64,000 nucleotides of DNA, taken from contig JAFRKG010000076.1 in assembly GCA_017431845.1 (NCBI GenBank), positions 1-64,000 on the forward strand, given 5' to 3'. How positions within the stretch are numbered: the first letter of the stretch is position 1; the number at the start of each line of letters is the position of its first letter. Position numbers and translations under genes: made by a program. The stretch comes from Methanosphaera sp. Lineage in GTDB: Archaea; Methanobacteriota; Methanobacteria; Methanobacteriales; Methanobacteriaceae. This document shows, one piece after another, positions 1 through 64,000 of this stretch. The notes below the pieces were generated by a model that did no database searches, was not told the DNA's origin, and saw nothing but the letters and a program-made list of their open reading frames with translations.

Positions 1-2
1 AA

Positions 3-308
3 AAATACGAAAGCAAAATATTTATAACCGATGAATCCTACACAAGCAAAAGCAGTTTACTAGACAACTACAGAAGACCAACATACAAAACAAACGAAGA
101 AAAAAAAGAGGAATATAAATTTAAAGGAAAACGAATAAAAAGAGGACTCTATAAAACAAGCACCGGAATATTAATAAATGCAGATATCAACGCAGCATGT
201 AACATCATTCGTAAAAGTAAGCAGAACTTCCCCAAGGAACGACTGTATAAGTGGGCACGGACTGCCCCCGGGAAAATCAAAAAAATACAAGACTATTTTC
301 AAAAATAA
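3..308 (+). CDS. tnpB: TnpB-type (IS200/IS605 or IS607) protein, C-terminal part
   Basis: The open frame enters from the window's left edge and ends at TAA 306-308, so only about 101 C-terminal residues are visible. It has the end of a TnpB RuvC-like nuclease: an ESYTSK segment, then RGLYK, then INADINAACNI, whose Asp corresponds to the RuvC-III catalytic residue. TnpB is the RNA-guided nuclease carried by these elements. The four-Cys zinc ribbon that usually lies between these motifs is absent; the segment is Lys/Glu rich instead, as in a known Cys-less subgroup. The rest of the element lies outside the window, so intactness cannot be judged. Confidence 0.8.
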   Translation, partial: KYESKIFITDESYTSKSSLLDNYRRPTYKTNEEKKEEYKFKGKRIKRGLYKTSTGILINADINAACNIIRKSKQNFPKERLYKWARTAPGKIKKIQDYFQK

Positions 309-447
309 ACAATAAAAGAAAAGGGTATTGTTACATTTGATTTGAACAAAGACATAATAATGGTTATCATTTTGAAAAAAAAGGTTAATATTTTTTCAAG
401 TATTACTTTTTTTCTCTTGAAACTAATTTATGCCAAGTCTCTACCAG

Positions 448-951
448 TTAATACATTGAGACTTTAGATACTCCATTTATATTTAATAATAATGGTATTA
501 TTGTTCCGTCTACTTGTTTATTAGTGATAATTGTTACATGAGGTCTGCTTGATAATTCTGGATCTGTTGCATATACTTGTCTTATGCTTATTTGTTGGTT
601 GGCTAGCATTTCTGTGACTTTGTTTAATATTCCTATTTGTTGTCCGTCTCCTTCTATTTCTATTACTCCTAGCCCTAATTCTTCTGATATGTTTGATAGA
701 ACTGGTCCTGCTGATTGTATGTTTGTGAATAGTTTTTTTAAATTTTTGTTTTTTAATATGTTGTTTACTGTGGATACTACTACTCTTCTGTCTGTTTCTA
801 TTGATTTTGCTAACGAAGATATGTTTATCTCTACATCATTACAGTATATTTTTTTATCTTCACCTACTCTTAATCCTAATTGTAACATTTTTTTGATTAC
901 TTTTTGTTGTGAAGGGTATTTGTTGAATTTTTCCAGTATTGTTTTCCACAT
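448..951 (-). CDS. trpY: TrpY-like transcriptional regulator with ACT domain
   Basis: 167 residues. An N-terminal helix-turn-helix region (about residues 15-75) is followed by an ACT-type amino-acid-binding domain (about 93-167, with GDGQQIGILNKV and VYATDPELSSRPHV). It is transcribed away from trpE across a 149-bp gap. That is the arrangement of TrpY in Methanothermobacter, a repressor that binds tryptophan and represses the trp operon and itself. A GAGG ribosome binding site lies upstream of ATG 951. The two palindromes at 1011-1026 and 1041-1056 are the natural candidates for its binding sites. Assignment rests on domain architecture and context. Confidence 0.8.
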   Translation of the reverse strand: MWKTILEKFNKYPSQQKVIKKMLQLGLRVGEDKKIYCNDVEINISSLAKSIETDRRVVVSTVNNILKNKNLKKLFTNIQSAGPVLSNISEELGLGVIEIEGDGQQIGILNKVTEMLANQQISIRQVYATDPELSSRPHVTIITNKQVDGTIIPLLLNINGVSKVSMY

Positions 952-1010
952 GTTCTTTTTTCCTCTTTTTTGTTAATTATTATTATGTGTTGTATAGCTT
1001 ATATAATTAA

Positions 1011-1026
1011 TGTATAAATTTATACA
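1011..1026. promoter_or_regulatory. Candidate TrpY operator 1 (perfect 16-bp palindrome)
   Basis: TGTATAAATTTATACA reads the same on both strands. Another TGTATA half-site lies at 991-996. Known TrpY boxes in Methanothermobacter are TGTACA-like, so these TGTATA/TATACA half-sites fit a variant box. The palindrome is upstream of the likely trpE TATA box (TTTATATAT at 1033-1041) and upstream of the minus-strand TATA-like TTATATAA (about 999-1006) that could serve trpY, so one bound protein could affect both promoters. Confidence 0.6.
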
Positions 1027-1040
1027 ACAAAGCTTTATAT

Positions 1041-1056
1041 ATTACATTAATGTAAT
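1041..1056. promoter_or_regulatory. Candidate operator 2 in the trpE promoter (perfect 16-bp palindrome)
   Basis: ATTACATTAATGTAAT is a second perfect palindrome. It directly abuts the presumed trpE TATA box (TTTATATAT, 1033-1041). It ends about where transcription would begin, roughly 25 bases downstream of the TATA box. A repressor bound here would block preinitiation-complex assembly. Its core (ACATTAATGT) differs from operator 1, so it could bind the same regulator at lower affinity or a different one. Confidence 0.5.
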
Positions 1057-1090
1057 ATTATAATAGAAAACTAAAAAAGGTGGAAAAAAA

Positions 1091-1135
1091 ATGAACAAAG
1101 GTGAATATTTTTGGCAACATCAAAAAACTAATTAA
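1091..1135 (+). CDS. Possible trp leader mini-ORF (14 codons, one Trp codon)
   Basis: An ATG at 1091 follows the only good ribosome binding site of the region (AGGTGG at about 1078-1083). It opens a 14-codon frame, [14 protein letters not shown], ending at TAA 1133-1135. The frame overlaps the start of trpE out of frame and contains a Trp codon. It may be a translated leader, or it may mean that the true trpE start is misplaced or the trpE 5' end is frameshifted. One Trp codon is weak evidence for attenuation; the stronger observation is the ribosome-site placement. Confidence 0.3.
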   Translation: MNKGEYFWQHQKTN

Positions 1136-2477
1136 AAAACCACAAACAATGAACATAAAAATAAACAACCCATTCAAACTATTTAAAAACCTATACTACA
1201 ACTACAAGGATACATTCCTACTAGAATCCATGGAATCAGACAACGGACTAGCAAGATACTCAATAATAGGATTCAACCCAGTAGCAAAAATAACAGCACA
1301 TAACAACAAAGTAACAATAACAACAGACACAAATTCAATAGAATACGAATCAGAAAATCCATTATTAGATTTAAAAGAATTAATAAATAACGAATACAAA
1401 GAAGAAGGATTCAGAGGAGGACTACTAGGATACGTATCATACGAATCAATAAAATACTTCGAACAAATACCAACACATAACAGCATATACCCAGACTTCG
1501 AATTCGGACTATTCCTAGACTGCATAGTATATGACAACATCAACAACAAATGTGAATACACAACACTAAACGAAGACAGACGAGAACTAATATACAAAAT
1601 ATACAACCAAGAACACAGCAACGGCATACTAGAATATAAAATACTAGAGGAAGACCTGAATCAGAACGAATACGAAGAAAAAGTAGTAGAAACTAAAAAT
1701 TTAATTACAGAAGGAGAAATATTTCAATCAGTAATATCTAATGCAGAAAATATCCTATTAAAAGGAAGTAAACTGCCATTATATGAACATTTAAGAGAAA
1801 TAAATCCTTCACCATACATGTACCATATAAAACTAGGAGAAAGAGAAATAATTGGATCCAGTCCCGAAATGTTAATGAGACTAGAAAAAGGCATAGTCGA
1901 ATCTTACCCAATAGCAGGGACAAGACCAAGAGGAAAAAATGAAAAAGAAGATAAAGAATTAGAAAAATCATTACTGAATGATGAAAAAGAATTAGCAGAA
2001 CATTTAATGTTAGTCGATCTTGCAAGAAATGATATAGGAAAAATAAGCAGAAAAGATTCTGTGAAAGTAGAAGAATTCTATGATATAAAAAAATTTTCCC
2101 ATGTACAACATATTGTAAGCCACGTAACCGGAGAAATAGCAGAAAACTTAGATGCCATAGATGCTTTCATATCATTATTCCCCGCAGGCACTTTAAGTGG
2201 TGCTCCAAAAATAAGAGCAATGGAAATAATAAATCAAAAAGAAAAATATGCAAGAGGTCCCTATGGAGGAGCTGTAGGATACTTCTCATTAAATGGAAAT
2301 GCAGACTTTGCAATAACAATAAGAACATTAACAACATATGGCCAAAGAGCAGAAATACAAGCTGGTGCAGGTATAGTATACGATTCAATACCAACATCAG
2401 AATATGAAGAATGTAAAAGGAAAAGACAAGCAATAGTACAAGCATTAAAAGAATCAGGTATAGAGGTGTCTCAATGA
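1101..2477 (+). CDS. trpE: Anthranilate synthase component I
   Basis: About 458 residues if GTG 1101 is used. It makes anthranilate from chorismate with ammonia supplied by TrpG, the first step of tryptophan synthesis. The N-terminal LLES (about residues 40-43) matches the tryptophan feedback-inhibition motif of TrpE. The chorismate-binding half has [20 protein letters not shown] and [15 protein letters not shown]. The start is uncertain: GTG 1101 is about 17 bases from the ribosome binding site, which instead serves the out-of-frame ATG 1091; an in-frame ATG lies at 1149. It is the first gene of trpEGCFBAD and overlaps trpG by 4 bases (ATGA). Confidence 0.95.
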
Positions 2478-3046
2478 TACTGATTATTGACAATTATGAT
2501 TCATTCACATACAATTTATATCAGTTAGTTAGCAAATTCACAGAAGATATCCTTGTAAAAAGAAACAATGAAATTACCCTTACAGAAATCAGATCACTCA
2601 AACCCTCCCATATCATCATATCACCAGGCCCAGGAAATCCAAGCATTAAACGAGACTTTGGAGTATGCAGAGATGTAATTAAAGAATTTAAGAATATTCC
2701 AATATTGGGTGTTTGTCTTGGTCATCAAGGTATTTTCATTGAATATGGTGGAAAAATTATTAACCATTTACCAGTACATGGTAAAAAAGACACAATAATC
2801 CATACAAAATCAGACATATTTCAGGATGTTCCAGAGGAATTTGAAATAATACGTTACCATTCATTAATTTGTGACAGCACCTACATACCAAATGATATTA
2901 AAGTTACCAGCAGAACCAAAGATAACATAATAATGTCAATTGAACATAAAAAATATCCCACTTATGGATTACAATTCCATCCAGAATCAATAGGAAGTTC
3001 ATATGGTGAAACAATAATAAAAAATTTCCTAGAATTACAAGGTTGA
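2474..3046 (+). CDS. trpG: Anthranilate synthase component II (glutamine amidotransferase)
   Basis: 190 residues, a class I glutamine amidotransferase that releases ammonia from glutamine for TrpE. The nucleophile motif GVCLGHQG is near residue 80 and the His-Glu pair is in QFHPES near residue 168. It starts with IDNYDSFTYNL, typical of TrpG/PabA. The start ATG overlaps the trpE stop, so the two subunits are probably translationally coupled. As it sits in a trp operon, tryptophan rather than folate-type synthesis is its likely role. Confidence 0.95.
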   Translation: MILIIDNYDSFTYNLYQLVSKFTEDILVKRNNEITLTEIRSLKPSHIIISPGPGNPSIKRDFGVCRDVIKEFKNIPILGVCLGHQGIFIEYGGKIINHLPVHGKKDTIIHTKSDIFQDVPEEFEIIRYHSLICDSTYIPNDIKVTSRTKDNIIMSIEHKKYPTYGLQFHPESIGSSYGETIIKNFLELQG

Positions 3047-3055
3047 TTTGGTAAC

Positions 3056-3850
3056 ATGAATGTAATTGAAAAAATACTGATGAACAAAAGAAAAAAACTA
3101 TCTCAACAAAAAAATAAAAAAACACTAAAAGAGATGAAAAAAGAAGCAGAAGACCATATTTCAACCACAGACAACAAATTCAGATTTCAAGAAAAATTAA
3201 AAGATAAAACATCAACAAAACTAGTAGCAGAATACAAACCAGCAAGTCCATCACAAGGAAATATCAGCACCCTAAAACCAGAAGAAGTTATACCCTTATA
3301 TGATTCAAACCCAGTAGATATGATATCCATCTTAACAGAAGAATCATACTTTAAAAGTAGCCTAAACAATTTCAGAAAAGCAGAACAACTAACAGATAAA
3401 CCACTACTACGAAAAGACTTCGTAATTGACAAATACATGATCTATGAAGCAGCACTAAACAATGCAAGTTGTATACTACTAATAACAGGAATATGTCCAA
3501 ACATAGGAGAATACTTAAGTATAACAGAAGATCTTGGTTTAGATGCAATTGTAGAATGCCATTCCAAAAAAGACATTGAAGAAATAGAAGAATTAAATCC
3601 AAAAATTATTGGAATAAATAATAGAAACTTATCCACACTAAGTATAGACCTAGAAACTACCAGAAAACTAAAACAATACGTCCCAAATTATTTAATTTCT
3701 GAAAGTGGGGTGCAAAATGTTAATGAGGCTATGCAATTAAAAAGTTACGGAGCAGATGCAATACTAGTGGGAACAAGTATATTAAAAGGAAAAAATGATG
3801 AAGAAATTACACAATACATAACACAATTAAATAAAGCTCTAAAAAAATAA
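3056..3850 (+). CDS. trpC: Indole-3-glycerol phosphate synthase
   Basis: 264 residues, a TIM-barrel enzyme that closes the indole ring of carboxyphenylamino-deoxyribulose phosphate. Visible motifs are EYKPASPSQGN (phosphate and substrate lysine loop), LLRKDFVID, IGINNRNL and SESGV, ending with GADAILVGTSI. It follows trpG by 9 bases. Codon use returns here to A-ending codons after the more mixed trpG. Confidence 0.95.
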   Translation: MNVIEKILMNKRKKLSQQKNKKTLKEMKKEAEDHISTTDNKFRFQEKLKDKTSTKLVAEYKPASPSQGNISTLKPEEVIPLYDSNPVDMISILTEESYFKSSLNNFRKAEQLTDKPLLRKDFVIDKYMIYEAALNNASCILLITGICPNIGEYLSITEDLGLDAIVECHSKKDIEEIEELNPKIIGINNRNLSTLSIDLETTRKLKQYVPNYLISESGVQNVNEAMQLKSYGADAILVGTSILKGKNDEEITQYITQLNKALKK

Positions 3851-3864
3851 AGGAGACTAAAATT

Positions 3865-4542
3865 ATGACCATTAAAATAAAAGTATGTGGAATGACCAAT
3901 ATAAAAGAAACAAATAAGATAGCAAAATTAAATATTGACCACATAGGTTTTATAAATATCAGAAGATCAAAAAGATACATTACAATAGATGAAATAAATA
4001 ATCTTCAAAAGCATATTAATGATAAAAGATTATCAACACTCGTATTAGAACCTGAAGATGCTTATGAAGTTATAACAAGAATAGATAATACACAAATATC
4101 CAACATACAATTACATTCACTAAATAATTTTGATATTCGGTATATAAAATGGTTAAATCAATACAATATGAGATACATTAATACGACGAAAGTAATAGGA
4201 CTACAAAATACTTTAAATGCAAATAAAATGATGGAATTGAAGAAATACGCATTATACTCTGATAACATCTTACTCGATTATATTAAAGAAGGACTAACTG
4301 GAGGAACAAATACACAGATTCCAATAGAAACTGCGATAAAAGCAAGTCAAATAATTAAAAAAGCAAACAGAAATACCGAAGTTACATTAGCAGGCGGATT
4401 AAATCTCGAGTACTTGGAAAGTATTCAAGACAAATTACAATACTTTAACCGAATAGATTTGAATAGCGGAGTAGAAAATACACCCGGACGAAAAAACATC
4501 CAAAAAATAAAAAAAATAGTAAAATTAGTTAATGAAACGTGA
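3865..4542 (+). CDS. trpF: Phosphoribosylanthranilate isomerase
   Basis: 225 residues. It isomerises phosphoribosylanthranilate to the substrate of TrpC. The N-terminal [11 protein letters not shown] holds the catalytic Cys, and LAGGLN plus [13 protein letters not shown] near the C-terminus match the phosphate-binding end of the barrel (usually DVSSGVE.xPGxKD). The sequence is rather divergent in the middle. AGGAG at about 3851-3855 precedes ATG 3865. Its TGA lies 4 bases before the preferred trpB start. Confidence 0.9.
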
Positions 4543-4546
4543 TAAT

Positions 4547-5728
4547 ATGAAATATGATGGAAAATTTGGAAAATATGGTGGAATATTCATACCAGAATTA
4601 CTTATTCCAGCAATAGAAGAATTAGAAGATGCATTCTATAAGTTTAAGGATGATGAAAAATTCCTGGAAGAACTTGAATTTTATCTTAAAGAATTTGCAG
4701 GCAGACCAAGTAGATTATACTATGCAGAAAATCTATCGGATAAATTGGGTTGTAAAATATATCTTAAAAGAGAAGACATGTTACATACTGGTGCACATAA
4801 AATAAACAATGCTATAGGACAAGGTTTATTAGCAAAGTATATGGGAAAAACAGAACTTATCGCTGAAACTGGTGCCGGTCAACATGGAATAGCAACAGCA
4901 GTTATTGGAGCAAAATTAGGAATGAAAGTTAAAGTTTTCATGGGATCTACTGATGTTGAAAGACAAAAACTTAATGTGTTTCGTATGGAATTATCGGGTG
5001 CAGAAGTAATACCTGTAGATATGGGATCAAAAACCCTTAAAGATTCAATTAACGAGGCATTCAGATACTGGATTTCAAATTTAGAAACGACACATTATCT
5101 TATTGGTACAACAATGGGTCCTCATCCATATCCAACAATGGTTAAATACTTCCAAAGTGTTATAGGAAAAGAAGCTCGTGAACAGATACTTGAGCTAGAA
5201 GGAAAATTACCTGACACTGTAATTGCTTGTGTTGGTGGTGGAAGTAATGCCATGGGAATTTTCAGTGGATTTGTTGATGATGAAGATGTGGATCTTATTG
5301 GTGTAGAGGCTGGTGGAGAAGGAACTGACACTTTAAAACATGGTGCAACAATAACTAATGGAACGGAAGGTATTCTTCATGGTTCTTTATCACTAGTTTT
5401 ACAAAATGATGATGGTCAAATTAGTGAAACAAGCAGTGTATCGGCCGGATTAGATTATCCTGGTGTAGGACCGGAACATGCATACTTATATAGTATTAAC
5501 AGAGCACAGTATGTGCCAATTAATAATTCGGAAGCATTAGATGCTTTACAATTGCTTTGTGAAACTGAAGGAATTATACCTGCACTGGAAAGTTCACATG
5601 CTCTGGCTTATGCGGTTAAATATGCTAAAATGGAAGAGAATAAAGGAAAAACAATAATTGTTAATTTATCTGGTAGAGGAGATAAGGATATGTTTACTGT
5701 TGCTAAAGAGTTAGGGGTGGAAATATGA
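4547..5728 (+). CDS. trpB: Tryptophan synthase beta chain
   Basis: 393 residues from ATG 4547 (an ATG at 4532 would add five residues and overlap trpF). It is the PLP enzyme that joins indole to serine. [10 protein letters not shown] holds the PLP-binding lysine, ETGAGQHG the catalytic glutamate region and CVGGGSNA the phosphate-binding loop. The compact N-terminus and motifs fit TrpB1, the form that works with TrpA, and trpA follows directly. ATG 4547 was preferred because the protein then begins [12 protein letters not shown], like its relatives. Confidence 0.95.
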
Positions 5729-6537
5729 ACAAACAAAGTTATGATACAATTTTTAATAAAACTAAACAGGAAAATGAGGGAGTGTTTATTCCTTTTATTG
5801 TTGCTGGTGATCCTAACTATGATACTTCCCTCCGAATAGCTAAAACTTTAGTTGATAATGGTGCAGATGCATTGGAAATTGGTTTTCCTTTTTCAGATCC
5901 TGTGGCTGATGGACCAAGTGTTCAAAATGCTGATTTAAGAGCTTTTAAAGGTGGAATGACTGTTGAAAAATGTTTTAAATTCTTAAAAGAATTAAGAGAA
6001 TACACGGATAAACCTTTCGGATTATTATTATATTATAATTTAGTTTATAAATATGGAATTAATGATTTTTATAAAAAACTAAGTGAAGTAGGTGTGAATG
6101 CGGTGCTCATAGCTGATCTTCCACCAGAAGAAGCAGAAGATGCAATAAATGCAGCGAATACTAATGGTTTGGAACAAATTTTCATAGTTTCTCAAGCAAC
6201 AAGTAATGATAGGCTTAAAGAAATAACTAAAATTGTTGGAGGATTTATCTATATAGCTTCAGTGATGGGAACTACTGGTGCTAGGAAAAAAGTTGAACAT
6301 AATACTACTGAATTAATTAAAAGGATTAGGGAACATACTAGTATCCCCCTTTGTGTAGGTTTTGGTATATCTGAGCCAGAACATGTGCATAGAGTATTGG
6401 ATGCTGGTGCTGATGGAGCTATTGTTGGTAGTGCATTGATTAATATTATTGAAGAACATTTAGATAATGAAACTGTTATGATTAGGGAAATATCAGATTA
6501 CATGAAGAAAATGAAAGAAGCAACAAGAGGTAATTAG
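5725..6537 (+). CDS. trpA: Tryptophan synthase alpha chain
   Basis: 270 residues, a TIM barrel that splits indoleglycerol phosphate and passes indole to Trp[15 protein letters not shown] carries the catalytic Glu, and the Asp-containing loop follows near residue 60; [14 protein letters not shown] and [11 protein letters not shown] form the phosphate end. The ATG overlaps the trpB stop by 4 bases, which suggests coupled synthesis of the two subunits. Confidence 0.95.
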
Positions 6538-6538
6538 A

Positions 6539-7591
6539 ATGATACGGGAAGTTTTTGAGGATATTTTAGATAATAAAAGAGATTTGACTCGAGAAGAAGC
6601 TTATGAATGTATGAATGATTTAATTAGTGGAGAGTATCCTGATACTGTAATTTCATCATTTTTAATAGCTTTGCGTATGAAGGGTGAAACGATTGATGAA
6701 ATCACGGGATTAGTTCAAAGTATGAAAGATCATGCTATACAGATTGATTATATTCCTGAAGATTATTTAGCTGAAAGTTGTGGTACTGGTGGAGACACAC
6801 TTAAAACTTTTAATGTCAGTACTACTGCTTCTATTATTGCAAGTAGTTGTGGTGCTAAAATATCAAAACATGGAAATAGAAGTGTTAGTAGTAAGTTTGG
6901 TGGAGCAGATGCTCTTGAAGCTTTAGGTGTTAATATCGAATTAACTCCTGAACAGGTGGTTAATTCTATTGAAAAATGTAACTTTGCTTTCATTTTTGCT
7001 CCAAAATATCATGCTGCGACTAAAAATGTTATGATGATTAGAAAAGAGTTGAATACTAGAACTGTTTTTAATATTATAGGTCCTATTACGTGTCCTAGTA
7101 ATGTTACTGCCCGTATGACTGGTGTTTATAATCCGGATTTGGTTGAGACTGTTGCAGAAGTAGCTAAGAATTTGAATGTTAAACGTGGTATGATTGTGCA
7201 TGGATTCGATGCTGATGGAAATCCGGCTATGGATGAAATATCAAATATTGGTAAGACTAAGGTTGCATTTTTAGATGAGGGAAATATAAGTGTTGAATAT
7301 ATTACTCCGGAAGATTTTGGTTTAGAATATTCTAAGGCTGAGGATATTGAAGCTCCTGATACTGCTGAGGAACATTTACAGATAATCATGAATATTTTGA
7401 ATAATGTGACTGAAACTGATAAGGATATTGCTAGAATGAATCTTGCTTTAATTAATTCTGCCAGCATATTATATGTTACCGATAAAGTTTCAACTTTACG
7501 GGAGGGTGTTGAAGTTTCTAAGCGTGCAATAGAAAATGGTGATGCTCTTAGACAATTAGAAGATATTATAAAGTATAGTAATGAAATTTAA
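6539..7591 (+). CDS. trpD: Anthranilate phosphoribosyltransferase
   Basis: 350 residues, the last gene of the operon. It joins anthranilate to PRPP. ESCGTGGDTLKTFNVST is the PRPP-binding region and KHGNRSVSSKFG the anthranilate-side loop. The TAG of trpA is one base before this ATG. It is not fused to trpG as in some bacteria. Synonymous codons here are mainly T-ending, unlike the A-ending 5' end of the operon. A T-rich stretch after the stop (about 7602-7630) may end transcription. Confidence 0.95.
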   Translation: MIREVFEDILDNKRDLTREEAYECMNDLISGEYPDTVISSFLIALRMKGETIDEITGLVQSMKDHAIQIDYIPEDYLAESCGTGGDTLKTFNVSTTASIIASSCGAKISKHGNRSVSSKFGGADALEALGVNIELTPEQVVNSIEKCNFAFIFAPKYHAATKNVMMIRKELNTRTVFNIIGPITCPSNVTARMTGVYNPDLVETVAEVAKNLNVKRGMIVHGFDADGNPAMDEISNIGKTKVAFLDEGNISVEYITPEDFGLEYSKAEDIEAPDTAEEHLQIIMNILNNVTETDKDIARMNLALINSASILYVTDKVSTLREGVEVSKRAIENGDALRQLEDIIKYSNEI

Positions 7592-7685
7592 GTCAATTGT
7601 TCTACTTTTTTTTATCATAACTTTTTTTAATTTTGTTTAATATACTTATTTTCATAGAATATTAAAAATTTTGATGTGATATTAA

Positions 7686-8993
7686 ATGAAAATAGTGATT
7701 ATTGGTGCAGGACCTGCTGGTAGGTTTGCTAGTATGTATGCTGCTGAGAAAGGTAATGATGTTACGTTAATTGAAAATAGGTATATTGGTGGTAAATGTT
7801 TAAATCAGGCTTGTATGGTTGTATGTGCATTAAGTGATGTTACTAAACATATTAGGGATGCTGAGAATTTTAATGATATAGGCGTCTTTGATGTTAAGCC
7901 TACTGTTAATTTTGAAAGGGTTACTGAGCATATTAAGGATACTCAGAAGAAGATTAGGAAGATTATTACTAATGAGACTATTGGTACTGGTGTTGAGTTT
8001 GTTCAGGGTACTGCTAGTGTTGATTCTGTTAATAAGGTTGTTCGTGTTTTAGATGATGAGTATCCTTATGATAAATTATTGGTTTGTACTGGTTCTTCTC
8101 CATTGATTCCTAGGATTAAGGGTGTTGAGAATGCTTTGACTTATGCGGATACTTTGAAGTTGAAAGAAGTTCCTGAAAAGTTGGTTATTATTGGTGGTGG
8201 TTCTACTGCTGCTGAGTATGCTGGCATATTCTCACATATGGGAAGTCAAGTAGACATATTATGCAGAAGTCACTTCCTTAAAGTATTAAATGATAATGAA
8301 AGTGAGGAGTATATTGTATCTAAAATGCTTAAAAACACTATGATACATGAAAATGTAGAAATAAAAGAGATAACAGATAGGTCAGTTATTACAAATTATG
8401 GAGAAATTGAGGGTACGGTACTTCTTGCAACAGGAGTAACACCAAACTCAGACATTGTGAAAGACATAGTACAACTCGATGAAAACGGACACATAATAGT
8501 AGATGAACATCTACAAACATCAAACAAAGACATATATGCTGCAGGAGATGTTATAGGAAGAATATTATCCACACCAGTTTCAAGAATGGAAGGAATGGCT
8601 GCAATAAAAAACATAATGGGAGAAAACATAACCCCTGATTACTCATTAATACCTATGACAATAACCCTACCATACGATGTAAGTTACCTGCTAGGCACGG
8701 ATGTTAATGAAAACGGTAAAACAGTTAAACTACCAGGAGCTGCAGGACCAGGAACATTCTGGCATACACTTGAGGGAAACACTGGATTCACAAAAGAAAA
8801 TATTAATATGCAAAGCAATGAAATCAATAACATAATTGCAATAAGCCCTTCATCCAATATTGCATTACCATATATGATAAAAATGATTAAAGATAATGTA
8901 AAATCCAACGAATTTGATAATTTCCTAGAAATACACCCATCAACAGATGGAATCTCAAAATTAACAGAATACTATAAACGATATTCAAAATAA
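7686..8993 (+). CDS. FAD-dependent pyridine nucleotide-disulfide oxidoreductase, dihydrolipoamide dehydrogenase-like
   Basis: 435 residues. N-terminal FAD site IIGAGPAGRFA; redox-active disulfide motif GGKCLNQAC (Cys-X4-Cys, as in the dihydrolipoamide dehydrogenase and glutathione reductase class); second Rossmann motif IIGGGSTAAEYAG; and the FAD-closing motif DIYAAGDVIG. The usual dimerisation domain follows. No 2-oxoacid dehydrogenase genes are near, so its partner is unknown. Synonymous codon choice changes sharply near 8225: T-ending before, A/C-ending after. The general class is sure, the substrate is not. Confidence 0.85.
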   Translation: MKIVIIGAGPAGRFASMYAAEKGNDVTLIENRYIGGKCLNQACMVVCALSDVTKHIRDAENFNDIGVFDVKPTVNFERVTEHIKDTQKKIRKIITNETIGTGVEFVQGTASVDSVNKVVRVLDDEYPYDKLLVCTGSSPLIPRIKGVENALTYADTLKLKEVPEKLVIIGGGSTAAEYAGIFSHMGSQVDILCRSHFLKVLNDNESEEYIVSKMLKNTMIHENVEIKEITDRSVITNYGEIEGTVLLATGVTPNSDIVKDIVQLDENGHIIVDEHLQTSNKDIYAAGDVIGRILSTPVSRMEGMAAIKNIMGENITPDYSLIPMTITLPYDVSYLLGTDVNENGKTVKLPGAAGPGTFWHTLEGNTGFTKENINMQSNEINNIIAISPSSNIALPYMIKMIKDNVKSNEFDNFLEIHPSTDGISKLTEYYKRYSK

Positions 8994-9029
8994 AAATTAG
9001 TTAAAAATTATAGAAGAGGATGAAAAATA

Positions 9030-10079
9030 TTATTTCTTGATCTGTTGAATAACAAAATTTGCTAAATCATCAGATCCACTAATAATATCCTTCGAATATT
9101 TTTCTGTAGCTTTTTTCATATCTTCATTACCTAGCGCATAATTTACTTTTTCTGAGATGTTGTCAACATTACTTTCTAATACTGCACCTTCAAAAACTTC
9201 GGATAATCCATGATATCTGCCATATTTTACACCTAGAACTACTACTACCGGTATTTCACAGGCTATTGTTTCATGTAATGTTAAACCATCATCTGTGATA
9301 ACAGCCAGATCTATTAAATCATACAAATCCTTTATATAATTAATATAACCCAAGTTAATAATATTAGGATGGTCTATTATTGGTTCTAATTCTTCTTTTA
9401 ATGGTGCTCCTATAACAAAGATATTAACATCATCATTTTCTTCAGCATATCGTCTAACTGCTTTTGCCATATCATCAAATAATGTTGAACCTGAAGAGAA
9501 CAATACTGATTTTTTTTGTGGATCAAATTGTGACGGTAATTTATCAAGGATATTATTTTTATTACCTTCTATAACATCTGCTTTTATAGGCGAATACTGT
9601 TTTTGAACAGCATATTTTGAGATTACATGTTCAATTCTGAATTGTGATGATTCTGGTAGTAGTAATGTTGGATTTAATTTTAATGATACTTTTGTATCAG
9701 TTGGTGTTGCTACAATTCCTACTGAAGGTACTCTTGCAAGTTTTGCTGATAAACAGCCTATGACTGCTCCACCACCTATAACTCCAAGGACTCCATCTGC
9801 TTTTTCTTTTCTTATTAATTTTGCTCCGGAAAAGATTGCTTTAAGAGATTTGAAAGCAGCTTTTATTAATGTTTTCTTTGATGATGCGTGGCCGCCGGCT
9901 GCAGGAATTGATGATTTAATCCATTCAATGTTACGTTTTTTAAAATAATATCCTGGTGCAGAAGGGTCTAGAACAATTTTTGTTTCAATACCTTTTTCTT
10001 CAAATACTTTTGATATGTTATATGCTGTTACAGCATCCCCACCAGTTCCTCTTCCAGTTACGAAAATTAGTAATTTCAT
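9030..10079 (-). CDS. MurG-like glycosyltransferase (family 28 fold)
   Basis: 349 residues with a GT-B layout. The N-terminal half begins with a glycine-rich loop (FVTGRGTGGDA) and contains GVIGGGAVIGC. The C-terminal half has SSGSTLFDD and the sugar-nucleotide-binding segment ITDDGLTLHETIACEIPVVVV. This resembles MurG and related GlcNAc transferases. Two genes upstream on the same strand is an MraY-like enzyme, and pseudomurein-making methanogens carry such homologues, so a role in lipid-linked pseudomurein precursor synthesis is a reasonable inference. The exact donor and acceptor cannot be told from sequence. Confidence 0.75.
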   Translation of the reverse strand: MKLLIFVTGRGTGGDAVTAYNISKVFEEKGIETKIVLDPSAPGYYFKKRNIEWIKSSIPAAGGHASSKKTLIKAAFKSLKAIFSGAKLIRKEKADGVLGVIGGGAVIGCLSAKLARVPSVGIVATPTDTKVSLKLNPTLLLPESSQFRIEHVISKYAVQKQYSPIKADVIEGNKNNILDKLPSQFDPQKKSVLFSSGSTLFDDMAKAVRRYAEENDDVNIFVIGAPLKEELEPIIDHPNIINLGYINYIKDLYDLIDLAVITDDGLTLHETIACEIPVVVVLGVKYGRYHGLSEVFEGAVLESNVDNISEKVNYALGNEDMKKATEKYSKDIISGSDDLANFVIQQIKK

Positions 10080-10245
10080 TAAATTACATCCTTAAATGAT
10101 TATCTTATTAGATTAATAATAAATTTATATATATAAATAATATCTAATAAAATTATTTGAATGCTTTGAAAAATAGTATTTAAAAAAATTAGTTATTAAG
10201 AAAGATATTACTTTCTTGAAAAAAAAATTAAAAAAATAAACGAAA

Positions 10246-10479
10246 TTATGCTGGATTTCCTTCATCATCGTAGACTTCAATACATTCTCCGGTACAATTG
10301 TCTGCGGCTTCTTTGTAGATTTCTATATCATCTGTTTCTAGTTCATCTACATCATCGTCTCTTTCTGAACCGACAAGTGTAGCTCTATCATCATCATCAA
10401 ATGTGAATAATGTTTCATCTAATTCAACACAATTTCCACACATTGTGCAATCATCTCTTTCTAAAACTACTTCGTACAT
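10246..10479 (-). CDS. Acidic single-cluster ferredoxin
   Basis: 77 residues. Cys11, Cys14 and Cys17 (CTMCGNC) with a distal Cys in DNCTGEC (about residues 62-66) fit a single [4Fe-4S] cluster; only one of the two distal cysteines is needed as ligand. The middle is extremely acidic, with runs such as FDDDDR and DDDVDELETDD, giving a very low predicted isoelectric point. It sits between two cell-wall glycosyltransferase genes on the same strand but is separated by gaps over 100 bp, so it may be its own unit. Redox partner unknown. Confidence 0.85.
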   Translation of the reverse strand: MYEVVLERDDCTMCGNCVELDETLFTFDDDDRATLVGSERDDDVDELETDDIEIYKEAADNCTGECIEVYDDEGNPA

Positions 10480-10590
10480 TTAACTATCTCCCTAAACTAT
10501 ATATTAACAATGATAATTTTAATACAATATATATATAAATGTTTTGATTTAAACACTAAAAAAAATTAATATAAAAAAAAGTTTTGTAGA

Positions 10591-11550
10591 CTAATACTCA
10601 TCTGACATATCAGTTCTACTTAAAGATTGTTTTGATACTTTTTTGTATCTTATTGGATTATATAGTAATCTTCTTACACCTAAGGATTTTAATAAGGAAT
10701 TATTTGTTTTGATTTGAGCATTTCCTAGGATTAATTTTCTTAATAGATCACCTAATCCTCCACCAGTTAGTACATCCATCACATAGTCACCAAAAGTAGG
10801 GTTTTCTATGTGTAAATAAGTGGATATGTAATAGTTTAATGTTTCTGATCTTAGATATGCTATAATTATAGCGGTTATTAAGAAGAGGATTAACATTATT
10901 ATGAACTCAACTGGATAAAATGCTTGTGGAGCTACTGCTTTTGTTAGAGATGCTGATACTATTGCTAAACATACTCCTAATGAAACTCCAAAAGAATGAT
11001 TTCCTATTTCTCCCATCATTATATATCCTGAGTAGTCTTGTGAAATATAACCTAAAGTTATTGCTAAGAGTAGTACTGGTATATAATATACTGGTGAGTG
11101 TAATATTGCTAGTGTTGTAAATGATACTACTGACATTATTATTACGGTCATACAGGCGGTTCCGGGTTGCATGTCTGCAATATTTAGTATTTGTACCATT
11201 AATGCAACTAGTATTGCTACTGGACCCATAATGTAGTATCCGAGTATCATTACGATTAATATTCCTATTCCTCTGAAAAATTGTCCGACTTCAATGTATG
11301 AATTTAAAGCTTTACGTCCAATTATATCATCTATGAATGCAGTAATACCTATTATTGCTATTAGATAATTGTAGGGTGCGGGGAAGAATAGCAGCATTAC
11401 TAGAAATGGTGCTATACCTACTCCTCTAGGAATACCTCCACGTATATCTTCAAATAAATTTCCTTTAATCTTTGTAAATATTACTGTGAATAATATTGTT
11501 AAAATCAAGGTGAGAATAAATGCACTAATCCACATTAAATAGATTTCCAT
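10591..11550 (-). CDS. MraY/WecA-family phosphoglycosyl transferase, probable pseudomurein synthesis
   Basis: 319 residues with about ten hydrophobic segments. The family's acidic motifs are visible: IPRGVGIAP (near residue 40), AFIDDIIGRK (the Asp-Asp pair), NIADMQPGTA (Asn/Asp of NxxD) and MGEIGNHSFG. These enzymes move a sugar phosphate from a nucleotide sugar to a polyprenyl phosphate in the membrane. In Methanobacteriales the MraY homologue is linked to pseudomurein, which fits the MurG-like gene nearby. The ribosome binding site GGTGAA is 3 bases before ATG 11550. The soluble C-terminal 70 residues look variable. Confidence 0.8.
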   Translation of the reverse strand: MEIYLMWISAFILTLILTILFTVIFTKIKGNLFEDIRGGIPRGVGIAPFLVMLLFFPAPYNYLIAIIGITAFIDDIIGRKALNSYIEVGQFFRGIGILIVMILGYYIMGPVAILVALMVQILNIADMQPGTACMTVIIMSVVSFTTLAILHSPVYYIPVLLLAITLGYISQDYSGYIMMGEIGNHSFGVSLGVCLAIVSASLTKAVAPQAFYPVEFIIMLILFLITAIIIAYLRSETLNYYISTYLHIENPTFGDYVMDVLTGGGLGDLLRKLILGNAQIKTNNSLLKSLGVRRLLYNPIRYKKVSKQSLSRTDMSDEY

Positions 11551-11652
11551 ATATTCACCTTTTTTCTTGATAAATTTAATTAATTTTATGAATATTTTTT
11601 TTAATTAAATTATTCTATAATAATTTATTATTTTTAAGATATAAAATTGTTT

Positions 11653-12708
11653 TCATATAGGATATCTTAAGAATGAAGCTATTGAACCTAAGGATTCTAA
11701 TTGTTTTCCTGCGTCATGTTCACTGCTTATTATTTCTATTTTACCGCCCATGTTTTCTGCTGTTGACATTACTTGTTGTACTGATTTTTGTCTGACAAGA
11801 TTATCTAGTACTAGAAGTTTTTCTGATGCTCCCATGTTTGTTGCATTAGTTACTTGTTTTAATCCGTATGTTACTAGGTTTGAAGATTTTCCTATTTGTT
11901 CTAATAGTTTGTTGACTGATGTTATTTCGGTTGCTATTTTTGCATCTTTTGATAGTGATTCTATTAGTCCATTTTTTAGTACTTCTTGTATTCCTGCGTG
12001 TCCTCCGGATCCTGTGCTTTCTAGTGTGGATTTTTTTGCGTATTCTGGGTAGTTTTCTTCTAGGTAGTTGTAGTAACCATTTTTTGTGAAACCTGGTCCG
12101 ATTATTATTAGTTTGTTTATTTTTCCGTGTTGTTGTATTGTTTTTGTAATGTCTTCGTAGTATTGGTTGATTTTTTCTTGTCTGTCTTTTGCAATGTTTC
12201 TTTTTCCGGAGATGTCTCCCGTTATTGGGCCTATGTATTCTATTCCGTATTGTTTTATTATTCCGAGGTCTGTTGTGTTATCTTCTATTGCTACTATTAT
12301 TTCTGTTGGTCTTTTGGATGCTTCTACTGCTTGTTGTAGTCTGTCTAATGACCATTTGTTCCAATGTTTTCGTATTTTTATGCTGTTGTTTGTTTGTACG
12401 TTTATTGTGTGGTGTGATCCTAGTGGTATTAAGTCTTCTGGTCCTGATTCTATTATTCCTGTGAATCTTAGCATTCCTGTGTATTTGTGAAAGCTGATTT
12501 TTTCTACTTTTATTCCTAGGTAGAATGTTTTTTTTACTCCTCTGTCGGCTCTTGTTTTTCCACTGTCATTGTCTTGTATTCTTCTTGTGGTTAGTGTTGA
12601 CACGTAATCGTTTTCTTCTACTATGTGTGATAAATGCCATAAATCGTCGATTGTTTCTGGTATTATTTCTATTAGTCCCTGTTTTTTGTCTTGATTTTTT
12701 ATTTGCAT
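11653..12708 (-). CDS. pelA: Archaeal Pelota (Dom34 homologue), ribosome rescue factor
   Basis: 351 residues, the usual length. It has the Sm-like N-terminal domain (residues 1-130, with DLWHLSHIVEENDYVST), a central release-factor-like domain (about 135-260, with IIIGPGFTKNGYYNYL) and an L30e-like C-terminal domain (KLLVLDNLVR). In Archaea, Pelota with ABCE1 or aEF1A frees ribosomes stalled on damaged mRNA. The gene diverges from the 12829 gene. Confidence 0.95.
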   Translation of the reverse strand: MQIKNQDKKQGLIEIIPETIDDLWHLSHIVEENDYVSTLTTRRIQDNDSGKTRADRGVKKTFYLGIKVEKISFHKYTGMLRFTGIIESGPEDLIPLGSHHTINVQTNNSIKIRKHWNKWSLDRLQQAVEASKRPTEIIVAIEDNTTDLGIIKQYGIEYIGPITGDISGKRNIAKDRQEKINQYYEDITKTIQQHGKINKLIIIGPGFTKNGYYNYLEENYPEYAKKSTLESTGSGGHAGIQEVLKNGLIESLSKDAKIATEITSVNKLLEQIGKSSNLVTYGLKQVTNATNMGASEKLLVLDNLVRQKSVQQVMSTAENMGGKIEIISSEHDAGKQLESLGSIASFLRYPI

Positions 12709-12828
12709 GTTTTTTTCTATGATGTTTATTTTTATTATTTTTTATGGAATTGTATTAATTTTATTTATGAAAGGTAATACTTAAATAATAATAAAGTTAT
12801 AATTAGTAATACAAATAAGTGGAGTGAC

Positions 12829-13149
12829 ATGAACAAAATTATGAACGATGAACAAAAGAAAAATTTAGTAAGAGCAATAGAAGAAGCCGCAGAATGGCAA
12901 CGATTAGACACAAGCATAGAAGGAGTATATGTAGTAAAACCACCAGAATACAATAACGTGCAAAGAGTATTCGTAGAATTAAAGCCAACAATAGACGGAC
13001 AAGCCTATAAAAAGAAAGGATTATACTTAAAAACAACTGATGAAATAGATGCCTATAAAAAACTTTTAGAAAATCCTAAAACAAGAGAACTGGTAGAAGT
13101 AATATCAGAATACTATGGAATAAGAAAAACACCCAAAATAGAAATATAA
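12829..13149 (+). CDS. Conserved small protein of unknown function
   Basis: 106 residues with no signal or membrane segment. The N-terminal half is charged and helical (EEAAEWQRLDTS); the middle has VYVVKPPEYNNVQRVFVELKP and the end KTRELVEVISEYYGIRK. I do not recognise the family. It is followed after 35 bp by tyrA on the same strand and probably shares its transcript. Whether the start is ATG 12829 or ATG 12841 cannot be decided. Confidence 0.65.
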   Translation: MNKIMNDEQKKNLVRAIEEAAEWQRLDTSIEGVYVVKPPEYNNVQRVFVELKPTIDGQAYKKKGLYLKTTDEIDAYKKLLENPKTRELVEVISEYYGIRKTPKIEI

Positions 13150-13184
13150 TAATAACCATAAAATTAACTAAAAGGAGGTATACT

Positions 13185-14516
13185 ATGGCTTGTGAAAAAA
13201 GAAAAAACATAACAATAATTGGAGGTACAAGAGGTTTAGGTAAATGGATAGCCGAACAACTGAAAAAAGAAGACCTCAACATAACTATCACAAGCCGTAA
13301 CAAATCCTCCGGAGAAAAAGTAGCAAATAAATTAAATGTAAACTATACTGATAACAACATAGAATCAGTAAAAAATGCAGATATTATCATTTTTAGTGTG
13401 CCCATAGAACATATGGTAAAAACAATCAAAGAAGTAGCACCCCATGCACCGGAAGGATCAGTACTGATGGATATTACCAGTGTGAAAACTGAACCCTCAA
13501 AAGCCCTAGTTGAATATGCTCCAAAAAATGTGGAAGTACTGCCCTGCCATCCTATGTTCGGACCAAGAGTACCATCCCTGGAAGGACAAGTCGTAATATT
13601 AACTCCATTAGAAAATCAATCAAAAACATGGTTTTCAATAATAGAAAACTTTTTACAAAAAAATAATGTGAAAATAGTAATCACGACACCTGAAGAACAT
13701 GATAAAACCATGAGCGTAGTACAAGGATTAACCCATTTTTCATATATCAGCATTGCTTCAACAATAAGGAAATTAAACATTAGTGTTAAAAAATCAAGAG
13801 AATTCGCAAGTCCAGTGTACAGTTTAATGTTAGATATGATTAGTCGTATTGTTTCACAAAACCCATACCTTTATTATTCTATTCAAAAATCCAATAAGGA
13901 AACAACTATTTCAAGAAAACAATTAATCGAGGAAAGCATATACTTAGCTAACCTTATTGAAAATGACAAAGAAGATGAATTTGTGAAAAATATGGGTGAT
14001 TCTGCAAAACATTTAGATGAATATGAAGAAGCACTTGGTCGTTCAGATAAGGCTATAAATATACTTACCCATGATTTAAATGTTTTAAAAGAATCTGTAG
14101 GTAAAGAAGTTGGATTAGAACATCAATATTCAAAAAATGTGCATGTAGGTATTGTTAAACGGGTTACCCATGATAAGGTTTTCTTAAAAACAAATGATAA
14201 CAAAATGGTAACACTTAATATTTCAAATGTGAATATTTTATCCGAAAGTGAATTATATGATTGGAAGAGAAATAATCTTAAAATAGAATATTATGATGTA
14301 TCTGCATTGTTTCCTAGAGACTCTAGTCAAGAATTTTTAATTAAAATGTTTGAAAATATTGAACCTGTGATTGATGTTGAACTTATAGATGTTTATACTG
14401 GAGAACAGATTAAAGAAGGCTATGTCAGTTATACTTTTCATTATTCAACATTTAATAAAGGTGACAATAAGTATGTTGAGGAATACTTGAGAGGTATTGG
14501 TGCTACTATCCGATAA
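13185..14516 (+). CDS. tyrA: Prephenate dehydrogenase with extra C-terminal region
   Basis: 443 residues. The N-terminal NAD-binding motif is IIGGTRGLGKW, and DITSVKTEPSKAL and LPCHPMFGP hold the conserved substrate-side His. It oxidises prephenate to hydroxyphenylpyruvate for tyrosine. The TyrA core ends near residue 290. The remaining 150 residues form an additional region ending in YTFHYSTFNKG..YVEEYLRGIGATIR, which loosely resembles a ferredoxin-fold anticodon-binding type domain. It is not the ACT domain of bacterial TyrA. A strong GGAGGTAT site precedes ATG 13185. Confidence 0.9.
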   Translation: MACEKRKNITIIGGTRGLGKWIAEQLKKEDLNITITSRNKSSGEKVANKLNVNYTDNNIESVKNADIIIFSVPIEHMVKTIKEVAPHAPEGSVLMDITSVKTEPSKALVEYAPKNVEVLPCHPMFGPRVPSLEGQVVILTPLENQSKTWFSIIENFLQKNNVKIVITTPEEHDKTMSVVQGLTHFSYISIASTIRKLNISVKKSREFASPVYSLMLDMISRIVSQNPYLYYSIQKSNKETTISRKQLIEESIYLANLIENDKEDEFVKNMGDSAKHLDEYEEALGRSDKAINILTHDLNVLKESVGKEVGLEHQYSKNVHVGIVKRVTHDKVFLKTNDNKMVTLNISNVNILSESELYDWKRNNLKIEYYDVSALFPRDSSQEFLIKMFENIEPVIDVELIDVYTGEQIKEGYVSYTFHYSTFNKGDNKYVEEYLRGIGATIR

Positions 14517-14592
14517 TTTGTTTGATTTTTATTTTTAGTTTACCTGTTTCATTATTTTTTTTATAATTTTTTTTTAGTGATTTATTAAGATC

Positions 14593-14610
14593 AACCGAAA
14601 AGTATAAATA
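14593..14610 (+). promoter_or_regulatory. Likely archaeal promoter of the Cdc48/VAT gene
   Basis: AACCGAAAAGTATAAATA contains a textbook BRE (CCGAAAAG) followed by a TATA box (TATAAATA, 14603-14610). It lies about 170 bases before ATG 14779. A second TATA-like TTTATATAC occurs at about 14680-14688, so two start sites are possible; the inverted repeat at 14639-14680 lies between them. Confidence 0.6.
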
Positions 14611-14638
14611 CTATGAATATGATAATTATAATTACAAA

Positions 14639-14680
14639 AGGTTATTAAAAGATATTTTTTATACAATATTTTAATAACCT
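14639..14680. repeat. Long inverted repeat upstream of Cdc48/VAT
   Basis: Arms AGGTTATTAAAAGATATT and AATATTTTAATAACCT pair over 16-17 bases with one bulged base, leaving a short AT-rich loop. If transcription starts from the TATA box at 14603 this is a 5'-leader hairpin. If it starts from TTTATATAC at 14680 the right arm abuts that promoter and could be an operator. Nothing similar was noticed elsewhere in the window. Confidence 0.6.
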
Positions 14681-14778
14681 TTATATACTAAAATAAATAT
14701 AATTAATATTACAAAAAGTAAATAAAAAAAATCAATCTAACATAATTAATTAATAAAAAAAGAAGAGGAGGAAAAAAA

Positions 14779-16965
14779 ATGGAAAATGAACTAAAACTAA
14801 AAGTAGCTGAAGCATTCTCCCAATCAGACATAGGACGATCAGTAGCAAGAATAGATCCAAAATGCATGGAAAAACTAAACCTACATGACGGCGACGTAAT
14901 CGAAATAGAAGGAAACAAACTAACAACAGCCACAGTAGTAGCATCCAAAGCAGACGCAAGCCTAGGAATACTCAGAATAGACAGCTACCTAAGAAAAAAC
15001 GCAGGAACATCCATAGGAGAAGAAGTAACAATAAGAGCAGCACAAATCAAAGAAGCTAAAAAAGTAAAACTAGCACCAGTAGACCAAGAAATAGCAATAC
15101 AAGGAAACTTAAACGGAGTATTCCTAAACAGAATCGTAAACAAAGGCGACATAATAATAACAGGAGTAAGAAGACAACAACCAAAAACCAGCATGATGTT
15201 CGATGACTTCATAAACCAAATGATGTCCAACATGACATCAATCGGAGAAATAAAACTAGCAGTAGTAAACACCAAACCACTAGGACCAGTAAAAATAACA
15301 GAAGACACCCAAATAGAAATGGAAACAAAACCAGTAGACCCAAACAAATTTGAAGGAGTAGAAAACCTCATAGACGTCTCCTACGAAGACATCGGTGGAC
15401 TACAAAACGAAGTCAAAAAAATAAGAGAAATGGTAGAAATACCACTAAAAAGACCAGAACTATTCAAACAATTAGGAATAGCAGCACCAAAAGGAGTACT
15501 ATTACACGGACCACCAGGAACAGGAAAAACATTACTAGCAAAAGCCGTTGCAAACGAAACAAACGCACACTTCATAGTAATCAACGGACCAGAAATCATG
15601 AGCAAATATGTTGGAGGATCCGAAGAACAACTACGAGAAATATTCGAAGAAGCAGAAGACAACAGCCCATCAATAATATTTATTGATGAATTAGATGCAA
15701 TAGCTCCAAAAAGAGCAGAAGTATCAGGAGACGTAGAAAGAAGAATAGTAGCACAACTACTAACATTAATGGACGGTCTTAAAAGCAGAGGAGAAGTAGT
15801 TGTAATAGGAGCAACAAACAGACCAGATGCAATAGACGAAGCACTAAGAAGACCTGGAAGATTCGACCGTGAAATAGAAATAGGCGTACCAGACAAAGAC
15901 GAAAGAAAAGAAATACTCGAAGTACATACAAGAAACATGCCACTAGCAGAAGACGTAGACCTTGATGAATTAACAGAAGTCACACACGGATTTGTAGGTG
16001 CAGACCTAGAAGCATTATGTAAAGAAGCCGCAATGAGAGTACTAAGAAGAGTACTACCAGAAGTACAAACAGACAAAGAAGTACCACAAGAAGTACTAGA
16101 AAAAATGGTACTCAACAAAAAAGACTTCAAAGATGCATTAAAAGAAATACAACCATCAGCATTAAGAGAAGTATTAGTACAAATACCAGACATTAAATGG
16201 GATGATGTTGGAGGATTAGAAGAAGCAAAACAAGAACTTAAAGAAGCAGTAGAATGGCCACTAAAAAATCCTGAAAAATTCAGAAAATTCGGCATAAACC
16301 CACCAAAAGGAGTTATACTCACAGGAATACCAGGAACAGGAAAAACATTACTAGCAAAAGCTGTTGCAAACGAAAGTGAAGCAAACTTCATATCCGTAAA
16401 AGGACCAGAATTACTATCCAAATGGGTAGGAGACTCTGAAAAAGGAATAAGAGAAGTATTCAGAAAAGCAAGACAAACCGCACCAACAGTAATATTCTTT
16501 GATGAAATAGATTCAATCGCATCCACAAGAGGAGAAAGTAGTGATAGTGGAGTAACACAAAGAGTTGTAAACCAATTACTTACAGAAATGGATGGAATGG
16601 AAGAATTACATGATATTTCAGTAATTGCAGCAACCAACCGTAAAGACATAATAGATCCAGCATTACTTAGACCAGGACGATTTGACAGACACGTTGAAGT
16701 AGGATTACCAGATAAAAAATCAAGAGAAGCAATATTCAAAGTACATACCAAAGACATGCCACTTGCCAGTGATGTAGACCTTGAAGTATTAGCAGACAAA
16801 ACAGAAGGTTTCGTTGGAGCAGATATTGAAGCAGTATGCAGAGAAGCAGTAATGTTAACTTTAAGAGAAGATCTTGAATCCGAAGAAGTATACATGTCCG
16901 AATTTGAAACTGCAATGAAAAAAGTGAAGCCAACAAAAGAAAATGAATTAGTTTCATACAACTAA
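14779..16965 (+). CDS. Cdc48/p97-type AAA ATPase (VAT)
   Basis: 728 residues, the usual length. It has an N-terminal double-psi barrel (residues 1-180) and two AAA modules. The first has Walker A GPPGTGKT (about 244-251) and Walker [13 protein letters not shown]; the second has GIPGTGKT (about 515-522) and [15 protein letters not shown] arginines follow in both ([22 protein letters not shown]). The hexamer unfolds proteins, probably for the proteasome. In the second P-loop an Ile replaces the common Pro. The first part of the gene uses almost only A- and C-ending codons, a sign of high expression here. Confidence 0.95.
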
Positions 16966-17010
16966 AAACAAAAGAATAATCATTTTTAACCCCTAAACTA
17001 ACAGATAATA

Positions 17011-17048
17011 TGTAGAATATTAAATTCTACATAATTTAACTTTTTTTT
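17011..17048 (+). terminator. Hairpin with T-run after Cdc48/VAT
   Basis: TGTAGAAT and ATTCTACA form an 8-bp stem around ATTAA; a TTTTTTTT run follows 10 bases later at 17041. The T-run alone is a typical archaeal termination signal; the stem may protect the 3' end. Confidence 0.45.
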
Positions 17049-17340
17049 AATAAATAAATTGTTTGAACAAATATTTTAACGTTATTCTATGAAAATTAAT
17101 TGACACATAGAAAAAGACGAAATCTATTTGCAGTATAAACATATACCGTATAATTAATCATAATACATAATCCTAATTTTTTAAAAATATTTAAACTTCT
17201 AATTGAAATTAATATTGGAGAATAATATTATTTTCAAACAGGATACTGATAAAAATTAAACAATATTTGACACAATAATTATTAAAGGATACCAATAAAA
17301 TAAATAATATTAATAAAAAAAAATATTAGAGGTTTAACTT
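17049..17340 (+). promoter_or_regulatory. Long AT-rich leader region before the SAH hydrolase gene
   Basis: No gene is visible. It holds an imperfect direct repeat: AGGATACTGATAAAA at about 17240 and AGGATACCAATAAAA at about 17286, a spacing near 46 bases. An AATATTTAAAC TATA-like element is near 17187. The repeats could be regulator sites for ahcY. No riboswitch fold was recognised. Confidence 0.3.
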
Positions 17341-18594
17341 ATGGCATATGATATTAAAGATATTAACCTAGCACCACAAGGAGAGAAAAAAATTAAATGG
17401 GTACAAAGACACATGCCCGTACTAGAAACAATAAAAAAAGAATTCGAAGAAACTAAACCATTCGAAGGAATAACAATAGGATCATGCTTACACCTAGAAC
17501 CAAAAACAATAAATCTGGGACTAACACTACAAGCAGGAGGAGCAGAAGTCGTAATGACAGGATGTAACCCATTATCCACACAAGACGACGCAACAGCAGC
17601 CGGAGCAAAACTGGGACTAAACATGTACGGATGGACAGGACAAACCAACGAAGAATACTACGAACACCTAAACAAAGTACTAGACTACGAACCAGACATA
17701 GTAATAGACGATGGAGCAGACCTAATATTTTTAATACACAAAGAAAGACCAGAACTACTAGAAAAACTACGAGGAGGATGCGAAGAAACCACCACAGGAA
17801 TACACAGACTCAAAGCAATGCACCAAGACAACGCACTAAAAATACCAGTAATGGCAGTTAACGACTCATACATGAAATACCTATTCGACAACAGATACGG
17901 AACAGGACAATCCACATTCGACTCAATCATGGGAACAACCAACAGCGTAATCGCAGGACAAACAGTCGTAGTATGCGGATACGGATGGTGCGGAAGAGGA
18001 ATAGCCATGAGAGGAAAAGGACTCGGAGCAAACGTAATCGTAACAGAAGTAGACCCAATAAGAGCACTAGAAGCAAGAATGGACGGCTACAGAGTAATGA
18101 CAGTACAACAAGCACTAGAAGAAGCAGACATAGTAATAACAGCAACAGGAAACCGAGACATCATATCCGGAGATGACTTCGACCACGTGAAAGACGGCTG
18201 CATACTATCAAACGCAGGACACTTCAACGTAGAAATCAACGAACCAGACCTACTAGCAAGAACCGAAAAACAGGAAACAATAAAACCAGACATAGAATGC
18301 TACACACTAAAAGACGGAAGAAACATATACCTCCTAGCAGGAGGAAGACTAGTAAACCTCGCAGGAGAACACGGACAAGGACATCCAGCAGAAATAATGG
18401 ACCTAAGCTTCGCAATGCAAGCATTATCCGCTAAAAGAATACTTAACGAAGACATGACACCAGGAGTATACAAAACAAGAGACGAAGTAGATACAGAAGT
18501 AGCAAAACTCAAACTACAAACAATGGGAATAGAAATAGACCAACTATCCGACGAACAAAAACAGTACATGAACAGCTGGGATGTAGGAACATAA
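17341..18594 (+). CDS. ahcY: S-adenosylhomocysteine hydrolase (adenosylhomocysteinase family)
   Basis: 417 residues, somewhat short, as is usual for archaeal enzymes. It splits S-adenosylhomocysteine (or S-inosylhomocysteine, the reported preferred substrate of a methanogen homologue) so that methyltransferases are not inhibited. Visible motifs are GCNPLSTQDD, the NAD-binding VCGYGWCGRG (about residue 213), SNAGHFNVEI and LAGGRLVNLAGEHGQGHP. The C-terminal Lys/Tyr tail of longer SAHHs is missing, as in other archaeal forms. Codons are almost only A- and C-ending, suggesting high expression. Confidence 0.93.
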   Translation: MAYDIKDINLAPQGEKKIKWVQRHMPVLETIKKEFEETKPFEGITIGSCLHLEPKTINLGLTLQAGGAEVVMTGCNPLSTQDDATAAGAKLGLNMYGWTGQTNEEYYEHLNKVLDYEPDIVIDDGADLIFLIHKERPELLEKLRGGCEETTTGIHRLKAMHQDNALKIPVMAVNDSYMKYLFDNRYGTGQSTFDSIMGTTNSVIAGQTVVVCGYGWCGRGIAMRGKGLGANVIVTEVDPIRALEARMDGYRVMTVQQALEEADIVITATGNRDIISGDDFDHVKDGCILSNAGHFNVEINEPDLLARTEKQETIKPDIECYTLKDGRNIYLLAGGRLVNLAGEHGQGHPAEIMDLSFAMQALSAKRILNEDMTPGVYKTRDEVDTEVAKLKLQTMGIEIDQLSDEQKQYMNSWDVGT

Positions 18595-18615
18595 AAAAAT
18601 AGTATTTTAACTAGT

Positions 18616-19599
18616 TTAGAACCATTGGTTTAAACTAGTTTGTGCTGTTTCTTTTTTTAATTTATCTATTGATGCAAGAGTTCTTTCTTCATTAAAATCA
18701 TGATCTCCACATAGGAAATCTATTAATTTTTCTTTTTTAGGAGTTTTAAATGTTATCTTATAATCTGTGATGACATCAGGGTTTAAAAATATTTCACGTA
18801 TTTCATCAGGATCTACTTCTATAGTTTTATCAAGTTTTTCCAATGCTGTTTCGAGTGTTCCATATTTTTGCATAAGTTTTAGTCCTTTTTTTGCACCTAT
18901 ACCATAGACTCCCTCGTTAAAGTCTGTTCCAACGAGCATTGCAAGGTCCACCATCTGTTCTCTTGTTAATTTAAGATCATCTAATGTTTTTTGTAGGGAT
19001 ATTATTTCCATGTTTTTTGATGATTGAGATAATCTGAAGTTTCGTAGCATCCTTGTTGCACCAAATTGTAGACAATCATAGTCCTGTGATACTACTGCCC
19101 ATGCATCTTTCTGTGCTACCATATATGATGCTTGAGCTTCACCTTCCGTTTTTGCTTGGACATATGGTAAACCCATTAGTTCCAGTAGTTTCTTTGATGA
19201 TTCTATGATTTCTTTGTCTAAATGTACTGTCCGTGATGCGTATTTTCTTGCTGTTTCCATGTCACCTGATTCTTTTGCTTCTAAGTATTTTTTCTCTGAT
19301 TCTTTTTTAACTTCTATTCTTTCCTGTACTGTCTTACTTTTTAGTTGTGGTGATTTTCCGTCAAATACGTATACTGGTTTTACTTGTTTTGAGATTAATG
19401 TTGCTGTTTGGAAGAATATTCCGCTAAGATGAGATGTTATGTTTCCGTTAGAGTCTTTGAGTGGTGTTCCATCTGCTTGTCTCATTGTTGATAAGAATTT
19501 ATAGATTAAATTTGATGCATCTACTGTTAGTATTTTTCCTTTTAAATCGTTCATTTCTATTGGTTCTGCAGTAGTAATGTCTTTAAATTTTACTCCCAT
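18616..19599 (-). CDS. fen: Flap endonuclease 1
   Basis: 327 residues. It cuts 5' flaps in Okazaki fragment maturation and repair. The N and I regions carry the metal acidic residues: VDASNLIYKF, VYVFDGKSPQLK, VQAKTEGEAQASYM, VSQDYDCLQFG and LVGTDFNEGVYGIG. The last eight residues, QTSLNQWF, are a PCNA-interacting (PIP) box. The gene is the last of a minus-strand run galE, glycosyltransferase, fen with 2-bp spacing, an unexpected partnership for a replication nuclease. Confidence 0.95.
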   Translation of the reverse strand: MGVKFKDITTAEPIEMNDLKGKILTVDASNLIYKFLSTMRQADGTPLKDSNGNITSHLSGIFFQTATLISKQVKPVYVFDGKSPQLKSKTVQERIEVKKESEKKYLEAKESGDMETARKYASRTVHLDKEIIESSKKLLELMGLPYVQAKTEGEAQASYMVAQKDAWAVVSQDYDCLQFGATRMLRNFRLSQSSKNMEIISLQKTLDDLKLTREQMVDLAMLVGTDFNEGVYGIGAKKGLKLMQKYGTLETALEKLDKTIEVDPDEIREIFLNPDVITDYKITFKTPKKEKLIDFLCGDHDFNEERTLASIDKLKKETAQTSLNQWF

Positions 19600-19601
19600 C
19601 T

Positions 19602-20615
19602 TCAGTCCTCCCCATATAATATTTGTTTTGGTTTTTTGTTGTTAAAATTTGATTTTAATCCGTCTGTGTATGCATTTGTGTAAAATTTTATTCTTTTTAT
19701 TTTATGGTCATCAAATAGAATTATTCCTATTAGTGTCATAAGATAGTTTTTGATGATTGTTGTGTATAATGATAATTTGTTTTGTGAGTATTTTCTTCCA
19801 AGCCATATAAGGTTTCTTTGCATATAATAGTTTATCCATAACTTTTTGTATGGTCTTCTATCTACTGTTATTCCTAGAACTGTTTTTTTGAAAGTTCCTT
19901 GTACGCTTCCTTCGGCGTGTTTTATTATGCTTTTGTTTATGAGTTTGATTTTTCCCTTACTTCTTAGTCGGATGCAGTATTCTAGATCGTCTGCGTGGAT
20001 GAAAAATTCTTTTTTGGGATATCCTATATTGGTTATTGCTTCTTTTTTTATTAGTAGTCCTACGAATGATGCCATGTCTATATCTGTTGTTTCTGTTTGG
20101 GTGTCCTCTTGTGTTATGTGTTCTTGTATGGGTAGTCCATGGGTGAAGTTAAAGTATCCTCTATGATGGTATAGTATATTATTTTTTAGGTCTACTTTTA
20201 GACTTGCTAGTGCTACTGTGTCTTCTAGGTTATAGTATGGTTTAAGGTTTTCTAGGCATGTTTTTGTTGGAAATGCGTCGTCGTCCATTATCCATATCCA
20301 ATCATAGTTGTCTTCGTATGCTGTTTTTACTCCTTCATAGAATCCGCCTGCTCCTCCCATATTTTCTGGTAGGCGGATGTATTTTATTTTTACTTCTTGT
20401 ATGGTTTTTTCTTGTACTGATTTTTGTTTTGTGTCTGGAAGAGATTTTATATATCCTTCTTGTAGTAGTAACTCTTCTGTTTTGTCTGTTGAATTGTTAT
20501 CGACTATGATTATTGTTTGTAGTTTTAGTGTTTGGTCTAGTAATGATGATATGCACTTTGTTAATAATTCTTTTCTGTTAAAGGTTACTACTACTGCACA
20601 TACTGAGTTGTTCAT
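19602..20615 (-). CDS. Family 2 glycosyltransferase, GlfT2/rhamnosyltransferase-like
   Basis: 337 residues. A GT-A fold is shown by VVVTFNRKELL at the start, VDNNSTDKTEE, WIWIMDDDAFP (the metal-binding Asp cluster) and FFIHADDLEYCIRLRSKGK. It resembles transferases that add galactofuranose or rhamnose to glycans. It overlaps the galE stop by 4 bases, so a galactose-type donor made by GalE is plausible. No membrane anchor is seen. Confidence 0.8.
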   Translation of the reverse strand: MNNSVCAVVVTFNRKELLTKCISSLLDQTLKLQTIIIVDNNSTDKTEELLLQEGYIKSLPDTKQKSVQEKTIQEVKIKYIRLPENMGGAGGFYEGVKTAYEDNYDWIWIMDDDAFPTKTCLENLKPYYNLEDTVALASLKVDLKNNILYHHRGYFNFTHGLPIQEHITQEDTQTETTDIDMASFVGLLIKKEAITNIGYPKKEFFIHADDLEYCIRLRSKGKIKLINKSIIKHAEGSVQGTFKKTVLGITVDRRPYKKLWINYYMQRNLIWLGRKYSQNKLSLYTTIIKNYLMTLIGIILFDDHKIKRIKFYTNAYTDGLKSNFNNKKPKQILYGED

Positions 20616-21592
20616 AGGTATTCCTTATTTAATTTTTTATGCCAGTTCCATGCGGAATCTACTATTTTATCTATTTCCACATATTGTGGGTCCCATTTTA
20701 ATATTTCTTTGGCTTTTTGACTGCTTCCTATGAGTATTGCTGGATCTCCTGGTCTTCTGCTTGTTTCCACTACTTTGAAGTCTCGGCCTGTTACTTTTTT
20801 CACTGATTCTATTACTTCTCTTACTGAGAATCCTTTACCATTTCCTAGGTTGAATTCGTTACTATCGTTTCCTTCATCAAGGTATTTTAGTGCTAGTATA
20901 TGTGCATCTGCTAGGTCTGTTACGTGTATATAGTCTCTTATGCATGTTCCATCTTCTGTTTCGTAGTCTGTTCCGAATATTTTTATGTCTTCTCGTTTTC
21001 CTATTGCTGCGTCTAGGATTAATGGTATGAGGTGTGATTCTGGGTTATGTGCTTCTCCTATTTCTCCGGATTTGTCTGCTCCGGATGCGTTGAAGTATCT
21101 GAGTATTACTGATTTTAGTCCGTATGCTTTATCATAGTCTTTTAGTATTTGTTCTACCATTAGCTTGGTTCTTCCGTATGGGTTTATTGGGTTTTGTGGA
21201 TGGTCTTCTACTAATGGTATTTTTTGTGGTACTCCGTATGTTGCACATGTTGATGAGAATATGAATTTTTTTACATTGTGTTTTAACATTACTTTTAGGA
21301 GATTCATTGTGTTTACTACATTGTTTGTATAATATTTTTCAGGGTTTTCTACTGATTCTCCGACTTCTATGAAGGATGAGAAGTGCATTACTGCTGTTAT
21401 ATCGTATTTCGTGAATACTTTGTCTAATGCATCTATGTCTTTTAGATCGCATTGTTCGAATTTTCCCCATTTTACTGCTTCTTTATGTCCATAACTTAAG
21501 TTGTCCAGAACTATTGTTTCATATCCTGATTCTGTTAATGCTTTGTTTGTATGTGAGCCTATGTATCCTGCTCCGCCTACTATTAATATCAT
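20612..21592 (-). CDS. galE: UDP-glucose 4-epimerase
   Basis: 326 residues from ATG 21592. An upstream ATG at 21613 would add seven residues, but the GGGGGAAC ribosome site lies between the two and favours 21592. The NAD motif is IVGGAGYIGSH; catalytic Ser-Tyr-Lys is seen in FSSTCATYG and NPYGRTKLMVE. It interconverts UDP-glucose and UDP-galactose (or the N-acetyl forms). The overlapping downstream glycosyltransferase probably uses the product. Confidence 0.9.
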   Translation of the reverse strand: MILIVGGAGYIGSHTNKALTESGYETIVLDNLSYGHKEAVKWGKFEQCDLKDIDALDKVFTKYDITAVMHFSSFIEVGESVENPEKYYTNNVVNTMNLLKVMLKHNVKKFIFSSTCATYGVPQKIPLVEDHPQNPINPYGRTKLMVEQILKDYDKAYGLKSVILRYFNASGADKSGEIGEAHNPESHLIPLILDAAIGKREDIKIFGTDYETEDGTCIRDYIHVTDLADAHILALKYLDEGNDSNEFNLGNGKGFSVREVIESVKKVTGRDFKVVETSRRPGDPAILIGSSQKAKEILKWDPQYVEIDKIVDSAWNWHKKLNKEYL

Positions 21593-21654
21593 GTATTTTT
21601 GTTCCCCCAGCATTTTTTTATTATTATATGATTATGATTTTATCAAAAAATATG

Positions 21655-22125
21655 TTATATTGTGTAATATTCTCCATCAACTTTTTCTACACGTTTCAGA
21701 AGTTGTTTATTTTCTAATGATACTATAATATTATATGTTCTTTTTGGTGTTAACTCTAATTCACCATACATTAATGCACCTTCTAAAATATATCGTGGCG
21801 CATAATTATCATATTTACTTATTACATCGGTTATGATGGAATACGCATCCTCTTCTGTCTGGTTTAACATTAATTCTTTTAGTTCTGATTTTGTTTCTAC
21901 AACTTTTACATCCACGTCTAAATTGGTATATGTAATGTCTTTTGTTGATGAATCAAATTCAAGAATATTTTTTTCTTGAAGTGATGACAATAAGTCCACC
22001 ATTTTTGTCTCAGAATAGTCTAACACTTCTCTTACGATGTCATAAGATACTTTCTCCGGATATTTTTCCAGATTATTTTTTATGAACATTATAATTTTGT
22101 TTTCATCATTAGTAATTATTTGCAA
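21655..22125 (-). CDS. Unknown protein with possible winged-helix segments
   Basis: 156 residues from TTG 22125, which lies 4 bases after the GGTGTA site. Two helical blocks look like winged-helix units: residues 10-60 (VSYDIVREVLDYSETKMVDLLSSLQEKNILEF) and about 95-155 (YAPRYILEGALMYGELELTPKRTYNIIVSLENKQLLKRVEK). It could bind DNA or a protein. It lies 62 bp upstream of galE on the same strand. I do not recognise the family. Confidence 0.6.
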   Translation of the reverse strand: MQIITNDENKIIMFIKNNLEKYPEKVSYDIVREVLDYSETKMVDLLSSLQEKNILEFDSSTKDITYTNLDVDVKVVETKSELKELMLNQTEEDAYSIITDVISKYDNYAPRYILEGALMYGELELTPKRTYNIIVSLENKQLLKRVEKVDGEYYTI

Positions 22126-22352
22126 TTATTACACCTTACTGATTCTTATAATAATATATCATTTTTCTCTTAAAAATAATTTATTAATATAACCCGTTAC
22201 AAAAAAGCATTGAAAAAGCTCAGGAGATGTTTAAAGTACTTATGGCGTGTTATATTTATCAACCTTTTTCAAAAAATAAGAATTATATATTATTACTTAA
22301 AAACCTATTAATAACTAACTATTTCTAAATAAATAAGAGGTTCAATAAAATC

Positions 22353-23507
22353 ATGTTAGACGCATTATATATGAAAACTATTGAAAAAAAGGATGAAATA
22401 AACGAATTTTTCAATAATATTACCAAGAACATAGATTACGAAAATGTGAAAAACAATTACAATACATGTGATTTTAATAAAAATGAACAAGATAAGAACT
22501 TTGCAGCAATAGATGGTAGTTTTAATAAGGTTAAATTCATGGCAGGATATGTTTATGCAATTACTAGCCAGACAATAATATCCAAAAGTAACCAGGATAT
22601 ATTGAAAGAATCACCGGGTGTTGATATAAGTACCATATCAACAATTTATGACAGACAAATTAACAAACTACTCTCATTAAAGATGAGCATATTTGAATTA
22701 AAAAGTACTATTGATACACTGAAAAAACATCCCGACATAGATTATATGTTACTAGATGGTACAATAAGTGGAACATTAACAAATTACAGACAACCAGAAA
22801 TTGACAGTAGACTAACAAAAATATTGGAGTTAATTAGTTTTGAGTATATCAGACCAGATTTTGATGAAGATGAAATCACATTAGACATAATAACAGAAAA
22901 TAAAAAAGAAGTAATTAAAACCATCATCACTAAACAAATATCCGAAAATGGATGGGATATTAAATATAAAGATGTTGAAATGGACATAATATTGTGCCTA
23001 ATCGGATATGAACAGTTATTCTGTATAAATTATTTGTTAAAAAATTATAAAAAAAAGCTAATCTGTATATCTAAAACCAGTTCAACAAAAAGTGTTTTCG
23101 ATGAAAACATCCCCGATATTGCAGTTATAGACTATGCATGTGATAAATCAGGTTATTCAAAAATTATCCCATATAACTCCATGAGACCAATCAGATACGT
23201 GGAAAATTCAAAAACACAGGTAGACTTCCCTATCCTAAACTTAGAATTAAGTGAAACACCATACAAAGTATTTTTCACAAAATTAAATAATAAATCACAA
23301 GCATTAAAAATTGAAATTCCATGGAAAATAGAAGATGAAAAAGAAATAGTGAAAATATTAACTGATTTAGAAAGTGTGAGCATAAACGGATATCCTCATA
23401 TTCTTAAAAAAGCACATGATGAGGTAAAAATTAGCTCAAAATATATGAAACGTATGACAAAAAGAATCAGTTTAGAAAATAGAGAAAACAGATCCGTATT
23501 AAATTAA
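22353..23507 (+). CDS. nurA: NurA 5'-3' nuclease
   Basis: 384 residues. NurA works with the HerA translocase and Mre11-Rad50 to resect DNA double-strand ends in Archaea. Metal-binding acidic motifs of the RNase H-like fold are AAIDGSFNKV (Asp near 53) and MLLDGTISGTL (near 134); the distal PFxRxx-type end is altered. First gene of the nurA-herA-mre11-rad50 operon, with a 12-bp gap to herA. The 227-bp upstream region holds no gene I can support. Confidence 0.88.
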   Translation: MLDALYMKTIEKKDEINEFFNNITKNIDYENVKNNYNTCDFNKNEQDKNFAAIDGSFNKVKFMAGYVYAITSQTIISKSNQDILKESPGVDISTISTIYDRQINKLLSLKMSIFELKSTIDTLKKHPDIDYMLLDGTISGTLTNYRQPEIDSRLTKILELISFEYIRPDFDEDEITLDIITENKKEVIKTIITKQISENGWDIKYKDVEMDIILCLIGYEQLFCINYLLKNYKKKLICISKTSSTKSVFDENIPDIAVIDYACDKSGYSKIIPYNSMRPIRYVENSKTQVDFPILNLELSETPYKVFFTKLNNKSQALKIEIPWKIEDEKEIVKILTDLESVSINGYPHILKKAHDEVKISSKYMKRMTKRISLENRENRSVLN

Positions 23508-23519
23508 GAAGGTGATAAA

Positions 23520-25040
23520 ATGACTGACATAATAGGAAGATGTTATGGGGAAACTTCACCAAACTCATTATCATTCATATCCAAGAAAACCCCCGCAGTA
23601 AACGAATATGTATACATCGAACATGATGGAAGAACAATAATGGGAATTATTGACACACTCCTCAGAGGAAGCTTTACACTTAGTGATGACTTGTTAGATG
23701 AAGATTCCATAGGAAGAATAATAGACATTGAAGGACAAAGTGACCAGTACATCCGGGGAGAAATAACAATACTTGGAGATCTGGAAACACTAGAAATACC
23801 AAGAACACCAGCACCAATAGGAACACCAGTAAAAAAAGCAACAATAGAACAGCTTGAAAAACTATTCAGTAGCCAACAAGGAATAACAATTGGTGGTGTT
23901 CTTTCACAACCGGAAGTTAAGGTTAAATTAGATGTAAATAAGATGGTTTCACGACACCTTGGAATACTGGCAATGACCGGAGCAGGTAAATCAAATGCAA
24001 CCTCTGTTATAATAGATGAACTATTAGCACTAGGAGGAACTATCCTCGTGCTGGATATGCACTCAGAATACGGAAAAACCACTTTTAAAAATGGTGAAAA
24101 GAAAAGTATTCCTGCTAAAATAAATCCAAGAGACCTTAGCATACTAGAATATAAAAGATTATGCAATATTACAGACAGTGCAACCAATCAGGAAAAATAT
24201 TTAAGAGATGCATATGATATTGCAAAAGAAAAAAGTACCGATGGAACCAAGACCGTGTTTATTGAGGACATGATAAACTTTGCACATGAAAAAGCAAATG
24301 AACTTGAAAATGCTGAAAGAAAAAATAACAGTCACATAGATGCTGTGAACCAAGTAGCATTCAAACTAGAAGATATGATACGAAAATATAGGAGCATACT
24401 TGACTCAACAGATGTTTCAGATATTGTGTCAATAATTGAACCTGGAAAAGTAAATATTATCGGATTAAGTTCATTAGATGAAAAAGCATCAGACATACTT
24501 GTAAAACACGTGTTAACTGAAATATTAAACAGAAGAAAAAATGCTATGACCACGGGAAAAGGAAAAACATTAGAATACCCAGTGTTCAGCATAATAGAAG
24601 AGGCACATATTCTTGCTTCACAAAAAAGGAACACACAATCCAAAAACATCATAGGCAGAATTGCACGTGAAGGACGTAAATTTGGTGTAGGATTATGTTT
24701 AGTAAGTCAAAGCCCAAAATCATTAGACAGTGAAGCACTATCGCAACTTAACAATCTGATCATATTAAGATTAGTAGAACCTAGCGATCAGGCACACGTA
24801 CAGAAGAGTAGTGAAAGTTTAAGTGAAGAATTACTTAAAAAGTTACCTTCATTAAATGTTGGAGAAGCAATAGTCCTGGGACAAATGACAAGAGTTCCTA
24901 CCATGGTAAAAATAGATGAATTTAAAGGAAGAAGTGTGGGAAATGACTTGGATATAATAAGTTTATGGCAAAAAGCTAAAAATGAGAAAGAAACAAAAAA
25001 AGAAGAAAGTAAGCAATTTATAGATGAATTAGGTATATGA
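23520..25040 (+). CDS. herA: HerA hexameric DNA translocase
   Basis: 506 residues. The N-terminal HAS barrel domain (residues 1-100) is followed by an FtsK/HerA ATPase with Walker A MTGAGKSNAT (about 152-160), ILVLDMHSEYGK, Walker B FSIIEEAHILA, and CLVSQSPKSLDSEALSQLNN. It pumps DNA to NurA during end resection. GGTGAT with 3-base spacing precedes ATG 23520. Its TGA overlaps the mre11 ATG. Confidence 0.95.
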   Translation: MTDIIGRCYGETSPNSLSFISKKTPAVNEYVYIEHDGRTIMGIIDTLLRGSFTLSDDLLDEDSIGRIIDIEGQSDQYIRGEITILGDLETLEIPRTPAPIGTPVKKATIEQLEKLFSSQQGITIGGVLSQPEVKVKLDVNKMVSRHLGILAMTGAGKSNATSVIIDELLALGGTILVLDMHSEYGKTTFKNGEKKSIPAKINPRDLSILEYKRLCNITDSATNQEKYLRDAYDIAKEKSTDGTKTVFIEDMINFAHEKANELENAERKNNSHIDAVNQVAFKLEDMIRKYRSILDSTDVSDIVSIIEPGKVNIIGLSSLDEKASDILVKHVLTEILNRRKNAMTTGKGKTLEYPVFSIIEEAHILASQKRNTQSKNIIGRIAREGRKFGVGLCLVSQSPKSLDSEALSQLNNLIILRLVEPSDQAHVQKSSESLSEELLKKLPSLNVGEAIVLGQMTRVPTMVKIDEFKGRSVGNDLDIISLWQKAKNEKETKKEESKQFIDELGI

Positions 25041-26221
25041 AAATGACAGTAAAAATAGCACACCTGGCGGATACCCACTTAGGTTACAGACAGTATGGTA
25101 TACAAGAACGTGAAGATGACTTCTATGATGCATTCAAGAATGTGGTTGATGACATAATAGAAAAAGATGTTGATTATGTTATACACTGTGGTGACTTGTT
25201 TGAACAACCTAAACCACCCATTAAAGCATTACTTGTTGCACAGGAATGTTTTAATAAGTTAATGGAAAATAATATTGAAGTATATGTTATTGCTGGAAAT
25301 CATGACATTTTACAAAGAAGAAAGACTTCATTACCTCAAGAATTATTTGAAAATGATAATTTCCATATTATCAGTACAAAAAATAATCATCATATATTAA
25401 AGGAAGACATTTACCTAACAGGTCTTCCTTACCTTCAAAAGGTACATGAAGCACAAGTAAAAGACATGTTGGATGAATTAGTTCTTGAAACAAGAGAGCA
25501 TAAACATAGTATTTTAATGTTACATGGGGGCGTAAGCAAATTATTTGGATTTGAATGTGAATTTGAGAATGATACTATACCTGAAGGTTTTGATTATTAT
25601 GCATTAGGACACATACATGAAAGAAAAATGGACAAATTTAAGAATGGATTGTTATGTTACCCTGGATCAACTGAAATAAAAAATAAGGGTGAAATTTCAG
25701 AGTATGAAAATAAGGGTAAAGGTTATGTTTTATTATCTGTTGATGATAGTGTTAAAGCAGAGTATGTTAACATAGATTTAGAAAGAAAGTTCATTGTATG
25801 TGACATTAAGTATTCAGAACTTGATATGAGATTAGATGAAATATCTGATAAAATAAATAATGAAATACTGGTCAACACAGCTAAAAAGCCTGTTTTAATA
25901 TTAAATATTAAAGAGGGAGATTTTGAAAGGTCTGAAGTTTCAGGTAAGATATATGATAAATTAGGTGATATCTCTCTTAGTGTTCGTCTTAGCTATGAAC
26001 CAACAATAATTATTGATGATCATGAAGAAATTGATGATTTATTATCACCTAAAATGGCTTTAATTAATAGAATCAATAATGAGTTGAATGAACATTTTGA
26101 ATCATTGGGTGTTGATTTGTACAGTTCATTAGCTAAACGGGATATGGAAGAAGCAAAAGAAATATCGGATACGTTCTATGAAAAATTCTATAATAAGGGA
26201 GAAGAAAATGATAATAAATAG
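25037..26221 (+). CDS. mre11: Mre11 nuclease
   Basis: 394 residues. Phosphoesterase motifs in order: LADTHLG, HCGDLFE, VIAGNHDI, LMLHGG and LGHIHERK. These bind two Mn ions. Mre11 trims and opens DNA ends with Rad50. It overlaps both neighbours (ATGA with herA, 14 bases with rad50), so all four resection proteins are probably made together. Confidence 0.95.
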   Translation: MKMTVKIAHLADTHLGYRQYGIQEREDDFYDAFKNVVDDIIEKDVDYVIHCGDLFEQPKPPIKALLVAQECFNKLMENNIEVYVIAGNHDILQRRKTSLPQELFENDNFHIISTKNNHHILKEDIYLTGLPYLQKVHEAQVKDMLDELVLETREHKHSILMLHGGVSKLFGFECEFENDTIPEGFDYYALGHIHERKMDKFKNGLLCYPGSTEIKNKGEISEYENKGKGYVLLSVDDSVKAEYVNIDLERKFIVCDIKYSELDMRLDEISDKINNEILVNTAKKPVLILNIKEGDFERSEVSGKIYDKLGDISLSVRLSYEPTIIIDDHEEIDDLLSPKMALINRINNELNEHFESLGVDLYSSLAKRDMEEAKEISDTFYEKFYNKGEENDNK

Positions 26222-28919
26222 TTTAACACTAGAAAATTTCAAGTCACATAAAAATACAAAAATTGACTTTAATGAAAATATCTCATTAATATTAGGTAGT
26301 AATGGTGCAGGAAAATCCAGTATACTTGAAGCAATAAGTTATTCTCTTTTCAAAGATTTTGAGGGTACGATAGACACATTAATAAGAAAACCTGTTGAAG
26401 AAAATGATATTATTAAAAAAATGCAAGTTACTATAGAATTTACTCATAACTCCCGGAATTATCTTCTAAAAAGAGGAAAAACGAAAAGTAAAAATATTGC
26501 TGAACTTAAAATAAAAGAAAATGACCGTTATGTAATGCAATGTAATGGAGATAAAAATGTTACTCTTGAAATTGAAAATCTTCTGGGACTAGATTCAAAA
26601 TCATTCCTTAATGCAGTTTATATAAGACAGGGTGACATTACTGATTTGATAGAAAAAAAAGCTTCTGAAAAAAAGGAATTAATATCCAAACTATTAAACA
26701 TTGAATCTTTTGAAAGAGCATGGGAAGAAATGAAGGAATTAATACAAATTTATGAAAATAAAATTAACAGTAACAATGATTATCTTTCCAGAAAAGAAGG
26801 TATAGAAGAAGATATTAAATTAATAGAAGAAAGTATAACTCAAAATGATGAGAAACTGGGAATTCTTAAGCCTGAAACTGAAGAGTTAAAGAAAACCGTG
26901 CTTGAATTGGAAAATACTAAAAATAAGATTGAAATAGATAAAACAAAATTTGAAAACTTTATTGAATCGTTAGAATTACAGAAAAAGCTTTTTAAAGAAC
27001 AAACATTAGAAAAAGAAAAGAATGAATCTAAATTAAAAGAAATAGAAGAAATTGAAAATAGAATAATTGAAATAGAAAAAGAAGTTAAACCATTAGAACA
27101 TTTAGAAGACTTAAAAGATACAAAGAATAAATTAGATGTGAATAATGAAAAAATAAGAAATCTAACAAAAGAAATATATGAGATTGAAAAAAACAAAGCT
27201 ATAAAAGAAAATAAGAAAGAAGCATATTATACATCAAGCAGTTTAAAAGAAGAAATAGATCAGTTACGAAAAGAACGAAAAGAACTTAATGATAAATATC
27301 TTTCAATTAACTCTATTAAAACAGAAATAAAGGAAAAAGAAAATTATAGGGACAATTTAAAAACAGAACTACAGAAAGCATCAGAACAGGCTACTAAAAT
27401 ACTGGGAGGATATTTTAAAGGCCCAGAAGATATTGAAAAGAAAACTATTGATGAAAAAACAAAAACTGAAAAGTTTATTGATGATTTGACCAATAAGATT
27501 AATGAAAACAATAACAAGATTAGTGTTAATAAGAACACGTTACAAAATACTAGAAAATCATTGAAAGATTTAGAGAATACACAGGATACTTGTCCAATTT
27601 GTCAATCTGAGATTAGTCATGAAAAACATGAAGAATTGTCCACAAAATACAAACAGGATATTAATGAGTTGGAATTAGAAATTGAATCTTTAGTTAATTC
27701 TAACAAAAATCAAGAACGTATTTTACTTGAAAAACAGAATTATCAGAAGCAAATTAATAATATTAACATTGAATTATTAAAAGAAAAAAATGATAATTTT
27801 ATAAGTTTAATTAAAGAAATTAAAGAGTTAAAAACTAAAATTCCTGAAGAATTCAAGGATGATGAATTATTAATTAAAATGGATGAGGATATAGAAGAAA
27901 AAGAAAATAAGTTAAATGATCTTAAAGAGGATTCAGATGCATATAACTTTGCTGTTAAAAGATTATCTGAATTAACTGATATTGACGAGTTAAAGAAGAA
28001 TGTTGATCTTCTAAATGAAAAAGGTTCAAGGTTAAAAGCTAGATGTCATGAAATTATTATTAAGTATGCTGTGAAGGATAATTTAGAGATTCAGATTAAA
28101 CGTTTGCGAAACCAAAAAGACTTCTTGAATGAACTTAAAGGTAAAGTAACTAATAAGGAAGACATATCAAATAATATTAAAAATATGACCGATAAAATAA
28201 CAGGTTATGCTGAAAATATTAATAAAATAGAAAGAGATATTGCAGAATTAAATTATGATAGTGAAAACTATGATGAAATAAATAAAGCATATATACTGGA
28301 CAAAGAAAAATTAGATGAAAACAATAAAAAGATAACGGAATTAGAAACAGAAATCAAAAAAGACAAAGAAACAATTACAAATAAAAACAAGGAACTAGAA
28401 GAATTAGAAAAAATTGAAGAAGAACAGAAACATTTAAAAGATTATACAAAAATGTTAAACAAACTACGTAACATTTACAGTAAAGATGGAGTACAAAAAG
28501 ATTTAAGAGAAAATGTAAGACCACTAATTGAAAAAGAAACATTAGACATATTCAATGAATTCGACTTTGACTACACTAGCCTATCATTAGACCATGATTA
28601 TAACATTACATTACACAATAAAAATGAAGAACTCAATAAGGACATGTTTAGTGGTGGAGAAAAAATTGTTATAGCACTAGCATTAAGATTAGGTATCTCA
28701 AAGGTTCTATCAAAAAATAAAACAGATCTACTAATACTGGATGAACCTACAATTCATTTAGACGAAGAAAGACGTTCAAGTTTAATCGATATTATTAGTA
28801 AAATTAATTTTGTACCTCAAATGATAGTGGTTACACATGATGATGAAATGGAAGCATTATCAAGTAATATAATTAAAATTCAAAAACATGATGGAATATC
28901 CTCTATTGATAATAGTTAA
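26208..28919 (+). CDS. rad50: Rad50 ATPase
   Basis: 903 residues from ATG 26208, chosen because GGGAGAAG lies just upstream and the protein then starts MIINSLTLENFKSH. Walker A LGSNGAGKSS; long charged coiled coil; zinc hook CPIC (about residue 462); signature FSGGEKIVIALALRLG; Walker B DLLILDEPTIHLD. It tethers DNA ends and controls Mre11. The coiled coil is very Lys/Glu/Asn rich, reflecting the AT-rich genome. Confidence 0.95.
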   Translation: MIINSLTLENFKSHKNTKIDFNENISLILGSNGAGKSSILEAISYSLFKDFEGTIDTLIRKPVEENDIIKKMQVTIEFTHNSRNYLLKRGKTKSKNIAELKIKENDRYVMQCNGDKNVTLEIENLLGLDSKSFLNAVYIRQGDITDLIEKKASEKKELISKLLNIESFERAWEEMKELIQIYENKINSNNDYLSRKEGIEEDIKLIEESITQNDEKLGILKPETEELKKTVLELENTKNKIEIDKTKFENFIESLELQKKLFKEQTLEKEKNESKLKEIEEIENRIIEIEKEVKPLEHLEDLKDTKNKLDVNNEKIRNLTKEIYEIEKNKAIKENKKEAYYTSSSLKEEIDQLRKERKELNDKYLSINSIKTEIKEKENYRDNLKTELQKASEQATKILGGYFKGPEDIEKKTIDEKTKTEKFIDDLTNKINENNNKISVNKNTLQNTRKSLKDLENTQDTCPICQSEISHEKHEELSTKYKQDINELELEIESLVNSNKNQERILLEKQNYQKQINNINIELLKEKNDNFISLIKEIKELKTKIPEEFKDDELLIKMDEDIEEKENKLNDLKEDSDAYNFAVKRLSELTDIDELKKNVDLLNEKGSRLKARCHEIIIKYAVKDNLEIQIKRLRNQKDFLNELKGKVTNKEDISNNIKNMTDKITGYAENINKIERDIAELNYDSENYDEINKAYILDKEKLDENNKKITELETEIKKDKETITNKNKELEELEKIEEEQKHLKDYTKMLNKLRNIYSKDGVQKDLRENVRPLIEKETLDIFNEFDFDYTSLSLDHDYNITLHNKNEELNKDMFSGGEKIVIALALRLGISKVLSKNKTDLLILDEPTIHLDEERRSSLIDIISKINFVPQMIVVTHDDEMEALSSNIIKIQKHDGISSIDNS

Positions 28920-28988
28920 CTATATTCCATTTTATTAATCTTTTTTTTGAAAAATAGTTTTATTTAAATTTTTAAAAAATAGTTATTT

Positions 28989-29048
28989 AGGGTTTAAAAA
29001 AATATACGGTATTTTATCAATCATTGATTGATAAACCCTTGTTAATAC
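28989..29048. terminator. Overlapping inverted repeats between convergent rad50 and serB-like genes
   Basis: Three inverted repeats overlap: TTTATCAATC/GATTGATAAA around ATT (near 29013-29035), AGGGTTTA (28989) with TAAACCCT (29032), and GGTATT (near 28998-29013) with AATACC (near 29044). The first two share bases, so they are alternative folds. The position between the 3' ends of convergent genes suggests a two-way terminator or 3'-end stabiliser. Confidence 0.45.
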
Positions 29049-29086
29049 CATATTTAACATATACTTAAAGAAGTAAAGAAACAATA

Positions 29087-30814
29087 TTACATTATGTTGT
29101 ATTTTTGTAATAATAAGAATTCTTCTGTGGTTAATTTTTTACCATCTTTGAATTTTTGGAAGATTTCTTCAGCTAATTCTTTTTCTTTCTTATCATTATC
29201 GTTTTTATCATCAGATTTTCTGGTTCTTGGTTTAGCTTTTGCTTGGTCCATGAATTTGTTTACTTTTCTGATTTCTGAAAGTTTATCTTTAACTTCTTCG
29301 TGTTTTGCTGTAGCTGCATTTCTTGAGTTGATGAAGTCTTGGTGTTTACTATCAGCTTTTTCTCTGATACCATCAATTTGGTTGAAGTATTCAATCATTT
29401 CTTCATGTACTGCTTGTGCTTTGTCAGATAATTCAACTACTTTTTGGTGGTAGTTTTCTGATTTTTCTTTTAATGCGTCTGCAGTTTTTTCTTCTTCTTC
29501 ATCACTTTGGATTTTCTTGAGTTGTTTTGTTAAGTCAGATACTCTTTTTACAAGCTCGTTTTCTTTTCTGATGTCTAATACTTTTGTTTGTATTGTTTTA
29601 TCGATTTTGTTGATTTCTGCTTGTATGTTTGAGATTTCTTTTTTACCAGAGTTCCATTCAACTTTTTTAAGTTCTTCGTTACATTCGTTTCTTAATTCTT
29701 TGTTTTCGTGAACTTGTTTGTTGATTTCATCTCTTTCGTTTCTTTTTTCTAAAGCTACTTTAAGTGTGTCTTTGAGTTCTTGGTTTAATTCGTCACGTTC
29801 TTTACGGTAAACTTTAGTTTCTTCGTTCATTCGATCTCTTACATTTTTGAGTTCTGTGAGTTCTGCTTCTAAAGTTCTTTTTACTTGTAATAATTGTTGG
29901 AAGTTTAGTTTTGAGTAGTCGATTGCAGGTTCTTCTTCAACTTCTTCTGCTTCTGTTTCTTCTGCATCTTCTGCTTCTTCTTCAGGAGCTTCTTCAGCTT
30001 CAGTTTCTGCTTCTTCTTCAGCTGGTTCTTCAGCTGGTTCTTCAGCTGGTTCTGCTTCTTCAGCAACTTCTTCTGTTTCTTCTACAGCTTCTTCAGCAGT
30101 TTCTTCAACTACAGTTTCTTCTTCAGTAGTGGTATTTTCTATTGTTTCTTCTTGTGTTTCTTCTACTACTTCTTTAGTGTTTATTTCTTCATCTGCCATG
30201 ATATCAAGTACCTTCCTTAGGTCTTTTTCATTTATTTCATAATCGGCGTGTTCTTTTAAAATTGGTTTTGCATTATATGCTATTCCTATTTTAGCATTTT
30301 TTATCATTTCAAGGTCATTTGCCCCATCACCAATAGCTACACACTCTTCTAGTGTGATTCCGATTTCGTCAACTAGTTGCCTTAGGACATCAACTTTGTC
30401 TTGAGTTATTAGTGGTCCAGATACTTCTCCAGTAAGTTTTCCATTTTCTACTTCTAAAACATTACAAAATGCGTAGTCTGCATTTATTTTTTCTTTTATT
30501 TTGTAGGCTATAACATCAAAACTTCCTGTGATTATTGCAATTTTATATCCTTGTTTTTTTAATTCTGCTGTTGTTTCTTCAGCTCCCGGGTTTAAGGATA
30601 TGTTTTGCATTACTTCATCGATTTCGGCCGTTGTGATGCCCTCTAATTTTTTTACTCGTTGTCTTATTGACTCTTCAAAAGGAATTTTTCCTTGCATTGC
30701 TTGTAGTGTAATGTCACCAATTTCTTTTTCAATACCTTTTATTTTTGCTATTTCATCTATTGTTTCTGTGTCTATTAAGACATTGTCTAGATCAAATACT
30801 ACCAATTTAATCAA
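29087..30814 (-). CDS. serB: SerB-type HAD phosphatase fused to an acidic linker and coiled-coil domain
   Basis: 575 residues; normal SerB proteins are about 210. Residues 1-210 are a phosphoserine phosphatase-like HAD domain: LVVFDLDNVLID (nucleophile Asp), IITGSFDVIAYK, TQDKVDVL, and AIGDGANDLEMIKNAKIGIAYNAKP. Residues about 211-300 are almost only Glu, Ala, Thr, Pro and Val. Residues about 300-560 form a long coiled coil like the stand-alone archaeal coiled-coil proteins. The start is TTG 30814, 3 bases after GGTGAT. It probably makes serine from phosphoserine; the purpose of the tail is unknown. No frame break separates the parts. Confidence 0.85.
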   Translation of the reverse strand: MIKLVVFDLDNVLIDTETIDEIAKIKGIEKEIGDITLQAMQGKIPFEESIRQRVKKLEGITTAEIDEVMQNISLNPGAEETTAELKKQGYKIAIITGSFDVIAYKIKEKINADYAFCNVLEVENGKLTGEVSGPLITQDKVDVLRQLVDEIGITLEECVAIGDGANDLEMIKNAKIGIAYNAKPILKEHADYEINEKDLRKVLDIMADEEINTKEVVEETQEETIENTTTEEETVVEETAEEAVEETEEVAEEAEPAEEPAEEPAEEEAETEAEEAPEEEAEDAEETEAEEVEEEPAIDYSKLNFQQLLQVKRTLEAELTELKNVRDRMNEETKVYRKERDELNQELKDTLKVALEKRNERDEINKQVHENKELRNECNEELKKVEWNSGKKEISNIQAEINKIDKTIQTKVLDIRKENELVKRVSDLTKQLKKIQSDEEEEKTADALKEKSENYHQKVVELSDKAQAVHEEMIEYFNQIDGIREKADSKHQDFINSRNAATAKHEEVKDKLSEIRKVNKFMDQAKAKPRTRKSDDKNDNDKKEKELAEEIFQKFKDGKKLTTEEFLLLQKYNIM

Positions 30815-30947
30815 AAGATCACCGATTATTTTTTAATAAATTTTCAAGATTTTTTTCTTGTATTTATTAAAGGATTTGGGTGTTTATGTGGTGGTTATTT
30901 GGAGAATAAATAAATTATCTTATTTTAGCATTGAATTGATAAAATAT

Positions 30948-31511
30948 TCAGTCTTCTATCAAGTATAATTCAGTTAAGCGTTCTTTAGTTTTTTGAACAC
31001 CTAATAATGCTTGATCAGCAGTTTTTGCTCCTGTACATACTACTTTACCAGATCCAAATAAGAGTAATACTACTTTAGGGTCAGATAATCTGTATACTAA
31101 ACCAGGGAATTGTTCAGGTTCGTATTCAGTGTTTTCTAAATCTAAAGCTACTGCTTCTAAGTTTAATACTTTTCCTAAATTAGCTGATGCTACGATGTTT
31201 TGAATTTTAATATCGTATTCTTCAGGAATTTCTGGATCTAATTCTCTGATTCTATCAACAGTCATTTTGATTGCTTTTAAAGAATCTTCAATACATTTTG
31301 CTCCAGTACAAACTAACTTACCTGATCCAAAGATTAAAGCAGCAGTTTTAGGTTCTTTAAGTTTAAATACTAAACCTGGAAATTGTTCTAGGTTGTATTC
31401 AACATTTTCTAAAGCTGGTGCAACTTTAGGTAATTCTAGTTTTCTTTCTTTTGAATCAAACAATGTTGCTGATGCTACGATGTTTTCAACTTTGATTTCT
31501 ACATCTGCCAT
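30948..31511 (-). CDS. tbp: TATA-box binding protein
   Basis: 187 residues, two repeats of about 90 residues: IVASATLFDSKERKLELP...FPGLVFKL...FGSGKLVCTGAK and IVASANLGKVLNLEAVAL...FPGLVYRL...FGSGKVVCTGAK. It bends promoter TATA boxes and recruits TFB and RNA polymerase. A GGAGG site precedes ATG 31511. The short acidic C-terminal tail (LYLIED) is typical. An upstream region near 31660-31720 holds three ACATTATGT-like repeats. Confidence 0.97.
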   Translation of the reverse strand: MADVEIKVENIVASATLFDSKERKLELPKVAPALENVEYNLEQFPGLVFKLKEPKTAALIFGSGKLVCTGAKCIEDSLKAIKMTVDRIRELDPEIPEEYDIKIQNIVASANLGKVLNLEAVALDLENTEYEPEQFPGLVYRLSDPKVVLLLFGSGKVVCTGAKTADQALLGVQKTKERLTELYLIED

Positions 31512-31776
31512 TATTTTTCCTCCATTAATGATAAAAAATTATGCATAAATTAAATATTTGGTTGAGAATTATTGTTAGTTAAAAGTAATAAAAAACTAAA
31601 AAATAATTAATTTCTTTGATAAAATCCGTATGGGAGTTTAAGAAATCAGTCAACCGCTATTTACATTATGTTTAATACATTATGTAATTTATTTAAAAAA
31701 TACTAAATAACATATTATGTATTTATATATGTAACTTTTTACTTTATAAATATACCTATATTTTATAGGTGGGTGT

Positions 31777-31879
31777 TGTCAAAATGTGTGGTGAAGTTAC
31801 CTTTTCCATCATAAAAATGCGTTTCGAGAATCCCATCTTTCAAGCTTCAAATTTAGTCTAGATAAAAATCCACGTAATG
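31777..31879 (+). repeat. 103-bp direct repeat, copy A (solitary insertion-sequence end)
   Basis: This matches 37028-37130 over 103 bases with three mismatches and no gaps. The second copy is the left end of the transposase-bearing element at 37029-40228 and includes its terminal GTCAAGATGTGTGGTGA. Copy A is not followed by transposase sequence, so it is a stranded end or the product of a past recombination. The rest of the 31.5-33.0 kb gap holds only broken transposase pieces and AT-rich DNA. Confidence 0.85.
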
Positions 31880-32042
31880 AAATAGCTTGTATATATAAAA
31901 TATTTCAGTAAATATTAGTTATATGTGCTTATTGATGAAAATAAAAGATCCTAAGAATTTTCTCCGACACTCAGTTAGTGATGAATGTTGTAATAGGTTA
32001 TGTCACTTTTTTTAAATTTCTATTTTTACATAATGTTTTATA

Positions 32043-32260
32043 CATCGTTGGGCTAAAATTTGTGAATCTGAAGGTATTGAAGGTTTAAAACCTAATTATA
32101 AAGGTGGTAAGCCAGATAAAATAAGTAAGAAGATTTACATAAATTAGACCAAATCATTAAAGAAGAGGATGAAATTACTATTAATCCAAGTTCATGATTT
32201 GATTTTAAATGAATTTAATGTTGTTATAGTATGAAGCAAGTATGGGAGATTTAAACTAGT
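32043..32260 (+). pseudogene. Remnant of an IS630-like transposase N-terminus
   Basis: Translation gives WAKICESEGIEGLKPNY and KGGKPDKISK, then after a one-base frame change EDLHKLDQIIKEEDEITINP, and after further breaks YSMKQVWEI. This order fits the helix-turn-helix leader of IS630-type transposases (GLxxxxxxGGRPxKLTxEQ...YSxxxVWRxL). Several frameshifts and stops and no catalytic domain make it a dead fragment. Confidence 0.55.
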
Positions 32261-32529
32261 AAAACTTAATTATAACTGTAAAAATACCAAAGTTATTTCA
32301 AAATAATGTATAATTTAATAATTTTACATTTAATCTAGTTTTTAGGCATATTTTATTTATGTTTAATTAAATATTTTTTTCCACCAAAACATCTATCAAA
32401 TCATTATGTATATATGGTTTAAATAGTTTCATATATGAAAATTAACTGCTGAGAACACAGCAGGCATTATATTAAATAATAATGGAACTAACATCAATTT
32501 TCAAGCACGACATTTTATTATAAGAATAA

Positions 32530-32876
32530 ATGATGACCGGTTTTCTGAAGTTTCAGGTTCTTCCTATTGTCAAAGAAGACAACAATTACGCCCAGAAGTA
32601 TTTGAAGATGAAAATGATAAATTTATAAGAAACATATGAAGAATTAGAACATTTACATAAATACAATGGTAAAACATTACTAGAGCTGATACATCCATCA
32701 TAACATTATCCAATCATACTACAACTAAAGAAAAATTCGGATACAAATCTAAAATTGATGTTAAAAATATAATTCCAAGAGCAAGAATCTCCTGCATCAC
32801 AGATACCTTAACAAACATGATTGTTAGTGCTGATATAAATGTTGAAGCAAGCAGTAAAACCCTAAAATGGCAATAA
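32530..32876 (+). pseudogene. Remnant of an IS4-like DDE transposase
   Basis: Frame pieces read DDRFSEVSGSSYCQRRQQL then RPEVFEDENDKFIRNI, and after a stop and a frame change EELEHLHKYNGKTLL, ADTSIITLSNHTTTKEKFGY and IPRARISCITDTLTNMIVSADI. The order (SxSSYxQRRQxLRPEVF, then a first catalytic Asp in ADTS, then RARISxxxDxLxxxIVSADI) fits the front half of an IS4-family transposase. It is broken and lacks the second half. Confidence 0.55.
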
Positions 32877-33004
32877 ATCAAATAAATGAACTAGAAAATA
32901 TAATAGATTTACCCAACTCTATTAATGGGCTAAAAAAAAGGAATGAAAAATACTATTTAAAGTATTTTCATTTAATATTTAACTATTTATTTAATATGTG
33001 GAAT

Positions 33005-36000
33005 TTAAATTGTTTGGATGTCTTTGGTTGTTGCACGTGCTTCCAGGTAGCCCTGATTAGCACCAGTTACAAGCATTACCTCTTTAACCTTAGTATTGTT
33101 TGCAAGTTTGATGCCTGTAAGATCAACTTTGCCACCAGTTATATTGAAATATTTTGCATGACCATTTTCCTGGTATGTTTTTCCATTGATTTTCACACAT
33201 ACTTTATTTGTACCAACAAGATATTTGTCTTCAAAATCTGTGAATGTAGCCTTGAGACTTAAAACATTATTGTTTACAGTTGTATTTATGAAGTTAATGT
33301 TTACTTTGCTTCTTTGAACATTAAATATGGATGAGTTACGTGTATTAGGATAGAATGATGGATTGTCATATACTGCTTCCACAACATAATCTTTTGTACC
33401 ATTTGCATTCGCACCACCCATACCACTTGGTATATGGTATACATAGTTAACTACAGTTGAATTTACTTGTATTTTATTAACTATATGGTTGGAGCTTTTT
33501 ATTGTCACACCATTTACCTTAAATATTATACTTGCATTTTCTGTTAAACAGTTAGTGTTATTTGCATTTTTTGTAACATCATATAGTGTTGCAGTAAATA
33601 CAATGTCATTGTTTTGTCTGGTATTGTTTGGTGTGATGCTTACACTTACCTGTGCCTTTCTTTTTTGTATCTTTACATCAGCAACATTAGCTTTTGCTTC
33701 AACATACTTATAGTTTCCACTATAGCTTGCTGTTAGGTTTTTAGCATTACGGATATATTTTGTTGCCTGCAGGGTAAATGTTACGATTCCATCTTTTACT
33801 TTAAATTTGTATGGAGTTTTATCAGAGTTGAATTGTCCATCAATTCGTAGTGTACGTCCATTCATCTTAAATACAAGGTTTCCACCATCAACTGGGTTTC
33901 CATTTTCATCTGTAATGGTTGCTCTTAGTGTAATGTCTTCGCCTATTGTTCCAATAATCTCATAAACACTCACACTAACATTTAACTTTTTGGCAGTAAA
34001 TGTTGTGTTGGTGTTTGCTGCCCAGTATTCTCTGTCTAAGCTCATTACGTTTACATTATTAATTCCACCCTTATTGTTTGTGTAGCTTAGTTCATATTTT
34101 CCATAATTGTCAGTAATTACAATATATGTTTCATTGTTTACTTTTACATTTAATGGAGCATTCGTAATTGAATTATTTTCTTTATCCACAAATCTGCCTG
34201 TTATTTTAATAGTATCTCCTATTTTTATATCTTTAATAGGATCTACTGTTAGAACTGCATTATTTTCAACAGTGTAGACTTTTAGTATAACGGTTACATT
34301 TTCTTTTCCAACATCTTCCCAGTTTACACCATCAGAACTGGCAAAGGACGTGTTTGTTTTATGATGTTGTCTTGAAGTACATTCATAAGGCAAGGAATTG
34401 TTCTTAAATACTACTTTAAATGTATCATTTGCTGATATTGGAATGTATTCTGTTAGTTTTATGGTATGATAACCTGAAAATGGGCTTATACCACTTTGTG
34501 TGTGTTTTAATTCTTTGTTAACATAAATGTCAAAGTTATATTCAATATCTGGTTCTTCAAAGTAAGTACCTACGGCTGCTATCAAATCATCTTCTGAAGC
34601 TGTGTAAGTATTTGAGTAATACTTGTATTCTTGAGCGATAGCAGATATTTGACCTGCATCTGTCTGATAATTCTTATTGTATGGGACTGTATTGTTAAAG
34701 ATGTAAGCAGCATAAAATGGATATCCATCTATGCTTCTATCATAATAGGATAAGTAGAAATAACCATCTTTTCCCCAATTTGTACCCCAACTGTTTTTGA
34801 TTATCCATGCTCCATCTCCTGGAGGTGTCACCAAGAAGTTACTTGCAGAAAAATTATCATCCCAGCCAACAAGAGTCATAGCATGATTTTGAGATTTGTT
34901 TCCATTATAATAACGTGAAGCAGTTTCTTGGTTAAAGTATTTTGAACTTTCTCCAAAATATGATGCAATCATGAATGCTCCATGGTCCATTAATACTTTT
35001 TTAAATATGTCATTGTCTGTTGCATTCTGGCGTGATGGGATGAACATTACATCCTGTATGTGTATGCTTTCATTTTCAATGTTGATGTGTTGGGATACTT
35101 TTCCAAGTTCATCATATGTATCCCTCATTGTTGGGTATGGACCATACCAGTTTACAGTATACCCTACACCTGTAGATTGAATTGCACCTTCAACAATTCC
35201 ATTTACACCATTGAGTGAATATTGTAGCATTGTATTTTGCATATGGTCTTGTGAAAAGTCATATAGTTTTCCGGTTGATTTAAGCAGTGCTGATTCAAGA
35301 GCACCTGTTGTTGCAAATGTCCAGCAAGAACCCATAATTCCCTGGTCTCTAACAGGACCTACTAATCCTTCATCCTTTAAATTAAATTTTTCAGGAAGAG
35401 TATTATTGTAAACGGTCTGATTTTTCAGATTTAATTTTACTCCTTTATTAAACACATTTGTTGAATAATAAGTGTTGTTAACAGATACCCTGTCGTTATT
35501 GAATATGTTGTTACTGCTTATGTTTTCTGTTCCAAAAACAGTGTATACTGCAAGACCATTATCCTTGAATGTATTGTTTTCTAATGTGAGTTTAGAATCA
35601 TATGTGAATATCACATCGGAATTTCCGGATCCATGATTGTCAGTAAACGTTGAACTTTTAATGTTTATGTCTCCATTATCAAAGTATAATGTTCCTCCAA
35701 TCTCTAAATCTTTACGAAGGTGGGTGTTGTTTTTGATAGTGGAATTTTCGATGGATACATTTGCATATGATGTCCATACTGCTGCACCATCAAATGTTGC
35801 CTGAGTGTCTTTGATAGTTGAATTGCTAATGAATAAGTTACCTCCAAGCTGCATTATTGTTCCACCGAACTGACTGAAACCTTCATTAAATGTAGAGTTG
35901 ACGATTTTTACTTCATAACCGTCATTAATATCTGCAAAAATCATACCACCATTTTTAAATGCAGATACATCTGTAAAATCACAATTTATGACAGTTAAGT

Positions 36001-36790
36001 CGGATGTTTTTTTAACAGCAATTGCTCCTGCAGTTTCATAAGCTGTAAGATTTCTGAATTTGCTGTTGCGAACAGTTACCTGAACATTTTCTCCAAGTAT
36101 TGCATTGCTGTAGTGTGAATGTGAGTTAATAAAAGTTGAATTTTCAACTATTAATTCTCCGTCATAACAAGCAATATGTGACCATTTATTATCTGTTTCA
36201 CCTTCAAATGTAGAATTTACTACTGTCAGGTTACTGTCTCTACTTGTATAAATGTCTGAAGATTCACCACCATTATTTGAAATAAATCTTGAATTGTTGA
36301 TAACCACGTTACACTTTGTTAAACAAATTCCGCCAGTTGTTTCTGGAGATGAAGAATTTTGAATAGTGATGTTTTCAAGATGATAGGTTGCACTTGCCTG
36401 ATTTAAGTTTATTGTACCGTTGAATGCATTTTTGATTATCAGATTTTTTATTGTAATGTTTTCTCCAGTTACATCAAATACACTTGCTTTGCCTTTTGCA
36501 TCAATACTGTGTCCATCACCATCTAGGATATAGTTGTTTTTAGTTATGTTTATTCCACTGGTATAATTGTTGTCAGTGTTTGTATTATAAGCATAGTTCC
36601 TAGTTAATTTAACTTCTTTTTGACTTTCACTAATCTGCTTGTTTAAATTATTGAAGTTTTCCTCTGAAGGTTCTGTTTTTAATATTTTTTCAGTATGCTT
36701 CATTTCTGTTATGTTTTTTTCAGCTGAAACAGCAGATAAAGTGAATAATATGAATATAATTAAAGTAAATATAATTATTTTATTTTTAAT
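33005..36790 (-). CDS. Secreted adhesin-like protein with papain-type (C1A) peptidase domain, ATT start
   Basis: Starting at ATG 36703 the protein would lack a signal peptide. The open frame upstream encodes KNKIIIFTLIIFILFTLSAVSA, a clear signal peptide, and begins with ATT 36790, three bases after GAGGTGGT; there is no ATG, GTG or TTG before the in-frame TGA. This gives 1261 residues. Order: signal peptide; beta-helix repeats (about 60-440); papain-like domain with Cys near 488 (MGSCWTFATTGALES), His near 637 (NHAMTLVGWDD) and Asn near 665 (IIKNSWGTNWGKDGYF); then Ig-like beta-sandwich repeats. No C-terminal membrane anchor is seen. Probably a surface protein that processes or binds host or microbial material. 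Confidence 0.85.
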   Translation of the reverse strand: MKNKIIIFTLIIFILFTLSAVSAEKNITEMKHTEKILKTEPSEENFNNLNKQISESQKEVKLTRNYAYNTNTDNNYTSGINITKNNYILDGDGHSIDAKGKASVFDVTGENITIKNLIIKNAFNGTINLNQASATYHLENITIQNSSSPETTGGICLTKCNVVINNSRFISNNGGESSDIYTSRDSNLTVVNSTFEGETDNKWSHIACYDGELIVENSTFINSHSHYSNAILGENVQVTVRNSKFRNLTAYETAGAIAVKKTSDLTVINCDFTDVSAFKNGGMIFADINDGYEVKIVNSTFNEGFSQFGGTIMQLGGNLFISNSTIKDTQATFDGAAVWTSYANVSIENSTIKNNTHLRKDLEIGGTLYFDNGDINIKSSTFTDNHGSGNSDVIFTYDSKLTLENNTFKDNGLAVYTVFGTENISSNNIFNNDRVSVNNTYYSTNVFNKGVKLNLKNQTVYNNTLPEKFNLKDEGLVGPVRDQGIMGSCWTFATTGALESALLKSTGKLYDFSQDHMQNTMLQYSLNGVNGIVEGAIQSTGVGYTVNWYGPYPTMRDTYDELGKVSQHINIENESIHIQDVMFIPSRQNATDNDIFKKVLMDHGAFMIASYFGESSKYFNQETASRYYNGNKSQNHAMTLVGWDDNFSASNFLVTPPGDGAWIIKNSWGTNWGKDGYFYLSYYDRSIDGYPFYAAYIFNNTVPYNKNYQTDAGQISAIAQEYKYYSNTYTASEDDLIAAVGTYFEEPDIEYNFDIYVNKELKHTQSGISPFSGYHTIKLTEYIPISANDTFKVVFKNNSLPYECTSRQHHKTNTSFASSDGVNWEDVGKENVTVILKVYTVENNAVLTVDPIKDIKIGDTIKITGRFVDKENNSITNAPLNVKVNNETYIVITDNYGKYELSYTNNKGGINNVNVMSLDREYWAANTNTTFTAKKLNVSVSVYEIIGTIGEDITLRATITDENGNPVDGGNLVFKMNGRTLRIDGQFNSDKTPYKFKVKDGIVTFTLQATKYIRNAKNLTASYSGNYKYVEAKANVADVKIQKRKAQVSVSITPNNTRQNNDIVFTATLYDVTKNANNTNCLTENASIIFKVNGVTIKSSNHIVNKIQVNSTVVNYVYHIPSGMGGANANGTKDYVVEAVYDNPSFYPNTRNSSIFNVQRSKVNINFINTTVNNNVLSLKATFTDFEDKYLVGTNKVCVKINGKTYQENGHAKYFNITGGKVDLTGIKLANNTKVKEVMLVTGANQGYLEARATTKDIQTI

Positions 36791-37027
36791 ATTACCACCT
36801 CTATTTCATTTGATTAAATATATTAATACTTGTTACTCATTAGAATATGGTAACTCATTGTAAATGTAATATTTTTTTTGATATATCGTGAAAATAGAAG
36901 AACGTCTTACAATGTATTATATATTTTAACCATACTCTTGTATAATAAACTAACCAATTTCTATTGATTAATTACAATGTTTATATTTTTTAATTATTAA
37001 ATAATTTTTTATAAATTATAATGGTGG

Positions 37028-37130
37028 TGTCAAGATGTGTGGTGAAGTTACCTTTTTCATCATAAAAATGCATTTCGAGAATCCCATCTTTCAAGCTTCA
37101 AATTTAGTCTAGATAAAAATCCACGTAATG
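37028..37130 (+). repeat. 103-bp direct repeat, copy B (left end of the outer insertion sequence)
   Basis: Same length as copy A at 31777-31879, differing at three positions. It starts with the terminal sequence of the outer element and ends just before the 3' end of its transposase remnant. The two copies, in direct orientation about 5.25 kb apart, bracket the adhesin gene and the older transposase fragments. Confidence 0.85.
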
Positions 37131-37699
37131 TTTTAAATTTATTTTTAAAGATTTGGTGCAAGATCACCAAAAATACGCTCAATCCAATTACTAGTTCGTT
37201 CAATAAAACTATCTTCAAGAAACATAGTTAAATAACGAGAATAAGGACGAATCTTTTTATCAACAATCTCATTAATAACATTCGAAAACTCTTCACGCCT
37301 ACTAAAAATATTATCCAATATATCTAATACTTCAAATCTATTTTCTACTTCGTAAATTTGATAAACTTCTTCCAAATAATTTTTATATTCCATATGGGTC
37401 TCTTTTCTGAGATATTGTTCTCTTTTACATGATTGTATAAGTATTTATTGATGTTTTGTTTTGCATAGAATTAACAGAATTGGTGTTTGAACCCTAAATC
37501 TTGTATTGGTTTTCTATAAGCAATATGTAAGTCAGTTGTAATTGCTTTACGAGGTTGATTAAGAGTAGCATTCCGTAAGAAATTATAAACTTCAGTACTG
37601 TTTTCTTCTTCAACTATTTTATAATCCACCAATGTTCTATGATGTACATCAAATAATGCAAAGAAATAAACATAATTATCACCAATTTCATCTATTTTA

Positions 37700-39461
37700 G
37701 ACACTGTCCAATATCTATGGGGATGAATTTTCCTCATTTACTTAAAATGATGAATTTAATAAACTGTTTTTATTTTTTGTTGATTAAATATTTAGTATTG
37801 TTTAATTAAAAAGAGTTGTGTTTTGTTATCCTTATTGTTATGGGGGATTATTTGTATAATTTAATATACATTGTAGTTGTTATTGTTTTAGTTGTTTATT
37901 GGGATTTATAGGGTTATTGATTTGAATAGGTTTAGTTTAGTTTTGTATTAGCAATTTAGAGTTCATAGATATCTATAAATATTGGTAGGAGTAATATATA
38001 TTATTATGTGTCGAAATAAAACTCCTACCAATAATATATTAGATTTAACTTGTCTTAAATCTATCGTTTCTCATGATGTTGATGAAATTATTTTACCTGA
38101 TTGTTTGAGTCCTGATTTTTTATTAATCTTTAATATGTTGGATTTATATGATTTTAATGTTACTTATGTTCTAAGTGATGAAGAATGTCCGGATTGTGGT
38201 GGTAAGTTACATTCTAAGAGTTATCCTACTCGTAAACCTAATGGTTTAGAAAATGTTCGAATTAAGGATTATGAATGTTCTGTTTGTCATAAACGTGTCA
38301 GTGCTAGTTTTGATGAATTTATTGAACGTAGTTCTAATTATACTCGTGCTGTAAAGCATTGGGGTGTTAAATTATCCGAAATTGGTGAAGAATCTTTTGA
38401 AAAGAAATCAGAATTATTTGAAGCAATATTTGGTATAAATCTACCAAAATCAACAGTATTTGACCATCAAAATAAAGTATCAGATACATATCTAGAAAAT
38501 AAAGAAGCATTAGTAGAAGCTTATGTTGAATCTGAAGGATTGAAGGATAATGGAGTGTATCACTATGATGAGCAGTTTCCTAGAGCTGATGGAGATAGTA
38601 TGGCTCGCTTAATGATGTTAGATGCAGAAACTATGTATCCTTACTATGATTATTTAGAAAATGCAACATTATTTGATGCTGAATTAATAGAAAAAATACT
38701 TCCACATAGTTTTAGATGACATTCCCCACAGTGCAATGGTAACTGATGGATATAGTGCATATCCTTCTATAATAGAAAGTTTTGACATGTTACAACAACG
38801 ATGTGTATTCCACATGATGTATAACGTAGGACAAGAAGTATATCCGATAATTAACAGGATAACAAGAACTAATAAAGACAAATACAGCAGATTAGATAAA
38901 ACAAACGAAAAACTAAAGAAAACACTTGATGCCTACGAACCAACCATTGGACCAATAACTGACAAAAAACAGAAAAAACTACACGATACCATCAAAGAAC
39001 TAGAAAAAGAAATCAAAACAATAAAAAAGACTATAAAACGTAATGATAAAAAGATTAAAGAACTAAATAACTATTTAGAAAGAATGTCCAATATATTCAA
39101 AGCAGAAAATTTATCGTTAGCTAAAGGACGTTTATCACGATTAACCAACAATTCGGATTTCTTACCTAATTGTATAGCTAATAGTGCCAACAGAATTAAA
39201 AGTAACTTCAAAGAACTAACAACATTCATGGAAAACGAATTAATACCAAAAACCAACAACTTAATAGAATTATACTTTAAAACCACACTTCCAGGACATT
39301 TAAAACGCAGATACAGAACCACCAAAGGATTATTAAGAAGACTAAAAAGTGCAAGAATACGCTGGATCCAAAGAAATGTACTAAATGATAAATCACCAAT
39401 CACCAACTTCTTCAATTATGACTACATAAACCTACTATCCCCATAGATTTCGGATAGTGCC
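37700..39461 (+). mobile_element. Inner insertion sequence nested in the outer transposase (1762 bp)
   Basis: Inverted repeats of about 25 bp with four mismatches begin GACACTGTCC at 37700 and, on the other strand, GGCACTATCC at 39461; both continue to ATCTATGGGGAT. The flanks carry a direct repeat TATTTTA at 37693-37699 and 39462-39468 (8 bp if one end base is counted). Removing the element and one copy of the repeat makes the outer transposase read VFDSLWVKIDEIGDNYVYFF in frame, which proves the borders. It contains one transposase gene on the plus strand. Confidence 0.9.
38006..39446 (+). pseudogene. Transposase of the inner insertion sequence, split by one frameshift
   Basis: From ATG 38006 the first part has a four-Cys zinc ribbon (CPDCGGK...CSVCHKR) and HYDEQFPRADGDSMARLM, then ends at TGA near 38717. 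The second part continues one frame over from KYFHIVLDDIPHSA into MVTDGYSAYPSI (catalytic Asp) and a long coiled region to TAG 39446 inside the right inverted repeat. The change of frame falls at a run of six A at about 38694-38699; one A fewer restores a single protein of about 480 residues. It could be a real mutation, transcript slippage or a sequence error. The IS family was not settled. Confidence 0.8.
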
Positions 39462-40292
39462 TATTTTAACCCATAAACTATCAAATACATAATATCCAGA
39501 ATAATTTTCTATATTAGACTCATATTTAATACTATAATCGACTACAATGTCCTGTACTTCCTGGTAAGATAAGTATACATTATGAATTCTTTTCATGATT
39601 TCCTGTATTCTACGAACTGGAGTACCACAAATAGCAGAGTAATTCTATATTATCTTCATAATACGCCTGGAAACACTGAAATTACCAAACACATTCAAAA
39701 CAAGTTTTTTAGGATAATAACCATCTTCAACAACATGTTTAGAACCACAATGAGGACAATAACTCCTAAATTGAGTAAAAACAACACCATCTTTAGTTTC
39801 AAAAACTTTCAAATTATTAGTAATCTGAGATAGCTTAGATTTCACATAACCCTCAGCAAAAGTAACTGGAAGATCATCATCAAAATAATTATCCAAATAA
39901 TCTACAATCAAATCTTTACAATCAACAGATAATAAATTTACACATTCATCATCAGTATTATCTTTTCTAATAACATCAACCAATGGTTCACTAAAAAAAC
40001 CGTCAAGTTTAAGTTGATGATCAACATAATTAATAATAGGAGAGTTATTTTCTACTTTCATAATATAATATCTCTCCTTTTTACTATAAAAACTTCATTA
40101 TCACTTATTTTTAAAAACACACCCCAATGGGCGATAAAACTAGTAAAAATTAACATTTAAAATGAATTAAAAAAAGTATTACTTTTTTGCTAAAAAGTAA
40201 CTGAAAATTCATCACCACACATTCTGACTACATCATTTTATATGAATATTTTTCCTAATATAATATATTGACAAAAAAATGTGGACAAAATT

Positions 40293-40844
40293 ATGATAGA
40301 AGTAGAAATTAAAGCAAAAATTGAAGACAATATTGTAGCATATGAAAGGATTAAAGAACTTGGAGGCATATATTCACATAGCGAAAAGCAACATGACATT
40401 TATTTTAATGGAGAAACAAAAGATTTTAAAAAAAGTGATGAAGCATTACGTATTCGTGAAATTCCTGATGGAGAAGATGATATAAAAAGAATTCTTACAT
40501 ATAAAGGTCCTAAATTAGATACTGAAACAAAAACCCGGAAGGAAATTGAAGTTACAGTAGACAATACTGAAAATTTAATAGAAATACTGGTTAATATTGG
40601 ATACAGACCTTCTGCCATTGTAAATAAGATGCGACGCATATTCACCTATGAAGATTATACTATAACAGTAGATAAACTAAATAAATTAGGATATTACATG
40701 GAAATAGAATATGTTACAAATGAAGATGATGATATTGATAGAATACAGTCTGAAATATTCAGTATTTTCGAGAAGTTAGGAATTACAGATGGTTTTGAAA
40801 AAGCATCTTACCTAGAGTTATTAGAAGAAAATAATATTAACTAA
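40293..40844 (+). CDS. CYTH-domain protein (CyaB/thiamine triphosphatase-like)
   Basis: 183 residues from ATG 40293 (a GTG at 40281 is also in frame but lies in the probable ribosome site). The diagnostic ExExK is EVEIK at residues 3-7; later RIREI, LTYKGPKLDTETKTRKEIE and a C-terminal GFEKASYLELL follow. CYTH proteins bind triphosphates in a beta tunnel; archaeal members have been called adenylate cyclase IV or triphosphatase. The substrate cannot be told. It lies just outside the outer insertion sequence. Confidence 0.85.
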   Translation: MIEVEIKAKIEDNIVAYERIKELGGIYSHSEKQHDIYFNGETKDFKKSDEALRIREIPDGEDDIKRILTYKGPKLDTETKTRKEIEVTVDNTENLIEILVNIGYRPSAIVNKMRRIFTYEDYTITVDKLNKLGYYMEIEYVTNEDDDIDRIQSEIFSIFEKLGITDGFEKASYLELLEENNIN

Positions 40845-40929
40845 AAAAATAAATATAATCTATATTCATATATGATTGTTTTAACTATTTCTGATTATAG
40901 TATGTAACATACATTAGGGGGAAATTAAA

Positions 40930-42099
40930 ATTAATGATAGATTCGTAAGTATATATAACAATGAAGTAGAATACAATCTACCAGAAAAAATTAATATATA
41001 CGACACAACACTTAGAGACGGAGAACAAACACCAGGAGTTTGTTTTTCATTAGATGAAAAGTTAGAAATAGCTCATAAATTAGATGAATTAGGCATACCA
41101 CAAATCGAAGCAGGATTTCCTATAGTATCAGAAAATGAAAGAAAATCCGTGAAAACAATAGCAAACGAAGGACTTAATGCAAACATCATATGTTTAACAA
41201 GAACAAAACAGGCAGACATTGATGCTGCATTAGATGCGGATGTAGATGGAATTATCACATTCATGGGATTATCTGATTTGCATTTAAAAGTCAAAATGAA
41301 CAAACCACGAGAAGAAATTAATGAAATATGTATGAATGCTGTAGATTATGGTAAAGACCATGGATTGTTTGTAGCATTCTCTGCAGAAGATGCTACAAGA
41401 ACAGAATTACCTAAACTAATAGAAATATACAAGTTAGCACAAGAACATAAAGCAGATAGAATACATATAGCTGACACGACTGGTTCAATAAATCCATATG
41501 CAATGCAATACATGGTTAGAAACATTAGAAAAGAATTAGATGTTGAAATAGCATTACATTGCCATAATGACTTCGGATTTGCCGTAAGCAATTCAATAGC
41601 TGGATTATTGGAAGGAGCGTCATCAGTATCAACAACTGTTAATGGTATAGGTGAAAGGGCAGGAAATGCATCATTAGAAGAGTTAATAATGTCCCTAAAA
41701 TTATTATACAACAAAGATTTAGGATTTAACACACAAGTAATATCAGAACTATCAAAAATTGTATCAAAATATAGTAAAATACCAGTACCAGACAGCAAAG
41801 CTATTGTAGGAAACAATGTATTCAGACATGAATCAGGAATACACGTAGATGCAATAGTAAAAGACCCATTTACATACGAACCATTCTTACCAGAAATGAT
41901 AGGAACAAAAAGACAAATAGTGCTGGGAAAACATTCAGGAAAAGCTGCAATAGAAGAAAAATTAGATTCATTAAACATTAAAGTAGATGAACAGAAATTA
42001 CTAGAGATTGTTAAACTAGTTAAAGAAGAACGTGAAAAAGGTTTTGAAATAACCAATGATAAATTTGATGAAATATTAGTCAAAGCAAACATAAACTGA
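40930..42099 (+). CDS. aksA: Homo(n)citrate synthase AksA-type (isopropylmalate synthase family), ATT start
   Basis: 389 residues if ATT 40930 is the start. The first in-frame ATG or GTG is at 41149, far inside the catalytic domain, after INIYDTTLRDGEQTPGVCF. The frame is open only back to TAG 40915-40917 and has no ATG, GTG or TTG there; ATT 40930 is 8 bases after GGGGG. Motifs: TTLRDGEQTPG, SDLHLK, HCHNDFGFAVSNS, GERAGNASLEE and FRHESGIHVDA. The GFPIVSE and TFMGLSDLHLK segments resemble AksA more than LeuA. AksA extends 2-oxoglutarate for coenzyme B. An aconitase large subunit follows after 8 bp. Confidence 0.88.
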   Translation: MNDRFVSIYNNEVEYNLPEKINIYDTTLRDGEQTPGVCFSLDEKLEIAHKLDELGIPQIEAGFPIVSENERKSVKTIANEGLNANIICLTRTKQADIDAALDADVDGIITFMGLSDLHLKVKMNKPREEINEICMNAVDYGKDHGLFVAFSAEDATRTELPKLIEIYKLAQEHKADRIHIADTTGSINPYAMQYMVRNIRKELDVEIALHCHNDFGFAVSNSIAGLLEGASSVSTTVNGIGERAGNASLEELIMSLKLLYNKDLGFNTQVISELSKIVSKYSKIPVPDSKAIVGNNVFRHESGIHVDAIVKDPFTYEPFLPEMIGTKRQIVLGKHSGKAAIEEKLDSLNIKVDEQKLLEIVKLVKEEREKGFEITNDKFDEILVKANIN

Positions 42100-42107
42100 G
42101 GGTTTAA

Positions 42108-43355
42108 ATGAACATTACTGAAAAAATCTTAGCAAAAGCTTCAAACAAAGATGAATTAAGTCCTGGAGATACAGTAAATGCGAAAATAGATGTTGCAATG
42201 AGCCATGATGGAACTAGCCCACCTACAATCAAAGTATTTGAGAAAATAGCAGATAAAGTGTGGGATTCGGATAAAATTGTTCTAGTATTTGACCATAATG
42301 TACCTGCCAATACTATGGGTTCAGCAGAATTTCAGCAAGTAGTACGAGATTTTGCAAAAAACCAGGGAATCAAAAATATATACAAACAAGGGGAAGGTAT
42401 ATGTCACCAGGTTCTACCAGAGGAAGGACATGTTAAACCATCAACAGTAATTGTTGGAGCAGATTCACATACATGCACTTATGGAGCTTTTGGAGCATTT
42501 TCAACAGGACTTGGGGCAACTGATTTAGCAATGGTATATGCAACAGGAGAAACATGGTTTAATGTACCAGAAACACTTAAAATTAATGTAAATGGTTCAT
42601 TACAAGAAAATGTTTATTCAAAGGATTTGATTCTGAATATTATTAAAACATTAGGTTCTTATGGTGGAACATATAAAAGCTTAGAATTTCATGGAGAAAC
42701 AATAGATAACTTATCAGTTGATGCACGTATGACCATGACAAATATGGTTATTGAATGTGGAGCAAAGAATGGAATAATGGTACCGAATAAAAGTACTGAA
42801 GAATATCTTGCAAGAAGGGGCATAACTGATTATAATATTACAACACCAGATAAAAATGCTGAATACGAGAAAGTGTATGATTTTGATGTTGATGATTTAA
42901 GGCCACAGGTAGCTTGTCCTCATAATGTTGATAATGTAGAGGATATAGATAAAGTTGAAGGAACAAGCATTAACCAGGCAGTTCTGGGTTCTTGCACTAA
43001 TGGTCGATATGAAGACTTAGTACAAGCTGCAAAAATACTTGAGAATCATAAGGTTCATGAGGATGTTCAATTATTAGTGTTCCCAGCTTCACGTAAAATT
43101 TATCAAAAAGCTATTGATGAGGGCATTATACAAATATTCCTTGAATCAAATGCAATTATCTGTAATCCTGGATGTGGACCATGTCTTGGTGCACATATGG
43201 GTGTGATGACAGATGATATGACTTGCATATCTACTACTAACCGGAATTTCCTTGGTAGAATGGGTAGTGCAAAGTCTTATGTATACTTATCTAATCCTGC
43301 AGTAGTTGCAGCTTCAGCAATTACTGGAGAAATAACTGATCCCCAAAATATTTAA
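42108..43355 (+). CDS. hacA: Homoaconitase / 3-isopropylmalate dehydratase large subunit
   Basis: 415 residues, of the LeuC/HacA type. The [4Fe-4S] cluster cysteines are in VLGSCTNGR and CNPGCGPCLG; DHNVPAN and GADSHTCTYGAFGAFSTG are active-site segments. It isomerises homocitrate-type acids in coenzyme B synthesis if paired with AksA, or isopropylmalate in leucine synthesis. It follows aksA directly, so the first is favoured. No small subunit gene is in the window. Confidence 0.88.
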   Translation: MNITEKILAKASNKDELSPGDTVNAKIDVAMSHDGTSPPTIKVFEKIADKVWDSDKIVLVFDHNVPANTMGSAEFQQVVRDFAKNQGIKNIYKQGEGICHQVLPEEGHVKPSTVIVGADSHTCTYGAFGAFSTGLGATDLAMVYATGETWFNVPETLKINVNGSLQENVYSKDLILNIIKTLGSYGGTYKSLEFHGETIDNLSVDARMTMTNMVIECGAKNGIMVPNKSTEEYLARRGITDYNITTPDKNAEYEKVYDFDVDDLRPQVACPHNVDNVEDIDKVEGTSINQAVLGSCTNGRYEDLVQAAKILENHKVHEDVQLLVFPASRKIYQKAIDEGIIQIFLESNAIICNPGCGPCLGAHMGVMTDDMTCISTTNRNFLGRMGSAKSYVYLSNPAVVAASAITGEITDPQNI

Positions 43356-43413
43356 TTCATATTTTTAAATTAATTATTTTTTTTGATAAAAAAAAGGTAA
43401 GGTTTTTAGGAGT

Positions 43414-44271
43414 TTATTGGAATTCTTGAACTTTTTGTCTTAAATAAGCTAAAACTTCTTCTTTGACTTCATCTTCTTGTGTTAATGCCATGTCTATTGA
43501 ACTTTTTAGCCATTCCATGGTATTACCAATATCATATATTGTTCCTTCAAATGTTGTTGCATAAACATTTTCTTGTTCATTAATTGCATCTGTTAATTGG
43601 ATTTCTCCACCAACACCTGCTTCTATTGATTCAAGTTTATCAAAAATGTCTGGTGTAAGTATATATCTTCCAGTAATACCGAGGTTAGATGGTGCATCTT
43701 CCAGTTTTGGTTTTTCTACAAGGTTTTTTACTTTGTAAATATTATCTTCAACAGTTACTCCATCTACAATTCCGTAACGTTCTATTTTTCTTTCTGGTAA
43801 TTCTTCTATTGCAATCGTTGATCCACCATATTTTTCATATACATCTATTAATTGTTTGGTACATGGAGTATCGGAGTATGTGATTGTATCACCGAGTAGT
43901 ACTGCGAATGGTTCGTCACCTATATGTTTTTTGGCACAACTTATTGCATCTCCAAGACCGTTCTGTTTTTTCTGACGTACATAGAATATGTCTGCGAGGT
44001 TTGATATTCCCTGTACCTCTTTAAGGTAGTCTAGTTTACCTTTCTGTTCGAGATTATATTCTAGTTCGAATGATTTGTCGAAATGGTCTTCTATTGGTCT
44101 TTTTCCTTTTCCGGTGATTATAATGATATCATCTATACCAGAGTTAACTGCTTCTTCTACCACGTATTGTATTGTTGGCTTATTAAATACTGGCAACATT
44201 TCTTTTGGTTGTGCTTTTGTTGCAGGTAAAAATCTTGTTCCTAAACCTGCTGCCGGAATAACTGCTTTCAT
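43414..44271 (-). CDS. galU: UTP--glucose-1-phosphate uridylyltransferase
   Basis: 285 residues. Nucleotide-binding PAAGLGTRFLPATKAQPKE starts the protein; FAVLLGDTI and IVEKPKL-like VEKPKLEDAPSN are also seen. It makes UDP-glucose, the substrate of GalE. It is the last gene of the minus-strand run rmlB, rmlA, galU, 15 bp after rmlA. Confidence 0.92.
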   Translation of the reverse strand: MKAVIPAAGLGTRFLPATKAQPKEMLPVFNKPTIQYVVEEAVNSGIDDIIIITGKGKRPIEDHFDKSFELEYNLEQKGKLDYLKEVQGISNLADIFYVRQKKQNGLGDAISCAKKHIGDEPFAVLLGDTITYSDTPCTKQLIDVYEKYGGSTIAIEELPERKIERYGIVDGVTVEDNIYKVKNLVEKPKLEDAPSNLGITGRYILTPDIFDKLESIEAGVGGEIQLTDAINEQENVYATTFEGTIYDIGNTMEWLKSSIDMALTQEDEVKEEVLAYLRQKVQEFQ

Positions 44272-44286
44272 ATTTTTTCTACTCCT

Positions 44287-45354
44287 CTATAATTTTATTA
44301 CTGAATTTTCTCCTATTACAAAACTTCTTCCTTTTGGAAATGTTTTTTTGTCTGATATTATTTTTGAGTTTTGTCCTAATAGGCTTTCGGTTATTCTTTT
44401 ATCGGATTGAATTGTTGAGTTTCCTATAATGATTGAAGAATCTATTTCTGATTCTATGAGTTTGGTATTATCTCCTATTGATGTGTATGGTCCAACATAA
44501 CCTTTTATTTCACAGTTTTCTCCAATAATTGCAGGACCTTTAATTACAGACCCTGACTTTATTACTGTGCCTTTTCCTATGATTACTCTTCCTTTAATTT
44601 TTACATCATCTTCAACAGTACCCTGTATGTCTGTTTTGATTGTTTCAAGGATTAACTGGTTTGCATCAAGGACATCTTCTGGTTTACCTGTGTCTTTCCA
44701 CCATCCTTCTACCACGAATGAATCTACATTAAATCCATCATCTATTAATTGTTGTATAGCATCTGTGATTTCCAGTTCATTTCTCCAGGATGGTTTGATT
44801 TTATCAATTGCATCAAAGATATTGTTTTTGAATAAGTATATTCCTACTAATGCCAGGTTACTTTTTGGATGTTCTGGCTTTTCTACAAGATTAATGATTT
44901 TTCCTTCATCATTTAATTCTGCTACTCCAAATTGTCTTGGATCTTCTACTTCTTGTAATAATAATCTGGATGAAAAGTCTGATTCGTCAAATCCGCTTAC
45001 AAATTCTTCAATACCTGACTTTAAAATGTTGTCTCCCAGGTACATTACGAAGGAATCTCCTCCGACAAATTCTTGTGCTGTTTTTGCTGCATGTGCCAGA
45101 CCTTTAGGTTCACCCTGCATTATGTATGTAATGTTCACTCCGAAGCGTGATCCATCACCTAGTGCATCTTTTATCTTATTTGGCATATTAGTTCCTAATA
45201 TGATTCCAATTTCAGTAATACCTGCATCGCGTAAATCTTCTATAGCATAATCTATTACTGGTTTATTAGCTATAGGAATTAATTGTTTAGGTCCTGTGTG
45301 TGTTAATGGTCTTAATCTTGTTCCATGACCACCGGATAAAATAACACCTTTCAA
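44287..45354 (-). CDS. rmlA: Glucose-1-phosphate thymidylyltransferase, long form with left-handed beta-helix tail
   Basis: 355 residues from TTG 45354, four bases after GAGGTGAG; the longer frame's GTG lies inside that ribosome site. GVILSGGHGTRLRPLT starts the nucleotidyltransferase domain, with MYLGDNIL and GYVGPYTSIGDN. The C-terminal third has hexapeptide-like repeats (IIGKGTVIKSGSVIKGPAIIG). This long type is common in Archaea. It makes dTDP-glucose for the downstream pathway, although UTP or other sugars are possible. Confidence 0.9.
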   Translation of the reverse strand: MKGVILSGGHGTRLRPLTHTGPKQLIPIANKPVIDYAIEDLRDAGITEIGIILGTNMPNKIKDALGDGSRFGVNITYIMQGEPKGLAHAAKTAQEFVGGDSFVMYLGDNILKSGIEEFVSGFDESDFSSRLLLQEVEDPRQFGVAELNDEGKIINLVEKPEHPKSNLALVGIYLFKNNIFDAIDKIKPSWRNELEITDAIQQLIDDGFNVDSFVVEGWWKDTGKPEDVLDANQLILETIKTDIQGTVEDDVKIKGRVIIGKGTVIKSGSVIKGPAIIGENCEIKGYVGPYTSIGDNTKLIESEIDSSIIIGNSTIQSDKRITESLLGQNSKIISDKKTFPKGRSFVIGENSVIKL

Positions 45355-45503
45355 TAAACTCACCTCAAAAAAATATAAAATTTTTGTTAAGAAACTATTA
45401 TAGTATAAGGTTATGTTTATACTTAAGATTTAATAAACCTTTTTAAAAATAGTATTAATGAAATTTTAAAATTTTCTAAAAAAAAGAATAACTTTGTAAT
45501 GTT

Positions 45504-46457
45504 TTACAAAGTTTTAGTTGCTTGATATAAACGGTCTGAGTTTTCCTTGTACCAGTTGACAGTTTTTTCCATTGCATCTTCGAATGTCCATTGTGGTTGC
45601 CATCCTAGTTTTTTGGTTTTTGATGCATCAAGAGAGTATCTTCTGTCGTGTCCAAGCCTGTCTGTTACGTGCTCTATTAGTGTTTCTGGTTTTCCAAGTT
45701 TTTCTAGTATGAGTTTTGTTATTTCTAGGTTGTTTTTTTCGTTTCCTCCACCTATGTTGTATACTTCTCCGATTTTTCCTTTGTGTAGTACTGTGTCTAC
45801 TCCTGCACAATTGTCTTCTACGTATATCCAGTCACGTACGTTTTTTCCGTCACCATATACTGGTAGTTTTTCGTCGTGTAGTGCTTTTAGTATGAATAAT
45901 GGTATGAGTTTTTCTGGGAATTGTCTTGGTCCGAAGTTGTTACTGCTTCTGGTTATCATGACTGGTATGTCATATGTTTTGTAGTATGCACTTACTAGTA
46001 GGTCTCCTCCGGCTTTACTTGCGGAGTATGGGCTTGATGGGTCTATGTTATCTGTTTCTTTGAATGATCCTTCGAGGATACTGCCGTATACTTCGTCGGT
46101 TGATATTTGTATGTATTTTTCTACTTCGTATTTTCTTACTAGTTCTAGAAGGTTTTGTGTTCCGAGTACGTCTGCTTTTACGAATGATGCTGGGTCGTTT
46201 ATTGACTTGTCTACGTGTGTTTCTGCTGCAAAGTTTACTACGTAGTCTGCATCTTTCATTGCTTCGGATGCTGCTTTTTCGTCTGCTATGTCTCCTTTGA
46301 TGAAGTTGATGTTGTCGAGTCCTTTTAGGTTTTCCATGTCTCCTGCATAGGTTAGTTTGTCTAGTACTGTTATTTCATAGTCTTCATATTTGTTTGATAT
46401 GTAATGTACAAAGTTTGAGCCTATGAATCCGGCTCCGCCTGTTATCATAATTTTCAA
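45504..46457 (-). CDS. rmlB: dTDP-glucose 4,6-dehydratase
   Basis: 317 residues from TTG 46457, which lies 4 bases after GGGTGAT and gives MKIMITGGAGFIGSNF. Catalytic residues: ISTDEVYG (Thr-Asp-Glu) and PYSASKAGGD (Tyr-Lys). It makes the 4-keto-6-deoxy sugar for dTDP-rhamnose. It is upstream of rmlA on the same strand with 149 bp between. Confidence 0.92.
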   Translation of the reverse strand: MKIMITGGAGFIGSNFVHYISNKYEDYEITVLDKLTYAGDMENLKGLDNINFIKGDIADEKAASEAMKDADYVVNFAAETHVDKSINDPASFVKADVLGTQNLLELVRKYEVEKYIQISTDEVYGSILEGSFKETDNIDPSSPYSASKAGGDLLVSAYYKTYDIPVMITRSSNNFGPRQFPEKLIPLFILKALHDEKLPVYGDGKNVRDWIYVEDNCAGVDTVLHKGKIGEVYNIGGGNEKNNLEITKLILEKLGKPETLIEHVTDRLGHDRRYSLDASKTKKLGWQPQWTFEDAMEKTVNWYKENSDRLYQATKTL

Positions 46458-46547
46458 AATTATCACCCTTACGTTTATATCGATAATGTTATTATTGTAT
46501 ACTATTTATCTTTTTGGAAATTAATAAAATTTTTTAGTTAATTTTTT

Positions 46548-46880
46548 TTATTCTGGTGGTGTTGATGTTATGTTGGTTGATTCTAGTTTGAATATTACTG
46601 GTCTTATTCCATCATTACAGCATACTATTGCTACTCCTGGTTTTTCTATCCAGTCATGGTAGTAGAATACTGAGTTTTCTGCTCCATGTGCTAGTGCAAA
46701 TACGTATTGGTATATTGCTTTCCATGCTTCGTCACAGAATCCTTCTGGTTTTGCGTAATCTGCATAGAATACTTGTCCTTCTTTTAACATGGGGCATGAT
46801 GATAATTCTTTTACTCCATATTCCTTTGCTAGTTCTTTGTTTAGTGTTGTTTGTAGAACTGTTATTTTTACTTTTTTCAT
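46548..46880 (-). CDS. TIGR04076-like small protein of unknown function
   Basis: 110 residues from ATG 46880. KVKITVL at the start, SSCPMLKEGQVFY, PEGFCDEAWKAIYQYVFALAHG, then VCCNDGIRPVIFKLE match the uncharacterised TIGR04076 pattern with conserved cysteines (CPxxxxGxxF, EGxCxxAxxxxxPYxFAL, CxDGxRPVxF). Note that GGTGAG lies 4 bases before an in-frame ATT at 46889, so the start may be there. It diverges from rmlD with only about 40-60 bp between. It takes the place where an rmlC would be expected but is not related to it. Confidence 0.7.
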   Translation of the reverse strand: MKKVKITVLQTTLNKELAKEYGVKELSSCPMLKEGQVFYADYAKPEGFCDEAWKAIYQYVFALAHGAENSVFYYHDWIEKPGVAIVCCNDGIRPVIFKLESTNITSTPPE

Positions 46881-46938
46881 TTGATTAATTTTTCTCACCT
46901 GAAAAATATTTTATATTTTAATTTGTAAATAGATAACT

Positions 46939-47799
46939 ATGAAATATTTTATTACAGGTGGTAGTGGTCTTTTAGGTCAGAGGCTTGCTACCGTAGCTAG
47001 AGATAATGATGAGTTGGTATTAGTGCATAATAGTAATCCTACTGGGGATACTGTTAAGTGTGATATCACTGATGAAAGTCAAGTGCATGATAGTGTTGTT
47101 GAGGAGAATCCTGATGTTATTATTCATTGTGCTGCTATGACTCATGTAGATTTGTGTGAAGATGAAGTTGATAAGGCATATTCTATTAATGGTGATGGAA
47201 CTGGTTATTTAGCTAAGGCTGCTGAGGAAGTTGGGGCTAAAATTATTTATGTTTCTACTGACTTTGTTTTTGATGGTTGTCGTGGTTATTATAAGGAGGA
47301 TGATCCTGTTAATCCTTTAGGTATTTATGCTAAGTCTAAGTATGATGGTGAGGTTCAGTTACAGAAATATTCTAGTAATTGGGCTATTGCTAGGGTTAGT
47401 GTTCTTTATGGTTGGCATGAAAGGGCTAATTTTACTAATTGGGTTGTTAAGGAATTAAGATGTAAACGTGAGATTAATATTGTTACTGATCAGATTAATT
47501 CTCCTACTTTAGCTGATAATGCTGGTGAAGCTATTTTTGAGATTGCTCGTCGGGATAAAAATGGTGTTTTCCATACTGCTGGTAATGATGCTATTAATCG
47601 TTTTGATTTTACTTTGAAGATTGCTGAGGCTTTTGATTTGAATGATAATCTGATTAACCCTATCCGTAGTGAGAATTTTGTTCAGAAAGCTCCTAGGCCT
47701 AGAGATTCTTCTTTGAATGTTAGTAAGGTTGAAAAAGAGTTGGGTATGAAAATGGAGACTTGTAGTGAATCTCTTAAGAGGATGGCTGATTCGGAGTAA
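46939..47799 (+). CDS. rmlD: dTDP-4-dehydrorhamnose reductase
   Basis: 286 residues. N-terminal FITGGSGLLGQRLA, CAAMTHVDLCEDE, VSTDFVFDG and the Tyr-Lys pair in GIYAKSKYDGE. It reduces the keto sugar to dTDP-L-rhamnose. No ribosome binding site precedes ATG 46939, and a TATA-like TTTATATTTTA (about 46909-46919) lies about 25 bases upstream, so the mRNA is probably leaderless. Codons are T-ending throughout, unlike the neighbouring rmlB. Confidence 0.9.
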   Translation: MKYFITGGSGLLGQRLATVARDNDELVLVHNSNPTGDTVKCDITDESQVHDSVVEENPDVIIHCAAMTHVDLCEDEVDKAYSINGDGTGYLAKAAEEVGAKIIYVSTDFVFDGCRGYYKEDDPVNPLGIYAKSKYDGEVQLQKYSSNWAIARVSVLYGWHERANFTNWVVKELRCKREINIVTDQINSPTLADNAGEAIFEIARRDKNGVFHTAGNDAINRFDFTLKIAEAFDLNDNLINPIRSENFVQKAPRPRDSSLNVSKVEKELGMKMETCSESLKRMADSE

Positions 47800-47911
47800 T
47801 TTTATTTTTTTTTGTCGAAAGTTTTATATATTAAGATAAAGATAGTTTATTATAGCCTTTATAGGTATGTTGGTTAAATCCATCTTTATATAGAAAACTA
47901 TTTTTTTATAT

Positions 47912-47995
47912 GCGGGGGTGGTCGAGCGGTCAAAGGCGCTGGGTTGAGGGCCTAGTGAGGTAGTCTCTTCGCGGGTTCGATTCCCGTCTCCCGCA
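47912..47995 (+). tRNA. tRNA-Leu (anticodon GAG)
   Basis: The cloverleaf has acceptor GCGGGGG pairing with CTCCCGC, a long variable arm (GAGGTAGTCTCTTC region) typical of Leu, T-loop GGTTCGATTCC, and anticodon loop TTGAGGG giving GAG. No CCA is encoded. A TATA-like TTTTATATATT lies about 85-90 bases upstream. Confidence 0.95.
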
Positions 47996-48013
47996 CTTAA
48001 ATTTTAATATATT

Positions 48014-48427
48014 TTAACTTGTTTTAATTGTTATTTTTAGAGTATTATTATTTTTTAAATCATTTATTAATTCTTTGTTCAGGTCTTTTGCTGCTTTATC
48101 GCATCTTATCATTAATGTTCTGTTGCATGTGAAGTCACTTTTTCTACATACCATGTCTGTTGGATGATTTAATGTTAGTTTTGATGATCCTTCACCTTTA
48201 ATAGTATCTGTTGCATTTTCTGTTTTTAATATCATTGTTATTTCTTTATTATCTATTTGAATATCTTTTCTTAGTTCTTCTGGCAGATTTTTTAGTGTGA
48301 TTGCTGAGTTTAATCCTATTATGCAGTCTCCTTTTAGTGTTAAGTTTTTGTCTGTTGTTATTTCAAATGTTGATTTGTGTTTTGATGTTACGTTTTCATG
48401 ACCATTTGCAAAAAAAGTATATTCCAT
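48014..48427 (-). CDS. DUF371-family protein
   Basis: 137 residues from ATG 48427 (GTG 48436 lies inside the AGGTGAA ribosome site). FANGHENVTSKHKSTFEIT and LKGDCIIGLNS match the archaeal DUF371 pattern (GHxNVxxxHKTTxEITxD...GDCIIG). Function unknown; a conserved CRKSDFTCNRTLMIRCDKAA segment has three Cys. It lies between tRNA-Leu and a divergent DUF123 gene. Confidence 0.8.
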   Translation of the reverse strand: MEYTFFANGHENVTSKHKSTFEITTDKNLTLKGDCIIGLNSAITLKNLPEELRKDIQIDNKEITMILKTENATDTIKGEGSSKLTLNHPTDMVCRKSDFTCNRTLMIRCDKAAKDLNKELINDLKNNNTLKITIKTS

Positions 48428-48500
48428 ATTTTTCACCTAATTAAATATAGGATAATATTAGAAATATAATTAGTGGAGTAATGGATGGAGGATTTTTTTT

Positions 48501-48935
48501 ATGATTGATAAGGGTAATTATTGTGTTATTATTGAGTTGTATGATGATTGTAATATTAAGGTAGGTGCAAGAGGTTTGATTAGTTTTAGTAAAGGGTTTT
48601 ATGTTTATGTTGGTTCTGCATTGAATTGCTTGTCTAAGCGTATTGAAAGACATATTTCTAAGGATAAAAAGAAGCATTGGCATGTTGATTATCTTTTACT
48701 TAATAAAAATGTGGAAGTGAAGGAGGTCATATACACTTATTGTTCTGAAAAAATAGAATGTCAAATAGCAAACGAGATACTTTCTGATAGCATTGATTAT
48801 ATTGATGGTTTTGGTTGTTCTGATTGTGATTGTGTATCCCATTTGTATTATTTTAACACTTTCCAGGATGCACTAGAAAGCAGTATCCAATCATATGAAA
48901 AAAACAATTACCCAGCAAAATCATGGATTAACTAA
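48501..48935 (+). CDS. DUF123 / GIY-YIG-like small nuclease-fold protein
   Basis: 144 residues. [34 protein letters not shown] and [10 protein letters not shown] fit COG1833 (DUF123), distantly related to GIY-YIG nucleases; HWHVDYLL is its hallmark. [15 protein letters not shown] near the end is also typical. Activity is not established for most members. The 3' end overlaps the convergent cfbC gene by 8 bases. Confidence 0.8.
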
Positions 48936-49716
48936 CATACTTATGGAAAAAACTTTCAAACTCATCCATAGTCAAAGGAGTAGGAGTACTGAAAGAATCA
49001 TTATTAACAATAGTATCAACCAATTCACGGTACTTATCCGCCTGACCAGATTCCGGAAACATTTTCAGAACAGTACAAGCATTATACTCACTCTGCTGAA
49101 CAAGTTCACTTCGAGGAATTACAGAAATAACCTTAGATGAAATTAAAGAAGCAAACTCAGATACAATCTCAACCTCATCCTTTACATTACGACAATTACA
49201 GATAATACCACCAAGCTTACCATTAAGCTTACGAATACCCTTAGCAATATTATTAGCAGCATACAATGACATATATTCACCACTAGTTACAATATACACC
49301 TCATCAGCATATTCCTCACGTAAAGGTACACTAAAACCACCACATACCACATCACCCAAAACATCATAAATTACCAAATCAGGATTACTGTCAAAAGCTG
49401 AAAGTTTATCCAAAAGCTTCATAGCAACAATAACACCACGACCAGCACACCCCACACCAGGCTCAGGCCCACCAGCCTCCACACATAAAGTGTTATTAAA
49501 TCCCTGATAAAGTATTTCATCAAGATTTGGAGATTTATTTTCCTTCATCGTATCAAGTATTGTGGGAATTCTTTTACCAACAAGAGTTCTTGTAGTATCT
49601 GCCTTAGGATCACAGCCAATAACAAAAGTATCCTTATCATAAGCAGCAGCCATGTTTGAAACTGTTGTTGATTTTCCAATCCCACCTTTTCCATATATTG
49701 CTATTTTTTTAACCAT
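48928..49716 (-). CDS. cfbC: NifH-like reductase component, probably CfbC of coenzyme F430 synthesis
   Basis: 262 residues from ATG 49716, four bases after [21 protein letters not shown] is the P-loop; the [4Fe-4S] ligands are in GVGCAGRGV and [22 protein letters not shown]. In methanogens without nitrogen-fixation neighbours this protein supplies electrons to CfbD for reductive cyclisation of Ni-sirohydrochlorin diamide. No nifD-like gene is near, so CfbC is favoured over nitrogenase. It follows the U32 gene on the same strand with practically no gap. Confidence 0.85.
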
Positions 49717-49717
49717 A

Positions 49718-50932
49718 TCAATCACCTATTACCTCTTTTCTGTACACATGATCATTTTCACGAACTGTATCATCAAATTTTATCCCAACATTACCTTCCA
49801 ATATTTCATCAATATTTTTACCATCTACCTGCATAGATGAAACCTTTTGACTAACACTACCCGTCTTATTACCCTGAATAATTATTTCATCACCAACTTT
49901 AAGTTTTTCCCATAACTTAATCTCAGCAACATGAATCTTCTTATAGTAATTTACAACCTGTCCTATATCCACCTTTTTATATGTTGCCTGATTATCATAA
50001 CTAGTCTCCTTAGGTGTTCTATAATAGAATCCAGTGTCAAATCCCCTGTTAAACACTGATTTTAATTCTTTTAGCCAGTAGGGTATTAACTCTTCCGATT
50101 TTTCATCCCATAATCCATCCTGATATAATCTGATAGCATCAGAATAACATTTTGTAACAGTTGCCACATAATCCGGTGCCCTGGCCCGTCCCTCTATTTT
50201 AAATGCATCAATACCACTTTCTATAAGTTCAGGAATATGTTCTATCATACACATATCCCTAGGACTAAGTAATCTTGATTTTTCAATATCATTATCTTCA
50301 GGACGCGTTAACATTAATTGTTTGTTTTCATTTGAATTAATAATCCATTCCTGTCGGCATGGCTGAAGACATTCTCCACAATTTGCATTTCTATCATAGA
50401 AGTATGAACTAAGAAAACACCGTCCTGATATTGCCACACACATTGCACCATGAACAAATGTTTCAATTTCTATTGGTGATTTTTTCTTAATATAACGTAT
50501 TTGTTCTAATGATAATTCTCTAGATAATACTGCTCTTGATATTCCAAGTTCCTTATATAATTTTAAACTTTCTGTATTTGTAATATTAGCTTGAACACTC
50601 ATATGTAATGGAATTGAATGCTTATTTGCAACGTTTATCATTCCCATATCTGATATTATTAATGCATCAACATCATATTTTTCTAGTTGGACTAATTGTT
50701 TCTTATATTTTTCTATTTGCCAATCAGATACTATTGTATTGGTGCATACATATAACTTTTTATTATTATCATGACATTGAGCTACAATATCCTTAATATC
50801 TTCCAAGTTAATATTTGCAACATTTGCACGCATATTATAATCAGTTATTCCCACATACACAGAATCTGCATTATTATTTAATGCTGCACTTACTGAACGT
50901 TTATCCCTTGCGGGTGATAATAATTCAACCAT
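49718..50932 (-). CDS. U32 peptidase-family protein with Fe-S cysteine cluster
   Basis: 404 residues from ATG 50932. [26 protein letters not shown] starts the TIM-like domain; the family cysteine set is in [12 protein letters not shown] and [28 protein letters not shown] follows. Many U32 proteins are now known to be Fe-S hydroxylation or RNA-modification enzymes, not peptidases. The gene abuts cfbC and follows purF (49-bp gap), perhaps one transcript. Exact role unknown. Confidence 0.85.
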
Positions 50933-50981
50933 GTAAATCACATTGTAATTAAAAGAAAAAAATAGTTAGATTTTTGAAGAA

Positions 50982-52382
50982 TTAATCTTCATCATCATAT
51001 AATTCAGGAGGTATGATTGTAGGATATTCTTCTGTAATACATCCAAGACAAAGATCTTTTCTTGGAGTGCCTATAGCTTCAACTAATCCGTCAATACTAA
51101 TGTAGCCTACTGAATCTACGCCAATAATATCCCTAATTTCCTCAGTTGTTCTGTCAACTGCTAATAATTCTTCTTTTGTAGCCATTGCTATTCCATAGTA
51201 ACATGGAGATATAATTTCCGGACAACCTATTAGTAAATGAACCTCTTTTGCTCCTGCATCACGAATCATTTTAATAATAGTTTTGGATGTTGTTCCTCTT
51301 ACTACACTGTCATCTATTACTATTACTCGTTTATCTTTTAGTATTGATTCAACAGTATTCATTTTTAGTTTTACTGCAAGGTCTCTGTCTTTTTGTGTTG
51401 GCATGATAAAAGTTCTTCCAACATATCTGTTTTTTATTAATCCTTCTGCGTATGGAATTCCAGATGCTCTGGCATATGCTAGTGTGGCTGGTATTGAAGA
51501 GTCCGGTACTGCTATAACTACATCAGCATCTATCGGATATTCTTTTGCTAATTGTTTTCCTATATTTAGTCGTACTTCATAAACACTTTTATCAAATATT
51601 ATACTATCTGGTCTTGCAAAGTAAAGATATTCAAACATACAGTTTGCAGTATGACCAGGTGTTTTCATTTGATGACTGGTTTCCACACCATTGTTAATTT
51701 CCAGAATTTCCCCTGGTCGGATTGTCCTATCATATTCTATGTCTAATGAATCAAATGCAACACTTTCTGATGCAACAACTACGAATTCTTCATTTCTTCC
51801 TAGAGCTAATGGTTTTATTCCTAATGGATCACGAACAGCATATAATACTCCATTTATTAGTATTACTAATGAGTATGAACCTATTAGTTTCTCACAGGTT
51901 TTTTCTATTGCATTTACTGCGTCCTGACATTTGTTAAATTCATGTATTATTAATTGACATATTACTTCTGAATCAGTGGTTGATCTAAATTCGTAACCTG
52001 AATCAATTAATTCTTTTCTTAGTATTTCTGAATTTACAAAGTCACCATTATGTGCAAATGCTATTATTATATCATCTTCATGTTCTACAAATGGTTGACA
52101 ATTGGATACATGGGATTCCCCTGTTGTTGAATATCTTACATGACCAATTCCAACATTTCCGTTCAATATATCTATTAAATCACTGTCAAACACATCAGAT
52201 ACTAGTCCCATACCCACATGCGTATTTATTCGACCTTCTTTTAAAACACTTATACCAGCAGATTCTTGACCTCTATGCTGTAAAGTATATAATCCTGAGT
52301 AAATCCATGAAGCAACATCCACTGATTCTTCATAGGAATATACTCCCACGATTCCACATTTATCTTGCAAACTGTCTTGCAC
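50982..52382 (-). CDS. purF: Amidophosphoribosyltransferase
   Basis: 466 residues from GTG 52382. It catalyses the first step of purine synthesis. The nucleophile Cys is residue 9, after a short propeptide MQDSLQDK, followed by GIVGVYS. The PRPP motif is VIVIDDSVVRGTTSKTI. Cysteines in HTANCMFEY, LIGCPEII and LCLGCIT fit the [4Fe-4S] cluster of the Bacillus-type enzyme. The RBS is GGAGAGT. Confidence 0.93.
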   Translation of the reverse strand: MQDSLQDKCGIVGVYSYEESVDVASWIYSGLYTLQHRGQESAGISVLKEGRINTHVGMGLVSDVFDSDLIDILNGNVGIGHVRYSTTGESHVSNCQPFVEHEDDIIIAFAHNGDFVNSEILRKELIDSGYEFRSTTDSEVICQLIIHEFNKCQDAVNAIEKTCEKLIGSYSLVILINGVLYAVRDPLGIKPLALGRNEEFVVVASESVAFDSLDIEYDRTIRPGEILEINNGVETSHQMKTPGHTANCMFEYLYFARPDSIIFDKSVYEVRLNIGKQLAKEYPIDADVVIAVPDSSIPATLAYARASGIPYAEGLIKNRYVGRTFIMPTQKDRDLAVKLKMNTVESILKDKRVIVIDDSVVRGTTSKTIIKMIRDAGAKEVHLLIGCPEIISPCYYGIAMATKEELLAVDRTTEEIRDIIGVDSVGYISIDGLVEAIGTPRKDLCLGCITEEYPTIIPPELYDDED

Positions 52383-52540
52383 TTTAGACTCTCCATATAC
52401 CTAAATTAAATAGAAGTTGAAGTATTTTTTTATTAAATTATATTATTAGATTTAATTTTTAGAATACTTATATTTTCTTAGAAAAAACTAATTGGTAAAA
52501 ATAGTTATGAATAAAGGGGGTGAAAGTTAAAATAGGGGTT

Positions 52541-53092
52541 TTATAATATGTTTTTACCTACTTCAACTACTTGAGCTAACTGATCTTCTTTATCGTTGAT
52601 AGCTCCAGGAACATTGTTGTCACCTAATACTACAAAGTCGGCTAATTCGAAACCGAGGAATTCAAATGCTTTGAATTGTGTTTGTAGTACTGCTTTGAAT
52701 GCATCTGGGTCAGGTGTTCCTTGTGAGATTATGAATGATACTTTTTTCTTTCCGTATGTTTCTGTGAATGGGAATTGGAAGTAAGAGTATAATCTGTCTA
52801 GTACTAATTTCATTTGAGCGTTTACATCAAAGAAGTATACTGGTATTGAAAATATTATTCCGTCTGCTTCTTCTATTTTTTTGTATACTTGTTGCATGTC
52901 ATCATCTACTGCACATTTTCCTTCGTGTGCTTTACAATAGTTATCTCCTTGACATGCTTTGATGTTTAGCTTGTTAGAATCTACTAATTCTACTTCTGCT
53001 CCTTCTGCTTTTGCTGTATCAAGAGCTTTTTCTAATGCTATTCTACAATTACTATTTTGTCTTGGGCTTGTGTTAATTCCTAAAATTTTCAT
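52541..53092 (-). CDS. NADPH-dependent FMN reductase-like flavoprotein
   Basis: 183 residues from ATG 53092 (GAGTGG upstream; a TTG five codons earlier is less likely). ILGINTSPRQNSNC is the FMN phosphate loop; CQGDNYCKAHEGKC resembles the compact Cys motif of archaeal iron-sulfur flavoproteins; IIFSIPVYFFDVNAQMKLVLDR follows. The Cys spacing may bind a [4Fe-4S] cluster. Electron partners unknown. Confidence 0.8.
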   Translation of the reverse strand: MKILGINTSPRQNSNCRIALEKALDTAKAEGAEVELVDSNKLNIKACQGDNYCKAHEGKCAVDDDMQQVYKKIEEADGIIFSIPVYFFDVNAQMKLVLDRLYSYFQFPFTETYGKKKVSFIISQGTPDPDAFKAVLQTQFKAFEFLGFELADFVVLGDNNVPGAINDKEDQLAQVVEVGKNIL

Positions 53093-53306
53093 ATTAAACC
53101 ACTCCAATATATATTTTTGTAAAAAAACATATTTAACTATTATTGTATTGAAAAATATTAGTAAAATGTAATAAGTTAAGGCTAATAATTGATAATTATC
53201 TGTATAAATAAATTTATTGTTTAATTGTGAATTTTGGCAATTTGAATAAATAATAAGTTACAGAAATATTATTAAGATTAGACAAAAATATAGGAGTTAT
53301 AGTAGA

Positions 53307-54179
53307 GTGAAAATAAACTATGAATGTGCTTCATGTATGCTAAGACAGTCAAGAGAAGCTATTGAACATGCAACAGATGATGTTGAATTAAGAATGAATG
53401 CGACATTAAAGGTTTTAGACTTTATGAATACTAATTTTAAAAAGAATTATCAGTCAAATAAGTTAGGCACTAAATTACATCATATGATTATGGATGAAAT
53501 CGGAAATGATGATCCTTACAAGAATCTTCGTGAAGATGGAAATAAGTTAGCATTGAATTTAATTCCAATGGTGAAAAATCTTATTGAAAAGGATGATACT
53601 TTATTGAATTATATTAAAATTGCTGTAGCTGGAAATGTTATTGATTTCGGAGCTTTAAAAGAGGATACTGATATGGAATCGTTAATTAAAAAGCAGATTA
53701 CTAAGGATCCTGTTATAAATGATATTGATAAATTGGATAATTCTCTGAAAAATGCTGAAAATGTTTTGTATTTAACAGATAATAGTGGAGAAATAGTGTT
53801 TGACAAGTTACTTATTAAGAAGATTAAGGAAGATTATGATGTGAATATTATTCTTGCATTGAAAGATGGTCCTATTCTTAATGATGCTTTAATTAAGGAT
53901 GCTGTTGATTTAGGTCTTGATGATTATACAACTATTATAAGTACGGGTGCTGCTTCTGTGGGTGTTGTTGAAGAGTTTGTGTCACCTGAATTTATTGATT
54001 TGTTGAATAGTGTTGATTTAGTCATAAGCAAGGGTATGGGTAATTATGAAGGTTTAACTGAGATGCATATTGAACGGCCTGTTTATTTCTTGTTGACTGT
54101 TAAATGTAATGTGATTAGTCGGGATATTGGTGTTCCAGTAGGTAGTCCTGTTATTTGTGAGAAGCTTTTAATTAATTAA
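53307..54179 (+). CDS. DUF89/ARMT1-like protein, possible metal-dependent phosphatase
   Basis: 290 residues from GTG 53307, with AGGAG upstream. [15 protein letters not shown] at the N-terminus is typical of the archaeal members (paired Cys); [17 protein letters not shown] and [11 protein letters not shown] hold the metal-site Asp and the Gly-rich loop. Relatives act on damaged sugar phosphates or methylate PCNA. Its 3' end overlaps the convergent TrmB-type gene by 8 bases. Confidence 0.8.
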
Positions 54180-54924
54180 AATGTTTTTCAAATGCTTTTG
54201 TGTAGTTTGATATTATGGTAGGATAAGTGTTATGTAATCCAATCATATTTTTTTGATGAATATTATTTTTTATATTTTCTGCAAATATTAGGAACATTTC
54301 CTTATTGTCTCGGATTAATAGTTGTGCTGCGGGTAAGTTAATATATTTTATTTGAGCTGAAAGATCTGATAGTTCTTTTTCCAGGTTTATTTCTTTGTTA
54401 TTGAAAGTGTATTTTTTTGATGCTAATATTTTAACGTTTACTCCTTTTTTTAATAGGTATGTTATGTATTTTTTGAATGCTGTTATTTCTTCTGGTATTA
54501 TGAATCCTATTCTTATGTATAGTGTTTGTTTTGTGTTTTTTATTATTGAGAATTTTTGTTTGTATATATTGTCTTCATCTTCTATTGATGTGATTGGTGT
54601 GTTTATTTTTGGAATTTTGCTTTCGTATAATTTTATCATGTTCTGTTCTAGTTTGTCGAAGTGTTCGTTGAATTGTTTCTTATATTCTGGTAATGTGTCT
54701 TTTGGATGTTTGATTGTGTATTCTATTGGTCTTTTTTGTTGTATGTCTATTAATTCTTTTTTGTATAGGTTTTCTAGTACTGAATAAATTTTTGAGCGGG
54801 GTATTTTTGAGTCTTTGCTTATTTCATCTGCTTTTGCTGATACTAATCCTACTAATGATATGTATGCTTTTGATTCGTATTCTGTGAATCCTATTTGTTT
54901 TAATGTGTTTACCATTTCTTCCAT
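54172..54924 (-). CDS. TrmB-family transcriptional regulator
   Basis: 250 residues from ATG 54924 (GTGAT upstream). The N-terminal winged helix has [43 protein letters not shown], typical of TrmB; a coiled stretch and a C-terminal phospholipase D-like effector domain ([17 protein letters not shown]...[11 protein letters not shown]) follow. TrmB proteins sense sugars or other ligands. It diverges from hcp (131 bp), a possible target. Confidence 0.85.
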
Positions 54925-55055
54925 TCTAATCACTCTTGTATATTTTTTCTATTGTGGACTATAAATATATTTTTTCATTTTAACTTTCTTAGTGACAAAT
55001 TATTATATAAAAAAATAGTTTATAAGTATTAACATAAAACAATAGGTGATAAATT

Positions 55056-56354
55056 ATGAATGATAAAATGTTTTGTTATCAATGCTCACAAACAGTAAAC
55101 GCGGAAGGATGTACAGTAGCCGGTGTATGTGGAAAAAATGAAACACTAGCAAGACTACAGGATAACTTAATATTCACATTAAAAGGAATATCCGCATACG
55201 CATACCAGATGAGAGAATTTGGAGAAACAGATGAAGAAATAAATGCTTTCATAGAAAAAGGATTATACTCCACATTAACCAATGTGAATTTTGATATACA
55301 AAGCTTCATAGACATGGCCGTAGAAGCAGGACAGATAAACATTAAAGCAATGGCAGGACTTAAAAAAGCACATATCGATAACTATGGAGAACCTGTACCT
55401 GTAGAAGTACCAAAAGGTGCAAGCAAAGGACATGGAATTTTAGTAACCGGACATGACTTAAAAGTATTAGAAGAATTACTTAAACAGACCGAAGGAAAAG
55501 GAATTAACATATACACTCACAGTGAAATGTTAATAGCTCATGGTTATCCAGAACTTAAAAAATATGAACACTTGAAAGGTCAATTAGGTGGAGCATGGAT
55601 TGATCAAAAAGAAGTATTTGCAAAATATAACATACCAATTCTTGTAACAACAAACTGTGGATTAATACCTCTGGATTCATATGCAGATAGAATTTACACT
55701 TCAGGAATAGCACAACTACCTAACACTCCACATATTGATAACTATGATTTCAGTGACATAATTAAACAAGCATTAGAATTACCTGAACTTGAAGAAGAAG
55801 AAAAAACATCATATACCACAGGATTTGGAAAAACAACAGTACTATCATTAGCTGATACTATTAAAGAAGCCGTACTTAGCGGAAAAATTAAACAGTTCTT
55901 TGTGATGGGTGGATGTGACACTCCATTTAATAAAGAAATGGAATATTACACAGAATTTGCTAAACAATTACCAGAAGATACTGTTATATTATGTGTAGGT
56001 TGTGGAAAATACAGATTCAATGATTTAGATTTAGGTGATATTGATGGAATTCCAAGATTAATTGACCTTGGTCAATGTAATGATGCAATTGTTGGAGCAG
56101 AAATATTAACTGCACTTACAGAAGTATTTGATATGGAATTAAATGATTTACCTGTTACTTTCGTATTAAGTTGGATGGAACAAAAAGCAGTTTCAATTCT
56201 ATGGAGTTTATTATCATTAGGTCTTACCAACATCCATATTGGTCCTGTTCTTCCAGCATGGATTGATGAAACCATATTAACTGTACTTGTTGATAACTTT
56301 GATTTAAAATTAATTAATACACCTGAAGAGGATATTAAGGAAATATTAGGTTAA
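55056..56354 (+). CDS. hcp: Hybrid cluster protein (prismane, hydroxylamine reductase)
   Basis: 432 residues, the short form lacking the long N-terminal insertion. CX2CX8CX5C (Cys7, 10, 19, 25) binds the cubane cluster; [34 protein letters not shown] and LSWMEQKAV bind the hybrid cluster. It reduces NO, hydroxylamine or peroxides. GGTGAT with five bases to ATG 55056. Confidence 0.95.
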
Positions 56355-56387
56355 ATTATTTTCCTAATATTATATTATTTTTTTTTA

Positions 56388-57494
56388 CTAATTTTTTGGG
56401 TTTGTTGTAGTATTTAATATATCTGAAAATTCAAGGTCAGCTGCCCATTTTTCTTTACATTCACAAGAAAAGTTTTCTAGTTCTTCAGATATTTCTTGTT
56501 CTAGATTTGATTTTATTATTAAACTTTTGAGTTTAGCGTTACATTTTTTACAGTTAAATGGTCCTCGTCTTGTACCAAAACCTGCGGTATCCATAATCAT
56601 TGGTATGTCCACGTTTTTTCGTACTTCTTTTATTATTTCAACTGTACTCCATATCCATGGCGGATTATATGAACCTTTTTTCCATAGGGAATCCATCATT
56701 GTTCCTCCATGTACTGTGGCAGGACAATATGCTAATCTTCGTACTCCTACATCTTTTGCATATTTTGCTGAGTCTATGGATTCTTCTATTGCTTGTTTTT
56801 CAGAGATCAGTATTGGTTTAACTAGTAAATATGCTTTTGCTCTTATATCATATTCTGTTATTGAGTTTATCTTTGATACTGCTTTTTCGAAGGATTTGTT
56901 TGTTATTCCTTTATTAATCTTATTTAATCGAGTATCCTCATTAGAAGTCTCAAGACCTATACCAATCTCAAAAATTTTATCAGGGATTATGCTTGCAAGT
57001 CGTTTTAATGAAACTTCGTCTATGTATTCTGGTTTGGATTCAACAATTACCTCTTTAATTTGGTCGTATTTGCTGAATTTATTGAAGATATATTCCTGAA
57101 CTTTTTCAGGTATTTCATTTACATTTAAAAAACTACCAGAAACAAATAATTTTATAGCAACATTATCTTTAGTAGAAATATCAACCTTTTCTAGCTGCTT
57201 ATTCCATTCATTATCAAATATCGTTACAAGATCATCACTAGAAATATCCATCAATGGTGAATCAGAAATATAACTACACATAGTACATCCACCACTTTTA
57301 GTAGCCCATTCACATCCACTTGTTGGTAAAACAATAAAAATTGTATGACCTACACAGTCATATAACCTGTCCTCATTAGACCAGCTAGCAGCATATGCCT
57401 GTAATGCTTTCTTATTCTTCTTTCTGTCACGTTTTTTAATTATATTTGCAATAGAATTTTCCCTTATTTGCCTATTTATTTCCTGAACTTTCAT
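56388..57494 (-). CDS. Radical SAM enzyme of archaeosine synthesis (RaSEA)
   Basis: 368 residues. Radical SAM cysteines form CX8CX2C in SGCEWATKSGGCTMCSY; later ELGIGLETSNEDTRLNKINKG and LVKPILISEKQAIEES. Two pairs of cysteines near the C-terminus (FNCKKCN, FSCECKEK) may bind zinc or RNA. With the partner ArcS it forms archaeosine (G+) at tRNA position 15. It is 10 bp downstream of mer on the same strand. Confidence 0.85.
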   Translation of the reverse strand: MKVQEINRQIRENSIANIIKKRDRKKNKKALQAYAASWSNEDRLYDCVGHTIFIVLPTSGCEWATKSGGCTMCSYISDSPLMDISSDDLVTIFDNEWNKQLEKVDISTKDNVAIKLFVSGSFLNVNEIPEKVQEYIFNKFSKYDQIKEVIVESKPEYIDEVSLKRLASIIPDKIFEIGIGLETSNEDTRLNKINKGITNKSFEKAVSKINSITEYDIRAKAYLLVKPILISEKQAIEESIDSAKYAKDVGVRRLAYCPATVHGGTMMDSLWKKGSYNPPWIWSTVEIIKEVRKNVDIPMIMDTAGFGTRRGPFNCKKCNAKLKSLIIKSNLEQEISEELENFSCECKEKWAADLEFSDILNTTTNPKN

Positions 57495-57504
57495 AGATAA
57501 AACC

Positions 57505-58470
57505 TTAATTAAATGAGTTAATAATATCTTCCACTAATTTTAAAGCATTCTCCCTATCTTTTCCTATAGGTGAACCAATAACAAATTCATTAATACCCAA
57601 CTTTGTAAATTCTTCAATTTTAGCAGATATATCCTCCGGAGTTCCACAAACTGAAAATGCATCAATCATGTTTTCATCAACAAGACTACTTGCTGTTTTA
57701 AAATCATACACTGCCAATGCGTTTCTAATTTTAATTGCAACATCTACAGAAATATTATGACGTTCCAATACCACATCCGGTGCACCTGCAAGAATGAATG
57801 CAACAACTGTTTTTGCCTGATTATATGCAATATCCACATTCTCATCAATACTGCATGCAGTATATGCTGCAAAATTATAATCGGCCTTATTACCTCCTTT
57901 TTGAATTCCTTCTTTTATTAATGGAACTGCTATTTCAAAATCTTTAGAATTGGAAGCATTAATTAAACATCCATCAGCAACTTCACCTGATGCTTTAAGC
58001 ATCATTGGACCTTGAGCTGCCATATATATTGGAATGTTACTTTCTATTTTTTTTATTCCATTAAGATGTGCACCTTGTTCTAATTTTTCACCATTTAACA
58101 ATACTCTTATATCATTAATAGCATTTTTAACTGTTTTAACAGGTTTTGACCAGGATAAATTTAATGTTTCCATAGTAGCTTTATCTCCAGGACCTACACC
58201 TACAATAGCTCGTCCATCAGATATTTCATTTAAAGTTGCTGTAGCAGATGCTATTGTAACTGGATTTCTTACAAAAGGATTTGAAACTCCAGACCCCATA
58301 TGAATAGTGCTTGTTTCATGAGCAGCTAATGCTAAAACTTCAAAAACATCTCTATTGTTATAATGATCAGTTATCCAGATATTTTCAAATCCAATATTTT
58401 CTGCAAGTTTTATAACTTCTAATATGTCTTTAATCGGTTCATTTGGCAGAAGTTCTAAACTAAATTTCAT
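57505..58470 (-). CDS. mer: F420-dependent methylenetetrahydromethanopterin reductase
   Basis: 321 residues from ATG 58470 after GAGGGGAT. FSLELLPNEPIKDI, WITDHYNNRDVFEVL, GSGVSNPFVRNP and VGVGPGDKATMETL are typical of Mer. It interconverts methylene- and methyl-tetrahydromethanopterin with coenzyme F420. In a methanogen that reduces methanol with hydrogen it may work mainly for C1 supply or methyl oxidation. It heads a short operon with the archaeosine gene. Confidence 0.92.
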   Translation of the reverse strand: MKFSLELLPNEPIKDILEVIKLAENIGFENIWITDHYNNRDVFEVLALAAHETSTIHMGSGVSNPFVRNPVTIASATATLNEISDGRAIVGVGPGDKATMETLNLSWSKPVKTVKNAINDIRVLLNGEKLEQGAHLNGIKKIESNIPIYMAAQGPMMLKASGEVADGCLINASNSKDFEIAVPLIKEGIQKGGNKADYNFAAYTACSIDENVDIAYNQAKTVVAFILAGAPDVVLERHNISVDVAIKIRNALAVYDFKTASSLVDENMIDAFSVCGTPEDISAKIEEFTKLGINEFVIGSPIGKDRENALKLVEDIINSFN

Positions 58471-58659
58471 TATTATCCCCTCTAACATTCTAAAATTAAT
58501 GTTATTTAAAATATTTTATATTATTATTAGTTATGTTAAAAGTAACTTCTATACTTTTTGAAAAAATAGATTGTATAAATAATTTTTATAATATAAGTTA
58601 AATTGAAAAATAATAAAATAATATGAAAAAAAAAAGAAAAAAAAGAATATAAGTCTATA

Positions 58660-60759
58660 TTAGAATGATATACTTGTGTATCTTTTAACTGTAGATGATT
58701 TGTACCAGTTATTTATTACTCCAAATGTATTTCTGCTTGAAGTAGTATCACATTTATACCATTGACCATTTACATAAACTTCTGTCCATACGTGACCTAC
58801 TACAAGACCACTTGTGAAGTAACATGTTGCATGACAATACCTTGCAGGTAATCGTGCTGTACGGAACATACCAATCAATACGTGTGATTGATCTACACAG
58901 TTACCATAACCTCTACTTAAAGTTCCTAATGCTCCATATCTAGTATTCATGTAAAACTGATAATCAGTTACAGCATTTACATAATCAAATATAGCTTTTG
59001 CTTGAGCATATAAAGAAGTAGCACCACTAATTGCTTTTTTAACAGCATTATACATAGTTGTACTGTTTACATAAGCGTTCTTAGCACTGCCCAGGTATTG
59101 TTCAAATCCGGAAGGTACATCATTATCCGTTGCTGATCCACTGCTTGAAGAGGATGAACTAGATGAAGATGATGATGAACTTGAAGATGAAGTAGAAATC
59201 TTATCTATTCCAACATAATTTGGCAACCGATTGTGTTCAGCTAAATAACCAATTACTCTTGAGTAAGCATAAACAGCATCAGTAAAGCTTAAGGTTAAAC
59301 CTGAATTACTTTTCATAGTTTTTGGAGCACGTCCATTTTCTATATAAGAGTCAACTATAGTCTTAGCCAAAGCCATATAATCTTTAGTGTAGAAGTTAAT
59401 ATTATACTGGGATGTGCCGGTTGATGATGAAGGTGTTGAAAATCCTCCATTATGGAAAGAATCATTATATGTTAACATTTGTGTATACATGTATAATAGA
59501 TCTGCCATTGATACTTCGTTACCACCCATAGCTGCATAGTTAGGTAATCTATTATTGTTTTTAATAAAATCTCTAACTGATACTCCTTTTTCAAGTAATT
59601 GAGCATAAGTATAAGTTGAAACTAAATCTGATTGAACCCTTAATGTTGTATTTTTTCTTACTTCATTTAATGCACCAGAACCACCATATACTACAGTTAC
59701 AACGTAATGCTCTTCATCTAATTTGCTTGAATCATACTTGTATTCAGCGGTACTGTCAACCATTTTTACTGTTGCAACTGTTTTTCCATTTATTTTGAAA
59801 CCAAGTTTACCTGTAGCATCAGTGTAACCAACATCTGTTAATTTTGCTTTTAATGTTACGGTATAACCTTTTTTAACAAAAATTAATGAATCAACATCTA
59901 TTTTAGGTGTTCTTTTCTTAACTACTAATTTAGCCGAAGTTTCTTTATAAGATGAAACTGTGGTTTCTCCTATTTTTAATATTAATGGATAAGTTTTTGC
60001 CTTAGCAGGGACAACACAAGTTACTGATGCTACCCCATTTTGTACTATTGTAGAACCAATAGTTTTTCCGTTTATTTTGAAAACTGCTTTTGTACTATTT
60101 ACTGGTGTTCCATCTTCATAATTAACATTAGCTTTTAATGTTGTTTTTGCTGCAGATAAGACTTCAGAATCTTCTAATGTAACAATTACATTATGTCTCT
60201 TAATTAATAAAGACGAAGTTGCTTTTGTAGTTGCTGTTTCTGAAGTTTCACCTACTGTTATTGATATATCATATTCTTTTGCATGCCATTTTGGTAGCAT
60301 ATAATTAAAGGATATGATTCCATTAGTAACTCTTGGATGACCTATAGTATTTCCATTAATTTTAATAGCAGTTTTTGCATCTTTTAAGATTTCACCATTT
60401 TGATAAGTAACACTTGCTTTTATTGTGATTAATTGATTTGCATATGATGTTATTGGTTGAGATGTTATGATAACTTTTTCTTTGTTTGCTGCTGTCTTTG
60501 TGTTAGAATTGTTTGTTGATTGTTTTGATATTGTTTTCTCATCGGATGAAATATCATTTGTTATAGCTTCATATTCATTGCTTACCGTATTTTTTATAGA
60601 ATTTGATTCTATATTGGTATTACTCTCTGTTTGTGTATTTGTAACAACATCTGATGTTAAATCATTTGTTGTAGTATTTTCATTGCTATCTGTTGCAGAT
60701 ATTGCGGAAATACTGAGTAAGATTGAAACAAAGAGAACCAAAATCAAACTTCTCTTAAT
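58660..60759 (-). CDS. Secreted transglutaminase-like protein with pseudomurein-binding repeats, ATT start
   Basis: 699 residues if ATT 60759 is used. The longest ATG/GTG/TTG frame (TTG 60747) cuts the charged n-region off the signal peptide; ATT 60759 lies 7 bases after GGAGG and yields KRSLILVLFVSILLSISAISA after the start. Then Thr/Ser/Asn-rich spacer (25-95), three Ig-like (Big_3-type) repeats (about 95-375), two pseudomurein-binding repeats (VRDFIKNNNRLPNY and AEHNRLPNYVGI regions), a run of about 17 Ser, and a transglutaminase-like domain with YGNCVDQSHV (Cys), VVGHVWTEVYV (His) and YKCDTTSS (Asp). Likely a wall-bound peptide-cutting or remodelling enzyme. Confidence 0.87.
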   Translation of the reverse strand: MKRSLILVLFVSILLSISAISATDSNENTTTNDLTSDVVTNTQTESNTNIESNSIKNTVSNEYEAITNDISSDEKTISKQSTNNSNTKTAANKEKVIITSQPITSYANQLITIKASVTYQNGEILKDAKTAIKINGNTIGHPRVTNGIISFNYMLPKWHAKEYDISITVGETSETATTKATSSLLIKRHNVIVTLEDSEVLSAAKTTLKANVNYEDGTPVNSTKAVFKINGKTIGSTIVQNGVASVTCVVPAKAKTYPLILKIGETTVSSYKETSAKLVVKKRTPKIDVDSLIFVKKGYTVTLKAKLTDVGYTDATGKLGFKINGKTVATVKMVDSTAEYKYDSSKLDEEHYVVTVVYGGSGALNEVRKNTTLRVQSDLVSTYTYAQLLEKGVSVRDFIKNNNRLPNYAAMGGNEVSMADLLYMYTQMLTYNDSFHNGGFSTPSSSTGTSQYNINFYTKDYMALAKTIVDSYIENGRAPKTMKSNSGLTLSFTDAVYAYSRVIGYLAEHNRLPNYVGIDKISTSSSSSSSSSSSSSSSSSGSATDNDVPSGFEQYLGSAKNAYVNSTTMYNAVKKAISGATSLYAQAKAIFDYVNAVTDYQFYMNTRYGALGTLSRGYGNCVDQSHVLIGMFRTARLPARYCHATCYFTSGLVVGHVWTEVYVNGQWYKCDTTSSRNTFGVINNWYKSSTVKRYTSISF

Positions 60760-61087
60760 CTTATCGCCTCCTATACAACCAAAAAAAAGATTCTGTATGA
60801 ATCGGATTAAATATATTGTATTAATTTTTTTATGGTTTGTTTTTAGTGATCAATTTTTTTCAAAATTAATAAGCTATGAAAATTAAGAATCTATACAATT
60901 CTTAAGAATAACTTATCTTTTTATAAGTATTTAAAGATATAGTAAAAAGATTTATATATAGGGGACATTAATAGTTAAAAAAAGTTTAAAAATATTGAAA
61001 ATTATTATATTGCTGGGAAAAAAATTGAAACCAAAAAGTATATAAATAAGTTCGGAGATATTTTATATTGTACTACATGTACTAAAT
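60760..61087. promoter_or_regulatory. Intergenic region with tRNA-Gln promoter
   Basis: Apart from the ribosome site of the transglutaminase gene, no gene is seen. BRE/TATA-like CCAAAAAGTATATAAATA at about 61031-61047 lies about 40 bases before the tRNA. On the other strand the transglutaminase promoter must lie near 60790-60860 but no clear box stands out. A GATTTATATATAGG segment near 60950 is a further TATA-like site. Confidence 0.5.
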
Positions 61088-61159
61088 AGTCCCATAGGGT
61101 AGTGGCAATCCTCCTGGTCTTTGGAACCGGGGACAGCGGTTCGACTCCGCTTGGGACTA
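61088..61159 (+). tRNA. tRNA-Gln (anticodon TTG)
   Basis: Acceptor AGTCCCA pairs with TGGGACT, followed by A. The anticodon stem is CTGGT/ACCGG with loop CTTTGGA, giving TTG. The T-loop is GGTTCGACTCC. CCA is not encoded. A matching TATA box lies about 45 bases upstream. Confidence 0.95.
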
Positions 61160-61242
61160 CTAATCTTTTAACTAGTTTTACAAAAAATTTATTTAATAAT
61201 TATAACAAATAATTTACTTAAGAAATATAAGGAGATTAAAAT

Positions 61243-61398
61243 ATGCCTTATGAAGATCCATTAAAAGAATACTTAGATGAAGATCCTGAAAGAAGAGTAA
61301 AATTATTTTATATTTATACAAGAATAATGATAGTATCAACATTCCTAATAGCATTTGGAGTAATGGTATACATACTAATAACATTAAAAATAATATAA
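61243..61398 (+). CDS. Small single-pass membrane protein (51 residues)
   Basis: The ATG at 61243 follows AAGGAGATT. The protein has a charged N-terminus (MPYEDPLKEYLDEDPERRVK) and one hydrophobic helix (residues about 28-48, ending LITLKII). The coding frame ends exactly where the convergent ATP-grasp gene ends, with no base between. I do not recognise it. The clear ribosome site, charged/TM layout and A-ending codons support a real gene. Confidence 0.65.
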   Translation: MPYEDPLKEYLDEDPERRVKLFYIYTRIMIVSTFLIAFGVMVYILITLKII

Positions 61399-62487
61399 TT
61401 AAATTATAGAATCATACACTTTTTTTCTTATTATTTCAGCTTTACCCATAGCATTCTCTAAAATCCTATCAGATACGATAATAGTAGCAATAGGAGTGCC
61501 TTTTTTATACAAGTAATCAGATGGAGAACAATCATTTAAGAAATCAATTCCCCTTAAATCATACTTAGCATCATTCAATGAATAAGGAACTAATTTTACA
61601 CAAAAATTCTTTAATTTAGGAATTTCAACCAGTTCATTATTACAAGAATCAATATGTGCCTTAGCTAAGTTAATGTTAAAACTATTTTCCACACATTCAA
61701 ATGTGCCCTGAATCCTAGGATTAACTTCCAATACATAAACATTATTTTTATGTAAAATAAAATCCACACCATTAGAACCAACAAGTTTAAACATTTTAGA
61801 AATTTTTGTTGAAATGTTAATTAATTTGGGATTAGAATTGATTAATGGAGTAATGTTTCCACAATATAAAAAGTCATTACCACCCAACATTTTTGAACCA
61901 ATAATCTGATCAGAGGTAGTGACCATGCTAATTTCATGGGAATTATATGATAAAAAAGAACTGCTTACGCTTTTTCCTTCTATATATTCCTGTAAAATAA
62001 AATCTCCATCCAATTGAATATTAGTATTGAAATAATTTATTCCAACTCCGCCTGAACCATATATAGGTTTGATAACAAATTTTTTATCTTTATGGTTATT
62101 AACTATTTCTGTTGCTTCTTCAATACTGTTAATTCTATATGTTGCAGGCATTAGGAAGTTTTTATGTAATTTTTTATACATTTCCCATTTATTGTTGATG
62201 TGTCTTGTATTAGTATTTCCTATGATTTTTGAATGAGGATACCTATCTGTGTTAACATCACTAGAAAAAATAATGTAATCAACATCATTTACATAATTTA
62301 ACGATAAATCTTCTAATATTTTTAAATCAAAAGTATCATTATTTGATGGAACAATTAGTTTATCCACATATTTTTTTTGATCTTCCAATTCAAAAAAACT
62401 GGTAGCATACACAGTATACCCCAACATTTTTAAAGATTTTGAAACTGCCCTAGTATTAGAACCAACAACTAAAATAATCGTAATAAT
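61399..62487 (-). CDS. ATP-grasp enzyme (carboligase-like), probable ATT start
   Basis: From ATG 62427 the protein would lack the conserved first strand; upstream the frame encodes IILVVGSNTRAVSKSLK, a typical N-terminus of the COG2232-type ATP-grasp family. Only ATT codons are available as starts (62475 to 62490); GGTTGT at 62491-62496 favours 62487, giving 362 residues. FVIKPIYGSGGVGIN and FILQEYIEGKSVSSSF are ATP-binding, VLEVNPRIQGTFECVE is the metal-binding end. It probably joins an acid to an amine using ATP; substrate unknown. Confidence 0.8.
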   Translation of the reverse strand: MITIILVVGSNTRAVSKSLKMLGYTVYATSFFELEDQKKYVDKLIVPSNNDTFDLKILEDLSLNYVNDVDYIIFSSDVNTDRYPHSKIIGNTNTRHINNKWEMYKKLHKNFLMPATYRINSIEEATEIVNNHKDKKFVIKPIYGSGGVGINYFNTNIQLDGDFILQEYIEGKSVSSSFLSYNSHEISMVTTSDQIIGSKMLGGNDFLYCGNITPLINSNPKLINISTKISKMFKLVGSNGVDFILHKNNVYVLEVNPRIQGTFECVENSFNINLAKAHIDSCNNELVEIPKLKNFCVKLVPYSLNDAKYDLRGIDFLNDCSPSDYLYKKGTPIATIIVSDRILENAMGKAEIIRKKVYDSII

Positions 62488-62638
62488 AATACAACCTAAA
62501 AAATTTTTGAAAATATAAAAAAATTAATTCAATAAATAAAATTAGTAATTCCAATAATATAACATTTTTGAAAAAATAGTAATTTAATAATAAAGTTGGA
62601 AAGGTTAAAAAAAGAATAATCATGGAAAATCCATGAAA

Positions 62639-63289
62639 TTATTCAGATTCTTTTGCATCCATGTTACGTTTAATAACTTTAAGTTGCACGAAACTTTCCC
62701 TTTCCATTTCCTCTAAACGCATTTCAATAAATGAAATTGTATTGTTTATACGAGGAATCATAACATGTTCTAAAGCATTTACTCTTCTTTTTGTTGCTTC
62801 AACTTCTTTAGCTAACATGATAATTGTTTTTTCGATTTCTCCAAGTTCAATAATTATTTTAATTGACTCTTCGAATTCTTTAGCAGCAATATCTAAGTTT
62901 GCTGAAGTACCAGCAAAACCATAACCTCTGCTAATTAAATCATTATGTGTAGCTTGACTTTTTACAACAGGTACAGAAACACCCATAATACTTCTAGAAC
63001 TTATGTCTAATTCGATAGATTCTCTAACTGATAAAGCTGCACGTTTAACTGCCATATCTCCCATGTCTATTTGAGCTTTGTTTAGTTCTGCGTATGCAAT
63101 AGCTAATTTCTTTTCAACTTCATCTCTAGAACCTTTTACTCTATCCAATATTTCAAAAAACTCCTTAATAAGAGCATCTCTTTTTTCTTTAAGAAGACTA
63201 TGACCTTTAGTAGACAATTTAGCTCTGTCTTTTAAATTAAGAAGTTCCATACGAGTTGGATTTATTCCATCCAATTTTTCTCCTGCCAT
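62639..63289 (-). CDS. atpD: A-type ATP synthase subunit D
   Basis: 216 residues, the central-stalk subunit. The N-terminal coiled helix ([29 protein letters not shown]) and the C-terminal helix ([18 protein letters not shown]) are typical. It turns inside the A3B3 head during ATP synthesis driven by Na+ or H+. It is 54 bp after atpB on the same strand, the usual A-B-D order. Confidence 0.95.
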
Positions 63290-63343
63290 TAATTAGCCTC
63301 CTTCACTGACATATTTACACTACTATTAAAGTATAAAGTAAAT

Positions 63344-64000
63344 TTATTCTTCTGCAGCTTCTTCAGTTGCTTGTTCAGTAGGTAAATATTTTTCGACGAA
63401 TTCGTCTTTTACACGTTTAAGTTCAGTTTTAGGTAAGATGGTAAATAAGTCCCAACCTAAGTCAAGAGTTTCTTGAATAGATCTGTCTTCATCTAGACTT
63501 TGTCTGATAAATCTGTCTTCGAAAGCATCAGCAAATCTTAAGTATTTAAGGTCTGTTTCAGTTAATGCTTCTTCCCCTACTACTGCGGTTAAGTCACGTA
63601 AGTCACGACCTTCTGCGTAAGCAGCATATAATTGGTCAGATACTCCACTGTGATCTTCACGAGTACGGTCTCCACCGATACCCCCACTCATTAACCTTGA
63701 TAATGAAGGAAGTACGTTTACAGGTGGGTAAATACCATTTCTGTCTAATTCACGATCTAATACTATTTGACCTTCAGTAATATATCCTGTTAAGTCAGGA
63801 ATTGGGTGAGTAATATCATCCTGTGGCATAACTAATATAGGCATCTGAGTAATTGAACCTTCTTTTCCACCTATACGTCCTGCACGTTCGTACATCTGTG
63901 ATAAGTCAGTGTACATGTAACCAGGGTATCCTCTACGTCCTGGTACTTCACTACGTGCTGATGAAATTTCCCTAAGTGCTTCACAATAGTTAGTAATATC
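63344..64000 (-). CDS. atpB: A-type ATP synthase subunit B, C-terminal part
   Basis: The frame continues beyond the right window edge; about 218 C-terminal residues are visible, beginning [68 protein letters not shown] and [12 protein letters not shown] are hallmarks of the non-catalytic B subunit. It ends with an Ala/Glu-rich tail. The N-terminal half and start are outside the window. Confidence 0.95.

Follow-up and report, generated by a model that had tools for sequence, protein, structure and literature searches.

Can AUU serve as an ordinary translation start in an archaeon? The question is raised by a 64,000-nucleotide stretch of a Methanosphaera genome, here called the window (G000:C182:1-64000, part of a 203-contig genome). 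A preliminary description held that four of its genes have N-termini upstream of every in-frame ATG, GTG and TTG and begin at ATT instead, named a weaker fifth case, and took their density over 26 kb as a sign that the organism accepts AUU routinely or uses it to damp translation. The comparison set comprised 20 genomes, including the near-complete same-species genome G010, the single-contig genome G016 (1,767,403 bases) and other Methanosphaera species. Very probably AUU is the genuine start of all four genes, read by the initiator Met-tRNA and in part selected, in part tolerated. A search of mostly open-access literature turned up no account of AUU initiation in Methanosphaera.

AUU start codons in four genes of the window

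Each of the four ATT codons was found in place, at Shine-Dalgarno spacing and with no in-frame ATG, GTG or TTG upstream. In orthologues the codon is either conserved (12 of 12 and 14 of 14 in the transglutaminase families) or canonical, with TTG or ATG standing there or one codon on. All four starts are upheld by genus-wide or homologue alignment, and a comparative scan of 140 ORFs from the window and G010 independently recovered three of them (aksA, the ATP-grasp gene and the transglutaminase gene) as genes in which a conserved N-terminus precedes every canonical start.

The first gene (33005..36790, minus strand) encodes a secreted adhesin-like protein of 1261 aa with beta-helix, Peptidase_C1 and lectin-like domains (Pfam). 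Its ATT (36788..36790) stands 3 nt after a Shine-Dalgarno segment read from the sequence as AGAGGTGGT (36794..36802), opens the signal peptide IKNKIIIFTLIIFILFTLSAVSA and aligns exactly with the ATG of homologues in G010, G015, G017 and G000:C120 (L321-L324), where the first codons read ATG AAA AAT, or ATG AAA CAT in G017. The first canonical codon of the window gene, ATG 36703, lies past the entire signal peptide, which would therefore be lost if translation began there. Two further homologues have other arrangements, one with an apparent ATC start following GGGGGG (L327, G008:C1 ~750.4 kb) and one with GGAGGT and no clear in-frame start, perhaps frameshifted (L326, G019:C17 ~107.7 kb).

On the plus strand, an AksA-like member of the isopropylmalate/citramalate/homocitrate synthase family (40930..42099, 389 aa; TIGR02090, 519.7 bits) begins at ATT 40930..40932, behind the Shine-Dalgarno segment AGGGGG (40916..40921; AGGAGG in G004). 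In the genus-wide alignment this codon is ATT in most Methanosphaera species, ATC in G016, ATA in G008 and TTG in G013, and five species (G001, G002, G003, G011, G012) have ATG one codon further downstream; the pattern is repeated in named independent records. The genomes with ATT share a G-rich Shine-Dalgarno-like run, the ATT and then [KNR]DR[FY]VSIYN, and in most of them a stop codon lies in frame a short way upstream. Not until GTG 41149 does the window gene offer a canonical start; this is residue 74, inside an HMGL-like domain that starts at residue 20 and includes the catalytic motif DTTLRDGEQ. A protein begun there would lack 54 residues of the domain and lose its catalytic N-terminus.

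The ATP-grasp enzyme (61399..62484, minus strand; ATP-grasp_3, 119 bits) is preceded by the Shine-Dalgarno-like AGGTTG (62492..62497; GGTTGT in most genomes) and three consecutive ATT codons (62482..62490). In the window and most relatives no canonical start lies ahead of the conserved first strand ILVVGSNTR, so that ATT 62490, 62487 or 62484 is the candidate start; the third is the best by homology, aligning with TTG in G001 in the genus-wide alignment. The Shine-Dalgarno sites of this gene and of aksA are not all strong.

The fourth gene (58660..60759, minus strand) encodes a secreted, adhesin-like protein of 699 aa with Transglut_core and pseudomurein-binding repeats (Pfam), the pairing of a pseudomurein endoisopeptidase, found also in L305 of another genus. 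Its ATT (60757..60759) lies 3 nt after the Shine-Dalgarno sequence AGGAGGCGAT (60763..60772), and the arrangement GGAGGNGNTAMG-ATT-AAG recurs in 12 of 12 Methanosphaera genomes, even though its identity to the protein of most species beyond its own is just 41-66%. Only at the start does the alignment have isoleucine throughout, and there every genome uses ATT, while isoleucine is elsewhere encoded by ATT 264, ATA 244 and ATC 47 times. Leader identity is 0.89 against a mean of 0.57, a level matched by 3 of 43 other genes. In a second transglutaminase family, GGAGGTTTTATA-ATT-AAR is present in 14 of 14 genes from 13 genomes. A hairpin that spans the start of the transglutaminase gene is conserved, and a search for compensatory changes in it found none.

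The weak fifth case, ATT 46889 (46887..46889, minus strand), did not survive comparison, as its G019 ortholog begins with ATG AAA AAA GTT at the position of window ATG 46880, which makes an ATT start unneeded.

Two readings would deprive the remaining starts of meaning. That translation begins at a downstream AUG, GUG or UUG, upstream conservation being incidental, would agree with automatic ORF calling, which takes canonical codons, and with the presence of TTG 60747 four codons past ATT 60759 in the window. That codon, however, is TTA in G004, G011 and G012, and the next starts of aksA and the adhesin fall within the catalytic domain and past the signal peptide, making such a reading very improbable. 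Sequencing or assembly errors, or decayed genes, might be suspected in a genome of 203 contigs, but identical sites in the near-complete same-species genome and in independent assemblies of other species, single-contig genomes among them, refute this and reduce its probability to a negligible level.

Distribution of AUU starts in Methanosphaera and other genera

The genome-wide excess of ATT at Shine-Dalgarno spacing, put forward earlier as a check on these starts, was sought in a partial genome sampling of ~1.57 Mb of Methanosphaera sequence (slightly less for the spacing test) containing 1071 long ORFs. Among ORFs without a good canonical site, ATT stands at this spacing 29 times, 3.1 times the expectation, versus 0.9 times at the wrong spacing (Poisson p ~2e-7, orthologues being counted and thus not independent). 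When each independent family is counted once, the enrichment is weak and falls short of significance by itself (6 families, p ~0.1, on a conservative expectation). Since many counts are orthologues or paralogues and the family-level enrichment is weak, the weight of the evidence lies on conservation: the same codon is kept in many related species, which argues that the AUU start is real and probably selected.

Among ORFs with a signal peptide, as assigned by a simple hydrophobicity rule, ATT is the one non-canonical codon outstanding by number (14; the next, 2). It ranks second among the start codons of long secreted ORFs with a strong Shine-Dalgarno site (ATG 18, ATT 14, one of them judged false, TTG 2, ATC 1), and occurs in none of 32 such ORFs in 600 kb from three other Methanobacteriaceae genomes (Fisher p 0.0035). 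All eight transglutaminase-domain ORFs of the Methanosphaera sample start with ATT, the window and G010 copies of one gene being counted separately. On the whole G016 chromosome, 3 of 13 matches to GGAGG-N5-8-ATT-AAR are secreted-type starts, versus 0 of 9 matches to an ATA control. Raw genome-wide counts of GGAGG-N5-8-ATTAAR failed to separate the genera and are uninformative because GGAGG is frequent within genes; individual matches, read singly, did separate them. An apparent ATT gene at 89749 of the G016 sample was dropped owing to an in-frame ATG two codons upstream. Position +4 is A in 9 of 10 ATT families and in 54% of ATG genes, a modest excess (p 0.02).

AUU-started Methanosphaera genes mostly encode secreted cell-surface proteins, and one encodes AksA, an enzyme of coenzyme B biosynthesis. 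Because they are spread all over the sampled genomes, no regional effect underlies their density in the 26-kb stretch, and the special status once given to it falls away. Routine acceptance of AUU, by contrast, is borne out by genus-wide conservation, by occurrence in some ten gene families of the partial sample, and by recurrence in one other genus.

In that genus (G029), ATT starts with strong Shine-Dalgarno sites and signal peptides were found at five genes (L305, L307, L328, L329, L330), two of which match the transglutaminase protein; at a third transglutaminase match, L306, the codon is ATC and an ATG follows four codons later. Two other genera yielded candidates as well, which are weaker (L331, L333) or stand alone (L332). 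All of these were picked by eye from a pattern list and speak for existence, not frequency.

Several other unusual starts were encountered. In a secreted ORF of 1,500 codons in the G043 sample (L208; G043:C1 ~46.3 kb, minus strand), ACG AAA AGA and a signal peptide come after AAAAGGAGGTGAAAAA, and no canonical start lies nearby; it is a candidate for an ACG start. Similarly, a secreted protein at position 40030 of the G003 sample (L182) has AAAAGGAGGTAAAAAT ATC AAA ACA AGA AAA and no canonical start, making it an AUC candidate. Three homologous short ORFs of ~24-28 codons in G040 (L334, minus; L335, plus; L336, minus; e.g. IKNKILKEFLTILKLSLEIVKILIKWWG) each have GGAGGTG..ATT AAA, with a hairpin and a T-rich stretch 3' of the ORF, and are possibly a family of AUU-started amphipathic small peptides. 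Also, three near-identical leaders with signal peptides in G016:C1 (733023, 1045101 and 1567536) read GGAGGAAAA(A/G)TG ATT AAA ATG AAA, so that tandem ATG/GTG, ATT and ATG starts are on offer.

Decoding and retention of AUU

In each of eight Methanosphaera genomes there is one initiator tRNA gene, with anticodon CAU and a sequence near-identical to that of other genera, suggesting that ordinary Met-tRNAi probably reads AUU. Genus-wide AUU use would also be accounted for by a special initiator tRNA, its anticodon AAU or GAU. In each of the eight genomes, however, a single tRNA combines the GGG...CCC anticodon stem of initiators with an initiator-like sequence, and its anticodon is CAU; a variant was sought in them and not found, which leaves this alternative highly improbable. 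The start positions, their conservation, the enrichment at Shine-Dalgarno spacing and the ordinary initiator tRNA are established at the level of sequence. The simplest mechanism compatible with them would have the Shine-Dalgarno site, usually strong and usually joined by A at +4, place AUU in the P site. There the initiator Met-tRNA (CAU) would pair with a third-position mismatch, the near-cognate pairing being stabilised by the strong Shine-Dalgarno site and perhaps by A at +4, and the proteins would begin with methionine. AUU starts occur throughout the genus, chiefly in secreted surface proteins. For the two transglutaminase genes selection appears to maintain the codon, most simply because it would hold synthesis low or make it respond to the activity of initiation factors; the AUU of aksA and of the ATP-grasp gene probably represents tolerated drift among start codons.

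How far the pattern reflects selection is the closest of the choices. AUU might be tolerated throughout and have no regulatory role, a slightly weak start codon drifting in where it does no harm because the Shine-Dalgarno site is strong and little of the product is needed. The variation of aksA between ATT, ATC, ATA, TTG and a shifted ATG argues for tolerance, as this gene drifts among codons and does not hold to AUU with AUG one mutation away; the Shine-Dalgarno sites of the ATT families are also somewhat stronger than those of ATG secreted genes (p ~0.009, in a small hand-picked sample). Against tolerance alone, both fast-evolving transglutaminase genes keep ATT and its spacer in 12 of 12 and 14 of 14 cases although AUG is one mutation away, and the leader of the window gene is conserved beyond that of most genes. 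Such strict conservation favours selection and fits the damping of translation suggested earlier, and AUU appears to be kept by selection in these two genes; tolerance as the whole account has somewhat less than an even chance. At the level of families, mRNA structure was no different for ATT starts than for canonical secreted genes (p 0.17, gene G010b 72063 being left out of this controlled comparison): single-gene z-scores of the start region were mixed, and the excess structure vanished against the canonical secreted genes.

A wider reading would make AUU the mark of a translational expression class in Methanobacteriaceae, consisting of secreted wall-acting proteins whose selected AUU starts let synthesis be set jointly by one factor, most simply aIF1. 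It draws on the ATT starts of all sampled Methanosphaera transglutaminase-domain ORFs and on the ATT or ATC starts of transglutaminase proteins in another genus, and is for now rather doubtful.

If this common human-gut archaeal genus starts genes at AUU routinely, and partly under selection, gene callers limited to ATG, GTG and TTG truncate the genes concerned, losing the signal peptides of surface proteins and the catalytic residues of a methanogenesis-cofactor enzyme. The genus would also offer a natural system in which to study how start-codon fidelity depends on archaeal aIF1 and on Shine-Dalgarno strength, and whether start-codon choice tunes cell-wall enzymes.

Comparison with known systems

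In bacteria, infC (encoding IF3) and pcnB start with AUU, which is conserved and keeps expression low or autoregulated. The Methanosphaera genes resemble these in combining AUU and a Shine-Dalgarno site with an ordinary initiator tRNA. They differ in kind: in place of one or two genes for translation or RNA factors, an archaeal genus here uses the codon for a number of secreted proteins and enzymes. None of the AUU genes encodes an initiation factor that would discriminate against the codon, as in the infC type, and autoregulation of that type is inapplicable because aIF1 itself starts with ATG in Methanosphaera.

In Sulfolobus, archaeal aIF1 selects against starts other than the canonical ones, and in Pyrococcus it destabilises incorrect complexes (PMC6237735, PMC8211752). 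It would be the obvious factor to set AUU efficiency in Methanosphaera. The parts of these studies consulted describe no natural set of AUU-started genes (PMC6237735, PMC8211752). The aIF1 of Methanosphaera stops at ..DTIEIK (L129, L130, L131, L117, L124, L126, L128, L132), without the basic C-terminal tail (RDSDKKFNRKRR-like) that other genera of Methanobacteriaceae have; this tail has no established role in start selection.

Group-III transglutaminase-type adhesin-like proteins have been described from M. stadtmanae and M. smithii (PMC11532034). The transglutaminase-like domain and pseudomurein-binding repeats are shared with these proteins and with PeiW and PeiP (PMC2989375), and in the portions of the sources consulted an AUU start is mentioned for neither group (PMC11532034, PMC2989375). 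PeiW and PeiP are phage pseudomurein endoisopeptidases (PMC2989375), whereas wall cleavage by the cellular proteins is putative. Given the matching domain pairing (PMC2989375), low synthesis of a putatively wall-cleaving enzyme would be a plausible reason for keeping AUU.

A survey of start-codon evolution described switching among AUG, GUG and UUG and purifying selection on AUG (PMC5622118). Switching of start codons is seen also in Methanosphaera aksA; the survey, however, found a single switch from ancestral AUG to AUU in 61,358, with AUU genes too few for analysis (PMC5622118), and by this measure the pattern in Methanosphaera is unusual.

Follow-up and report, generated by a model that had tools for sequence, protein, structure and literature searches.

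The window analysed here, a stretch of 64,000 nucleotides from a Methanosphaera contig, carries two genes for secreted proteins on its minus strand whose frames lack a usual start codon at the expected position. The first of them (gene 1) encodes an adhesin-like protein and lies in a segment bracketed by direct repeats. The initial annotation had given no strand for its start region, which we place on the minus strand. The features of this part of the window are as follows.

31772..31879, plus strand: left copy of the direct repeat bracketing the gene 1 segment
33005..36790, minus strand: gene 1, adhesin-like secreted protein, an open frame of 1261 codons counted from the ATT
36701..36703, minus strand: first in-frame ATG of gene 1, with no Shine-Dalgarno (SD) sequence, 3' of the signal peptide, the choice of gene callers
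36722..36790, minus strand: signal peptide IKNKIIIFTLIIFILFTLSAVSA, from translation and a hydrophobicity scan, with cleavage predicted before EKN
36788..36790, minus strand: ATT, inferred start codon of gene 1, from the in-frame TGA to the hydrophobic core the sole start-like codon preceded by a modally spaced SD
36794..36802, minus strand: SD-like sequence AGAGGTGGT, 3 nt ahead of the ATT in the AGGAGGTGAT register
36806..36808, minus strand: in-frame TGA closing the gene 1 frame upstream
37023..37130, plus strand: right copy of the direct repeat, 96% identical, inside an IS-like repeat

The gene 1 protein contains the Pfam domains PF13229, PF00112, PF18560 and Big_1/Big_3_5, and its modules comprise a right-handed beta-helix, a papain-family C1 peptidase, a lectin-like domain and Ig-like repeats. 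The signal peptide, found by translation and hydrophobicity scan, together with the beta-helix or Ig-like repeats and the papain-family domain, places it among the adhesin-like/C1 peptidase proteins. The minus strand from 36808 reads TGA AAT AGA GGT GGT AAT ATT AAA AAT AAA ATA ATT ATA TTT ACT TTA, and the signal peptide, which has a hydrophobic core between a basic N-region and a terminal A-X-A, runs through IKNKIIIFTLIIFILFTLSAVSA into EKNITE. At the cleavage site the codons TCA GCT are followed by GAA AAA AAC ATA ACA GAA and the ATG at 36703, which is 29 codons 3' of the ATT at 36790-36788. No in-frame ATG, GTG, TTG or CTG was found between the TGA at 36808-36806 and this ATG. The minus-strand reading thereby bears out two statements of the initial annotation, that a full signal peptide is encoded upstream of ATG 36703, and that this frame is preceded by a stop and by no usual start. 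The AGGAGGTGAT register is most often located 3 nt before ATG in samples of the genomes G000, G010 and G016, which is the spacing seen at gene 1. An SD at modal spacing and no canonical start from the upstream stop to the coding region were the features by which an AUU-initiated gene was recognized, and gene 1 has both. Two other candidates near the SD were considered: the GTG inside GAGGTGGT was rejected as a start because it is in a different frame, and a mini-ORF, ATG AAA TAG, located just 5' of the SD was set aside because it is absent from the other ATT genes.

The second gene in the window (gene 2) has the same arrangement.

58660..60759, minus strand: gene 2, secreted protein with a pseudomurein-binding repeat and a transglutaminase-like core (PF09373, PF01841)
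60757..60759, minus strand: ATT, inferred start codon of gene 2, conserved in the Methanosphaera genomes where the site was read
60763..60772, minus strand: SD AGGAGGCGAT of gene 2, 3 nt before the ATT

Read from the ATT at 60759-60757, the N-terminus of gene 2 is IKRSLILVLFVSILLSISAISA, followed by the pseudomurein-binding repeat. The ATT was retained in all 14 Methanosphaera genomes where the site was read, including the same-species genome G010, which is 99% identical to the window at this site. An in-frame TTG is present four codons after the ATT in most species, is absent in G004, and is too far from the SD. A further family, with Ig-like repeats and a transglutaminase-like domain, showed GGAGGTTTTATA-ATT-AAG in 15 of the 15 genomes matched, and the site was nearly invariant from the SD through codon 3. 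These genomes were found with a pattern allowing two mismatches, which left five genomes without a match; because the pattern itself contained ATT, genomes with another codon and further changes could have been missed. In the 14 genomes of this family that were examined, the upstream stop is four codons off with no NTG in between, and in three genomes (L196, L197 and L199) there is no NTG within 30 codons after the ATT.

QueE was found by protein search, so that its count is free of the bias of an ATT-containing pattern. Among 20 Methanosphaera genomes (L153-L172), the codon at the start position was ATT in 14, ATC in four, ACG in one and ATG in one, whereas the aligned codon was ATG in 37 of 38 other Methanobacteriaceae genomes (Fisher p = 4e-13, not corrected for phylogeny). 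QueE in Methanosphaera places AUU or AUC (AUH) exactly at the position of the AUG of its relatives. No NTG at all occurs from the stop to the EIFSS-QGEG motif in 17 of the 20, and in two Methanosphaera genomes an ATG is found only 5' of the SD. G013, the most diverged Methanosphaera, has ATG at the site. The lone genome outside the genus without ATG, G020 (L305), carries ATT at the site and a GTG three codons before it.

Similar codons were observed in other genes. UppP (L173-L191) has ATT in G000, G010, G007 and G015 at a codon that is TTG, ATG or GTG in most relatives; in the ATT genomes, the SD itself contains an in-frame GTG. At the aligned site of one adhesin family, G003 has ATG and G002 has ATT, and single ATT cases were further found in two adhesins of G016 (L115) and one of G007 (L343). 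Some homologues of gene 1 (L002 and L011-L014) start with ATG and others (L017 and L031) apparently with ATC; in G008 and G017, the homologues carry ATC behind an SD-like leader, with the usual start missing there. The anatomy of these ATT starts, their recurrence and their conservation across species are seen directly in the sequences. Separately, a pyruvate-carboxyltransferase-type gene of G004, INIYDTTLRDGEQTPG (L340, near 1514, minus strand), which resembles isopropylmalate, citramalate or homocitrate synthases, has an SD-spaced ATT, with no NTG for 15 codons past the ATT nor back to the stop.

To assess chance, we counted codons at SD-positioned sites in genomes sampled in stretches enriched for adhesin loci, using ORFs of at least 200 codons whose first NTG was at least four codons 3' of the site; the strict setting took SD runs of at least 6 and spacings of 2-4. 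ATT occupied eight of the 11 SD-positioned sites ahead of the first NTG, where 0.64 were expected (p = 1.9e-8, with orthologues counted repeatedly), and five of eight after orthologues were collapsed to families (p = 3.2e-5). ATA is commoner upstream than ATT, yet it occupied only 0-3 of the filtered SD sites (one at the strict setting), and ATC occupied none. In signal-peptide-like ORFs preceded by a strong SD, the codon best placed was ATT for six of 22 (G010), five of 30 (G000) and five of 19 (G016). It was the commonest non-ATG codon in such secreted-type ORFs, and ATA and ATC, scored alike, gave none. Four of these 16 ATT sites read ATTATG and belong to ordinary ATG genes, which were left out of the count of AUU starts. 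Among the remaining 12, two (L068 and its G000 counterpart, L082) have a GTG two codons upstream as an alternative, and L065 and L130 have an ATG or GTG nearby. The excess appeared only with the NTG filter, that is, at sites neither preceded nor closely followed by an NTG; a codon tally near SDs without it gave no clear ATT excess. Likewise, AGGAGG-N5-8-ATTAAR was not enriched over a reversed control in 20 genomes, which indicates that AUU starts are few per genome and that the set is small.

Taken with this recurrence, gene 1 is very probably translated from the AUU at 36790, as one case of a Methanosphaera habit of starting a few genes at AUU or AUC. The initial annotation had offered AUU initiation as one of two readings, and it is now well supported, since at least three other gene families begin with a conserved AUU or AUC throughout the genus. 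The ATT start of gene 1 looks like a genus-wide trait rather than a single broken gene. As judged from sequence, AUU/AUC would be a real start codon, though probably a weak one, in a small group of genes that includes several surface or cell-wall proteins, QueE and, in some species, UppP. Because widely used gene callers accept ATG, GTG and TTG alone as starts, genes beginning at AUU or AUC would be annotated without signal peptides or with truncated N-termini.

A plausible mechanism requires no unusual initiator. A search of G016 for an initiator tRNA whose anticodon is altered found an initiator of the normal archaeal type with the normal CAU anticodon, and the tRNA-Ile(GAU) of this genome is not initiator-like. 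At gene 1, the SD 3 nt upstream would position the 30S subunit at the AUU. The ordinary CAU initiator tRNA would then pair with AUU or AUC through two standard pairs and a third-position mismatch, with insertion of Met, and the product would be the secreted adhesin-like protein. We infer that the ribosome initiates at AUU, that Met is inserted and that expression lies below the level given by AUG; for gene 1, reduced expression from the ATT is possible.

An extension of this explanation, and compatible with it, is that selection keeps AUU and AUC as deliberately weak or regulated starts, following a logic like that of infC and perhaps sensed through aIF1, which we consider a tentative proposal. 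QueE stayed off ATG through the divergence of 19 genomes, switching between ATT and ATC and never returning to ATG, which suggests that the weak start may be deliberately retained. The near-invariance of the Ig/transglutaminase site from the SD to codon 3 points the same way. The factor aIF1 is described as an archaeal fidelity factor that destabilizes non-AUG complexes (PMC6237735; also PMC8211752). Its basic C-terminal tail is missing in all 15 Methanosphaera genomes with a match, and a longer basic tail is present in 24 of 26 other family members. However, the outgroup G030 and likewise G013 have a tail-less aIF1 and yet start QueE with ATG, on which grounds tail loss was rejected as a sufficient cause; it appears to be a correlate and serves as a lead only. 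The genes also share no obvious regulatory theme beyond being mostly cell-surface genes. A Methanosphaera AUU/AUC regulon of surface proteins, cell-wall enzymes and QueE, selected for weak or conditional initiation and enabled by a changed aIF1, might be entertained, though we consider it less likely than not. In the sequences themselves, Methanosphaera aIF1 (L262, L264, L265, L276 and L306-L316) ends at DTIEIK and has a change of T/S to K before VKV.

The other reading in the initial annotation was that an ATG of gene 1 had mutated to ATT, so that the secreted form is switched off or reduced. This reading draws on the homologues that begin with ATG (L002 and L011-L014) and on the history of the locus. 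In G010, one direct-repeat copy is present and the 5-kb gene 1 segment is absent, the window segments 30900-31909 and 36987-37699 adjoining with an overlap over one repeat copy; G010 either lost the segment through recombination between the repeats or never had it. As the segment is absent from a same-species genome and flanked by IS-related repeats, the gene may be dispensable. Nevertheless, the 1261-codon frame is unbroken, the SD and its spacing are intact, and AUU is a conserved start in other genes of the genus. With ATT tolerated as a start in Methanosphaera, the main argument for a loss of the start has fallen away, and we regard it as unlikely. Next to the right repeat copy, an IS-like element (37700-39460, plus strand) sits inside another IS-like repeat (37024-37699 plus 39461-39500); it has an 85% copy at G000:C70 and 76% copies in G010.

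A sequencing or assembly error, with the true base giving ATG, is still less likely. No orthologue of the gene 1 start region was found, the segment being absent from G010, the sole same-species genome compared, and a contig search with the gene 1 protein found no useful relative. Because gene 1 has no orthologue for comparison and the assembly is a draft in 203 contigs, its ATT could reflect a base error or a recent mutation. However, G010 and other assemblies agree with the window on the ATT of gene 2, which argues that ATT starts are real in Methanosphaera. Translation from ATG 36703 with the upstream hydrophobic stretch left untranslated is highly improbable, since this ATG, although the first canonical in-frame start codon, has no SD before it and would leave an adhesin-like protein lacking the signal peptide that its homologues carry, and an untranslated stretch is unlikely to encode an in-frame signal peptide behind a modally spaced SD.

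Initiation at AUU, the preferred reading for gene 1, bears on how start codons are described in archaea. Archaeal starts are given as AUG, GUG and UUG in one review (PMC7531240), and non-canonical translation in archaea was described in a 2021 review as demonstrated only for elongation and termination (PMC8211752). In the open-access literature, to which the search was largely confined, AUU starts turned up neither for Methanosphaera nor for archaea in general. Conserved AUU/AUC starts in one genus would offer a direct test of archaeal start-codon discrimination. If true, a selected AUU/AUC regulon would give archaea their first case of non-NTG initiation conserved across a genus.

The closest known systems are bacterial, where AUU starts occur in infC, encoding IF3, and in pcnB. 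As in Methanosphaera, a chromosomal gene there has a conserved AUU start that follows a strong SD. In bacteria, however, one or two genes are involved and the start is tied to discrimination by IF3, whereas here an archaeal genus has a small, mainly surface-related set together with QueE, no IF3, and aIF1 as the would-be discriminator. Streptomyces sigR is described as having a GTC start by which an initiation factor lowers or regulates its expression (PMC5472188); this differs from Methanosphaera in the codon, in concerning a single regulator gene and in involving bacterial IF3. With respect to its protein, gene 1 resembles the adhesin-like proteins of Methanobrevibacter and Methanosphaera, which are large, secreted and modular, with beta-helix, Ig-like and peptidase or transglutaminase domains. 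Compared with these, it is the start codon of gene 1 that is unusual, not the type of protein.
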